Below are positions 1 through 64,000 of a stretch of DNA of 64,000 bases, one piece after another (within the stretch, counting starts at the first letter, position 1; each line of letters starts with the position of its first letter). The notes beneath the pieces were generated by a model. The model saw only the letters and a program-made list of their open reading frames with translations. It searched no databases and was not told the origin of the DNA. This DNA comes from Thysanoteuthis rhombus (lineage: Eukaryota > Mollusca > Cephalopoda > Oegopsida > Thysanoteuthidae), in the NCBI GenBank assembly GCA_963457665.1, contig OY735202.1, forward strand, positions 54,209,631 through 54,273,630, read 5' to 3'. The position numbers and the translations under genes are program-made.

Positions 1-63
1 TTTCTCTACAAATTGCTGACCCAACGCTCAAAGAAGTATCGATGTCACCATAATATACTTGTA

Positions 64-66
<3 letters not shown>

Positions 67-135
<69 letters not shown>
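67..135. repeat. (TA)n microsatellite
   Basis: Uninterrupted TA dinucleotide run of about 69 bases. No flanking element is recognised. The SINE at 30.6 kb ends in a similar run, so this could be an orphan SINE tail, but no SINE body is visible beside it. Confidence 0.95.
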
Positions 136-140
<5 letters not shown>

Positions 141-284
141 ACATACCCAACCCATGCATAAATCATAAGTATTTAACACGTAATGGGCTGTTTGAAGTAG
201 GTGAGTGTGTGGGGACACACCTATTTCGTACTTTTCCCATCTGGTCTGGGCCCACTGCCGGCTCTGCACGGCCCTGAGCATGCT

Positions 285-1740
285 ACTCTAATCATAATTT
301 TTTTTACTGAGCATGAATAAAAAGATCTCGGAATGTAACCAGATAGTTAAAGATGATAGAGTATAGACTATTTACATACCTACTTACTATCCCTCTATTA
401 TTCCCTTTTCTTGCTCTGTTTCAAATGTCATCGTATCCCTTGTACCGTGTCTATCATAGCCATATCTGAAATATCAACAAAATCCAATATGATAAACCGT
501 CAACCAAATCTGTCAACCAAACTGTCACTCTAGGTTCTTCAGTTTCTAAACTGGTCTAGCCATCCAGCTATAAATCTATGTATCACACGTACAGATCGCA
601 CCAGTGGAGTCAAAGGGCTGAAAATGAACTTCTCATTAAGTTTCGAAAAACTTTCTTTCGTTTTTGTCTCTTGAAAATTCCCTCTCTAAACAGGTTTTAG
701 GGAGTCGATTTGGAATGTAAGTTTATGCTAAATTGCTCCTTTACTTTGTGTCAGATAGCATTCTCATTTGCTTTTTGAAAAATTTTGCTTTTTGAAAAAT
801 TTTTTAATTGATAATTAACCTACAAAATGTGAGGGAACTAAATTATTTTCTTAAACGATCATCCCCGACACGGTCTGCTGCCGAAAGACGTTCGTCACAT
901 GACGGTTTGTATCAAAGAGACTAACCAGACCTGTTCTCTTTTTATTAATCAAATGTTGATGGTCTCATGTTTATCTTGTGTTACTTTCATCATGTAAGTT
1001 TCATGTTGTGACGTACAAGTTAAAAGATTAAGGTAACTCCGAAAATTATGCTTGGTTTTCTTAATATTCCGATTTTTATTCACTCTATCCCTGGAACACT
1101 ATATATGGAAGTTACTCTCATTTAGTTTTAATCATACATACAAATATTAAATGAATAACGAAACAAATGTAATGAAGGATATAGAAATGGTGGATAGAAT
1201 TACTATAATATCAATGTGTACAAAAATAAGTGGTTAATGATGAAAGCAGAAAATACGCTATCTGGTTAGCCTTATATTTTCTATATCTAGAATATAATTT
1301 AGCCTGTTTTACCAACGTTCTGAATCGTATTCTGATTAAGAAAACCTTCATGATGAAAGACTATATAATAAAACCTATAGAATATTTTCTCGCCTATTAT
1401 TTTAAATGTGTCAAAATTTAAATTGTCAAGAATTATTTGAGATATTTTCTTTGATATTTCAGAATCAAACGAAATATTTGACTGCAACAAAATCGAGATC
1501 AGAATGATAGAACTTGAGATACATGGACGAAACAACCGGAGTAATTATCTAATCTGATCGGAGGAGACGAATCTTCTAATCTTTGAGTATGTTTCACCCT
1601 CCATCTTATTATTCTCTGCATAGACTCGTGCCCAAGAATGAATATATTTGATGATGATTGTAAAACACGTTTATACACGGTGTGAAACAAACACACGAAG
1701 GAAAAACGATGTCTAACGGAAACGTTTAATTGAGCAAATT
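285..1740. other. Upstream region without recognised gene
   Basis: AT-rich sequence with no convincing coding frame or repeat match within the window. It should hold the promoter and any 5' untranslated exon of the FAM124 gene. A pyrimidine-rich stretch ending in AG at about 1739-1747 could be an acceptor joining a non-coding first exon to the coding exon. This is an inference from consensus only. Confidence 0.4.
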
Positions 1741-1765
1741 GTCTTAGTATACAATAATCGATACG

Positions 1766-3343
1766 ATGTCTGATCCATGTGTCTGTTCAGTTATCATAGA
1801 GACCCAAACGCAAGAAGAGGAGACCTTGCTCCGTGAAGCCTACAGTCCGTTCCTCGCTTGGATCGATCCATCCTTCAAGTTAATCAAACTCATCAAACAG
1901 TCTCAAGGTTACAAAACACCAAATAAATGGATACGGCACAAATTTGATCAAGTCACTTGTTCTCATGATGTTATGACCAGCCCAGCTCTCAGTATAATGC
2001 TTTTTTTACACGACACAGGACCGTTGTCGTCGGAGCGTTTTCAACAACACTTCGCTTCAGGACCTTGGAAACTGCATCACCGAGTGGAACTGGTCAATAT
2101 TCACTCGCCTGCTTTAGCCTTGGCTGTCCAGAAATTTTATCAAGCAGGATGCGACACGCCATTATGGGCTGTTTGCCCCGTTGAGCAAGGCAACGAGCAT
2201 TTGAGATTCAATATCTTTGCGCGAAACTTTTCTGCAATGGTGGAATTTTACCGCGTTATTACGGGTATGGAAATGGAGACGACGAAAGACAATTTCTGTT
2301 GGTTTCAACTTTATTCTCAGCCTGGAGTAAAGATTCGTCTTGGCCTCAAGCACCACAAGTCTATCAATCCAGTTCCATTACAAAGATCCAGTCTTCGGTT
2401 CAAGGTTAATAACATCAATAGCATACGTGTTGTGATCGGCACCACTGTTCGACCAACATCACCGGGTTGTTTCATTGTATTCGATCCTGATGGGAACACC
2501 GTGTACCTTGATAGCGGTCAGACACATTTGTCGATATTGAAAACAGTTCAGTCTTATTCGCCTCCACTACCAACAAAGAATGTTTGGAAGGGATTATCTG
2601 GAGGAAATAGCAAAAACAAGTTAGATAAAAAAACATTAGTGAGCAGCGATTCTGGACGGTTCTCAGATAGTGACGTGGGAGCCAGCGAGGATAAATTTTC
2701 CAGTCAAAATGTGAAATCTAACAAAACAATAATTGCTGCTACATCTGACCTAACACGTAAGGTCAACAAAAAACGAAATTCACTGACATTGGGTCAACCA
2801 GATCTCTTTTTCAAAGAGAAACCCCAGCGACCCTTACAAAAAACTATGACTCCGATTGCAATAAACATTATAGAAACTTTTAATAGTCAGTTGCAAACAC
2901 AAGGTCAAGTCACTGGTGAGGAAGTTTGCGAATGCTCCAAATTAAAATGGAATAAAAAAACATCGATACTCCATCAAGGGCATGTTTTAGGATCACAGGA
3001 AACATGTGCAGTGCTTAACAGAGAAACTCTTGAAAACGTGCCCTATTCATGTGAGTTTAGAAAGGATGCAGACTGCGACCCAACGCCAAAACTCTTTCAA
3101 TTTTTTTCACAAGCGTTGTCATTGAAATCTGCTGGAGACAGTTCAGTTGATGGATTTTTTTATGAAAATCTGTCACAAAGCAACAAATCGGATTTCTGTG
3201 ACACCCTAATCAGAGGGAATGACAAGATTTCTATGATTTCTCATTGCAATGACATCAGACTGAATAGTTTTGCTGAAAAGAGTTCGTCCAAGAAAATTTG
3301 TGTGAATGGAACAATTGAAACCGATGATGAGATTTTTGTTTAG
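1766..3343 (+). CDS. FAM124: FAM124 family protein (single coding exon)
   Basis: A 525-residue open frame that resembles vertebrate FAM124A/B. About residues 5-255 form the conserved FAM124 domain, a glyoxalase/dioxygenase-like fold of unknown activity. Recognisable blocks are PFLAWIDP (28-35), IMLFLHDTG (77-85), DTPLWAVCPVEQGNE (131-145), the MVEFYRVI helix (159-166) and DPDGNTVYLDSGQ (244-256). The rest is Ser/Lys/Asn-rich and looks disordered. The last residues, DDEIFV, resemble the acidic-hydrophobic end of human FAM124A (MEEFYI), which suggests a kept C-terminal docking motif. Length is in the family range (human FAM124A about 546). The start chosen is the first ATG in the frame, at the end of a non-coding stretch. 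Vertebrate genes are split by introns; here the coding part is uninterrupted. Biochemical function is unknown for the family. Confidence 0.9.
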   Translation: MSDPCVCSVIIETQTQEEETLLREAYSPFLAWIDPSFKLIKLIKQSQGYKTPNKWIRHKFDQVTCSHDVMTSPALSIMLFLHDTGPLSSERFQQHFASGPWKLHHRVELVNIHSPALALAVQKFYQAGCDTPLWAVCPVEQGNEHLRFNIFARNFSAMVEFYRVITGMEMETTKDNFCWFQLYSQPGVKIRLGLKHHKSINPVPLQRSSLRFKVNNINSIRVVIGTTVRPTSPGCFIVFDPDGNTVYLDSGQTHLSILKTVQSYSPPLPTKNVWKGLSGGNSKNKLDKKTLVSSDSGRFSDSDVGASEDKFSSQNVKSNKTIIAATSDLTRKVNKKRNSLTLGQPDLFFKEKPQRPLQKTMTPIAINIIETFNSQLQTQGQVTGEEVCECSKLKWNKKTSILHQGHVLGSQETCAVLNRETLENVPYSCEFRKDADCDPTPKLFQFFSQALSLKSAGDSSVDGFFYENLSQSNKSDFCDTLIRGNDKISMISHCNDIRLNSFAEKSSSKKICVNGTIETDDEIFV

Positions 3344-3395
3344 AACAACAACTGACCTTGTTTTACTTCATTCATCACGAGATGACCAAGACAAA

Positions 3396-3401
3396 AATAA
3401 A
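3396..3401 (+). promoter_or_regulatory. Poly(A) signal of FAM124
   Basis: AATAAA hexamer 53 bases after the stop codon, on the coding strand. A second AATAAA lies near 3765. The nearer one would give a very short 3' UTR. Confidence 0.5.
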
Positions 3402-5170
3402 TGAATGCAATCGAACGTTTTCTACGGCAATTCAAATAATTGTCAGATTTTAACAAAACTTACTGTTCTTATTTCAACAATTTATGAATATATTTTCTTG
3501 TAATAACATGTAAAGAAGATATTTCTTTCATTTCACTAAATTCATTTTAGAAAGAAACTGTGTATCTGAACAATTTTTCAAAATAGTACTTAAAGGTAAT
3601 TCCCACGTGAAACGGTTTTGTTAGCATAAATAATATCACCGATTGGATTGTTTTGTTGTCTTTCAAAATACAATATTGCTTTGTTTCTTCTATTTGGATT
3701 CTAAAATTTGACGTACGCAAAGAGAAATATTTACACGAATAATATTTATAAAAAGAATTATTCCAATAAAAGCAATTTGAAAAGTAATTTAAATTTCTGC
3801 TTTATTCTGTTAGTACAGTTTATCAATATTACATACGTGGAGACCTTCAAATATCAACTAAGACATTGAAGTTGATGTTTTTCTTTCTTTTAGAAGGGAT
3901 GCTAAAAGTTTCTAATTCATTGATTGGCGATTGGGAAATCAAAATTTCATACAATACAGGAAAATTATCTAATTTATGTCTTTTTGACATGCTTGAAAGC
4001 CAACTTTTGCTGTCCTGTGACAGGTTTAATTAACAAGATGCAGATAAACAAATATTGCGCTTGAAAAAAATGAATTGACACTTTTGACAATCATATCACA
4101 GAAATTGTCACTACTTAGCAGCAGTGACACCAGAAAAAATCCTGAACTAATTGATCTGACAAATGTAATATCCACAATTTTAATTAAAACTCGCTTTTTC
4201 CCAATATATTAACCTAAAACTAGCGTACATTATTTTACAATTCACTCGATTAATCAATAAATCTACTAGTTTTGATCAAATCAAGTTGCTCTGACGACTA
4301 GTTTGTTTTGGGGAGATTAAAATACAGGATTTTAGAATTTTAATCTAGGTAGCAATAATAGATCAAAACGAACATAATCACTGATAAAAATATAAACGTT
4401 TTCTTCAAAAACAGCCGAATTCTGTTTTGAACTCATAGAATTTTTTTTGTATAACAAGTTTCAGAAAATATTTTTTCTTACACTAAGTAGAAATAGTCTT
4501 GACCCATATTGGAATAAGAAGTATTTGGTCACTCGAAATGTTTATTTAGTAGACTTGGAATTCGCATATATAAAAAAATGATATTTGGTGAATATACTGA
4601 GATTTTTACATCGAAATGCAACTGGTTATTGAGTAAAATATTCAGAAAATATTAGAAATCGTTTGTAAAATTGGTGTATGAAAATGAATACAATTTTCAA
4701 ACTTTGTATACCATCGTAGAAAGTTCTACAACGTTGATTTTATTAGGGTATGATTCAGTCTAAGTCGTCATTTGCTCACCATCTTCTTTCGACAAGGTTG
4801 TCATTATGGCTAGAATTTAGAGGCGCACAATATAAAAAAAAATCAGGCAGCATTCTGACACTTTAATTCATAAGAACATGACTAAAAACCTAAATATCTC
4901 TGCCAGGGCCCTTGAATCTATCGTGCAGAATTGAAAAAAGTTTGGGATCACTAGAAATAGTTATGCTCAATGAAAACTGGGACGAGATGAAACCTATGAC
5001 AAGGAGAACATAATATATATAAGTTGATCGATTTATTAACTTTGAACAGTCAGAAAGAAGGAAAGATTGATATAAAAATTATTTTTGCACAACATATAGA
5101 ACCTGAGATGTAATAAAGAAGTTGTTTAGTTTTTACAATTATGACAAAATTTAACAATAAAAATCAGCGT
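3402..5170. other. Intergenic, no gene seen
   Basis: AT-rich, stop-dense in all frames. No recognised transposon protein, RNA gene or tandem array was found here. Confidence 0.6.
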
Positions 5171-5177
5171 TAAGCTC

Positions 5178-6068
5178 CGCCAACCGAATCACAAAAACGC
5201 TTAACGAAAATCAACCACGGGAACAAGCTGGCTTTAGAAGAAGTTACTCAACCATGGACCAAATTAAGCAGCAGAATATAAAATGTCACTCACGATGGCA
5301 TTTATAGACTCAAACAAGGCTTTTGACTCTGTAGAAATTCTCAAGGCCACTGGTGCTATCACTCTACAAGGTGTAGATCCCATATATGAGTATTGCAACC
5401 TATATACCGTCACAAGACTCGGAGCCCTTTCAGCTCCCGAAGTGGTAAGGCAGAATGATATCAGCTAACCCAAACTCTTTACAGCCTGCCTCGACATGAT
5501 TTTCAGAAACCTAGACTGGGAAAACGAAGGTATCACAAGAGACGGAGAATACTTGAGTGAACTCAGATTTGCAGACAACATGGTCCCTTTTGCAGAGAAC
5601 CTCCTGGACCTCCCACTAATGCTAGACGAACTGAACGAGTATACAACCAATGCATCCTCCCGATAATCACCAATGGAGCTGTAACAATGAACCTAATCAA
5701 GTGACTGAACTGCAAACTGAGAACCATGCAACGTGCACGTGAGAGAATCGTGCTCAACATTGCATGGAGAGATCACAAGACAGCACAGTATATTAGGAAA
5801 AAACAGGTGTCTGGGACATCATAGAAACAATTAGGAAACTCAAATGGCAATGGGCTGGCTATGTTACAAGAATGGCCGACAACCGATGGACATCATGACT
5901 GACAACATAGATCCGGAGAGATCTAATGCAGAACCGAGGCCGGTTGAATGTGAGAAGTCAAGACGAACTGGACAGGTTCAGAGAATATTGGTTCCGCGAC
6001 GCTCACGATAGAGAAGTATCGCTAATCCTGGGGAAGGTATATGTCCAATGATGGATGACAAAAGACTG

Positions 6069-6107
<39 letters not shown>

Positions 6108-6108
6108 T
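5178..6108 (+). mobile_element. RTE-type LINE fragment, 3' part, decayed
   Basis: Aligns by eye with the large RTE copy from about 29150 to its end: the N-RIT-K-L-E-NQPREQAGFRR-like block, the palm block around the DFKKAFDSVE equivalent at 5305-5340, the FADD equivalent near 5570, and the C-terminal segment up to the DNRW and DELD-F blocks. Frames are broken, several segments are missing (the track jumps from the DELNE block straight to the QCILPI block near 5640), and in-frame stops occur. The copy ends in (ATT)n at 6069-6108 at the same sequence point where the large copy ends in (ATG)n. RTE elements typically end in a short tandem repeat rather than poly(A). Confidence 0.9.
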
Positions 6109-6429
6109 AATAAACTATGGAAATTCATCTTTGGCAGTCCACTGTAGCGCAATGGTTAACAAGCTCATCATAGAAAAGAACCAAAAAACAAGTGCATGTG
6201 TCTTGCATTGAAAATTTACAAACTGCAAAATAAAGTAAATTATATCTTTGCATGGCAACTTTTTGGATGTATTTGGTAAATTGTGCTTTGGATTAATTAC
6301 GAGTGTTAGCTGAACCTGTGGAAATTTCACAGATATTGACAACTAATCGATTATTTCTTGCCTCTGTTTTCCTCTCATCCACTCGGGCCTGTATCTTCTC
6401 TCCTTTATTCCTTCCAATCTTTGCTGCTC

Positions 6430-6750
6430 GTTCATGATTTCATCGAAATGTAATACAAATCTAATTTTCCTACCCCTTCAGTAACCTACATAACTTCCTT
6501 TTGTGTCCTCTCCTTTCCTACCGTCTTGTTAAAGTACCTAATTTTTTTTCTGTCCTGTTTCTTCCTGCCCTCATTGAAATGCCTAACTTTCTTTCCTCCC
6601 TTTCTTTTCCTACCTCCTGATTAAACCACCTAATTCTTTTTCTTTTTTCCCCCCTTTCTTCTCATCTTCTTATTGGACTACCTTTCTTTTCTACTTTCTC
6701 TCTTCCCACCTTCTTATTAAACCACCTCACCTTTCCCTTTTGTTATTAGT
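6430..6750. repeat. Pyrimidine-rich minisatellite, about 47-bp unit
   Basis: Six to seven diverged units, each with a TTATTAAACCACCTAA-like core followed by a C/T-only stretch. Unit lengths read as 44-49 bases. Almost no G occurs on the + strand in the T/C parts, so the opposite strand is a purine tract. Confidence 0.75.
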
Positions 6751-7374
6751 CTAAGTTAAACCGTTGAATACAGGTAGGAACAAGCAGAATAATAATATAA
6801 ATTTTATCTGTTTGTAATTATGAATCATCTTGCTTGGATAGATTTCGATGAAGAATTCGAAATTGTCATGTAAATGTTTTGATCCATTCGAGTGGAAACA
6901 GGACACTCCATTTTCTCCCTCCTTCTCCCTCCCTGCACTGTCTTCTTTTTGCCCTCAGATTTCTTTCACAGCTGCTCTTTCTTTCTCTTGGCAAAAACTT
7001 GTAGAAACATGTACATGAGGATGGATGAGCCTGACACGAATTTATTATAAGAAAAACGAAAAATATATCCCAATCAAAATGAAGAATTTCAGGTCAACCC
7101 TGAATTCAACCACTTTTTCCTTGCCCCATTTCCCACCTTCCACGAAATCTATCGAGTACTTTCAGAGATATCGTGTGGACAGACAGAGAGGATGTAAAAT
7201 GGACGTGACCGAATACAAATACTTCTTCAACTTCAAAATATTCAAATCACTCACATGTTGAAAATTATTTACAACAGCTTAGTTATGTTAGTTGCTTTGA
7301 TGTGTGCTTCAATATTTATAAATCAAAAAACTTATGGGACTGTATTTTCACGTGCAATTTGCTGTTTAAAAATA

Positions 7375-7920
7375 AATTGTGACGGGAGATAAAAAAGGGT
7401 ACTTTACGATAAAAAGTAACAAAAAGAGAGCGTGGGACAAGCGAAATGAATTATTCCTATTCCCCAAAGAAAGTGTGCTGCGGTGTGTGCAGTGGAATTG
7501 GGCGAGAGTCGTCTACTATATGATCGTTTTCGAGAAGCAAACGATTGCTTTGAACAAATACTGCTTCCGATTAGACCGACTGAAAGTAGCAATCGATGAT
7601 TACTGTAATACTAAATCGCGTTTAACAGTTTACTTGAGAAGTTTTCAGTCATCCACCATCTTCAGCAGATATTCTACCTTCTGTTTACCATTCATTCTCG
7701 CTCTCTACAGAATTCTCTAAATGGAAAAAAATTCTATGGAAGATGTAAAAAATCACCTACAGCATTTTTTTAAGCAATGAGAGGGTGGAATTGTGAAATT
7801 ACTTGAAAAATGGCGAAGATAAATAAAATTGAATATATCTAGTTCAATGAAACTATCATTGAGAATTTTAAAAAGCTGTCTTCCATTTTTACCTATTAAA
7901 CTGAACAAACATTTTTGTCA
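7375..7920 (+). mobile_element. Mariner-like transposase remnant
   Basis: The frame at 7379-7720 begins with VTGDKKG, matching the mariner block VTGDEKW that carries the first catalytic Asp. It continues with a counterpart of KKVMLCVWWDWKGVVYYELLP (here SVLRCVQWNWARVVYYMI), the block around NKYC, and then LDRLKVAID. The HQDNARPH-YSPD region holding the second and third catalytic Asp is missing. Downstream, LQNSLNGK and MEDVKNHLQHFF blocks appear in two different frames near 7705-7775, and the weak end of the transposase lies before 7830. The N-terminal DNA-binding half is absent. This is a dead Tc1/mariner-superfamily copy related to the one at 35.6 kb. Confidence 0.85.
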
Positions 7921-7959
7921 TCCAATGGTTTTAGAGGTTGAAAACTCAATGACAATTTT

Positions 7960-8662
7960 GTGGTGAGTTCTTTTGTTGAGAAATGAATAGTTAGATGAAT
8001 GTTGGGAGATGAGGGATTTGGTCTATTCGTGGTTTATTATGAAGCGTGCGAGCGGCCCTGTAGATGTGTAGGAGGGAAGGATGATGTACAAAGAGAATGC
8101 ACGCCAAGTATGAACTTGGACACGAAGATGAAACAGAGGGAGAAGAACACATGTACGTTTAATACTAGGACATAAATGACAAATGAAAATGAAGTACACA
8201 TAAGGATAGCATAAATCTGATCAATCGCGTGAAGAGATGAGAAGAGAAGAGAAGGTAATACGTGGAAATGGGTTCAGTTTGCGAGCCATACTACCAAGTT
8301 GTGTGCGTTAACTTTGGGGGCTATCCTCTGACGCTGATAGACTCTCGACGGACAGACCATGAAAGACATAGAACATGGAGTTTTATCCATGCGTGTTTCC
8401 CGAAGTAGAGAAATTTTAGGAAAGATTATCGTGACTATCGGATAGCAAAAAGCCTTGCCATTTCATTCACGAGAGTGAGGGGTGTATACGCGTTTGGAGC
8501 ACGCGGTGAAGATACGTTGGCGTAGCTGCGTAGCTGTGCATATGTGTGATGCCTCGACATCGATGAAGTGAAATGGCAAAGTTAGTAAAGAGATTGGTTG
8601 TGGTGGAAGAATGGTTAAGATCGGATCAGCTAGGAGGTCGACGAAATGATAACGATCTTAGG

Positions 8663-8701
<39 letters not shown>

Positions 8702-8883
8702 GGGGTCGGCAAAAGTGCCGGGGCCAGAGGCATGATCAGCTAAGGGAACTGGTGCCAATGAGCATTGGACCATGTGCGTCCAGTGTTTTTATAGGGGTCG
8801 TCGTCAGAGGTGACGTTTTCGATATCTAGCTAAAAGAAGAGTTTCGTATCTAATTCCTGACTAAAAAAATAGGGGGCGCTACA
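7960..8883 (-). mobile_element. LTR-like dispersed repeat, copy 1 (possible solo LTR)
   Basis: Shares a long, diverged block with 19020-19866, 48240-48850, 55155-55380 and, inverted, 25860-26115. Read on the - strand it starts TGTAGCGCCCCC at 8883, a common start for gypsy-type LTRs. It carries TATAAAAA at 8793-8786 and AATAAA at 8038-8033 in LTR-like order. No protein domain or primer-binding site is recognised, boundaries are approximate and no clean target duplication was found. An unclassified non-autonomous repeat is the alternative. Old, given divergence between copies. Confidence 0.45.
8661..8702. repeat. (GA)n microsatellite
   Basis: GAGAGA run with one interruption, inside the LTR-like repeat copy 1. 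Confidence 0.9.
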
Positions 8884-10144
8884 ATAGAAATTTCTATTGA
8901 CGTAAGCACAACTACAACTGTCCTCTCAAGAATTACCCTCAAGTTAAAAATGAAGAGTTAGAAAGGGTTGTTATTTAAAAGTTTATAGATTGATGCTAAT
9001 TACACAAAATAGTCATTACAATCGAGCTAATAATAGATAATGATACAATTATGAACGTCACTTAACCTGATCGAAGCTATCATGTTTTATTCATTCCATT
9101 AATATGAAATAATATGCATATTTATTTAATGCATTAATTATTTTCTCACGATTTGGTTTTATGTCATGCAATCTGACCATGAAAAAGTATTAATAAACAT
9201 CAAATGATTAAAGCTGGTGGTTATTCAAAACTGTGTATGACTGAACTAAAATTTAGACTTGATCTTGTCAGCAATGGCAGTATACGGGAAATAACGAGAG
9301 GCATATTTTGTAGTTTTTACTCACAAAACAATATTTTAATGGTCGTTAGTATCGAATAAACAATATGAATAACCAGTACTATTTAATGTAATATATTTTC
9401 TAAGGCTCTCAATGAATTTAATTTAGATTTATGGAAGGCTGTGAAATACTATGAAAGAACTGAATAAATTTAGAGCCAGATCCAAGCACAATTACCCACC
9501 ATCGTCGTTGTTATATGTCCACACAGCTTAACATCGTCGAAAATTCTTATCTGTCAACATGATATCTCACATGGCTCTTCATAAATTTCAATGAAAATTT
9601 GCAGAAAGACAGACAATGTAGGAAGTGATTGACCTTTGAGACAGATCTATGCACAGTTAGCTCCCATATGGGTAACGTATACAACATAGAAAATTTAATT
9701 TTTAAAGCGTGTTCAATAAATCATTTTACAAAGAGGTGAATATAATAATATATTCCTTTTCTTTTTACAAATATATCAATAAAAGATAGTTTGTCTTTTA
9801 TTTGGGAATGCAACTGTGTATTAAAAAAGAGTCCACGATGAATTTGAGTTTTACGATGGTTCTTGTTCAAATAATTGTGTGTGTGGGTGCATTGCTGTAT
9901 TCGCATCATTTAAGTATGAAAATCAATAAGGAGTGAAATTGGGAAAAGGGAGGTATTCCCTGTTTATGTGTCTCTGTAAGTACAAGTAAAGTTAAAATCT
10001 GAACTGAATTGAGCTGAAAACTCGAATGTGTGTTAGAGCGAAAGTTACATAGGCTTTCCTATATATTTTTCAGGGGAGGCCCCAGCGTTTTATTCGCCTG
10101 CTGTCAAGATAGCTTGCGATTTTTGATCTGCCAAATTTATAGAA
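8884..10144. other. Intergenic, no gene seen
   Basis: AT-rich and stop-dense. No recognised gene or element apart from a short TG-rich stretch near 9875. Confidence 0.5.
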
Positions 10145-10615
10145 ATCAGAATGAAGATTGCTTAGGCTAGCATGATTTCAATATTTACCAGCTAAGAAGG
10201 GAAGAAATCAACCATGAACCCTTCAGTCATCGGCCCCAACCACAGAAGGAATCGGCTATCATATAAGCCACCTACTTTAGAGTAGAGTAGGGTGCAGAGA
10301 AGCTGCTGGGACACTGCATAGAATTCTACGTTCCTTGTCACTTCGATATTCTGACCCCAAGAAGATTATAATTCTGGTGAAGCTACACCAATAGATATAC
10401 CAAGAGACATCAAATGGATTCCCCCGAACGACTTATAATTTCAACACAAGAAGTTCGTTAAAGCTGTGCCAATAGACACACCAAGAGATATTAGGTAGAT
10501 AAACCGAAAGACAGACCGATAGTCCATCAATAGTGTCCCTACCCGTATCAGTGTATATTCTGACCAGTCAACCGGTAAGAATACTGACATGAACTTTGTT
10601 GCATATTTTTGTTCA
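10145..10615 (+). repeat. Dispersed repeat family D, copy 1
   Basis: About 470 bases alignable with 62628-63100 in the same orientation; long exact words such as CTGCTGGGACACTGCATAG are shared. It contains a TATATAAG-like box (about 10260) and, further on, two imperfect units of about 75 bases with the core ACCAATAGAYATACCAAGAG. No coding frame. The TATA box and mid-size length are compatible with an LTR or promoter-bearing non-autonomous element, but the family is not recognised. Confidence 0.7.
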
Positions 10616-13600
10616 CATCAAGCATAATGTTGTTTTTCATAATTTAACCAGTTCTCTTTCAGTTGATCTACTCAGTCCACAAACACAACAGATGACTCGG
10701 ATAAAAGCAATAAATCAAGAGAGCTGTGATGCTATAACATGGATTGTGCTTCTATTGCTGTTTTATCTTGAATCTTGCCTGTTCTGGTCCTTTCGTGGGA
10801 TTGTTCTCAATACTTTCTTCATTAATTGATAACAGAATCAAAGACTACAGATTTTTCTGGAGACATTGAACTGTACATTTTTCTTTGATATCCACAATAT
10901 TTTGCATGGAAAATGTGCATTGTAGACAGAAGATGAATTGGTTATTTGGGAGTCGCTCCATTTCTGTACATTCATGTACGCTTTAGTCATTACAAAAATC
11001 ATCTGTCAAACATTTGAACACAAGACAGACAAATGAAATTGAATAATCAAGCACCAGGTGTCGAATACATTGTCAGTTTTAGATTATTAAATAAATTCCG
11101 TCTAAATATTCCCCTTATGCAAAAAAAATGTCCTTCTCCCATTATAGCTTACACCCTCCCTTCCTGACCAAAACATGATCTAACACTTAAAAAAAAAAAG
11201 TCATTTAGCGACTTTTGTCTAAACATAACCAATAGAAACCGGGTCCCTTCACTAGGAGTAAATGACCAAAATCGCGATGCACCGGCAGGTTTGTGATCAG
11301 TAGGCCAGTGAATCTGTGGTGCTTTGGCACGAAAATATGTAGCAATTATTCTCCCAAGTGTACAGCATGAATTTTTCCACATACAGAGACATGTATTTTG
11401 AACCTGCACCTGTATAATGTCTATCCCACTTCCACCACAGAGTTGCCTATCTACTGGTTTAATTACTTTAATTTAATTACTAGATTTTGTTTGATTTCAA
11501 TCCTTTTAGCAACAGATGAAAGGGAAAAGGGGTGAGAAATTCAAATATAAGGTTGCTCATATAGAAAATTTCTTGACTTCTGAAAGATTTTCGTCGAATT
11601 CATTTCATTTTTATAGTTGATGTCGTTCGAGTTTAATATATTTTTAAGTGTGCTGTCATACAATTAAGTTTGAGAACCACTGCAGTATAGGTAGTTGATA
11701 ACCTGACTGGCCTCCCTAGTTTCAATACTCCTGAGTTACTGACACAGCCTAATTCAACATTGATGGATATTGATAAGGTTTTCTGGATGAGTGGGCGATA
11801 ATACAGGTAAAAATATTGGGATCTACCACCTAACCATGTCATATATATTGGAGAAATTATTAGAAAGTTTTGAAGGAGGAAAACAAATGAAGTGCAATTG
11901 TCGTATCGTTTGTGATTGAAGGGAAAAGGGGTGTGTCACGGCTTTCCCACGTGGCATTGTCGTCGTCGTGAGTCGAATGCTCAAAGCTATTTAAAAAAAG
12001 GGGGTGGCAAACTAGACAAAAGAAGGGAATTCTTATATTAGATTCACGTTAAAAACTAAGATGTGTGTGTCTGTCAGTGAGTAAGTGTGTCGGTGTCTGT
12101 ATGTGTACTAAATACAGTAAAAAACGATAACAAGCAAACGTTCAGAGAAAAATAACAACAATGCATTTCTGGTTGAGAATATCAGTTTATATATTCTGAA
12201 TAAAAGAGGAAGCTGAGACGAGTAATGGTGCGAAGACAATCCTGGTGTGGTATTAATTTTGTCAACCATTGGGGGAATTAAAATCTCATTTCCTGGTATT
12301 TGTGAACATAGTTTTATCTTACAGTCCAAACCACATTTTTCGTAGGGAGAAAAACAGTTAGAGAACAGCCTTAACGGTAGAGTCCTTGTGGTTGATCACC
12401 TGTTACCTCGTGTCCCTTCTCTGCAACATCAACTGCTACTACTTAGTTGGACTTGTTTTTATGGCGCGAAATTCCAAATCTTTTAGTTGCTTTTTTCATA
12501 TAAGATAAATCGTAGTGTTCCGAATTGAGCAAATCAAAAACATTGCTCAAAAATTCATTTTATGGATAATTGTTTTTAAATATTTGAAAAATATCTACTC
12601 TCGGTGAATAGTTATGAAACATTGTGATAAAATAAAACTGTGTTTTATTTATCGAGAAATGTTAAATTTAACAAAATCTAATATTCTGGAGTCAGTGATA
12701 TAATTAATCCATTGTTTATTACACTCGTGGAGCAATTAAATTAATAAATGTGTGAGATCGGCAAAGATTTAATTTTCAAAGCTTTGCTAGCGAAATATCG
12801 ATGACATAAGTACTCGAAGTATACCTGAAACTTCTGCTGAACAATAAAAAAAAAAAAAACTTTGAACTCGCCAGGTAGGATCCTTATCAATAAGTTGACC
12901 CTCGGTCTAATTACTCTAATCGGGTGACCTTTACTGAAGATAGAGAGTTTTGAATTTTTATTAACCCGACCCATTAAAAAGAAAAAAATATTTAAACATA
13001 TTTGCCCAAATACCTACGTAAATACTTTTGTAAATAGAGCCTTTAGTTTCTGAAACAAACATCAATCTGAATCCGTATTTATGTGGGGCCCTCATCTAAA
13101 TGCAACTAAAATTACTTTCCAGGTGGACTTTTTCCCCCATTTGGACTCCCCTCCATACGGTCTTTATCCGTGTGTGCCTTCTTCCATATGGGATTTTTCA
13201 TAAGCACTTTTCTGTGAGGAATTTTTGTGTAGGCTTCTATCATGTGAGTATTTTTCCGGCCACCCAAGTCGAGAATTTGTAGGAAGTATTTGAGAAGTCA
13301 AAGCTAAAAAAGAAATACTTTCTCACGGAGAATCTCTCCCTACTCTTCATCAGGCAACAGCAAAATTTTCCACTGATACGATATATTTGAAAATAAGTGA
13401 AAAATATCCGCTCGTTTTTTCAAATTGTTTGGTATGCAATTTTGCCATATTAGTTTATTTAAATAGACGAAACGTTTTTTTAGCATGAATCTTACTTATT
13501 TTCCTAATTTCATTTCATGGTGTTATTTTTAATATTTTGGCCTCCAAAACATATCATCCTTCCGTCAATTCATTTGTATCGATTGGAGCGTTTAAAATCT

Positions 13601-13640
13601 TGGATTCATAGCGATTGCAATATGAAAGTGTTATGTGGTA
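10616..13640. other. Intergenic, no gene seen
   Basis: No supported gene. Short similarity (about 45 bases near 11795, ACAGGTAAAAATATTGG) recurs near 60390, so part of this is old repeat debris. Confidence 0.5.
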
Positions 13641-13650
13641 TAAATGAGGT

Positions 13651-13806
13651 GTTATGACGGGTGGCCGGGGATCCTAGCCCCTAGCCCAAGGGAATTCTTT
13701 CACAAAAACACACGAAAATTTCTTAAGCATGGACCTCTCTGGAAATCTGTAAATAGATATGTAAAAAAAGTACTGGAATCACTAATAATAATAATAATAA
13801 TAATAA
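13651..13806 (+). repeat. GC-richer block ending in (TAA)n
   Basis: About 130 bases richer in GC than the surroundings, followed by a (TAA/ATA)n run at about 13783-13806. The layout, unique body then TAA tail, looks like the 3' end of another retroelement. It may have provided the TAA target into which the R4-like element inserted. Family not recognised. Confidence 0.4.
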
Positions 13807-13807
13807 A

Positions 13808-16800
13808 GTGCTCCAAATATGGAGGGAAAAATCTGCCGTGGAAGTATCGAACCAACGCCTTGCTGACCAAGTAAAACAAATCCAAAAGGAGAAATGGCTG
13901 TCTGAGACTGAACTACTAGAGATTCGCAATAACGTAGAGAGAGATTCAGGTGACACACCTGAAGAATGCTCCCCTAGCACAACTAGTACCAACATTAAAA
14001 CTGGAAGAATTCCCCATGAGGCCCCCACAGTAAACTATGCACCAGAGGGTGACGACGAGGCACCAACGAAAGAAGAGAAAACCAAAATACAAGCTTTGAA
14101 AGAAATCATGTGAGGAGAGAAAACAACACTCCCCTCCCTAAGAGACAAAGACAGAAAGAAAGTCGGAGAAGTGACCGAACAGGTCAACTGCCTCTTACAG
14201 CACATAGAAACGAACACCCTCTTAGAACTCAACAACTTAATTTACGCTGGGGCGAAAATGGTAGCACAAAGCTTCACAACACAACATAGGACCCCGAGCA
14301 ATAATAGGGAAGAGAAACCCATGTGGGAGAGAAGATTACAAAGGCAGATCTCCCAACTACAGAGAGATGAAGTACTGCTTAGAAACACACCACACACGGA
14401 CAGACCACGAGTAAGACTTTGGAACAAATACAAGGTAACGCAAAAAGGCATAGCAACTGTCGAAGAGTCACACCAGAAAAGACTAGCCAAAGAGGTAAGA
14501 CTGAAAAGATACAGACTAAGAACGGCCCAATACACACAAAACCGCACATTCCAAAACAATGAGAAGAAGTTTTACCAAGATTTAAATGGGGAAAGAAGGC
14601 AGGACATGAAACCAGATGCCACAGAGGCCAAGAACTATTGGAATAGCATATGGGGGCACCCAAAAAAACACAACGTAACACCGCAATGGTTAGGAAACAT
14701 GAGAAAAGAACTAGAAGATATAGACAAGGGAGAACCAATAGTACTGAATGAAACCACATTGAAACATACTCTTAGGAAAGTAGCCAACTGGAAAGCACCG
14801 GGTCCCGACGGGATCCATGGGTATTGGTTCAAAAAATTCACCACGTTGCACGGCAGACTTACCCACCAACTCCAAAATTGTCTAAACGAAGGCAAGGCAC
14901 CATAATGGATGACTAAAGGCAGAACCACCCTCATCCAAAAAGACCTAGAAAAGGGGAACATAGCAAGCAACTATAGACCAATCACGTGCTTACCACTTAT
15001 GTGGAAAATCCTGACCGGGCAAATAGCAGAGAGAATATACATGTCAATGGATAGAAGGGGACTACTACCAGAAGAACAGAAAGGGTGTAGGATAGGAACC
15101 AAAGGGGCAAACGATATACTCTATATAGACCAGATGATCTTAAGAGAAGTAAGGAAAAGGAGAAAGAATATCGCAATGGGATGGATAGATTACAAAAAAG
15201 CGTACGATATGATTCCACATAGCTGGATACTCGAATGCCTTAGAATGTTCAAAATTAGCGAACTGGTGGTTAAATTCATTGGTAATTCGATGGAAGACTG
15301 GAAAGTAGATTTGACAGCCGCAGGGGACAAACTAGCAGAGGTAGGGATAAAAAGGGGAATCTTCCAAGGAGACTCGTTGTCCCCACTATTATTTGTTCTA
15401 ACAATGATACCACTCAACAGAATCCTGAAAAACAGCAAAGGATACCACTTCTCTAAAACAAAAGGAAAGGTCAACCACTTAATGTACATGGACGATATAA
15501 AATTGTTCGCAAAAAACAGGGGAGAGCTTGAGACTCTGTTCAACGAAGTAAGGGAATATAGTGAGGACATAGGAATGGAGTTTGGAATAGAAAAATGTGC
15601 TATCATGGTGATGCACAAAGGAAGGCTTTCAATGACTGAAGGAATTGAACTCCCGAACAACAGCAAGATTAGGGCATTGACTGCACAAGACCGATACAAG
15701 TACCTAGGTGTCCTTGAATGTGACACGATAAAACGGGAAGAGATGAAGGAGAAAATAAAGAGAGAATACCCCAGAAGGATAAGGAAAATATTAGAAACCA
15801 AATTAAACAGCAGAAATCTAATAAAAGGAATGAACACCTGGGCTGTGTCAGTAGTTAGGTATACAGGACCTTTCCTAGGATGGACAAAGGAAGAGCTCCA
15901 ATCAATGGATAGGCGAACAAGGAAACTTATGACGATGCATAAAGCATTACACCCTAGAAATGATACAGATAGACTATACGTTAAGAGAAAAGAGGGTGGC
16001 AGGGGGCTCATCAGCATAAAAGATTGTGTCCAGAGAGCTAAAGTAGTCCTAGATAGATATGTGCAAACAAATAGTGAAGAAATCATAAAGAGCGCGAGGG
16101 ATAGTGCAGCAAACAATAAAGTAGAAAACAATGGAACAGTACAACAAACAAGAAAAGAAAGATGGGAAGGGAAAAATTGTACGGCGAGTTTAAAAGACAG
16201 ATACAAGATGTAGCAGACGAGAAATCATGGATGTGGTTACGAAAGGGGAACCTTAAGAGAGAAACAGAATCGCTCATCATGGCAGCCCAAAACAAAAGCA
16301 TAAGGACAAACTACATAAAAATAAAAATCGACAAAACACAGACAAACAGCAAATGCCGCATGTGCGGTGAAAGAGATAAGACAGTAAACCACATAACTAG
16401 TGAATGTAGTCAACTCGCCCTGAAGGAGTATAAGCATAGACACGATAGAGTAGCAACGATGATACACTGGGAACTAAGCAAACAAATGGGATTCGACCAT
16501 GTGGAAAAGTGGTATCAGCACAAGCCAGAAGCAGTTTTGGAGAATGACAAACACAAACTACTCTGGGACTTTGACATCCAAACTGACCACCTCATCCACG
16601 TAAGAAGACCAGACTTAGTAATAGTAAACAAAAAAAGGAAGGCCTGCTAAATAGTAGACGTTGCTGTGCCTGCAGACCATAGAGTAAAAAAGAAGGAGAG
16701 TGAAAAAAGGGGAAAATACCAGGACCTAGCAAGGGAGTTGAGGAAGATGTGGAACATGAAAGCCAGGGTAGTACCGGTCATAGTGGGCGCACTAGGAACT

Positions 16801-16920
16801 GTCCCCAAAACGCTGAGGGAGAGACTGGAGGAGATCAGGATTAGGGGAAGGATAGAGACCGTGCAAACCACAGCACTACTGGGAACTGCACGGATACTGA
16901 GGAAGGTGCTAGAGATATAA
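13808..16920 (+). pseudogene. R4-like ORF: N-terminal, RT, zinc knuckle and endonuclease domains
   Basis: Order of parts: N-terminal segment with NQRLADQVKQIQKEKWLSE (about 13850-13905); charged linker; RT fingers with APGPDGIHGYWFKKF (14796-14840); RT blocks SNYRPITCLP and DYKKAYDMIPHSW; FQGDSLSPLLFVL near 15363; catalytic YMDD at 15485-15496; thumb; a CCHC zinc knuckle (C-x2-C-x7-H-x4-C) at 16354-16407; then a restriction-like endonuclease core with RRPDLVIV (about 16602-16625), IVDVAVP after the stop, and EK..KYQDLARELRKMW. The combination of C-terminal CCHC and PD-D-K type endonuclease places it with R2/R4-type LINEs rather than APE-type LINEs. Three in-frame stops and one frameshift disable it. 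An apparent long frame on the opposite strand at 15190-16206 is only the antisense shadow. Confidence 0.88.
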
Positions 16921-16977
16921 GTACTGCAGCGAATCGTAGCCCTGTCATGATATGCAAAAGAGAGAGGAGACGTTAGC

Positions 16978-17160
16978 TGAGGACCTGAGGAGACTTATTG
17001 TCACTCAGCCTTCAGCGATAACCACTGGGCAACCGGTGTGAAACTGTAAATCGCACAATTACTGCGACCTATGAGTACCAGGAGAGGAGGGCTGGAGACT
17101 TGAGGAGACTTGCTGTCACTCAAACTCCAGCAGTTACCACCAGGCAACTGGTGTAAGATT
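16978..17160 (+). repeat. Internal repeat in R4-like 3' UTR
   Basis: Two imperfect units of about 65 bases, starting near 16978 and 17093 (offset about 115), share TGAGGAGACTT, GTCACTCA and GGCAACYGGTGT. The same pair is kept in copy 2 (about 18174 and 18289), so it belongs to the element. It may form the RNA structure recognised by the RT; that is inference. Confidence 0.75.
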
Positions 17161-17164
17161 CCAA

Positions 17165-17180
17165 ATAATAATAATAATAA
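17165..17180. repeat. (TAA)n between the two R4-like copies
   Basis: TAA run that ends copy 1, followed by a short GAA run (17180-17189) and then directly by the 5' end of copy 2. Confidence 0.9.
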
Positions 17181-17188
17181 GAAGAAGA

Positions 17189-18115
17189 AGGTGGTAGGGG
17201 GCTCATCAGCATAAAAGATTGTGTCCAGAGAGCTAAAGTAGTCCTAGATAGATATGTGCAAACAAATAGTGAAGAAATCATAAAGAGCGCGAGGGATAGT
17301 GCAGCAAACAATAAAGTAGAAAACAATGGAACAGTACAGCAAACTAGAAAAGAAAGTGGGAAGGGAAAAAATTGTACGGCGAGTTTAAAAGACAGATAAA
17401 AGATATAGCAGACGAGAAATCATGGACGTGGTTACGAAAGGGGAACCTTAAGAGAGAAACAGAATCGCTCATCATGGCAGCCCAAAACAAAAGCATAAGG
17501 ACAAACTACATAAAAGCAAAAATCGACAGAACTCAGACAAACAGCAAATGCCGCATGTGCGGTGAAAGAGATGAGACAGTAAACCACATAACTAGTGAAT
17601 GTAGTCAGCTCGCCCAGAAGGGGTATAAGCACAGACACGATAGAGTAGCAACGATGATACACTGGGAACTAAGTAAACAAATGGGATTCAACCATGGGGA
17701 AAAGTGGTATCAGCACAAGCCAGAGGCAGTTTTGGAGAATGACAACCACAAACTACTCTGGGACTTTGACATCCAAACTGACCACCTCATCCAGGTAAGA
17801 AGGCCGGACTTAGTAATAGTAGACAAAAAAAGGAAGGCCTGCTAAATAGTAGACGTTGCTGTGCCTGCAGACCATAGAGTAAAAAAGAAGGAGGGTGAAA
17901 AAAGGGAAAAATACCAGGACCTAGCAAGGGAGTTAAGGAAAATGTGGAACATGAAAGCCAGGGTAGTACCGGTCATAGTGGGAGCACTAGGAACTGTCCC
18001 CCAAACGCTGAGGGAGAGACTGGAGGAGACCGGGATTAGGGGGAGGATAGAGACCGTACAGACCACAGCGCTACTTGGAACTGCACGGATACTGAGGAAG
18101 GTGCTAGAGATATAA
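17189..18115 (+). pseudogene. R4-like ORF 3' part, copy 2
   Basis: Begins at GGRGLISIKDCVQRA, keeps the CCHC knuckle (CRMCGERDETVNHITSEC) and the endonuclease core RRPDLVIVDKK...IVDVAVP. The stop TAA between these two blocks (17843-17845) is at exactly the same codon as in copy 1. One A is missing near 17349 (AAAGTGGG against AAAGATGGG in copy 1), while the A-run downstream has six A, the length needed to stay in frame. Confidence 0.85.
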
Positions 18116-18360
18116 GTACTGCAACGAATAGTAGCTCTGTCATGATATGCGAAAGAGGGAGGAGACGTTAGCTGAGGACCTGAGGAGACTTATTGTCACT
18201 CAGCCTTCAGCGATAACCACTGGGCAACCGGTGTGAAACTGTAAATCGCAGAATTACTGCGACCTATGAGTACTAGGAGAGGAGGGCTGGAGACTTGAGG
18301 AGACTTGCTGTCACTCAAACTCCAGCGGTTACCGCCAGGCAACTGGTGTGAGATTCCAAA
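17189..18360 (+). mobile_element. R4-like LINE, copy 2 (3' third only)
   Basis: Base 17196 corresponds to base 16001 of copy 1, and similarity runs through the CCHC knuckle, endonuclease and 3' UTR to the same CCAAA end. Over the 157-residue frame 17372-17845 there are 13 amino-acid differences from copy 1, so this is a separate, diverged insertion and not a very recent duplication. It lies in the TAA tail of copy 1 in the same orientation. Confidence 0.9.
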
Positions 18361-18402
18361 TAATAATAATAATAATAATAATAATGATGATGATGATGAT
18401 GT
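18361..18402. repeat. (TAA)n(TGA)n tail of copy 2
   Basis: Compound trinucleotide run: TAA units followed by TGA/ATG units. It is the distal flank of the R4-like tandem. Confidence 0.9.
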
Positions 18403-19019
18403 CATCAACATCGGGATAGTGCGTCACAACCATTATATTTTATTTGATGGGTGTGGTCTCGTATTTTCCCCCTCAGTCAGTGTAGACGTGATGTTCAGAG
18501 GATTATTCTAGCTGTATTTGAATAGCGTTTGTAGACATTTTCCAGTTTTACTTATTCAGCACCTTGTGCGTGGTTAATGTATGTCTTTCTCTCCATGATG
18601 AACAAATCGAAAAGCCGGAAATACTCTCTGATTTCAAAGGCGGGGATAATCTCCCGACTCATAATTCAGAAACGAAACAAATGACGTTGGATAGAGCAAT
18701 ATTTTGATATCACACAGTTCATTACTATATTAGAACGCATGGAGATTTCAGATCAAAGTTTTTCAATCGATTTTTAAAAAATATTTTGACAGTGTTAATT
18801 CGCTTGAATTTTATACGAAATTGAAGAGCGTTTCTCTACTAACTCCAATTGGTTTAATGATGATATTTGATAAGGAAACCACCGATATTTTCAAAAAGCA
18901 CTTCTTTTCGTCCCCGGAGAAAAAGTCAGTGCGTGTTTTGCTGCTGTATTAACATTGAATTGAAAATTCATAGTAAAATTCCTTTTAAGTCAAGCAATGA
19001 AAAATAAGACATCGACTGA

Positions 19020-19866
19020 TTCAGGAATAGATAGACTTTATTATGGTTTTGTGCTTGCTTCTTTAGTTCTTCTGTTCTGATTAAGGAGAGCGCGAAGATG
19101 TTGGGAAATGAGATTTCTTTCCCCTGGTTTGAAGTTGGCGCCGGCCCTGTAGATGTGTAGGAGTGAAGGATGACGTACAAAGAGAATGCACGCCGAGTAT
19201 GAACTTGGACGCGAAGATGAAACAAAGGGGAAAGAACACATACAAATATTTTGGCTGGACAAATAGGACGTACGTTTGATACAAGGGCCTAAAATACAAA
19301 TGAATATGAAGTACATATAAGAATAACATAAATCTGATCGAACGTGTGAAGAGATGAGAAGAGAACAGATAGCGAAAGGTGGGAGCTTTCTTGTCGTTGA
19401 TAGTACTGGCATCGAAGTCGGAGCGGAGTTGTCTGAAACGCTTTGATTTCCATATGGCTTGGATCGCTCCAAGGTAATACGTGTAATCTGGGTTCAGTTT
19501 ACAGGCCATGCTGCCAAGTTGTGTGCGTTAACTTTGGGCCATTCTCTGACGCTGATAGACACTCGACGGACAAACGATGAAAGACATAGAACATGGAATT
19601 TTATCCATGCATGTTTCCCGAAGTAACGAAATGTAGGGAAGATCATTGTGACTATCGGCTAGTAAAAAAACTTGCCTCTTCATTCACAAGAGTGAGATGA
19701 GTATACGCGTTTGGGCACGTGGTGAAGACACGGTGGTATAGCTGCGTAGCTGTCTGTATGTGTGATACCTCGACATCGGTGAAGTGAAATGGCAAAGTTA
19801 TTACAAAGATAGGTCACAGAGGAAGAAAGGTTAAGATTAGATCGGCTGGGAGGTTAGCAAAATGAT
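19020..19866 (-). mobile_element. LTR-like dispersed repeat, copy 2
   Basis: Same family and orientation as 7960-8883. Shared landmarks include CCCTGTAGATGTGTAGGAG, GTTGTGTGCGTTAACTTTGG and GACATAGAACATGGA. The portion that would hold the TGTAGCGCCCCC end is not seen. An AATAAA lies on the - strand at 19042-19037. Antisense frames in it are not recognisable proteins. Treated as a fossil; boundaries approximate. Confidence 0.5.
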
Positions 19867-19869
19867 AAT

Positions 19870-20070
19870 ATGGGAGAAGTCGATGTTAAGAAATATGCGC
19901 ACAAGATGTGCTCGCTTGACAAATTTCATGTAACACGATGGATTGTTCACGCTTCGTGCTTTCAAAAAGTACAAGTTAATTATAGTCAACTGTTAGATGC
20001 GCGGGAGATTTGTCTCCGTGATAAATTAACAGTGGATGTTAGAGCGAAAATCATGGGGAGCTATTTATAA
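19870..20070 (+). CDS. Unrecognised small ORF
   Basis: A 66-codon frame from an ATG just past LTR-like repeat copy 2. It has a mixed, soluble-looking composition with no signal peptide or membrane segment and no motif I know. No splice sites or poly(A) signal tie it to a gene. It may be chance. Confidence 0.15.
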   Translation: MGEVDVKKYAHKMCSLDKFHVTRWIVHASCFQKVQVNYSQLLDAREICLRDKLTVDVRAKIMGSYL

Positions 20071-20420
20071 ATGCAGAAATGTTCATTTTATTTCAGCCTT
20101 TCACTCGCACGGGGCTCATATTCATCAACTGATTTGTCCGAAACGTTGCAAAATGAGAAGATGGTAAGATTAATGGACAACGGCTTGCTAACATAATTCT
20201 TCAGACATTTAAAGGGATGCAAAGTGATGCCTCTTCCGAATTGTTCTTTGAAACCCTCGATGTGAAATCAAAACAACACCCGTGGATGGAAGATGCCAAG
20301 CGAAACAGACCAAATTATGTAACGATAGGACTCATTGATGTCTGTGAATGAGATTCTGCTTGCCATCCTGCGCGTGTTGAAGTTCACTTCAAAAGAATTT
20401 ACTTTGAAGCTATATATAGA

Positions 20421-20600
20421 ATGGATCGTTTGAATATGGCTGACCAACCAAGTTTCAACACCTTTGCAATGTCGGAAGATCTTCTCAATTCCATGCCTAG
20501 CAATCAAAGCAGTGATGAGCGGAATCACTCAGTTGAAAGTACAAGACAACAGGGAGAATTACAGTATCATCTATATAGAGGGTTGTCCAAGAATACCTGA
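20421..20600 (+). CDS. Unrecognised short ORF or exon
   Basis: A 59-codon frame starting MDRLNMADQPSF, rich in Ser, Asn, Gln and acidic residues. It is open upstream to a stop near 20352. The surrounding 20080-20600 is less AT-rich than the neighbourhood. No family recognised; it could be a relic exon of a disordered protein or chance. Confidence 0.2.
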   Translation: MDRLNMADQPSFNTFAMSEDLLNSMPSNQSSDERNHSVESTRQQGELQYHLYRGLSKNT

Positions 20601-22480
20601 ACATCGTTATGATTAGGATCTCCTCCTGTGCTGCATTAATGAAACTTTTGAAAGATCACTGCCTACCTTCATACGTGTGTGAGTGCGTGCAGGCATTTGT
20701 ATGCATAAAGTTTCAAGAAATCCAATTAACGAGAGAACACACAGATTGTGATGCATAATGTGACATAACACTGCACCATAAATCCCTGACACCGAGTTTA
20801 ATTACATCATTGATACCATATAAATAATAAGACAATACTCCCATATTCCTAAACAAAATTAGATTTGATTTGACAAAACCTCTAATGGCCGGCAGATGTC
20901 TATGTTTTTCCCAACAAATGAAAGAAATTCTGTCAACTCAGTTGTTCTGAATTGTGGTAGAGTGTGTAGTTCATCGTACAAGTAAACGGAAAACGCCTGA
21001 AAACTTTCGAGATCTTGTGGTGATTCTGGCAGTGGCTTTTCGTCACTCTTCCTCTATGCATTGAAGTATGTTTCTTTGGGCGATCTTTGTTCTTGGTACT
21101 TGTTTTGAACTCAGTTTTCAGCTGGAGAAGACTTGATCAGAAGTGCAAGCAAAGGTCGAAGAGTCAAGAATTTAAAATATTTCATACCTGAAAAAAACAA
21201 AAAAACAACTTGAAATTAAAATACTTGGATTATCGAAAATAGATTACCTAATAATTAACCTTTTTGTTAGTCTATCTATATAAAAGCTGTATATGCGATT
21301 TCCTAAGCTTGGTTGGTTGTATAATTATCTGTCTGATCAGAGTCCTGTTATAACCTAAAAGTTTATAATGGATAGACCCATTCGAAGTACATTAACAAAG
21401 CCAGTAAGACTCAAGACTAAATGTCTGATCACCCCTTGAAACATCTTGAGAATTTAAAATAAACTTAAAATTAGAAATACTTGAATCATTAAGAATCAAT
21501 TACCTAATTAGCTTTACGTCCTTTTGTGCCTATCCATACATAAATAACTCCTTTATTTTTTACGGGTAAATCCTAGTAAGGAATATTTTATTGCTCATTT
21601 TTTTCTCAATAGAATCAGAAAGAATCTGACTATTTTTTCTTAATGCATTAAAAACTAAAAAGAACTCAGAAAGCGCATACCTCTGCCAACCGTGTTGTCA
21701 CTTCATTTCACAAAAGGTCACGATGTAGGGATGGTAACTGTTAAAATTCCAGGAAATGTCCCTGAATTAAACAATTTTCCCCCTTAACCAATGGCTTACC
21801 CTACAACAGAATATCATTGGAATTTGTTGTACGGAAAACATGAGTGAATTCATAAATGCATGAAAACAAGAACCATAAGTTCAATGATGCATCCACAACC
21901 CTTACGTCCATAACTGTGATTGCCAATTTCAAAGCAATTCTATACAAAGAAATAGTAGCATCACTAATTGTGGTGTTGTAGCAGGAGGAGGGGAAGAGTA
22001 AAGTGAGAATTATCCGACTGGAAATCTGTTGATTAAAAAAAAAAATAGTGAATTGATTTTTTTTAAAGTGTACATTTTTATCAGTAGTTTGTTCTGGGGA
22101 TTTAGTGTATGGTTATTTTTTTAATAAGTGGGCTTTAAATGAGTATATATAACATTTTTAGTAAGAAAAGTTCAGCCATTTTAGCCATTTTTGGAGACGG
22201 TTTTAGTTATCAATAACAAACGATACTTAGCAAAACTGTCAAAAACAAAGTCTTCATACGTCATCTATTGATCAGATTAGATGTTCTTTTAATGATGTTA
22301 CACATTCTCTTCCTTCTTCTATCTCTTATTTAACGTAAGTGGCTTCAATCGACCGTAAAGCATCTAACAGAGATGCGGGGACACATCTAAAGGAAAAAAA
22401 AACGAAAAAATCTCCCCCAAACTATCACTAAATCTGTCCCCAAATTTAACCAATTATTCTTTATCCCATGGGCTACCCTT
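20601..22480. other. Repeat debris, no gene seen
   Basis: Two diverged stretches near 21200-21290 and 21450-21550 resemble each other (AAATACTTGRATYAT followed by ATTACCTAAT). Otherwise no recognised content. Confidence 0.35.
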
Positions 22481-22489
22481 CCAGAAAAT

Positions 22490-22970
22490 TTACCGGTATC
22501 CCTACATTGGTGAGAACTCTTGGAGATATTGCATGGACATATAACTCTGATGCAGGGGAGGTAAGTCTGAAAAAATCTATTGATTCATCCCATTCACTTC
22601 TTTGGTAGCCCATTTTATATCCTTCTGCGAATGTTTAGTTTTTGAGCTATGAATTTTCAAGACAGATGACTAAAAAAGTATGAATGGTATGACCGCCAAA
22701 ATTATTTTTGAGATCCCAGCATTGCACTTGGTATTCCTGTCAAGTTTGAATAGTCTCTTAGTTGAAAATTATGGGTATTCTTGGACAGATGGCTACAATG
22801 CAGGGGAGGTAGCTGTGCATGGACCAAGTTCAATTTTTTCTTAGTTTGAGAACTCTGCATGATACTTGGTATCCCTGCCAACTTCGGTTATGATCAACTG
22901 AATAGTTTCTGAGCTATGGATTTTGGGACAAATAGCTACGATTTAAGCTAGGTAACTATGCATGGACATA
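22490..22970. repeat. Diverged satellite-like array
   Basis: Three to four unequal units share GGTATYCCTGYCAA, a TAGTTTCTGAGCTATG-like core, GACAGATGGCTACAATGCAGGGGAGGT-like text and GCATGGACATAT. Best preserved units are about 22721-22826 and 22856-22970, giving a period near 135-145 bases. Confidence 0.6.
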
Positions 22971-25859
22971 TATTTCCAAAATTCAAATACTTCTTCTGTA
23001 GCTGAATTCCTATAAAATTTCATTTGAATTCATTGATAACTTCGAGAAATATCTTGTGACCCCAAACTGGAGAATTGATTTTCAATGTACTCATCATGAA
23101 AAAACCTTTATCACATATCAACAAAATGGGGAAATCCTTGTTTTTCTGTAACTTATGGCATTTCAAGGATCATGGTAGATATGCATGAAGAATTTCATCT
23201 GATTTGCTTCGGTGTATAACCTTTTAACGGGCAGTCAAAATCATTTGTAAACATATAGAATACGGTCGATTGCCAAGCGTTGCTTGTTAGCTTGAATAAT
23301 ATCTCTTAACATATAAATCAAGTCATCTGTCTGTATGTGTATGTGAACATCTTAGCAAACAAATAATAAAAAAACCCATCTCATCAATGTCCTTCCTCCA
23401 GGTCACAACTGAATATATTTATCAAACACTCTGATAAATAGTAACAATTCCATTTAATTCAAAATTTGCATACATTTCATTTCTAACAACTATAATAAAT
23501 TTTGAAATATTCTTGAATTATTCCTATGTATTCAAATAATTCAAATATATTTGTTCCATAATGTTAATATCACCCCAACTAATTATACCATCACAAGACA
23601 TATGCTCTATTTGATGAGATTTGTTCTCCTCCTTCTTTAATTTGACCAATGATTTGTTGGATTATAGTTGAATAAAAAGTTGCAAGGATATATGAAACAA
23701 AAGAAAAAAATATGTTCCTGGGGGAGAATCTTCAGTAAAATTGGGGGGGGGGGGTAATTTGGAATTATTCATTTCAAAATTAGGACTGAGACAAAATTAT
23801 GATCTGGTAACACTGGCGTGGGTACATCAGTTTAAGTAAATCAATTATTAGATAACTGGCATTGGGGCACAGGGCCTCTAATTGCTTTGTGGTGTCTCTT
23901 GAAGAAAACACACAAATGCAGAAGAAATATATTTTACAAACTTTGCATTGACATTTCACTAATCTATGAAATAAACCAAAGAAAAAATTATTTTCAAAAA
24001 CAAATGAAAACTGAAAAAAAAAATTATAAAGTCTACAAACTCAGAGGCATACAGGCATTTTTCCAGCAGTTGTGGGATGTTCAAAATAACTTGTCTAACA
24101 GGTTGATGAACCTGTAATTTATTGAGTTACTCAACAATCAAAGAGCAGTTGAGGCCAGAAATTGGATCTTTTGCAATCGCTGGAGTAGAAACAACAATTA
24201 AAGCCAATAAAGAAAATGTGCCATACAATAAAAGAAACATAACGAAGACATGAACATATTAGCACACAGTTATAATACAGACACAACTTGCTACCGAGTA
24301 CTACAACATCCTTGGCCTTTCACAACAGTGAGGGAATAGAGCCCCAGCAAACAAATTTGACAATACTTAATATAGCATTAAGAGGGGGGAAATTGAATTA
24401 TCAGTTTAACGAGGGGATGCTGGAGACAAAGAAAATATAAGTCAAAATGGTAGTCAATGGAGTCTAAATCTTCTCTGGTTTTTGTTGTTTTTTCATGAGG
24501 GTCGCAAAATCTTTTGTGTGAATCCATTATTCCTTTCTTTTTCTTTATGTTTTCTCTTGATATGGTACTAGTTTCTAGTTACGATTATCATATAAACAGA
24601 AATTTCGGAAATTTTTCGAATGCTATGTTTGTCAATTTTCTGGAAAATCTTCGAAGTAGATTTTTCTTATGGGAAGGTTATATCAGTTCTAAAAAATCTT
24701 AATAATAATGCAAATATTTTGACAATGAAAAAATCATTTCAAATAATGTAATGCAAGTTTGTAGCTTTTTTTATCCCCCGTATTGAATTCCCGATTAAAA
24801 TTTTGGGCCATGCTCATAAATAAAACAATAAAAATATTACCTTACTCCATCCCATTTTTTCCCTTTTACTAAATAGCAATAATTCAATAATCAGTTCTAA
24901 CTTCTTTCTGTCATTTCAAATATTTTTACATTAAATCATTGAAAAATCAGATTTAGTATTTCCTATAGTTGTTTAGACCATTAGGGTATGATATGGTGTT
25001 TTTGCAATAGTATAAATTGATTTCTTCGGATCTTAATATTGAATTTGTTAGTAAATCCTTTTAGAGACAAAATTGAATGCATTAGTCGCTTATAAGTGAC
25101 ACAGTGGCTTTTCAACCATATTGCAGTCGTGATTAACATCCCGTCCTGTCAGATGGACCATAAAATATTGTCAATATTGAACAAGACCACTGGTTCAGAC
25201 AAAGTGAATGGTCACCAATAAGAGTAAATCACAAAAACTTTATTTATTAACTAAAATCGAATGATTTAGAATCAAAATATTACTTATTTTATGCGTAAAA
25301 AAAACTTTTGACTTCAAATTCTATGACTATATGTCCGGCATTCTATAAGTTAATTGAGGAGAATGGTCAGATTTGATAGAAAAAGTATACCTTTAGTTAA
25401 TAATTAAATACGAAACCCTTCTTTTTGGTAGGTATCTAAAACGTCACATCCTTCAATGACTCCCTATAGAAATCCTGAACACACGTGGTCAATCCCTTGT
25501 CAGCCCCAGCTTCAGAGCTGGTTATCTTCCTATCCTTTTCACTAAACTTGTGGCTGGCGTAGTTTCTACTCTTTGACTATGACTATATGTATTGTCTTGT
25601 CACTTATCTTCCTTGATAAGAGAATTTGCAAGAACTTCATAGTTATTAAATGCAAATACTGCAACTACTATTTTTGACGACAACTCAAACGCTTTGCTTT
25701 CTATTTTGCCCCCTTTAGCTCCTTCTTGCACTTACCTTAATTAATCGCCTGGTTAGTCAACTATATCACTTTTTATAACAGGCACGACTCATCAGGCTCT
25801 ATTTGATAAACTAAAAGACATCTGATCTGTTATGCCACGTATCCCTTAAAATCATATTT
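22971..25859. other. Intergenic, no gene seen
   Basis: AT-rich. A short frame at 23887-24117 shows no known motif. Near 23320-23400 there is text like the CTGTCTGTATGT-bearing repeat family E, so part is probably repeat debris. Confidence 0.4.
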
Positions 25860-26115
25860 TTTCGTTTCATTTTTATGTATAGGAATAACCTCAATGTAAT
25901 TGGCCTCTACATTTCTCTTCTCTTTACACAATCGATTATATTAATATTTCCATTCCATGTATTTCATTTACATTCTTTAGTTGTGCATTAAATTTATCTC
26001 TCTTTTTTCACATCTTAATACTTGTATGTGTCTTTTGTACTCTGTTTGATATCTGCGTCCACATTTGTACTTGGTGTGCATGTTTTCTATACATCTCCCT
26101 TCCTTCATCAAAATT
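25860..26115 (+). mobile_element. LTR-like dispersed repeat, copy 5 (inverted)
   Basis: Matches the reverse complement of copies 1 and 2 around CTTGTATGTGT, the TCTGCGTCCACATTTGTAC region and GTGTGCAT. It is the only copy in this orientation. Strongly diverged and partial; fossil. Confidence 0.45.
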
Positions 26116-26278
26116 TCCAGAGACGTGGATGCAAAATCCTTTGTCCATGACTACATCTTCTCGTCACATCTAACAAGCAGCTATTTTTTACTTTCTCCCA
26201 CACAATATAAGAACAATACTTTTGATGACCCGATAGATATATAAAAACCATATTTCTTATAAAGTAAACAAAGAAAGG

Positions 26279-26410
26279 GTTGGATATATCAAGGCCGTAT
26301 CTATTGTCAGTAGTAAATTCTTGCTGGGAGACGGGCACGAATTATTTAGCAAGGAACGATGAAAAAATTGAAACTTTTTCAACTGCTAAAATGAAGTCCC
26401 CAGACTGACT
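26279..26410. repeat. Direct repeat, left copy (about 130 bp)
   Basis: Identical over 127 bases to 26793-26919, offset 514, with the first mismatch at 26406. Text starts GTTGGATATATCAAGGCC and ends near CCCCAGACT. No protein. See findings for possible origins. Confidence 0.95.
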
Positions 26411-26792
26411 AAAATTGCCGCAAATTTAGATGAGTACATAATTTTCTTGATTTATTATTCATTTCCTCATTGTTCTGTGATAATCTTTAATGCCTGCCTA
26501 TTCATCCAACTCTGTATTACATGCTTGTAAATGTCCTATGCGTCGAATCGTTGGTCAAATAGCAAAAAAAAAAAAAAAAATCTCTGAATGTGCACCAATT
26601 CCGTATATTCCAAAGAACCCTAAATCCCCTCCCCCGAAATTAACCATAAATCTACAAGGAAAAAAAAAAGAAAGAACCCTCCCCCAAATGCCGAAATCTA
26701 AATATCTAAAAGCTACACTGACCCCATACTCCCCCCCTCCCCCACTACCTCGACCTAACTTTGACTTGCCATAAAAAACAAACGAATGTAGT
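26411..26792. other. Spacer between direct repeats
   Basis: 382 bases with several A-runs and C-runs (for example near 26563-26580, 26660 and 26730-26750). No recognised gene; a 94-codon frame here is low-complexity Pro/Lys. Confidence 0.5.
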
Positions 26793-26924
26793 GTTGGATA
26801 TATCAAGGCCGTATCTATTGTCAGTAGTAAATTCTTGCTGGGAGACGGGCACGAATTATTTAGCAAGGAACGATGAAAAAATTGAAACTTTTTCAACTGC
26901 TAAAATGAAGTCCCCAGACTAACT
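26793..26924. repeat. Direct repeat, right copy (about 130 bp)
   Basis: Partner of 26279-26410. The flanks on both outer sides differ, so the duplicated block is confined to these bases. Confidence 0.95.
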
Positions 26925-27014
26925 ATGCTGATGCAACTGTGTTTATAAACTTAAACCTCTGTGGACTTTATCTAAGTTAAAAACTTAATATATAAGGGAG
27001 AGGTATCCTCCAAG

Positions 27015-30000
27015 TTGTCCCCACTGGAATCTGCATCCAACTTTTTTTTTTTTTTTTCAACCTTGGTGCTCCGAACATCCACTCTTGTTTCACAAGAACA
27101 GTTTGGATGTGTATCAAGAGCCGGTGGAGCTCTTTTGCCACTGACCCGCAGTGGACAATCCACTAGACCCCCTGCCAACACGTCCTGGGCCAGCGTGGCA
27201 GGGCATGGCCCATTACTCTCCATGATTTGCACACCAAATATTATATCGGCCGTTCCTGCTGGGACCTCGGTACCAAAAGGCCCAGCCATATCACTTGCTT
27301 TGGGTGGGGGTGATATGCTCCAAGGGCGACTACCCAAAAACTACACCAAGAGTACGTCAGTTCCTGCTGGGTCATCGGCCCCAAAAGACTCAGCCACATC
27401 ACTTACTTTGGGTAGGGGTGATGTGCTCCGAAAGCGACTACCCAAATCCTTCACCAAGGGACCATCTGTCCCTACTGAGTCACCGCTCAAACAACGACCA
27501 TTTCAACAGAACTCTAAGACTGTCAACAAGAAGACAAATTTATACATAGGCACATACAACGTCAGAACACTGTCAACTGACATGCACCTAACTGATCTAG
27601 AAAGTGAAATCAGAAATGTCAAATGGGACATCATAGGCATTAGTGAGGTAAGAAGACCCGGAGAAGAACTAATAGAACTGAGAAGCAAGCATCTTCTTTA
27701 CAGCTACGGTAAAGAGAAAGTAAAACAAAGTGGAGTTGGCTTTCTCATCAATAAGAACCTGAAAGACAATGTAACTGGCTTCAAAGCCGTCTCTGACCGG
27801 GTAGCTAGCGTCACCATACAACTTTCAAAACGATACAAACTCAATATAATCCAAGTCTACGCTCCCACTTCGCAATCAACCCAACAAGAAATAGACAACT
27901 TCTATGATGACTTGAACTCCCTACTCCAAGGCACCAGAAAACACTTCAATGTTATCATGGGAGACTTCAACGCATAAGTAGGACAAGGAAATGAAAATTG
28001 CGTCGGCAAATTTGGATACAAAATACGCAACGAGAGAGGAGAAGATCTTGTAAACTTTGCGACGGCTAATGGATTCAAAATCATGAACACCTTCTTCAAG
28101 AAGGGACCCAGTAGGAAATGGACTTGGAAGAGCCTCAATCACGAAACAAGAAACGAAATAGACTACATCCTAACGGACAAAAACGATATCGTCAAGGACA
28201 TCCAAGTCCTAAATCAAGTCAATGTAGGCAGCGACCACAGAATGGTACGATGTAAAGTACAAATAAACACCAATAAAGAACGTAGGAAAATGTTCCATAC
28301 AAAACCGCAGCCTCTAAACATACCAAAAGAGCACGTTCAATCTTTCAAGCTCGAATTGAAGAACAGATTCAGAATTCTTACTGAACAAGACAGCACCAAC
28401 ATCAACGAACTAAGCAGCAAAATGACAACGTCAATAATTGAAGTAGCCTCTACATTCAAGCCAATGAGCAAACAACCCATTAGCAAAATCTCGGATGAGA
28501 CTAAAAATCTCATGGAAAAACGCAGAAACCTCAAGCCACCGACAACAACGAGGGAGAAAATTGAAGAGGCTGAACTAAACAAATTAATCAAGAAGAAACG
28601 AAGAGAAGACAGAAGGAGATACACAACGGCAGTCATTGAATCAACTCTTGAAAAAGGTCGGGGCTTCAAAGCTATAAACAAACTCCTCAACACGGGACGA
28701 AGGCAAATAACTAGCATACTCGAGGAAAATGGAAACCTAACAACAGACAGAGACAGGATTGTCGAACGTGCCAAAGAATTCTACCAAAAACTTTATTCGT
28801 CCAAACAAGGACTGCAAAACAATGAGCAAGATACGCAAGACACGGGCAAACAACTAGAGGACTTCCCAAAAGTAACCCCGTGGGAGGTGAAGGAAGCCAT
28901 TAAACAGACAAAGAAAGGAACTGCCCCTGGACCAGACAACATCACCATCGACCTACTCCGAAAAGCAGGTAAAATCATCAATAGGAAACTGGCCGTCCTC
29001 TTCAACCTGTGTCTAAAACACAGTAAAGTCCCAGACGATTGGAATACTGCTATCATAATGCTTTTATATAAAAAAGGAAACCCGAAAGACCTCAACAACT
29101 ATAGGCCTATAAGCCTACTCAACTGTGTATATAAACTTTTCACAAAGATCATCACCAACCGAATCACAAAAACACTCGATGAAAACCAGCCACGTGAACA
29201 GGCTGGCTTTAGAAGAAGCTACTCGACCATGGACCATCTGCACTTGATAAATCAACTGAAAGAAAAAGCAGCAGAGTATAGACTACCACTTGCCGTAGCA
29301 TTTATTGACTTCAAAAAGGCGTTCGACTCAGTAGAAATCCCTAAGGTCATGGAGGCCATCAGTCGGCAAGGTGTAGATCCAGTATATGTTGAAGTGTTGA
29401 AACATATATACAATCACGGCAGCTCCTTTATCAGGCTACATAAAGACTCGGACCCCTTCCAGCTCCAGAAAGGAGTAAGACAAGGTGATACCAGCTCACC
29501 TAAACTCTTCACAGCCTGCCTCGAGATGATCTTCAGAAGGCTAGACTGGGAAAGTAAAGGAATTAAAATAGACGGCGAGTATCTGAGCAACCTCAGATTC
29601 GCAGACGACATAGCCCTTTTCGCAGAGAACCTACACGACCTCCAACTAATGATAGATGAACTAAATGAGGAGAGCAAGAAAGTCGGCCTACACATGAACT
29701 TCAGCAAGACGAAGATCATGTGCAACAACCACATTGGAGATAAGAACACTAAGATCGAAATCGAGGACATAGAACTCGAGAAAGTAGACCACTACATCTA
29801 CCTAGGGCAACGAATCTCCATGAGACCCTCAAAAGAAGAAGAAATCAAGCGAAGAATCACACTAGGATGGCAAGCCTTTGGCAGAGCTAGCTCAACCTTC
29901 AAAAATAATAAGATCCCATTAATCCTAAAGAGAAGGGTGTATAACCAATGCATCCTCCCAATAGTCACTTATGGAGCTGAAACATGGAACTTAACCAAGA

Positions 30001-30365
30001 AACAGACCCGTAAGCTGAGAACCATGCAACGTGCACATGAAAGAATAATGCTGGGCCTCACATGGAGAGACCACAAAACAGCACAACACATCCGGGAAAA
30101 GACAAGAGTTAGAGACATCATAGAATCCATAAAAAATCTCAAATAGCGGTGGGCTGGCCATGTTGCAAGAATGGCTGACAATCGATGGACATCACGACTC
30201 ACAACATGGATTCCCCGAGACCATATGCGCAACCGAGGCCGGCAAAATATTAGATGGAGAGATGAACTAGACAAGTTCAGGAAGTACTGGCTCCGTGACG
30301 CCCATGATAGAGAAGTGTGTCAAATCCTTGGGAAGGTCTATGTCCAACAACGGACGCTAAAAGAC

Positions 30366-30368
<3 letters not shown>
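27015..30368 (+). pseudogene. RTE LINE polyprotein: endonuclease and reverse transcriptase
   Basis: One frame throughout. N-terminal region with two 36-residue tandem repeats (27252-27467). APE-type endonuclease starts at YIGTYNVRTLS (27541), with DIIGISEVRRPG near 27629-27665, IQVYAPTS near 27850, MGDFNA at 27957-27974 and SDHRMVRC near 28228. RT has GTAPGPDNITIDLL near 28918, NNYRPISLLN, FIDFKKAFDSVE, GVRQGDTSSPKLF and FADD at 29598-29609. The C-terminal segment carries the RTE/BovB-like AGHVARMADNRW and RWRDELDKF blocks. Stops: TAA at 27975-27977 directly after GDFNA, and TAG at 30144-30146 where the 5.2-kb copy has TGG (Trp). Mobilisation would have required both sites intact. The product would nick DNA and reverse transcribe its RNA at the nick. 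Confidence 0.9.
27252..27467 (+). repeat. In-frame 108-bp tandem repeat in RTE 5' coding region
   Basis: Units 27252-27359 and 27360-27467, both beginning GTTCCTGCTGGG and each encoding 36 residues (VPAG-S-PK----SL-LG-GD-L--RLPK). A third unit starts at 27468 (VPTESP) and then diverges. Confidence 0.9.

Positions 30369-30412
<44 letters not shown>
30366..30412. repeat. (ATG)n tail of the RTE element
   Basis: Trinucleotide run at the 3' end of the RTE element, directly after AAAAGACTG. Confidence 0.95.
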
Positions 30413-30414
<2 letters not shown>

Positions 30415-30514
30415 ACAAAGAAAGACAAAAAGAAGTCATTCTTTTTTTTCCTAAAAAATGGTGTTGGCAGTTTTTCTTAAGGTTGATTTTCAACAAAAGT
30501 GAAAATAAAAAGAC

Positions 30515-30563
30515 GAAGAGACAAACTAAACAAATTCACAAAATACTGGCTCCGCGATACCCA

Positions 30564-30566
<3 letters not shown>
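30515..30566 (+). mobile_element. RTE LINE scrap
   Basis: About 50 bases match the RTE segment encoding the DELDKFRKYWLRDAHD region (ACTGGCTCCGCGATACCCATGAT). It is cut by the (TA)n tail of the adjoining SINE, so the SINE probably inserted into or beside an older RTE copy. Confidence 0.75.
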
Positions 30567-30624
<58 letters not shown>

Positions 30625-30850
30625 TTATAGAATGTGTTATATTGTAAAGAAACCTATTTAAAATGATCTCCCATCAGTTAATATATCACTCAGTTTAAAC
30701 AACGTAAATAGAATAAACAATCAAAGAGAATGAGGCTGCTGCAGGAAACAAACCTGCCACCGATAGGGTAGCTGCTTCAACATAGCAATGCTCCTACCAT
30801 TGAGCTAAACATAACTGCTTTTAGCTGAAAGTCTTATCTCGTATTGGTTT
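30567..30850 (-). mobile_element. tRNA-derived SINE with (TA)n tail
   Basis: On the - strand: A-box-like TTTAGCTCAATGGTAGGAGC, B-box-like GGCAGGTTTGTTTCC, then a tRNA-unrelated body (TTGTTTATTCTATTTACGTT, GGGAGATCATTTTAAA) and an AT-dinucleotide tail, which is the (TA)n run at 30567-30621. The same order occurs in two copies at 50.1-50.7 kb. The spacing of the boxes is that of a tRNA Pol III promoter. The body is too diverged from a cloverleaf to be a functional tRNA gene. Confidence 0.85.
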
Positions 30851-32690
30851 TTGGGAATAATCAAAAGAAAATGTTAGTGGTTTTAATCAATAAGATGTCC
30901 GTTAGCATCAGAAAAGTGTCACTTCTGACAAAAAATATTTTTCTAGATTTTAGAAGGGAGGGCTTATATTTACAATGTAACTATAATGCTTGGGGGGGTC
31001 TTTTTCTGATGATAATTAATAGAGATCATACAAATATAGGCATTTTTGGTTATCTTCAGAAAATAACTATGGAAAACATTTAGATGGAAAGTAAGGGTTC
31101 AGTTCAGCCTCATACTTACATTGTAAAAAGATTCACCCACCAGAACTAGGAATTCATTTTTGAAAACTATCTATATGGTAAGAGAAAATTTTCTTTCTTA
31201 AACATTTTAATTTACAAGACAAACTTAAACTCCTTGGAGAGACCATGAGTGAACTGATATTTTAATTGCTACTCAAATAACATTTTCACGTTAAATTCTC
31301 AACAAACAAGTGGACAGAAAAGTCTAAATATAGTGTTGCTCTCCATTCTCACAAGATCTAATAACTGGTTTGACAGTAGAGAATCTTTTCTGTTTGTTAT
31401 TTTTCAGCACATTAGACCAGAGTGAGTTAAATTTGTAGTCATTTCTTATCCTGCAATTATCTTTATGGACACATTGACAGTATTTTCCCAAGTTTTCAAG
31501 TAAAACATGTTTTTACTTTGAATTCAATAGAATAGATTCTGAATTTCAACAAAGCAATTGCTATATCAGAGTACCTGGGACTTTTATTTCATCTGTATTC
31601 ATTATTGAAATCAGAAGTCAGTAGAAGAAAGACATAAGAAAAGAAAGAAACAAAGAATTTACAAGAACATTTATTGTGGGAAAGGAAAGGCTTTCCATAG
31701 ATAAAATGCGTCTTATTTCCTGATTAAGTGCCTGTCCTTATGTAGAAATGAGTGAGGATGAAATAACATTAAATGTCATACTTTGATTTATTCAGATCCA
31801 CTTTCTAAGAAAATGGCAACCAAAACTGTCAACACAGTTTCTCCAGTTTTTAAGTGGGTCTATCTGGATGACTATATTTGTATCATGCATACAGGCTGTA
31901 TCAATGGAGCTAGAGCTGAAAACTTGAACAGTTACTCCTTATTAAGTCTCATAAAACTCTTTAAAAAAAACATACACCCTAAATAGGTTTCAAGCGGGGG
32001 TTCAATTGATCCCTTAGTTTGTGTCCAGCAGTTTTCATGCTTGTTTTTCGGAAATTCAGACTTTTAGCAATCACTACCCAACAGAAGCTGAGTGAAGTAA
32101 CTTAGTAATTGATCACCCCTTTCGCAAATTTTTAAATTGATCTCCCAAGCACAGCATGCTGCCAGAAGACATTGATCCGATAACAGCTTCTATTAAGTGA
32201 CAAACCATTTTTTTTTAATTTTAGAATTAGATGAAAATTTATTTTACTAAACCTCTAGAGAGAATATATTCTAGATATCTACATTTACTTGATAGGACTG
32301 AAATAAATTTCTGATGGATATTTTTAAGAATAGATGTACTAAAAAAATAGCAATTACAGGCTAATGAATGTTCAATAGAATAGTAAAATTTTCTGAATTA
32401 GCAACTCTTGACACAATCATGAATAACTTTGAAACCGTTTTTTTTGTTAATCATGGGCATTTTATGACCCAGAAAATTTCCCGTTCATTAACCAAAATTG
32501 AATTCATTAAAAAGCAGGTGTAAACAGAATTTTTGTATTTGAAAATTGTTTTTGGTTCATTCAATTTTCTAGGACTTATCAAGCAAACAAATGAAATTTT
32601 AAATGGTTTTGTTTAGCGCAAAGAACAGGATTTTTACAGTTAGATTACAAACTCTTTGAATGCAGATTTAAAACAAGAAAATTGAAAATA
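30851..32690. other. Intergenic, no gene seen
   Basis: AT-rich. Short frames at 30844-31083 and 31783-31986 show no known motif and no splice support. Confidence 0.5.
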
Positions 32691-32699
32691 CTAATTAGA

Positions 32700-33450
32700 A
32701 ATGAAAATAAAGATAAAAATTATGAATCACCAAATGTCTGTCTGCCTGCTTGTACGTGACAGCCTACTGTAAAAACTACTCAACATAACCAGATGAAATT
32801 TTAGCTCAGAGAGATTAACTTTATACCTCAAAACATAAGAATGTTGTCTGCATAGAAATTTTCTTTCTCTTACAGTACCCCTCTCCACAAATTTGCGCTT
32901 TTACTCACCCCTCTCTATAAAAATGTGAGAAGTTTGTTTCTTAATTTTTCTATTGTTGTAAAAATGGAATAATAGCGATTAAATAAAACTTGGTTCTTTA
33001 AGAATAGGTGTATTTGCATTGATATAGGAACAGTTAATAAGAATATTTCTTTAAAGAAAATATTTTTTTGATAATTAAATGAATACATTAGAACAAAATT
33101 TTTCTATTTATTTACTTATTGGTCGTGAGTTTGATTCTCACCTGGAACTTATTCTCTATTCCTATCAACATAGTTAATTTATTTACTTGCTGCTGAAGGG
33201 AACCAGGCCTAAGTTTAATTGCAATAAAAAGCAACAACAATTAAGATGAAAATAATTAATAGAAAAAAGTATTGATAATAATAATATAATTTAAATTGAT
33301 GTATTTACTTCTGTTTTTCTTTCAGTAATTCCCCTTTTAAAGAAATTGAAAGCTATCTGATTTCCATCTACCTATTTTACGAATTCTTTTTTTGAAAAAC
33401 AATTTACTCTGCCTGTTTAGTCTAGTATACTAGAATTCACTCTTAATTTT
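32700..33450 (+). repeat. Dispersed repeat family E, copy 1
   Basis: Two separated blocks match 57860-58800 in the same order: a CTGTCTG-rich stretch followed by ACTGTAAAAACTA near 32730-32780, and CTGATTTCCATCTA with following text near 33357-33430. The middle part differs; copy 2 has a minisatellite there. No coding content. A B-box-like word (GTTTGATTCTC near 33130) is not enough to call a SINE. Confidence 0.55.
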
Positions 33451-34503
33451 AAAGAAAACTCGTATTGTAAAGGTTTACACAAGCAACTTATTACCAAAAT
33501 GATTTATATTTGTATTTCACATTAGAGAATTTGAAAACACATACTGCAACTTTGAATGATAAGGTAAAACAAAATTGTGTCAAAAGCAGCAAAGTTAAAA
33601 GATTAAGAAACTAAGAATAAATCAGTATGTGTGATAACCAATGACCTATGTAAAATTTTTGGATATTGAAAACATTCTTGAAATATAAAGATAGAGGGCA
33701 AAAATGAACAAAAGATCTTAGTAGATGTTTAATGATACTGCATAATTTTAAAAGATTTGTTTCAAAAAAGCAATAACAAAAACAAAATCACAAAAATAAT
33801 TTACACATAATAAACCAAAATATATTGAATAGACACAGACACATTTTTATTCCAGAGAAAATATTTATTTTTCAAGATGGCACTGGGGAAATGAGGGAAC
33901 AGAAACGTCATTGCTATGCTCTTGTCAAAAAAAAAATGTCATAAATTCATCAAAAGATAATGTAATAAGGAATTGAATGAGCAAAAACAAACAGATCAAA
34001 TAATATAAACTTATGACAAATATCTCTTGATTCTTCATTTTAATTTGTGGATTTGATGAAAATGACTGGAAAGTTTGTTAATTCATCAGATCATTTGCAT
34101 AATAATTTAAACACAAAAACAATAACTTTCCATTTAGTTATAGCAATTAGTTTCAAATAAAAACGATTTAAATTCAAACTTTAAAAACTGTTCATATTAT
34201 AGAATACATAATGTAAACATTTTGTTTTCAAATAAATCATTTAAATAACAAGAATATACTAGAACTCCCATTTCTTTGAGACACTTTATATTTCCAGCCC
34301 TAAGCAGAGTAACATTTCAACTTTACCAAGAAAAGTTTGTAAACAAAAATATGTGAGTTTAATATAGCAAATAGAGTGCATTTAACACAGGAAAAGTATT
34401 TTCTTTTCAAAAGCTCTAGATAATAATTTGAAAGAAAAAATGTTTTCGCAATTTTTGTTCTTTCATGCTTGTTTTAGTGAAGCATCATTTGAAAATTGAT
34501 TTT
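33451..34503. other. Region 3' of the HORMAD gene
   Basis: Downstream of the HORMAD stop codon. AATAAA hexamers on the - strand at about 33846-33873 are candidate poly(A) signals about 0.65 kb after the stop. No other content recognised. Confidence 0.4.
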
Positions 34504-34596
34504 TTAAACAAGTATGGACTTAGATGCCAGGCTCATCTTTTTACGTTTTCTTGATACTTCTTCATCTTGACTGTTACTTATTTCAAGGTCTTCAAA
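34504..34596 (-). CDS. HORMAD1: HORMAD terminal exon
   Basis: 93 nt including the TAA stop; acceptor ATAATTTCAG. Encodes an acidic FEDLEISNSQDEE segment, then VSRKRKKMSLASKSILV. A C-terminal basic-hydrophobic end is where HORMADs carry the closure motif that the HORMA domain of a second molecule binds; whether this is one is inference. Confidence 0.8.
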   Translation of the reverse strand, partial: FEDLEISNSQDEEVSRKRKKMSLASKSILV

Positions 34597-37500
34597 CTGA
34601 AATTATAATTAAAAAGAAAAATCAAGATACAAATTTATATTGTATATGTAGAAAATGATATTTATCATTGAACAACAAGTAATAATTTACGTTTATTTCA
34701 TAAGCAGAAGGTATTACTGCAATCATCAGAAGTTTTCATTCATATCACACAAGTATTGTTGATTATGCTTATACATTGACTGACCAATGGAAGGAAAAGC
34801 ATTGCTTTCTTTATTGTTTGAAGTTAGAAGATAGGGCAAGTGAACTTCCCTTACTAAGACCTGGGGATCGAATTGGTGAAATAATAGATTCATTGTCACA
34901 TTTAGTTGTGAACTATGTTAGTTGAAGTATATTTGGCTTTTAATTTTATTTACTATAAAAATACATTTAATTTGGAGAGAAGCATCAATTGATATAATTG
35001 ATCTAAAACTTCATCCTCATGTTATAAAATGTTCTGTACAGCATTGAAACCTTATGCATTTTCAATGAAAAGTTACACATTTTTAAATAGTACTGATTAT
35101 AGAATATTTTACAAAAAATTATTCACTAATGTTATTTAGGATTGGAGTTATCATGATATACATCTTGTTTGTGTCTTACATGCAAAAAATTATCATCATT
35201 AGATAGTTAGATTTGAATATGTGTTCATGTGTGTGTAGATCACTATACAGTATTGAGCTGATATCTAACTGCTCAGATAATCTCTCATCATTAACAAGAA
35301 TCTATGAAAACAGTATTTTCAGAAGGAGGGGAATTAACACCAGTACAAATCATACAACTACCTCTATTGTATAACATGATGGCCTCATATCATCTAGTGA
35401 GATGTGGATAATAACTATCAGTAACTTAGTCAAGATGCCATTACCCAATAATTATTGCAGTATATTTATACTCTACTAACATGGCTCGAGAAAAAAATTC
35501 AAATATAACAACGCATGAAAGCAAACGATATTCTATAGAAATTTCATAAAATAAAAATTATAAAATTTGTTCTGGTCTTTACAGAATTCTCTTCATATTT
35601 AAAAAAAAATTCCCTGGAAGACTCCAAAATCACCCTAAAGCAGTTCTTTGCTCAGAAAGTACAAGTCCAGGGAGGTTGGGATTATCAAGTTGCTTGAAAA
35701 ATGGGAAAGGTGTAATAACAGTAAATAAGTTGTTCAATAAAGTTGATGTTAAAAATAACAACATTTGAATTTTTTTTACTCGATTAATTGAACCGACTTT
35801 TATAATTAACATAATTATGGGGAGTTAGCTAAATGCAACTGTGAGAAACATTTTGAAACTATAAAATAATAATGACCAAAGCAAAGAAAAAATGCATTAC
35901 TACTATAAACTTAAACAAAATTGATTTAAAGAATATTACTACTATGTACATAATCTGCGTATACTCATATAGCAGGATTGAACAAAATAAACTGAATTAC
36001 AATTGTATAGAATTATCCAAAACATCAAATTTTACATTTTATTCTTATTCTTTTTATCATATAAGTTGCTCAAATAGTAATAAACATTTTTCTTTTAAAT
36101 TAGGCACATATACTTACCGAAGTGGAAGCTGTTGGTATAATTGATCTTTTCCTGCTTCGGGATACTCTATCTGAATATACTGGAGGAGAAATCTAATAAA
36201 AAAAATTAACAGATTTTTAGAGAGAGGGTAGATATATTGAATTATTTATCCTTTTCAATATCTAATATTTCATCAGATACTATTGATTGACCTGGCCTAG
36301 AGCATTCATTATTATAAAGAGAACCAATTAAAAAAATGTTTCACAATAGTGATAGAATAAATCTATGTCTAACTGCAGTGGATCATCAAGTAATAATTTA
36401 TACAAGGCCAGATAGTGTGTTAATGTGAGGATGAGAGATTAATTCACCCTTTCACTCATTCAGGCAGCTGGTTTTTAAGGCTCACAAAGCATAGTGGCTA
36501 CAACATAAGGGATAGATTTATGTTTTGGGTTTTTTTCAGAAACATTGCAAACATTTGTAGATTATAAGATATGGATTTCATTTATATCAAATTTATACAA
36601 ATATAATGATCATGTGACCTCATTATCTATGTAAAACAGCAACCATATTCAAGCATGGTTTAATTTTCAATAAGAAAGAAATGAAAGTTACATCCAATTT
36701 TGTCCCATTGGTTCTGTAACATCTATTCCCATGTGAAACTGACTGCCAATCAGTTGCTTTTGATCTCACCAAGCCATGTATTGCTCTAAGTAACATTGTA
36801 TCACTGTCTGAAAAGTCACGATTGGGTAGGTGGGTCAGTAAAGTCGAGGGTGACAGAGAGATAAGCCATATTTTTGACACAAAATTTAAAGCTCACCTAC
36901 GTATGCACCTGGCCTGAATGAGTTCAGGAAGAGACAGGATTAATGATGCAATCATTACTCATGCAACTCATGTTTTTATTTTTTTTTATTATTTAGAAAT
37001 GTGCACTAAAAAATATTACCTGAAAATAGTTGCATTTCAAATAATTTAAAAAATAACATAAATCAAACAAATATATTAGTTACATGTTTCTAAATATTCT
37101 GCAAAATCCAAGAAAGATACGTAGAAAAAGAAGCCAATTACAATGTGCAGAATAATATTTCTTAAAAATCAGTTAAACATTAGAATAAAACCCCCAAGTA
37201 ACTTACAACATTGTTTCCCTTGTTTGAAATATCAGAATTCAGACATCTTCTGTTTGATAGACTAAGAGAATTTGCCTGTTTTGTCAATTCATTGACCTGG
37301 AAAAAATTCAAAACAAATACATCTTTTCTATTACAGTTATCACAAAATCACAGTAAATATGAAGAATTACACCTCTTACACTTTCTTAGCAAAGATAATA
37401 CATATCAAACCCGAGAAACATAAGAATATCACTTCCAAAAATGAGGTTGAAAATTCTGGTATGGCAGACCATATCTAGAGAGAATTAATTCTATCAGATG

Positions 37501-40500
37501 ATATGTTGTTTATACCAAAAGATTGTAGACAATGCTGTTTTCACAAAGGTTTTTGTGAGCAATGATCACCTAAATGCACTGAATGCAAATGGTCAAGATT
37601 TGCGCACAGGTCACCTTGGCATTTTTGCTCTTGTATGGGGTCCCAGATGTTAAAATAATGAAAATATCCTTTGATCTGAATTCTCCATACATTGTTCTTA
37701 ATAACCTTAGATTATGCTTGTCTCCTGGGAATTTTTATATGTTGCACAACAGAATTAATATTTCATGAGTGAAATAAACAAGGCTAAATAAAACTCACAG
37801 AATTGCATAACCGATTGCTTTGAAATGCAATGTTTTAAGTATCATAATAAACTTATTTAAGAAATTTTGGATCAGAAAATTTTGCTTCGAATTTTACCCT
37901 CCAAATTAGCTCTTGAATCTAGATTTAGTGTCTTTTTTTTTTCTTTCTTGCTAGCCCCCAAATTATAAAACATGCTTCTAGCTCAAAATCTTGTTGAAGA
38001 CTGGAAGTGGTCATGATAATAAATTGAACTCTCCACATGGGAGAGGGAAGTTTGATTCCAGGTGTTAATGATTATCAGTAGTATGATAGCCAAAGGAGGT
38101 TAACATTGGTACCAGAGAGTGTAGGTACAAATTACAAGTTTTGAAAAAGAGAAAAAGGGAAGGATTTGTGAATGTAAAAAAAAACAAAACAAGCGACCGA
38201 AAAGAAGTCATAGATTGACCTCTGGCGAGCTTACTAGAGCACATTTTTACGTTTTTAATGTTTCATATTGTATTAAAAAAATGGATATTTCATTGTGAAA
38301 GGAGCATAAAAAATATATCCACCCTTGAAAGAAAAATGGAGGCTTGAAATTGTAAAACTTTTGCTGTTAGAAATTCTTACAAATCAAATACATCAGTGAA
38401 ATTGAGAGGATTTTCATGGACTACAAAACATTTTGAATAGGAAATATTGATTTTCTGTTAGGATTGTAGTAAGAAGTATTTTTTGCTCTTTTTTCAAAAA
38501 ATAAATATTTATAAAACATTTATTATTTAACATTGTAAAGTTGTGAGGAGAAAAGTGAAAAATGGAAGAAAACAAAATACCATTATTTACACCAGATAAT
38601 TATGGAGCCTGGCTTCAGAAAACGTGAAAGGGTGCCTGCTGTATTTTTCACCTTAAATGATAGTGCAAGAGAGGCGATTCTGGAGATGGACCCCACTCAT
38701 TATAGTATGGTTAAGGCTTTAACAGCTGCTGACAATAACATGTAGAGTAGAGATACAGCAATAAAAAAAATAAAGCCGAGAAAAATAAAGAAGAAATAAC
38801 TTGAGAACAATAAGTTGAAAACATAAGGATCAATGAAAGTTAGAAACGGAAAAAAAAGAAATCAAGCAATGAAATGAAAATGGAGCTAATTTAGAGGAGG
38901 AAATTGAAGAATTACAACAATGGAAAAATAAATATTTAAAAATCTTTGAGGAATTATGATGCTTAATAGTTGAGCAAAACAACCAAATTAAATGGTATAA
39001 TATAATTTTGGAAAAAAAAAATCAGCTAGAATTGAAACTACAGAATATGAATGGAGAGAGAAATACACAGATTTTAGATGTCATCAAATGAATAAGTGAG
39101 AAGCTTATAAATCCCAAATAAACAAAATTGTAACAAAAGACAAATTCTATGTGATTCTGAGTGTGTTAAGAATGATGAGAATTTGAACACTGGAAAAAAA
39201 TGAAGATATCAGTAGGGATTTGATGATCACATTGAATGTCTCTTGAAGGAAAAACTTGATAATAAGAAAGATCATTGATGTTTCCAAAAAGCGGATGTCA
39301 CTGCTGCAGATATGGAAACTTCGGTTATGAGGCTTCTAAAGGTCATCGGATATTTGGTGACCTGAGAGATGATGAGCAGGTGGCTCAATTAGGTTGTTTT
39401 TATAAATGCCACCATGTGAGTCATTTGGCTCACAATAGTTGTTTGAGGCAAGTCTGTTACTACAAGTGTAATGGAATTCGTCACATAGCATGTTACTGAT
39501 TTGCTATTGTGAAATGCTGCTAGATGTGCAATCAGCTTCGTCATATTACTTGTGACTGTGACAAGAAAATTATGAATAGAGCTTGTTACAACTGCGGAAG
39601 CCTTGGGCATATCTAGCGAGATTGTCCTCACAAAAATGCCAGGATTGGATTCAAGTATTGGAAACCCAGTCAGATTGCTGAAGGATATCCTGTTCACTGA
39701 TACATCAAGAATTATTCTACAGTCAGTGGCACTACAGCGCATCAAAAGATCCAAATCTGCATCAAATAATATTGAGGACTCCTATCCTTTTGAATATGAA
39801 AATAGAAGAAATGATCAAAATAGAACAAGAAAAAAAGAAAAAGTAAAATAGGAGAGGAAGAAGAGTCCTGAAAGAACATTCATTGATTTAGAAAGCAAAG
39901 ATGCATGAGACTGATGGAGTATCATGTAGTAAAACATGCATGACCTTGGATTAACATAGGTATGCAGTTGCAGGGGACATCCGTGAACAACTCACTCATT
40001 TCCTGTAGGATCTCTTACCCCATAATAATGACCGCAGAGGTCAATAAGTTGGTTGCCAGGTGGTTTTCTAAGGATGCCAGATTACAGAAGCTAGTAGAGA
40101 CACCAAGGAAACAGCCTAAGGATTAAGACTATGGTCTTTTTCATGAAGTAAAATGAAAGAAACTCAGAATATCAATCGTTGAACAGAAGCAACATCCTGG
40201 GAAGGACCCCTGAATAAAATGTTAGAATAGGTAATGCTGATTGGTCTAAAGGAGCCAGACAAGAGAAAGCAGATTTGTTGGGAATGCCTGGAGGCAGACC
40301 AAAACATGAATTGATACATGGAGAAAGGAACAAAGTATCAAGATAACAATTGCTCTGTAGGGATTCTTCATGATTGGTTTTTACCATAAGTAGATAAACT
40401 TGAATGTCATCTTAAATGTAACCCAGAAGTCATTAAATCTACTAACCAGTAATAACCAAGCAACCAGTAAATGGAGTTTCTCTATCTCAGGACCTTGTGT

Positions 40501-43500
40501 AAAAAGTTATCATTTTAAGAAGAGAAAAAAGTTTCCAAGGAAGTAAGATCATATTCAGTGAGATCAGTTCATTCTGCATCAGAAAAATATATTTTTACAA
40601 TGATTTTGTCAATTATGATTTAATAATTCTTAACTAATAATTAAAATTTAATTAAAATTCATGAAGAAAATTAAAATACCATCATAATCAAAATAAGATG
40701 CAATCATAATAATGTTTAAAATTGAAAATAAGAAGTTAAATGAGATCTTAAACTGAAGGCTGCGAAAGGCTTCTATGGTTCTGAGATTTATCTCTGTTTG
40801 GTATAAATCCTGGATTCTGGTATTCTCTACAAAATGTCAAACTCATAAAAAGTGATGCAAAACTGCTAAAACAGAAGAGAATATCTTTTAAAGGTTTGAT
40901 TTTAATCATAAACCCCAAATAAGACTCTCTTCAGTAATCATTCATCTCTGTTCAATAAATTCCCTTCTTTCCATTTGGTAATTTCTTGCCAATAACATTG
41001 TTAACGTTAACTTTATTTGAAGAATTCCAATATTATGTTGCAATTAATGAAAGAAAATCTTCCTAACAAAAACAAAAAAAGCTCTAGAATAATATGAAAG
41101 ATAAAATTTTTTTTCAAAGATATTTCAGAAGTATATATGTATAGAAACTCTGCTTTCGATAATTCATTTTTAAAAAATTTTATTGATTTATTGGCCACTT
41201 TTTCCAACCCCTCAAAAGCAGTTGATCTTTCTTCATCTTTATAACATCATCTCTTATCAAATGAATGTGTCAGCAACAGGGTATAATGGATTTCAACAAA
41301 TTTTCCTGGTTTAAGTTGTTAAAAATCTTGTATATTAATAGGATGACTAAATAAATTGTTTTAACAATTTTTTTCAGTTTTCAGTCTTTGAATCAGGTGT
41401 GAATAATTCTATAGTAGAATCTAAAATTGGTTTAACCTTTCAAATGCACCATTTTATTATGATTCAGTTTCACTCTTTGCAATGGCAAAACTAAACATCT
41501 CTATCCATTTGGAAAAAAAATTGAATGAATAAAAAGTTTTAATTTTATTTTTGCATCATATGTGAGGTCTAAAATAGTATAATTTCTAATTATAAGGTAC
41601 AATCAAACAACATATTTTATGCAAAAATGAAATCAAAACCTTTTATTCATTCTATGATTTCATAGCAGCAAAAAAAAAAAGACAAAATTATACCTTTAAA
41701 TTGAAAAACTATACTTTTTAGAAATTTTGTATGATTTTTGGGACCATTTCAAAGCAAATATTAGCAGATATTTTTAGTTTTTACCTGACCTCCCTTTTAA
41801 AAGCAAGGAAAAATTCCCTAGACAATAACTGGGCCAGAAAAAAGAAATAGTTAAATTGTGATTTGATAAAATCTTAGTTCAAACTGATTGTTGGTTAAAC
41901 AAAACTAAACAAAACCAAACAAAATAAAGAATATTAGAATTAGGTTTACCTGTCCTTGGGCAGGTGCTGAATCTACTGAACATGTCTCCATCTATGATGA
42001 ATAAATGAAAAAACCAGTTGAGGAAAAATTCATGAAGTACTTTTAATAAATAGAGGATGTTTAACTGATTCTGAAAAGTTTGCTTGTGAAGTGAATTTTT
42101 GATCACTGAACATGAAATGGTGACTGCGATTAAAGTAATGAAAGAAGGGTCACAATGTACAGTTAAGCACAACTAGCTAAAAAATGTAACTGGAAGAAAA
42201 GTCACAGACTAAAAGTAATGGGTAAAAGATTTTTTTTAAATAAAATAAGTAATATTAAATTCAATTTTTACTAATAAAGCAATTCAATTTTTTTTGTAAT
42301 TTTGAATGAATAAAGATTCTTTTGTGATTTTATTTACCATATTTAGCCATTATGTAAGCTGTCATGTAGCTATGAAATATATTGTCTGTTAGTTTGATTT
42401 TTTTTATAACTTGAATAAATATATAAATATATTTTTGCCCATATCATATACTTGGTTCTTATTTAGCTTTGAAAACACCAAGTTCAGCTGTCTTATTTTT
42501 TAAAAAAGCAAGCAATATTTTGCCTTCCAGTTATGAAAAAGTCATGGGAAAATATTGATTTGTGACTTTTCTTCCAGTTACTTTTTTTTAGGTAGCTCAG
42601 CATTTCTCCCATGACTTTTGTTCTGGGTTTTGACAAAATATCTAAAAGTATAAATTTACATCTAATGCAATTTATTCAGATTTTAGTTCATATACCATTC
42701 CCATCTGTAATCATGACAAGAGACTGAAATATGAAATACAATTTTTTATGAAAATTCCAAATTATAGGCTTTTAGAGGGCCACTACTAAAATTGTTCAGA
42801 GGAAAAAAAAAGAAAAATATTGCATTGTTACAAGTACAATGTAAATGAACAAAATGATTGGAGAGGGAGAAACAATGAGGAAGAGAATGCGTTTGTAAAA
42901 CATTTTTCATGAGTTTCCTTGTAAGACAGACACAATTTATTTTTTTTAATCCATACAGTCATCAGTTTAGCATATTGAAGATATTACAGGAAATTAACAA
43001 GTAGGAATGAGAGATGACCCAAGAAATTCTCCAATGGGCAATGTTATAAGAGTGAACATTTGAAAAATAAAATAAACTCACTTTTTCACAAAGCACATTT
43101 TGCTTTGTGATTTCAGAATTCTTCTTTTTAAAATATTGTGGAATGCCCACTGATAGCAACTTTTCAACATTGACAACTTTGCTATTTCTGAAATTCAAAA
43201 AATAATTTTCAAATAATAGAAAAGGCTTTATGAATTGATTTTATACTAATTAGAAGAAAGGTAGTGAGTGGTAAAAAATACATCTATGTGTAACTTATAT
43301 AATATTGAGCAGTGCTGTAACTTGAGCCGTTGGGGCCCCGGGGTAGACTCCTTGATTGAGGGCTCCTATAAATATTCTCTTTTTTCCCTACGAAGTTGCA
43401 CTGAAGTGACTTGAGGCAAAATATATCCAAAGCAAGAACATATTCCTGGATTCCACCTTTCTACAAAATTTCATTGAAATTCATGGAGATATCGTGTAGA

Positions 43501-46500
43501 GAAACAAGAGCAAACATGAAATAGAATGCAAGAATATCTCTTAATCAAAAACAAAGTCATTGATCCACTCCAAAATTTTATCACCAGTGTCAGTCCCTAT
43601 GATATCTCAAAAGTTTTCCATGAATATCAATGAAATTTTGTGGAAAGGTGGGGTACAGAATAATAAAGATGTGATTAGGGGGTAGATCCAAGAATTCATT
43701 CTTGATGGGGAGATATTTTTGCATTGAAAAAAAAAAAAATTTTGTATTCACTCCTGTCCGTATGATATCTGGTTCTTCTGTTTTGTTTTTTTCCATCCTC
43801 TGTTTTTCGTAACCTGTCTAGATCACAACAAATTCTTTTTCATTAAAGATACTCCTATTTATACATAGTTATGAAATAGGTGCCCATTTTGGCTCTGCCA
43901 TTTGAAATGCCCATTGTTCTACACTCACTCTATTCAGAGGAGGGTGATTCATCTGTGGAATTACTGGAACAATCATACATGGCATAATAACAGAAAATAC
44001 ATATTATAATCATCAAAGTTTTTGGCTTGTTCTTTAATTTCAATCCTGTTCCTTTAGTATTTAAAGGGGTCCAAATTTGGGTGAGTATTTTTTTGAGTGT
44101 GGAAAATTTTTAAACAGAGGAGGAAAAAAATTTAGACTCAAAATATGGTTTTGCCTGAGACCTCTGTGGGGCCCCTTCCTTGCTAAAGCTCCTAGGTATT
44201 GCCCCACCTGTAGTAACGGCCCTGCATTTTAGTGATGTAATTGAAGCATGGCTTATTGAGAATTTTAAGAAAAATATTGTTAACCAGTTACAACATTTCA
44301 TTCAACATATACATTCCTATTGGGGGAAGTAAAGATTTTACAATCACAAAAACTATTCAGTTACTAGTCTTTTAGCTATTTTATATACTCTATTTTATTA
44401 ACAAATGGGAATTTTTCTAATACCGTTTTAATTTTCCTGATGATGGTTTTATAAAACCTTCCATTTTTAACCTGTTGAAAAATCCATGGGCAACAGTATT
44501 CTCCACTCCTAATTTCTTGGCTAAACCTTGAATTGTAAATTTGTTTTCTTCAAGGCAAACCAAGAGAACGCGGCGCCACAAACAAACTGACTAAAATGAA
44601 AATAAGAATAATATATTAGAGTTATAAATTTTTTCATCAATACTGAATCTAAAAATAGATAATTAATGATAAAAATAATACCTGCTCTACAAGAAAATTT
44701 TTCTACAATCATCAACAAAGAAATTTAGGAAATAACTAGTTAACTAATTAAAATTATACTGTTTCTTTGAACTACAAATCAAGTCAGTGCCTATGATTAA
44801 ATAACTCAGTCATTATTAAATGAATATTCATTTTTTTTTTTGAATCAGGCAATTCAAATTGTTTAATTTGCAGATAATTTGAGTTGAAATACATGGATAT
44901 GTGAATATATTTGTGCAAAGAAAATATTTTGATGGAGTCATATACATACTTGCTGATCTGACAGGGTCATTTCCACCAAAGAAGGATCTGTGCATAGTTT
45001 ACCAATCAACTGAGAATTGAATCATGAAAATCATTAGAGGTGAGTAAATAAAAACATAAATGACTAGCAGGGATACTCGGCCTTGCCCAAGGGCAAAAAT
45101 ATTCTGAAATATAACCGAAGAGGAAAAATATACTCTTTGATATATTTCTTCTTACGCAACACAAACAATAAAAACTATGTACGTATGAAAAAGTAGCTGT
45201 AACAGAAGAAATGTTCAGATGCATAAAAAAGAACAAATGATGTAGTCACTTAGTTTAACAGGCCTTCTGGATATGCTACATAAGTGTTTCTCCCATTGGT
45301 TCCCATTGGTTTCCCATAGAAAACCCAATATAGAGCTGTCCATAGGAAAAGCATGGAGAACTGCTATGTTAAATTCCAGGGCAAAATTGTGGCTGACAAT
45401 TTGGAAGATTGACTAGACTTGACAAAAAATGACTTCAAATGAAAGTCAATATCATATTGTCTTTGACTTTCACCAAGAAAAGATTTACTCCTATGCTAAA
45501 TTTCAGGTACATAGGTGCAAAATTATTGCCAAAGACTTGAAAAATTTAGTAGAAATGATGTGAAGACTTTGAATGAACTCCAAGGTCAACCTCGCTTGAC
45601 CTGTTACCTTTGATGTGAGATAAACCCATATGATCAATATCCGCAATCTTGGTGCCAAATTATGGCCCATAACTCTGAAAATTGGCTACAAATGACCTCT
45701 TGTGACATCAGTGGTCAACCAGTGTATATCACCATTGCCATGGGGAGATGTAAGTTTATGCTCAATTTCAGTTTCATAGGTGTTAAATTAAAGCTACAAA
45801 AATTTATGATTATTTCAAAATGACAAGGAATGACCTCTGGTGACCTTAAATGACCTTAGAAGTTAACATCACATGGATTGTGATCTTTGTCGTAACAAGA
45901 TATATTCATATGCGACATTTCTGCATCCTTAGTGCAAAATTATGGCTCATAAGTCTAAAATTCCACTGATGGCCAGATTACCTCTGGCGATCTCAAATGA
46001 CCTCAGAGGTCAACTCCATATTGCATATGATCTCCGCCATGGAAAGATGTAGCTCCATGCCCATTTTCAGATTCATAAGTGCTAAATTGTGGCCTTAAAC
46101 TTAGAATATTATTTTGAAATGACCAGAGAGACCTCAGATATCAGCGTCACTTCGACTGTGAGAAGATATACCCATATACTAAATTTTAGGCATCCTCGGC
46201 ACAAAATTGTGGCCTACAATCATTAGTTGAAAATGACCTCTGGTAACCTTGAATGACCTCAGACTTCAACCTCACATAGGTTTATGCTTCAAGTTGACCT
46301 CTCCTCCGTTTACATGCAGAATATTAGGTTTGAATATTACAGAGAAGAGGCATGAATAAACAAACAAAAGGCTCAAATAATTGTATAGTTAAATTCAGAA
46401 GCTTTATGAAAACAAGATTCCTCAATAATGATGGAGAAATCTGAATTTGAATTAATATTCAAAATAAAAGTCATATCAAATTTACAAAAATTAAAAGATG

Positions 46501-49500
46501 GAGAGTTTGACCTCTTCATGAGAAGTATTGATCGAGTATCTCTGCAGGATAAGAAAAATTGTGAAAAGAGGTAACGTGTATTCTAATTCTGTAAAAATTC
46601 TATTGTTATGGAATACTTATCTCATGAAATTCCAAAACCTCATACCAGTAGATTGGATGCAATGTAATATTTGCATAGTTTTTTTTAATTCTTCAATTAA
46701 ATACCCATCTTATACACGAGCTAACAAAATACAAGTAAGACAAATTACCTTGATTTATCAAAATACTATTTCATTTTCATACCCCAGTACATATGTATAC
46801 ATATACATACAACTATAAAATTTACCAAGAATAGCTTCAAATAAGATGAAAAAGTAGAACCCAATAGAGTAAAACATAGCAACAACAAAAAAAGTAGAGA
46901 TAGGAAAATCATCTGGTATTCACTGCCATCTAAAATACAAGTAAAAACCAACATAGGGAAAATATTTCTCCAATGAACTGAAGAACACTCCCCAAATGAT
47001 GCACGGAGTAACATTTTTAACAAGAACCAAATATAGTTGTACAGATTATTTTAATAACTTCATAACATTAAAATAATTAAAATTAATTACAAGTGGAGAA
47101 AGCATAAGTAAACAAGATTGCAATTGTACAAATAGAAACGGATGCCCTTTACAAAACAAATGTCTCAAATCAAATATTGTACCTCAATCTGAAATATTAA
47201 CCCAAGAGAAACACTTGGAAATGAAATACTATATAGGAATATCTAAAACACCTTTAAACTAAAATTAGCCAACCATATATTTATAAAAGAAAAATATAAA
47301 AACAGTACATAACTGTCAATATATCATTGGAGACTAACTGATAGCAGCCTCACACCCACAGTAAAATGGAAAATACTAAAACAAACATTTATATGCCAGA
47401 ACATTGAACATCCCCGTGTTACCTATACCTAAATGAGAAATTTGAAATCCTCACCTTTGCCAATAGAACAAAAAAGACAAAAAAGCAGAATTATTAAATG
47501 GAAAAAATGAAGTAGCGTTAGAGTGCCAGCACTGCTCAAAATTTCTGTAAAAGAAATTATTTAAACTTCATACACAGATATACAAAAATTACCCACCATA
47601 GCTATCTTATTCCCCCTACTATTTACAATAGTAGCAGCATTACTATGAATACAAACATTATTAATAATGATAATACCAGTCACTTTAGGAACAACCCTTT
47701 GATTACCTTTTCATAATTGTCTTAGATATAAAGAAACACACCAAACCAAAGATAAATAAAACAAACTAACAACTAAGATCATGTAAAAGTAAACCCTAAC
47801 ACTAGGAAACATATTAAAGTAAGAATAAAATATTTTCAGAGAGGAAATTTTACAAAAAGCTGATGTTTTAACAACATACTGATAAAATAAGTGCCTATAG
47901 CATATCCTGCTAAATTATAACTACCAGACAGTAAAGTATCTCCTCTATGTAAAATAGAAAAACATAACAAGCAGTGAGCAACAACTAAACAAGGAGAAAG
48001 AAAAGGAATAGATAAATAAATAGAATAAGAGGAAGGCTCTCCATTCTAGAAAAAGAATGTATATTGTGAGAGGGAGAGTAATAATCAACATAGTTCTGAA
48101 TAGCGAGAAGATAGTTGTTAATGACAAAGGAATATGTGATACGTGTTTTGAGTTTATCGCTATGTGCTATGATCTTGCAACAAGTGTTGAAGAAGATGGA
48201 TGCGACGATATTATTTAGATGAAAAACATCCAGTAACCATTTTCATTTCATTGTTAGAAGAGAGAGTTTACGCGCATCATGTATGAATATGGACATGAAG
48301 ATTAAACAGTTTGTAACTGAAATACAGACAATGGCAAATGAACAAACAAATAGAACATACATCTAATGAGTTGACAAATAAGACATGTATGGGCATTACA
48401 TTCAAAACTGAAAGGACAAGACATGTAACTGTTATGGACATTAATATGATTGTTGATTGCTCTGTAATTGAGGAAAGAGATTGGATCCATGATATAGTGT
48501 CAGTTAGTAGCTAGGTAGGAGAAAAAGAAGTTAACTCATTTCTATTGCTCAAGCACCATGTACAAGTAATTGTAGTAGCCATGAGTTGATGAAGCGGAGA
48601 TAACTAAAATACTTTGAATCCATAAGACTTTATAAATTGAAGCCCAAGGAATAATTATGGAGACAGGGTTGTCAGTGATATATTTTACTGTTAACTTGGC
48701 AATAATGTACAGCACCTGAATGTGATTTAGTAGCTGAATGTATGACAGATATCTCAACGTCTGTGAAATAAAAATAGCAATGTTAAGAGCAGTGATTGGT
48801 AACAGTGGATAAATGGTAAAGTTTGATTGTATATTTGTTTTCGTAACATCAGAGAAAAAATTACATTTTTTTTCCATCAAGAAAATTGGACACAAGGTCT
48901 ATTTGGGGGTATGAAGAGGGAGTTTTAGTCATTATTATCCCAACTTTAACTTAGCTAGTCTTATTCACCAATCCTATAGTACTTCATTGCTCCTTCCACA
49001 AAAATGTCTCATTTATTCTAAATGAAAATTACTCCCATCCTACTATAACTATAATTCCACAAGTTCTCTATGTGTATTATAACTAAACTCCTATTTACAA
49101 TTTTATGAGGGGGATGGGCAGAAGATGATATCTGTACAGATTAAAAGGTTTTCCATGATGTGTGTTATCATTAGTATGTGTGACCCCCTTAAATTCTAAT
49201 ATGACAAAAAAGCAAGTAAACCAGGCAAAAAATGGATGTGGGACGAAAAATGTAATAACTCTATTTAAATGAAAAAATTCCAAACATCCACCAGAGAACT
49301 TTGCCTTCTGTCGTCTAACAGGGAAGGGGTGAATCAAATATAAAACGGGAATCAAATATAAAACAGGAATCAAATATAAAACGGGAACTAAAAAAACTAG
49401 GGCGATGCTCATTTACTCCTTAGCTAATTAACTTAGCTAGGGAGTAAACTTATTCCAACTTATTCTAACTTAACCTGGGCTGGGTTTTCTTATCTTGTTA

Positions 49501-52500
49501 CATCCAAACTGATTTTTACTTTAAGCTGATGCTTGAAATAAGCAATCAGTTGCGTGGGAGAAAACTGCTTGCCCCCATGGAATCCCTTCTGTCGCATCGT
49601 CTGAAACACAACTCTCATAATACTGAGTAAGCACATAAGAATATAATATTTTTTTTTTTCCAGCAACGGCACCATATTGCAACGCTCAGCACTGGCTGAG
49701 GCAAAAAAGATTCGCAAAGAGTGTAAACAATGTTACCTTCAATCAGTCCACACAATGGGCTCACAATGCTGGATTGAAAGAAGGCGTGCTCAATGGATTC
49801 CTCTAAATCACTGCAACGCATGCATTCTGAGCGATCAACTAGTCTTGCTGACCCAGAGCACGTTTCAAATGATCAGCCAAGAGGGAAAACTCAAGAGAAA
49901 GCAGGTGTAACATCACAAAGATTTTCTGCTACCAGTCAAGATTCATCAAAACATGCACGTGTGATAGTAAAATTTTTTGAGATGTAACAGCTGCTTTCTC
50001 CTAAATTTTTCTCTTCACCTTCAAATTGTCACTTTCATCAACATTCTGTCAGATCACTTCACATCCACAATATAAACATATATATATGTACAGATACAGG
50101 CATATATCCATTACTAAATCCATAACTGTCACATTGAAAAGAAACAAATAAACTGAGAATAAATGCGATGAGAATTTGGAGTAAAAACAATTATTTGGGC
50201 CTTTGCATTACTGGTAGCTGTTTAGCTCAATGATAAGAGCAATGCTATGTAAGAGGCTACCTTATCGGTTGCAGGTTTGATTTTTGTAACAGCCTAATTT
50301 TTTCTTATTGTTTATTCTATTTACATTGTCTAGTTGTAGTGATACATTAAATCATGTAACAACGGGAGATCATTTCAAATGAGAGTTTTTATACAATATA
50401 ACACAATAATTATTCTGTTAGATCATATATATATCCATTCCTTAATCTATAACTGTTGCATTGAAAAGAAACTAATAGACCGAGAATAAACGAGATGAGA
50501 ATTTGAAGTGAAAACAGTTATTTGGCCTTTGCATTACCGGCGACTGTTTAGCTCAATGGTAAGAGCAACACTACTTTGAAACTGCTACCCTATCGATACC
50601 TGCAGCAGCCCCATTTTCTTCAATTGTTTATCCTATTTACGTTCTCTAGGGTGAGCGATACATTAACTGTGAAATGAAGGGAGATCATTTTAAAGAAGTT
50701 TCTATCTAATACAACGCAATTTATAATCATATATATATATAAACATATATATATTTACATATATATTTACACAATACAAATCAGGAATACACAATAGTAT
50801 GATGTAATATAATATAATACGATATCCAATGTGTGATGGATTTATTTCATAAAGTGTTTGATACATCCATCATTAAACATTGAGTTGATTTAAAATAAAG
50901 CTTAAAATATGATGAAGTGAAGAATTCCCCACACAAACCCATTTATTTTTCTGCCCTGTTGGGGCTTCTTCAGGCGGATGATTCAGTTTATTTTAGATCC
51001 CTAATAGGGACGTTTTTTTGGGGGGGGGGTCTACTTTTCTAGAGTGTAAGATCTTTCTCTTATTCTATTTATATATCTTTTCTTTAACATAGATACAATA
51101 ACACTGACATACAAGGAATTCGCAAACAGCCATCAATCCATTCAAGAAATTGTACAAGCACACATATACCACCCTTTTAAGAAAAGAAAAAGCAGTCTCA
51201 CCCACATCAACCAAATAGATTAAATGAAAAACAACAGCCAACTTCAACCCTGCCCCACATATCACCTATCCATTAAATACTAGACATGACCTCTCCATTG
51301 TATAATAGAAAATTTTTTAAAAATTTCCTGAGAACTGATTATTTTAGCTCCTCATTGCCCTTTTTATCCAGACAAGCCAAACATCCACAGGAAACAAACT
51401 ATCTCTTACCCCATTTCACACAGACCTTTCTTTTTTAAAACCAAATTTTCTTCTAACCTACACAGATAGAAAACACCTCACCTTCCGCTCCTACTAAACA
51501 ACCAAGCAACAAAAATATATCCCCATTTCTTTCCTCAGCCTCAAACATGTAAACAGCAAAACAAACTTTCTGTGAACTGGTGCAAATATTTTCTCAGAAA
51601 AAGATGTCTGGCACCAGCCAAAATGTATTGAAACACGCCCATGGAAAAATAAAAAATTTTGAGATGTAATACCTACTTTCTTTTGAGTTCTTCTCTTCAA
51701 ATTATCATTTTATAAACGTCAATCAAATCACTTCACATCCACAATACAAGCATATATATGTATAAATATATATCTCATTATGTTGTGGAAAAGTTGATGA
51801 TATGGAAAAGGAAAAAGACTTGAGACTACTTAGTACATCTCAAATTTTTGTGGTAAAGAGTGTAATAGCTTACCTAGGAGTATTTTCTGAATGGTATGAA
51901 TTTTTTTCATACAGTTGAATGTCCAAGCAGATTAATAGTTTTTTTTCCTGATATTAATAAACAGAAGTAAATGTATTGTTCTATATTTTCACGTTTTTAT
52001 ATTAATGATTTTGTATGTGAATGTCTGTCTAAACATATATCTGTATCTATCCATATATTTTTGTATAGGTAAGCCTAGCCACACAAAGAACCCACATAAT
52101 AATTCAATTTGGCTCTTATCTTGTTTTTAACACTATACTTATCGTACATTATCATTTTCAAGATAAATATGCTTTTATTGATTTTGTAAACAAGACGGAT
52201 TAATTTTTCCAATTATTTTTTCATTGATTTTAGAAATAAAATAGATTTCAAGAAAATAACTTCGAAATGTATTTATTCCAATATGCAGTAAAATATAAGA
52301 TATTGATAAAATTTCACCAAATTTGATATTCCGTAATTTATTTTGACCAAGACTGTAAATAATCATTTATTCTGTTTCCAATTTTTTAAATCATGATTGT
52401 TTTGCTATCAATTCAGCATCTTGAAATTTTTACCTTTGAGCATGATGCACAGTAATGTGTAGAGGGTGCCTCATTTTCATCTAATAGAGAAAAACACACT

Positions 52501-55500
52501 GCGTGTTGCCAGTAGTTGCAATTGGCACACAATATCATCAAACCATCATCCTGAAATAAAGGAAGTAGAAAAAAGCTTACATGCAAATAAACAACAGAAT
52601 ATAAGATATGATCGTGAATGAAAAAATCATAATTATACCTGAAACAATTACACAAAAAAATCATCACTAAAAAGACATATCATCGACTATACTGATTTTT
52701 ATTGGTGACTAGTAAATTCCCCCAAAGTGACTCGTCTTCAGTACAAATTCATCTCTATGCCACACAAGTATATGTACACACATAAGCATAGGCACACACA
52801 CAAGTTCTATATGCACACATATATACTACATGAGAACACAGACACATCGCATACGCACACATATACTGACTACATCAGGAGTATGAAACATGCAGCCTGT
52901 GGCCCATATTTGGCCTGCCGATCTCTTACATGTGGCTCATGACACATTTCTGTCCCAGATATATTTTATATTTATGTTGTATCATTTTTTTTTAAATTGA
53001 AAAAAAAAAATAGGAAAAGTGAAATGAATTTTTTTATAAAAATCTAAAAAATTGAAATTCCATATAGATTAAATAAAAACTTTGGCATAGGGTCCCTACA
53101 GGTCGTTGCTAAGTTTCGCATCAGTGATAGCTATGAGAAGTATCCATGCCCCAAAATTTATTTGAAATTCATCAACTTTATATCAGAGAATAGGGGAGTT
53201 AACTCTCATTGTTGTAGTACTTAGAATCGAAGTTGCACCCCTTGAATTCAAAATCATAGTCGCTGAGTAGAAAAAGGAAGTGAATACAAAGGGCCAGTAA
53301 TCAAAATGAGAACAAAACCTGAAAAATAAAATGTACATTCACACAAGCACACATGTACAATAAGGAACATAAAAGTAAATAGATATTTATAGAATTTGCA
53401 TGATCTTGGTGACACAAAATTTAGAATTTAATGCCAAACAGAACATAGTAGCAGAGAGGAGACACAAAGTAGAAAGCTATGGCAATAGCTGAACTCCCAC
53501 AAGGACTCTACAGAAGAAGCTGTTGGAATGTGACTCCAATAACTGGGAGAGAAATCAATGACTTCTCCATGTATTAAGGACTTCTTGAAAATATAAGTGT
53601 TCTGTTCAGTTCTCTATCTTATGATCAACTCAAAGGTTAACCTTGGACTTTTATGCTTTGTTATTCAACAGATAAATTTTTGTACTTGTCTTCCTCCCTA
53701 TGAAAAACATGATAAGGACTGTTGACATAACAACTGCACTCATATCTTTTCTTGAATCTTATGTAGCAAACAACAATTCATATACAAAACACAGATGAAT
53801 TCTATCAAAAGATACAAAAGAAAATCTATCAAATAAACTTCCTTACTTACGGCCAAGCACTATCTTCTGGTAGAGCAAACTCGACTGTCAAGAACAAGAA
53901 AACATCACATCCAAAAAAGACAACCAATGCATCCTCCCAATAGTCACCTGTGGGCAGAGACATGAAACCTAACCAAAAGATTGAGCCTTAAACTGAGAAC
54001 CATGCAACATGCACAGGAGAAAATCATGCTCAACCTCAAATGGAAAGATCATAAGACAGCACAGTATATTAGAGAAAAGACAGGATTCCGCAATATTATA
54101 AGAACCATTGAAAAACTCAATTGACAATGGGCTGGACATGTTGCATGAATGTCAGACAATCACTCGACATCACAACTCACAAGATTGATCCCTGAAGATC
54201 ACTTGCAAAATTGTGGCTGACAATGATGAGAAAATACTGGCTCTGCGACACCCATGATAGAGAAATCTGGAAAATTTCGGGGAAGATCTATGTCCAATGA
54301 TGGACGCAAAAATGCTGTCGATGATGATCAGAATAAATATCAAATTACTATTATCAAATTATTTTATACCAAAATAAATTATGGGCTCTTTCATAAAACT
54401 CCTATATGTCTCGCATTTAAATAACTGCTAAGGAAAATTTTAAAAACATACAATTCAAGAAGAAAACAGACAAAACAAAACCATGACTTGGCTTGAAATT
54501 TCAAAGGAGAATTGCAGGCCTTTGATAGTGCCAAAACTTTAACAATTAATATCATAAGGATTTGAATAAGAATTTCCTATTTTTAAATTTAGAAAAATTC
54601 ATATATTCTTTTTTTCTCAAATCTTATCAACATTGCCTGCAAAAGTTTATCACCCAATAACATATCAGCCAAATCGATATGATCAAGAAATTGCATGTAA
54701 TCTCGTAAAATTCTACACTATAAATTTCTATACAAATTACTGCCAAAAGAAAACCACACATTTTCCCAACAAAAAATTATTCAAACCATAAAAAATCAGT
54801 TTTGAGATTAAAAACTATATGAGAACTGGGCTATGTAGTGAATAAGTGCAGTTATTATCCAATCAGAGACTGAGAATCTTACATCAAGATGCCAAGCTCC
54901 AGGAGCCTAAAAGACACAAATCAATTACAACTGCCCTTGAATGAAGAAACTATTTCATTCTCCATGTTTCCAACCCCTTTTGCCTCCAAGTACACAAGTG
55001 AATATTTTCTATCCTTGGTCAACATTTTTTTGTGTGTATTTTTTTTAGTTTCAAGAGAACCCTGTTTCATCAACTGTTTGTTAAGATGACAAAAAATGCA
55101 ATTAAAAAAACAATTCCTACTTCTTTTCACAAAGTAAGCTTTTTCATAATTGATTGCCATGACAGTTAGAAGAGAAAATTTAAGCATGCCATGTATGGAT
55201 ATGGATGGGAAAATCCAATATTGTTTATAACTGAAATAGAGACAAAAGCAAATGATTAGACAAGTAAATAGGATGTATATTTAATGATTCAACAAATGAG
55301 ACATTCATGAATAATGCATCTCAAAATGAAAGGAAAATGCAGTAACATTAGTAAGATGGATAGTGGTATAAACCATATATGCACACACATACGCAAATCA
55401 CATGCAGACACATGCCACATGCACATGCACATAAACATACACACTACAAAAACAAGCATACACAGGTGGCCTGAGTCGGAATGTAGTGTGTGTATATGGC

Positions 55501-58500
55501 ATGTGTATACATGTGTCTGGAGTGTATGTGAATGTTACATGCATATGTGGCATGTTTCCTCATATGCACGTGTGTATATACAAATGTGTGTGCTCATGGT
55601 GTGTATATATACATTGGATGCGTGCTTAATCTATGTGTGTAAGTGTGTGATAATTTATGATACATGTGTTTGTGCATGTATCTGTGATGTGTCTATACAC
55701 ATGTACATGTGTATTCATGTACACACATATCTGTCCATTATGTGCAAGTATACATGTGAATGAGTAAATATTAGTGAGTGGTAAGTGTTCATGTGTGGAT
55801 ATATGTTATTTGTGTATGTGTGTGCATATGTGGCATGTGTGTACATTAGAATATGCAGTATATGTCTGTAGTTAGTTTGGGTGTATGCATGTGTGTATGT
55901 GGCATATGTTGGTTTTCCTATCCGTTGTACTCGTCCATTTGCTGTTCTATTCCAAATATTTAATTGTCTGGTTAATTGCCTTTCATTGGTCTCCCAATTT
56001 GTTGTACCCATCCATTTTTCATATGCTTCTTTATATATACACTTGTACATGCATGCAGAGATATAAATTACTCCAATTTGGGGCAGGAAAACACCCAACT
56101 TAGTGACTGTGCACACAGTTTGACCATTTGGATATTTAGAGAGTGGCAAACCTCTCTACAAGCATCTGCCTCTATAATCTAATGACATACAGATGTCTCA
56201 TCACCTCACTTTGTGCATCTTTTGTTTTTCTCTCAAGCTCTGTGGCAAAGTGGCGATAAGTGCAGACTTGACTGGTTGGAAGCATGCATAAATTTGCACA
56301 CAGGTGGTAGGAATCCTATCTTGATGTCATTATCATATCTTCATGGACAGAGACTGATTTGGGTAGGGATTCTTGCATCTGAGCAGCCTAGTTCAGGAGA
56401 GAGCTGCTCACCAAGGATTATAGGAAAAAGCTGGAAAAAGTGCATAAAGAAAATTCTGTCTGATTTTTGCTGGTTAGTTTGCTTCAGCTAATGCCGGTTC
56501 ATGAAATGCAGGAATGAAAAAAGTTACAATACTAAAATAGAAGCAAAAAAGTAATTATCAATCAACATCTGCAGCTGGAATGTTAGAACCCTTTTGGATT
56601 GTGATTCATTTGATAGATTGGATTGGAGTAAAGTGCATGCAACTAGAGAATTGCATCAACTTAACATAGACATAGCAGTATCCTCTGAAATGCGCCTTTG
56701 AATCACTGAAGTATCCTCTGGTTTCACATTGTTTGAGGCCAGAAAATGGAAGGAAGTGTTGGCTTGCCATAAGAATTAATTAGAGTGCCCAAATAGCATT
56801 TATGAGTGCATTATGGAGCTAAGATCCCCTCCATCTTGTGGACGACATGTATTTTTGTTCCTTAGTTCATGGTCCAACTTTCCTGGCGAGTGAATATTGT
56901 CATTCTATGGCTCAGTTCCAGGGCATGAAAAACTGATCGTTCTTGGTGACTTTAATGCATAAGTTGGGATGCAGCACAGGATTCTGAGTGCACTTGGTCA
57001 TTATAACATTGAAAACAAAAAGAGTAATTAGTTACTCTTACTTCAACTCTGTTGGGAACTTGGCTTAGCTATCTGTAACACCTCCTTTCATCAGAAACTA
57101 AAACAAGATAACATGTTTCATCCAAGATCCAAACAGGGTCACATGTCTGATTTCATTCCACAGATGAAAAGTAGCTATCTGATTTTTTTTTACAATTTTG
57201 CCCATAGAAATCTATGATAGCCCCAAACCTGGCCAATTTTTAAAAAATCATATTTAATTAGTTTATAAAATTATTTGTATCAATCTCTCCCTTGCTTTAG
57301 TGTAATTGAAATAGTTGTGTATAATTATGTAATGTTCATAATACACTTGCACAATGTAAACAATCAAAACAGGATGAAAATAAAGGTACAACTTTAATGT
57401 ATGGATATGGGAAAGGCTGATGATTATAAGTACATATATACTGGAATATATATGTCAAATATGACTGTTATTTTTGTGTGGAGACTAAAGCTATTTTATT
57501 AGTTAATTTATTTTTCAATAATTCAAGTACCCTAATTTCAAGTTTTTTTTAAAGTCTCAACTCAACTCAAGCTGTTTGTGATCAGACATGAAGTCTGAGG
57601 AGTTTCTATGACATAATCTTCATTGTCATAATAGGAAGGGGAATGAACCAATGAAATGCTTGAGCACCAACAGAGAAGAAATCAGCATATATGCTTATGA
57701 TATGGCTAGCTCCATAGGCAAAATCTATTTTTCATATTATTTCTAAATTATTTTGGATTGAATGATGATGAATATAGCTTATCAACAGAACATTTTACAT
57801 ACGTTTCTCTTTATTTATTCAGTTTTAAGTATAAATATTTTTGAATTGCAAAAAGAACATACAACATGAATCTTATCATAATTCAGTAAAAGTCTGACTG
57901 TCTGTATGTATGTACTCGCCAACTGTAAAAACTATTAGACAAATGTAATTTTCTTTTGGTCTGGATGTGACACTGACCAATGTTTCTAGCAAATTAGTTA
58001 CAGAAAATCACTCCATAAAATATGTTTTTGGTGGGTTTGATTCAGGGAGGGCCAATTTACATGAAAATTCATTATGCTAAAATGATCTCAGACATTTCAC
58101 TAATTTAATAAAAAAACATTTCATTCTTTTTTTCAAATTCTTGAATTCAAAATGTGACGTACGGTTGTGTTCAAAATCTATAAAGAATGTTCTTTTTTCA
58201 TTCAAAGAGATTAGAATCAGAGGGGGAGTTTTTTTTAACACTTTTAGATGTCAAAATCTGGGAGAAGTATTCTTTTACTTTCAGGGGTCAAAATCGAGGG
58301 GGAGATTTTTTTTCAATCTTAGGGAACAAAATTGAAAGGTAACTTATTTTCCACCTTGAGGTATCAAAATCTATGGGGAACTTTTTTTCATTTTCAATGA
58401 TCGAAATCAAGAAGACTTTTTTTCACTTTTAGGGGTCAAAATCAAGGGAAATATTTTTTCACTTTTAGGGGACAATTTTGAAGGGGTACTTTTTTTTCAA

Positions 58501-60815
58501 TTAAGGGGATGGGGTCAGAATCAGCGGTGGGGGGATTTTTTCATTTTCAGGGTTGACTCCTCAGCAAGAATTTTTCAACTTTTTAGAATCAAAATCGACA
58601 TCTTTTGTAATATTAAACCCTTTAAAAAGAGAGGCATTAAATCAATTTCAAGAACAAATTAGATTAAATACGGTCTGATTTCCATCTATATATCTTTGAA
58701 TTTGAAAGATTCTTTTTTTTGACATCAACTTATTCCATCCATTAAGACGTATTTGATCTAGTTTATATAACTGAGCAGTTAAGACCCAATTCGATAATAA
58801 ATGAACAATAATTCTTGAATTTTATCAGCTTACGTGAAAATATTTTTAATCTGATCATTTTCCTGCTTCAAGATTTGTTGAAATTATTATCCTCATCATC
58901 ATCATCTTCAGACTGTTTTTGGACATAGACCTTCCCCAGGATTTCGCCACACCTCTTTATCATGGTTGTTGCAGAGCCAATACTTTCTGAATTCACCTAG
59001 TTTGTCTCTCAGTCTTGTAATCAGCTGGCCTCAGTTATGCATGTGATCTCTAGGGATCCAAGTTGTAAGTTGTGATGTCCATTCTTGCAACATGACTAGC
59101 CCATTGCCATTTCAGTTTTCTAAAGGATTCTATGATGTCTCGGACTTCTGTTTTCTTCCTGACATACTGTGCTGTCATGATCTCTCCATGTGAGGTGAAG
59201 CATGATTTTTTCATGTGCCTGTTAAGGTCAGTCTTTTGGTTAGATTCCATGTTACAGCTCAATAGGTGACTATCATGAGGATGCATTGGTTGTATACCCC
59301 TCTTTTTAGGACAAATGAGATCTTCTTGTGTTTGAAGGTTGAGCTAGAAAAAATAGCAGAATACAAAATGCTCCTCGCTGTAGTATTTATCGACTTCAAG
59401 AAAGCCTTTGACTGTGGAAATTCCCATGGTCATGAGGGCCATCAATCTACAAGGTGTAGACCCTGTATATTTCAGAATACTGCAACTTATATACAGTTAC
59501 AGCAGCTCCTTTATCAGGTTACATAAAAACTCTGAGCCCTTTCAGCTTCATAAAAATAAAAAGAATATCTGAGCAATCTCAGATTTGCAGATGACATCGC
59601 CTTTTTTGCAGAGAACCTACACAACCTCTAATTGATGCAAGAGGAACTAAATGGAGAAAGAAAAAAAGTTGGCCTACACATGAATTTAGTAGAACAAAGG
59701 TCATGTGCAACAATCACGTCGGAAATAAGAATACAACATTGAAGATGCAGAACTGGAGAAAATAGGCTACTGCATGTACCTAGGACAATAAATCTCAATG
59801 AAATGCTCTAAAGAAGAAGAAATTAACATTCTTTAGTTCAAATAGAACAAACCAAAAATTGAGGGAAATGACAAATATAGTGACTAACACAAACTGACTG
59901 AGATAATGGTAATGATTAGCCAGAGAAAATCTAGCAACTTGTAGATTTACACATATTGTTCATTAGCTTTGTCATCCTTATGTTAGTGACCAGCTTGCGG
60001 ACTATAATACAAGAAAGTGGAACCTTGGTAATTTTGAGAAATCACAATTTGATTTCGTTTTCATCAGGGAACTTAAGAATGGAAAGCTGTTTATATACTT
60101 TTCCATTATAGATTAATCAGAACCTGATCCTTAGACTCAATTTCTATACAATAGTACCCCTTCATATGACAGGTATTTAGGCTCAAGAAAGACCACATTA
60201 TAATAAGTTCATCAATGGATAAAGTTGTTGTTTTCATCACAAAATCAAAAAAATCATGTGTAAAAAAATGTAATCATGTGTTAATTGATTGAAAATTGAA
60301 GAAATTTGATATTTTAGTCATATTAGGTCTTTTGATAAGATTCTGTATTCACTCTCATTTTTCTGGACAAGTTGGCAATAGTATATATAGGTAAAAATGT
60401 TGGTATCCACCAATCAACCACCCTTTATCACAAACTGCATTATATTGAACTACGTTATATTGGAGGACTCCTGTAGTAATTAACATGAGTGTTTTGCAGA
60501 AACTTCATTGGAAATTAATCAGCTTATCCATAAGCATGCATATCAATATGTCTGCATGTGTGTATATTTGTATTTGTTTATATACTGATGTATTCAAGCA
60601 TACAGTTGGTATTGATTATGAATGACTAAAATAAATGATATCATTGTCATTTAATCATGTACAGTATATAATGTTATAATGATATTTCTTTAATCAGTTA
60701 TGATATAAATGAAAACTAATGAATATATTTACCTCATTGCAACCACATGGGCAACATGCCATACCTTTATCTTCAGTACTTTTCTTTGAACTTTTATCTA
60801 AAATAGTTTTGCTGG
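34504..60815 (-). CDS. HORMAD1: HORMAD/Hop1-type meiotic protein, 3' part of gene (nine exons)
   Basis: Nine - strand exons (60733-60815, 52434-52550, 44950-45009, 44424-44590, 43082-43187, 41950-41991, 37207-37296, 36118-36192, 34504-34596) each have AG/GT borders, and their phases agree (split codons only before exon 1 and between 44424 and 43187). They join to 276 codons plus stop. Domains: a C4HC3 PHD finger across the first two exons, then LWRRVLL...GLAKKLGVE.TVAHGFFNRL.MEGFI, a winged helix, then VEKLLSVGIPQYF, then a Ser-rich and basic tail. PHD plus winged helix is the chromatin-binding region known from yeast Hop1 and kept in HORMADs of various invertebrates; mammalian HORMAD1/2 lack the PHD. 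HORMADs coat meiotic chromosome axes and promote break formation and synapsis. The HORMA domain is not in the seen exons and must be encoded upstream. Gene-name choice (HORMAD1 versus generic HORMAD) is uncertain. Confidence 0.85.
35570..35815 (+). mobile_element. Mariner-like remnant, 3' end
   Basis: Resembles the end of the 7.4-kb mariner copy: LQNSL-, NSLEDSKITLKQFFAQK and, in another frame, GIIKLLEKWEK..NSKYVVQ, which match the usual C-terminus of mariner transposases. Then comes typical mariner 3' UTR-like text (AAGTTGTTCAATAAAGTTG). The catalytic core is absent and frames shift at least twice. Lies in the last intron of the HORMAD gene. Confidence 0.8.
36118..36192 (-). CDS. HORMAD1: HORMAD exon: basic patch
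   Basis: 75 nt, 25 codons, phase 0; acceptor TTTTATTAG, donor TCG|GTAAGT. Contains SRSRKRS, a candidate nuclear-localisation signal, within a Ser/Pro-rich segment. Confidence 0.8.
37207..37296 (-). CDS. HORMAD1: HORMAD exon: Ser/Asn-rich linker
   Basis: 90 nt, 30 codons, phase 0; acceptor TTTTTTCCAG, donor GTT|GTAAGT. Encodes VNELTKQANSLSLSNRRCLN and an Asn-rich end. No domain; probably disordered. Confidence 0.75.
38530..39850 (+). mobile_element. Gag-like zinc-knuckle element, fossil
   Basis: A decayed coding stretch. Its 5' part, near 38560-38740, has a gag-like start (IPLFTPDNYGAWLQK, then LNDSAREAILEMDP). Its 3' part, near 39290-39640, has about five CCHC-like zinc knuckles, the last being CYNCGSLGHI followed by RDC. 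This order suits an LTR-type retroelement gag. A cellular multi-knuckle protein of CNBP type is the alternative for the 3' half. No LTRs, protease, RT or integrase were identified. Clearly broken and old. Confidence 0.5.
41950..41991 (-). CDS. HORMAD1: HORMAD micro-exon
   Basis: 42 nt, 14 codons (METCSVDSAPAQGQ), phase 0 both sides; acceptor CATCATAG, donor CAG|GTAAAC. Short and low-complexity. Supported by the splice sites and exact phase; could be alternatively spliced because skipping keeps the frame. Confidence 0.65.
42172..42597. mobile_element. MITE-like inverted repeat
   Basis: A 21-base exact inverted repeat, GTAACTGGAAGAAAAGTCACA at 42186-42206 and its complement at 42561-42581, with weaker match outward (CTAAAAAA on both sides). 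Interior is AT-rich and non-coding. A second 13-base palindrome (42537-42549 and 42607-42619, AAAAGTCATGGGA) straddles the right arm. Size and structure fit a small DNA-transposon derivative; no transposase. Confidence 0.6.
43082..43187 (-). CDS. HORMAD1: HORMAD exon: conserved block after winged helix
   Basis: 106 nt; acceptor TTGAATTTCAG, donor AAA|GTGAGT. The first base completes the split Arg codon. Encodes NSKVVNVEKLLSVGIPQYFK and a Lys-rich end. VEKLL..GIP.YF is a block I associate with the C-terminal part of the Hop1-like chromatin-binding region. Confidence 0.85.
43310..44224. mobile_element. Possible hAT-like non-autonomous element
   Basis: Ends read CAGTGCTGTAACTTGAG (left) and, reversed, CAGGGCCGTTACTACAG (right), imperfect terminal inverted repeats of the CAG-G-CGTAACTA type common in hAT elements. 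GGGGC-rich text follows inside both ends. Candidate 8-base flanks (ATATTGAG and CATTTTAG) match only partly. No transposase frame. It spans the intron 3' of the winged-helix exon. Confidence 0.4.
44424..44590 (-). CDS. HORMAD1: HORMAD exon: winged-helix domain
   Basis: 167 nt; acceptor TTCATTTTAG, donor CG|GTATTA. Encodes SVCLWRRVLLVCLEENK, then TIQGLAKKLGVENTVAHGFF and NRLKMEGFI, a helix-turn-helix pattern with a following wing rich in Lys. Ends with two bases of an Arg codon completed by the next exon. Confidence 0.9.
44950..45009 (-). CDS. HORMAD1: HORMAD exon: lead-in to winged helix
   Basis: 60 nt, 20 codons, phase 0 on both sides; acceptor AATTCTCAG, donor CAA|GTATGT. Encodes LIGKLCTDPSLVEMTLSDQQ. 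It continues directly from the PHD exon without needing another exon between. Confidence 0.8.
45330..46300. repeat. Diverged satellite, about 137-bp period, TGACCT-rich
   Basis: Seven anchor words like GCAAAATTGTGGC occur at about 45383, 45519, 45657, 45785, 45936, 46084 and 46204, spaced 120-151 bases. Units also share CATATRCTAAATTTYAGG and AATGACCTCTGGTGACCTT. Located in the intron between the PHD and winged-helix lead-in exons. Confidence 0.8.
46540..48230. other. Intron sequence, no exon seen
   Basis: AT-rich. A stretch at 47589-47738 reads as a hydrophobic peptide only with mitochondrial code (see findings). No HORMAD exon is needed here because the neighbouring exons join in phase. 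Confidence 0.4.
48240..48850 (-). mobile_element. LTR-like dispersed repeat, copy 3
   Basis: Diverged relative of 19020-19866, recognised by ordered words: TATGAATATGGACATGAAGAT near 48282, GCGGAGATAACTAAAATACTTTGA near 48593 and GTAGCTGAATGTATG then TGAAATAAAAATAGCAA near 48730-48780. Its first 230 bases are closest to copy 4. Fossil. Confidence 0.5.
49498..49890 (-). mobile_element. LINE fragment: RT C-terminal zinc-binding region
   Basis: On the - strand RCSDLEESIEHAFFQSSIVS and PLCGLIEGNIV match the zf-RVT type region near the end of APE-type LINE proteins (Cys, then E-EHAFF-C). A second frame gives MRVVFQTMRQKGFHGGKQF and then FKHQLKVKI. The two frames overlap, so at least one frameshift lies near 49620-49720. 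This is a different LINE family from the RTE and R4-like elements here. An AG/GT-like border pair made this look like a HORMAD exon, but phase and similarity speak against it. Confidence 0.7.
49895..50097 (+). repeat. Dispersed repeat family F, copy 1
   Basis: Resembles 51565-51770 in the same orientation: TTTTGAGATGTAA, then a C/T-rich stretch, then TCACTTCACATCCACAATA and a short TA-rich end. It lies directly beside the zf-RVT LINE fragment and may be linked to it. Confidence 0.65.
50098..50423 (+). mobile_element. tRNA-derived SINE, tandem unit 1
   Basis: Contains the same A-box-like (TTTAGCTCAATGATAAGAGC, about 50221) and degenerate B-box-like (GGTTGCAGGTTTGATT, about 50266) words as the 30.6-kb SINE, then TTGTTTATTCTATTTACATT and GGGAGATCATTTCAAA. 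It ends near a short TA run. The upstream 120 bases are also repeated in unit 2. Confidence 0.8.
50424..50745 (+). mobile_element. tRNA-derived SINE, tandem unit 2
   Basis: Head-to-tail with unit 1, period about 326. The A-box-like word is TTTAGCTCAATGGTAAGAGC (about 50547). The B-box is damaged. Ends in ATATATATAT near 50725-50745. Confidence 0.8.
51565..51775 (+). repeat. Dispersed repeat family F, copy 2
   Basis: Partner of 49895-50097; shared words TTTTGAGATGTAAT and TCACTTCACATCCACAATAC. Confidence 0.65.
52434..52550 (-). CDS. HORMAD1: HORMAD exon: rest of PHD finger
   Basis: 117 nt, phase 0 on both sides; acceptor TTTATTTCAG, donor AAAG|GTAAAAA. Begins DDGLMILCANCNYWQH and ends HYCASCSK. 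With the preceding exon it completes C-x2-C ... C-x2-C-x4-H-x2-C ... C-x2-C, a full C4HC3 set with the aromatic W two residues before His. Confidence 0.9.
52755..52865. repeat. CA-rich cryptic microsatellite
   Basis: Degenerate ACACAC/CATA-rich stretch with no coding meaning. Confidence 0.7.
53895..54335 (+). mobile_element. RTE LINE 3' fragment
   Basis: Begins at the equivalent of 29905 in the large RTE copy (ACCAATGCATCCTCCCAATAG shared nearly exactly) and runs through the MQ-A-E-I-L block and CTGGCTCTGCGACACCCATG to a short GATGATGAT end. Several indels and in-frame stops. 5'-truncated and old. Confidence 0.9.
55155..55380 (-). mobile_element. LTR-like dispersed repeat, copy 4 (partial)
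   Basis: Closest to the first 230 bases of copy 3: AGTTAGAAGAGA, ATGTATGGATATGGA, TAACTGAAATAGAGAC and AAAATGAAAGGA occur in the same order. Then it runs into a CA/TG-rich tract. Fossil. Confidence 0.55.
55376..55900. repeat. CA-rich then TG-rich cryptic satellite
   Basis: From about 55376 to 55465 the + strand is CA-rich (CACATGCACATGCACATA); from about 55484 to 55900 it is TG-rich (TGTGTATATGGCATGTGT). Open frames in this region only reflect the low-complexity composition. Confidence 0.8.
56568..57180 (+). mobile_element. LINE fragment: APE endonuclease domain
   Basis: One frame from about 56565 reads INICSWNVRTLLDCDSF, then NIDIAVSSEMRL, a stop, and ITEVSSGFTLFEARKWK. Further on, LGDFNA is followed by a stop and VG, then LLLLQLCWELGLAICNT and FHPRSKQGHMSDFI. 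These match the N-terminal APE-type endonuclease of a non-RTE LINE family, with an internal part missing and several stops. No RT follows in the window. Confidence 0.85.
57860..58800 (+). repeat. Dispersed repeat family E, copy 2
   Basis: Same ordered blocks as 32700-33450 (CTGTCTGTATGTATGTACTCG with AACTGTAAAAACTATT near 57900, and CTGATTTCCATCTATATATC near 58676). The middle is occupied by the 37-bp minisatellite. Confidence 0.6.
58211..58555. repeat. Minisatellite, about 37-bp unit
   Basis: About nine units of 34-45 bases with the pattern GGTCAAAATCRAGGGGGAGA, a T run, then CACTTTTAGG. Units are well separated in sequence, so the array is old. Confidence 0.85.
58890..59824 (-). mobile_element. 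RTE LINE fragment with 5' inversion
   Basis: 58890-59345 is the reverse complement of the RTE 3' end, from its (ATG)n-type tail (CATCATCATCATC at 58894-58906) up to the equivalent of about 29888. From 59346 to about 59824 the element continues on the + strand, covering the equivalents of about 29261 to 29847 (FIDFKKAFD and FADD blocks visible). This arrangement is what twin priming produces during LINE insertion. About 40 bases of the element are lost at the switch. Several stops and indels; inactive. Confidence 0.88.
59830..60732. other. Intron sequence, no exon seen
   Basis: AT-rich. Near 60380 about 45 bases resemble 11790-11830. Nothing else recognised. Confidence 0.4.
60733..60815 (-). 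CDS. HORMAD1: HORMAD exon: linker and start of PHD finger
   Basis: 83 nt. Acceptor TTTTTTTACAG and donor GAG|GTAAAT on the - strand. It begins with two bases of a split codon, so the upstream exon must end with one base. Encodes a Lys/Ser linker and the first zinc ligands in ACCPCGCNE, ending in phase 0. Confidence 0.85.
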
Positions 60816-62278
60816 CTGTAAAAAAAGATTATATTGGAACTTTTCAAAATAATAAAAACTGAGCTGAACATGTTTTTTTCATCAGATACATCTTTGATTT
60901 ATTTATCTGATTCAATTTGCATTATTCATTCAATTTTCTCAAGGTATGTTCTCGTAGACTCCTAGAATTTTGACTTGTTAATTCAGGTTCAGACCTATAT
61001 TTGCCAAAAAAGTAAATCTCAATCTCTACAAAATAATAATGCAGCATCACTTCCATTAGACCATCAAGCTCAGAGGCTCTAAATAATCTGATCTGATACA
61101 TATTTTTAGGCTTGAAAAAATCAAATTAAACACTGGAATATACAGGGGCTATAATCAGAAACTAAACAATTATTTCTACAAAAAATGGATTGAGTACATG
61201 ATCTGATATATAAAATGAATCTGAATGAAATCAAAATTCACATAATTTTTTAAAAAGTGAGACAGGAAATGACTTATAAAGAAATTTGGAATACATGGTA
61301 TTTGGTCAATTGTCTCCTAGACAACTACATCCCTGTCAAATGCATGCTGGTCATTGGCATCCCTGGACATTTGCTTCCGGTATTTTTTGCATCCCAGTCA
61401 TTTATGTCCGACTTACAAGGGAGTGATTACAACAAGCTTACTTTTCAAGTTTGGACTTCCAATTGCTTTTAAGAAAAAACTGTTTTTTTAGGTATTCTTT
61501 TAGCATAGGAATTATTCATATCAAATTAAAACTATGTATTGATTTATTTTTTGTAAAAATAGGTAAAACTATATGTTTACATTTTTTTACAAAAAATAAA
61601 TAAATACGTAGTTAAACATGGATATAAAAATCTATCAAATCAACTTAAACTATGTATTTACTTTTTTCTTCCCTTCCAAAATATGAAGTTTTGATTTGAT
61701 CAAGTTAAATCAAAACATCAATCAAAACTTTATGAAAAAATCAAGTGAAATCAAACCTTTTTTTAGAAAACAAACATAAATGTATGTTTTTTTATTGAAA
61801 TACGCAACACATGTATCTAAATCAAATGGATGGATTTTTTTCTCCTATAAAGAGAAAATATACAAAATTTAACATGTACGTATGTTTTCGATAAGATATT
61901 GGAGCATGAAAGTACTGAAAAATGTATAATTAAGGAAGTATTAGAAAAGGGAATGCAGCACCATGTTTGTTTAGATTTAACAACAAAGTGTATAAGCTTG
62001 CGTTAGTTTGATATCACTTGCTTTTTACAAAAGCTTTTGCTTGTTGTTTTGATGAAATAAACTTTTGATCAAATTAAAACTATATGTTAATCTATTTTTT
62101 GTAAAAAAAAAAGTAAATATATAATTCAAGTTGATTTGATAGATTTTTGTTAAAAGATATAAGTAAATATGTAGTTTTGTGACACGATGGAAATGAAGGG
62201 TTAATTGGGAAAATCTGGAAGTGGAAATAAGATAACCTTGCGAGGTTTAGTGTACTTACAAAAAAAAAAAACACTTAC
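60816..62278. other. Intron or upstream sequence, no exon seen
   Basis: AT-rich. Several imperfect stretches carry AACTATGTATTTACTTTTTT-like text (near 61530, 61650, 62075 and again near 63400-63550), so it includes diverged local repeats. No supported coding exon. Confidence 0.4.
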
Positions 62279-62327
62279 CAAAATGGGTTTCCGGAGGAAA
62301 CCAGGTGGATAAGAAACAAATAAAAAT
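62279..62327 (-). CDS. Doubtful upstream HORMAD exon
   Basis: A strong donor (TTTTG|GTAAGTG on the - strand) ends a 49-nt stretch in the phase the next exon needs (one base left over). Using the AG at TTTTAG as acceptor gives 16 codons (STWFPPETHF near the end). The earlier AG (TTTTACAG) would put a stop in frame. No similarity to HORMA sequence is evident. Reported because splice phase fits. Confidence 0.25.
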
Positions 62328-62627
62328 CTAAAACTGTAAAATATTGAACCTTGAGTTGGAAAAATACTTTTGCACTAAGTGTCGGACGAGCAAGGCCTTG
62401 ACAGAATACAAATGTAGGATTGATAGCCTTTGTTTGAGAGGTTTAGAATTCCTGAGTTGGGAAAATATTTGCCTTGGACAGATTACAGATGTTTAATTAT
62501 TAATTGCTTTTGTTAGGAAAATATCTCTAGTTTCCGGGGAAGGTAATTTGATTGTCAGGGGACTTAGCCCCGCCCAATGTCTATGCATATTTCCAAAGAA
62601 AAATTATGGATTCCCAAATTTGGAAAG

Positions 62628-63100
62628 ATAAGAATGAAGATTACTTAGGCTAGCATGATTTCAATATTTACCAGCTGAGAAGAGAAGAAATCAATCATAA
62701 ACCCTCTAGTCATCGGCCCCAACTGGTGGCCGGTTATTATATAAGCCACGAATTTTTGAGAAGACAGAGTAGGGTGCAGAGAAGCTGCTGGGACACTGCA
62801 TAGAATTCCACGTTCCTTGTCACTACGATATCCTGACCCCCAGAAGATTATAATTTTGGTGAAGCTACACCAATAGATATACCAAGAGATATCAAGTGGA
62901 TTCCCCGAATGACTTGAAATTTCAACACAAGAATTTTGTTCAAGCTGCACCAACAGACATACCAAGAGATATCAAGTAGATAACCTGAGAGAAAGACTGA
63001 TAGTTGTTCCTTAGTGTCCTCACCCACATTAGCGTATATTTTAACCAGTCATCCTGCAATAATTTTGACATAAATCTTGTTACATATTTACATCCAGTGT
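62628..63100 (+). repeat. Dispersed repeat family D, copy 2
   Basis: Alignable with 10145-10615 over its length: TTAGGCTAGCATGATTTCAA, TATATAAGCCAC, CTGCTGGGACACTGCATAG and two ACCAAGAGATATCAAG units. Same orientation as copy 1. Confidence 0.7.
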
Positions 63101-63834
63101 CAATTGTTTCTATTCAACTTGTGATGCCTCTGGGGGTCTTCGTTCCAGTGCCATAGAGTCTGCACCCCTTCGGATCTGGACACAACATGAGTGAGGTAGG
63201 AGCAATTTGAGGCAGAGATACAGCAACCAGTCAACTACGGCCCAACTGGCACAGGGTGATTGTTCACAGTTTTAGCTTCTTTTCCAAAAATGAATACATA
63301 GTTTGAATTTGATATAAATAATTTTGATGCTAGAAAAATGCCTAAAACCAATCTTTTCTTAGAAGAACCTGTTTTCCAAAGTAGAACCTGTTTATGCTTA
63401 TGAGAAAACTACCTATTTACTTATATTATGTGTTGTTAAAGATTGACTTCATTTGATTTTTTTCATAAAATTTTGATTGATGTTATGATCAAATAAACTG
63501 TTCATCAATTGAAAACTACATATTTTTTTGTAAAATAAAAAGTAAATACATAGTTTTTTTATATAATTTCTATGCCAAAAGAATGCCTGAAATTCAAACT
63601 TTACTTGAAAACAAACTTAAAAACTATGCCTGTTGTATGTAAAAACAGTGGGACACTAATGATCAGGATGCATTTGACCAGGAATTGTTGTCCAGGACCC
63701 AAATGCCCCAGTACCACAATATATAAATAAAAATAGAAATAGAATAGAAAAGAAATTTGTGCCAAGATCAGATTTCAATTCATTATACAATTACAATGCA
63801 GAGTTAGACCCTGATTTTGTGTTTAGTCATCCAT
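63101..63834. other. No gene seen
   Basis: Contains a moderately GC-rich stretch at 63120-63250 that looks like repeat sequence but matches nothing else here; the rest is AT-rich. Confidence 0.35.
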
Positions 63835-64000
63835 CAGCAGCAGCAGCAGTCTGTTAGTGTCTATCGCAATCAAAGACCTTCACCAAGATTCGCCAGACCT
63901 CTCTATCATGGCCATTGCAGAGCCATTACTTTCTAAATTTATCTAGCTTGTCACGCCATCTTACTTTCTGTTGGCCACAGTTTTGCATACAATCTCTGGG
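63835..64000 (-). mobile_element. RTE LINE 3' end, cut by window edge
   Basis: Reverse complement of the RTE C-terminal region (equivalents of CTATGTCCAACAA... and the DELDKF block), beginning with a (CAG)5 run at 63835-63849, which is (CTG)n on the element's own strand. Continues past the window end. Confidence 0.85.

What the first reader, a model, noticed from the sequence alone, without database searches (positions are those of the whole stretch)
34504..60815. An animal HORMAD gene that keeps a Hop1-style PHD plus winged-helix chromatin-binding region
Seen: nine exons with consensus splice sites join in one frame into a complete C4HC3 PHD finger, a winged-helix segment and a VEKLL..GIP.YF block. 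Known: yeast Hop1 has a PHD plus winged-helix chromatin-binding region, while mammalian HORMAD1/2 have no PHD. Inference: this lineage retains the ancestral axis protein that reads chromatin directly, which bears on how meiotic breaks are placed in it.
Basis: partly seen in the sequence, partly recalled or inferred. Interest (0 to 1): 0.75.

Follow-up and report, generated by a model that had tools for sequence, protein, structure and literature searches.

The report
Animal HORMAD keeping chromatin-binding PHD region
This is the tail half of an apparently intact animal gene for a meiotic chromosome-axis protein that still carries a chromatin-binding region lost in mammals, an arrangement already described and crystallised in other invertebrates, so it is a sound but ordinary find.

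Summary
On the minus strand nine exons (34504-60815) splice in one frame into exactly 276 residues, with a complete C4HC3 PHD finger, a winged helix and a VEKLL..GIP.YF block. Past the window end I found ten more exons that supply a complete HORMA domain (PF02301, positions 1-209 of 209, E 2.7e-58). The 19-exon model is one open frame of 546 aa. The HORMA half best matches HORMAD1 (8j69, E 8.9e-72); the PHD-winged-helix half best matches the Hop1 chromatin-binding regions 9myp and 9mug (E 1.5e-42 and 2.9e-34). Eight of eight zinc ligands and the cage tryptophan are kept. A protein search of the genome listed 15 matches at E<=0.001, all in this gene. The inference is not new: Milano et al. 2024 report PHD-wHTH in 36 of 149 HORMADs, animals included, and Rodriguez et al. 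2025 solved it from a fluke and a sea star and showed bipartite nucleosome binding for the latter. The four C-terminal exons are the least certain.

The parts
60733..60815 (-). Exon 11 of 19 (model numbering): linker end and first part of the PHD finger (CPCGCNE); enters in phase 1, leaves in phase 0; holds an ATG just before the PHD
   Evidence: aligned to 9myp and 9mug
52434..52550 (-). Exon 12: rest of the PHD finger with cage tryptophan and remaining zinc ligands
   Evidence: (E 8.5e-12 to Hop1 region structures)
44950..45009 (-). Exon 13: 20-residue linker between PHD and winged helix
   Evidence: its TDPSL aligns with TDPYL of 9myp. Splice scores alone do not single it out (3 candidates on this strand, 2 on the other)
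44424..44590 (-). Exon 14: winged helix-turn-helix core
   Evidence: (E 2.6e-9 to 9myp); donor score low (-2.4)
43082..43187 (-). Exon 15: wing end and VEKLL..GIP.YF block, the last conserved part of the chromatin-binding region
   Evidence: aligns with VNKEKLKSEGFKKYF of 9myp
41950..41991 (-). Exon 16 (tentative): 14 residues
   Evidence: in-phase rival at 41828-41790 scores higher; no homology
37207..37296 (-). Exon 17 (tentative): 30 mostly polar residues
   Evidence: no homology
36118..36192 (-). Exon 18 (tentative): 25 residues, basic stretch
   Evidence: no homology
34504..34596 (-). Exon 19: C-terminus with basic stretch RKRKK and stop codon; the place where a HORMAD closure motif would sit
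   Evidence: (E 2.2 to recalled HORMAD1); acceptor score 0.3

Best explanation
The gene encodes the animal's meiotic HORMAD (HORMAD1/Hop1 kind) and keeps the PHD-wHTH chromatin-binding region. Shown here: an open 19-exon frame with a complete HORMA domain, a PHD finger with all eight zinc ligands and the cage tryptophan, a winged helix and its C-terminal cap, with no second copy listed in the genome searches. Inferred from its closest relatives: the HORMA domain docks on closure motifs of axis-core proteins and of itself; the PHD touches a histone tail, possibly H3 around lysine 4, while the winged helix binds nucleosomal DNA. The protein would thus load on chromatin directly and help place the axis, and the break machinery it recruits, there.
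For: HORMA exons lie on the same strand beyond the window. The model is one frame, 546 aa. PF02301 1-209 of 209 at E 2.7e-58 and PHD_5 at 1.2e-6, 28.9 bits against a cut-off of 27. HORMAD1 8j69 E 8.9e-72; 9myp E 1.5e-42; 9mug E 2.9e-34. Identities: 111 of 227 to HORMAD1 over the HORMA part, 70 of 146 to 9myp, 63 of 142 to 9mug; 8 of 8 zinc ligands and the cage Trp kept; sea star DNA-binding R463 and R477 kept as R, R480 as K. The 11-nt exon 8 was the only candidate among five lengths tried at the thresholds used, and it restores the PFH block of HORMAD1. All 15 listed protein matches in the genome fall in this gene. The sea star region binds nucleosomes through both PHD and wHTH (PMC12365614).
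Against: No transcript evidence. Exons 16-18 and the start in exon 1 are unproved; exon 6 and exon 14 donors score poorly (-3.4 and -2.4). The two fluke DNA-contact arginines are changed here (R389 to H, R407 to K). The published assays saw no strong preference for H3K4me3 nucleosomes and no histone-tail peptide binding, so H3K4me3 reading is a prediction even in relatives. The genome search for SYCP2 (PF18581) found nothing, but rang in none of 14 control genomes either, so it decides nothing. The genome searches score only the best candidates, so a diverged second HORMAD could be missed; one search did not list the MAD2-like locus either.
Confidence: 0.94

Rival explanations
1. Two neighbouring genes: a vertebrate-like HORMAD without a chromatin-binding region, ending after exon 10, and a separate PHD-wHTH gene downstream that is not joined to it.
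For: The largest intron of the model (about 19 kb, between 80051 and 60815 in joined coordinates) lies between the HORMA-side exons and the PHD exons, and exon 11 holds an ATG just before the PHD (M288) that could serve as a start. Milano et al. report HORMA-less PHD/wHTH proteins in Encephalitozoon. No transcript was seen.
Against: Phases agree across the junction (exon 10 leaves in phase 1, exon 11 enters in phase 1), and exon 11 is open on the 5' side of that ATG up to a good acceptor (5.3). HORMA-PHD-wHTH in this order is one protein in fluke, sea star and Nematostella (PMC12365614, PMC10907721).
Confidence: 0.04
2. Alternative splicing or alternative ends give both a form with and a form without the chromatin-binding region.
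For: Only that the two halves are separated by a long intron and that exon 10 has a second possible donor further 3' (79973).
Against: No evidence either way; I did not look for alternative ends.
Confidence: 0.1
3. A decaying gene or pseudogene.
For: A few weak splice sites.
Against: All 19 exons are open and in phase, all eight zinc ligands and the conserved blocks are kept, and no other copy was listed.
Confidence: 0.02

Closest known systems
Patiria miniata (sea star) Hop1 chromatin-binding region (chain 9myp; species assigned by residue numbering)
   Same: PHD-wHTH order, 70 of 146 residues identical, same cage Trp, same DNA-binding R463 and R477
   Different: R480 is Lys here; the linker is two residues shorter and the wing two residues longer in the alignment
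Schistosoma mansoni (fluke) Hop1 chromatin-binding region (chain 9mug; species assigned by residue numbering)
   Same: PHD-wHTH order, 63 of 142 identical, 8 of 8 zinc ligands
   Different: DNA-contact R389 and R407 are His and Lys here
HORMAD1 (8j69; mammalian by recall, the tool names no species)
   Same: HORMA domain, 111 of 227 identical
   Different: Mammalian HORMADs have no PHD-wHTH region (PMC10907721)
S. cerevisiae Hop1
   Same: HORMA plus PHD plus winged helix (PMC12365614)
   Different: Yeast has the HTH-C extension, a poorly conserved PHD pocket and a non-canonical DNA surface

Membership tests
Meiotic HORMAD (HORMAD1/Hop1) | Complete N-terminal HORMA domain | tested here: met
   PF02301 1-209 of 209, E 2.7e-58
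Meiotic HORMAD (HORMAD1/Hop1) | Closer to HORMAD1 than to MAD2-type HORMA proteins | tested here: met
   Best PDB match HORMAD1 8j69 at 8.9e-72; the other HORMA chains at E up to 0.001 are 8cxk and HIM-3 entries, no MAD2. The C12 HORMA hit reads like MAD2 by recall and aligns to this protein only at E 0.062. No tree was built
Meiotic HORMAD (HORMAD1/Hop1) | C-terminal closure motif | tested here: inconclusive
   Basic C-terminus RKRKK in exon 19; only a weak match to recalled HORMAD1 (E 2.2)
Meiotic HORMAD (HORMAD1/Hop1) | Germline expression and axis localisation | not testable with these tools
   No RNA or cytology data
PHD-wHTH chromatin-binding region of Opisthokont HORMADs | PHD with C4HC3 zinc ligands and conserved cage | tested here: met
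   8 of 8 ligands and the cage Trp kept; the DGLMI segment holding the cage Met is kept. Cage positions III and IV were not mapped one by one
PHD-wHTH chromatin-binding region of Opisthokont HORMADs | wHTH after the PHD with basic DNA-contact positions | tested here: met
   By sequence only: aligned to the end of 9myp; R396, R412, K415 at the sea star DNA positions, H391 and K411 at the fluke ones. No structure was predicted, so packing is not tested
Budding-yeast PHD-wHTH-HTH-C region | HTH-C extension after the wHTH | tested here: inconclusive
   None of the 16 PDB matches at E up to 0.001 has its best stretch beyond residue 434; no dedicated HTH-C search was made

The most novel reading that the evidence does not exclude
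In this lineage the HORMAD itself, rather than a separate H3K4me3 reader, links H3K4me3 chromatin to the axis and so sets where meiotic breaks form.
Probability: 0.15. Interest if true: 0.55.

Novelty: new member of a known kind. Interest (0 to 1): 0.2.

Why it matters
It adds an apparently intact HORMAD with a conserved PHD-wHTH region in another animal, in line with the published view that the region is ancestral in animals and was lost in vertebrates and some nematodes. It would matter more if this animal's germline can be studied: the 2025 paper names a test in an animal of the idea that such HORMADs steer breaks to marked chromatin as future work (PMC12365614).

Tried and rejected
A first splice-site scan with strict thresholds gave only 4 candidates and printed none; it was loosened. 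Separate-PHD-protein reading: rejected, since the Hop1 regions lead both with the PHD exon alone (8.5e-12 against 2.2e-8 for SET3) and with the whole protein (2.9e-34 or better against 2.5e-10). Second HORMAD or retrocopy: the C12 hit (L002) has stops inside and looks like MAD2 (recalled resemblance); the protein search listed no other locus. One search ran on a wrong file path and was redone. Frame mismatch between exons 7 and 9: solved by an 11-nt exon at 86937-86927 in joined coordinates; the same script sought an 8-nt PF-type exon and found none. Possible 5' exons ahead of exon 1: two ATG-to-donor candidates within about 4 kb, neither supported. Species: not identified; PF14999, which I recalled wrongly as reflectin, is Shadoo and found nothing. 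SYCP2 search: no match, uninformative. SSXRD (PF09514, number recalled) and SYCP3-type (PF04803, number recalled) searches did not complete. Paper searches for HORMAD with octopus, HORMAD1 with PHD and oyster, and PRDM9 with mollusc and H3K4me3 returned 0 papers each.

It holds an ATG just before the PHD, so the two-gene rival went from 0.03 to 0.04 and the best explanation from 0.95 to 0.94.

Full report
Location. The window is C5:54209631-54273630 of an unnamed 2.73-Gb genome in 514 contigs. It also holds a FAM124-domain frame (PF15067, E 2.3e-46), a family I recall as animal. The species was not identified. Below, 'joined coordinates' are window coordinates carried on past 64000 into the fetched stretches.

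Observation. With a simple splice-site scoring script on the minus strand, helped by PDB matches for the winged helix, I recovered nine exons: 60815-60733, 52550-52434, 45009-44950, 44590-44424, 43187-43082, 41991-41950, 37296-37207, 36192-36118 and 34596-34504. The PHD exon alone matches two PDB chains named 'HORMA domain-containing protein' (9mug and 9myp, both E 8.5e-12) ahead of 11 other chains in a list of 13. A read-through of the three minus-strand frames from 52432 to 43000 found the winged helix in one frame, with 9myp and 9mug as its only hits up to E 10 (E 2.6e-9 and 4.3e-7); the other two frames gave one hit at E 0.8 and none.

Beyond the window. The HORMA family search of the genome gave three matches: two on C5 past the window end, on the gene's strand and so on its 5' side, and one on C12. 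I fetched 60 kb past the window. The remaining pieces came from motif, phase and splice score: a 21-nt exon (98722-98702), a 27-nt exon (97249-97223) and an 11-nt exon (86937-86927, the only candidate among lengths 5, 8, 11, 14 and 17 nt with acceptor score above 2 and donor score above 0), and two exons at 80438-80342 and 80147-80051. The 11-nt exon restores the PFH block of HORMAD1. The complete model has 19 exons, 1641 nt with the stop, and 546 residues. The start codon at C5:54310063 is the first Met of the conserved block; an extra upstream exon is not excluded, since an acceptor-like site (score 0.3) lies nine bases before it.

Identity of the protein. The spliced product has PF02301 HORMA over 1-209 of 209 (E 2.7e-58), PHD_5 over its cut-off (28.9 against 27 bits), PHD just under its cut-off (23 against 24), and a MarR-type winged helix well under its cut-off (12.6 against 24.6 bits, E 0.13). 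Its best PDB matches are HORMAD1 8j69 for residues 1-227, and 9myp and 9mug for residues 287-434 and 289-432. I assign 9mug to the fluke and 9myp to the sea star because the published residue numbers fall on the right letters (W304 and eight ligands; W376, R463, R477, R480); the tool's listing names no species. The VEKLL..GIP.YF block is the conserved cap of this region (VNKEKLKSEGFKKYF in 9myp).

Copy number. A protein search of the genome listed 15 matches at E up to 0.001, all in this gene; 19 candidates were scored. The C12 HORMA hit reads like MAD2 (recalled) and aligns to this protein only at E 0.062. As one search did not list that locus, a similarly diverged second HORMAD could be missed.

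Controls and weak points. For the gaps of exons 16, 17 and 18, phase-compatible candidates at the thresholds used numbered 2, 2 and 1 on the minus strand against 0, 0 and 0 on the plus strand; for the linker exon 13 the numbers were 3 against 2, so that exon rests on its alignment. Exon 19 and the HORMA-side exons were not put through this control. The alternative exon 16 at 41828-41790 scores higher. No transcript data were available. Exon 11 holds an ATG just before the PHD, which a separate downstream gene could use.

Mechanism. Shown by sequence: domain order, zinc ligands and cage tryptophan. Of the three DNA-contact arginines tested in the sea star, two are Arg here and one Lys (R396, R412, K415); of the two tested in the fluke, one is His and one Lys here (H391, K411). 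Inferred from relatives: the sea star region binds nucleosomes through both PHD and wHTH, mutants in either reducing binding, with roughly equal affinity for unmodified and H3K4me3-analogue nucleosomes; peptide binding was not detected; H3K4me3 binding rests on AlphaFold 3 predictions (PMC12365614; Introduction and Results and Discussion read in full). That the same happens here, and that it places breaks, is inference.

Known or new. This gene is a further member.

Noticed in passing
joined coordinates 86937-86927, i.e. C5:54296557-54296567 (beyond the window): An 11-nt micro-exon encoding PFH plus two bases is needed to complete the HORMA domain; two other HORMA exons are 21 and 27 nt.
   Followed up: partly
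window 1766-3343, + strand: Long open frame with a FAM124 domain (PF15067, E 2.3e-46), a neighbouring gene.
   Followed up: no
window 14909-17845 and 27015-30146, + strand: Two LINE-like stretches with reverse transcriptase frames; the first also has a sub-threshold zf-RVT match, the second an endonuclease-like frame.
   Followed up: no
L002 (C12), about 345-1812: Pieces of what looks like a MAD2 gene (recalled resemblance).
   Followed up: partly
window 58232-58475: Imperfect 37-base tandem repeat, 6.6 copies, in the intron between the two PHD exons.
   Followed up: no
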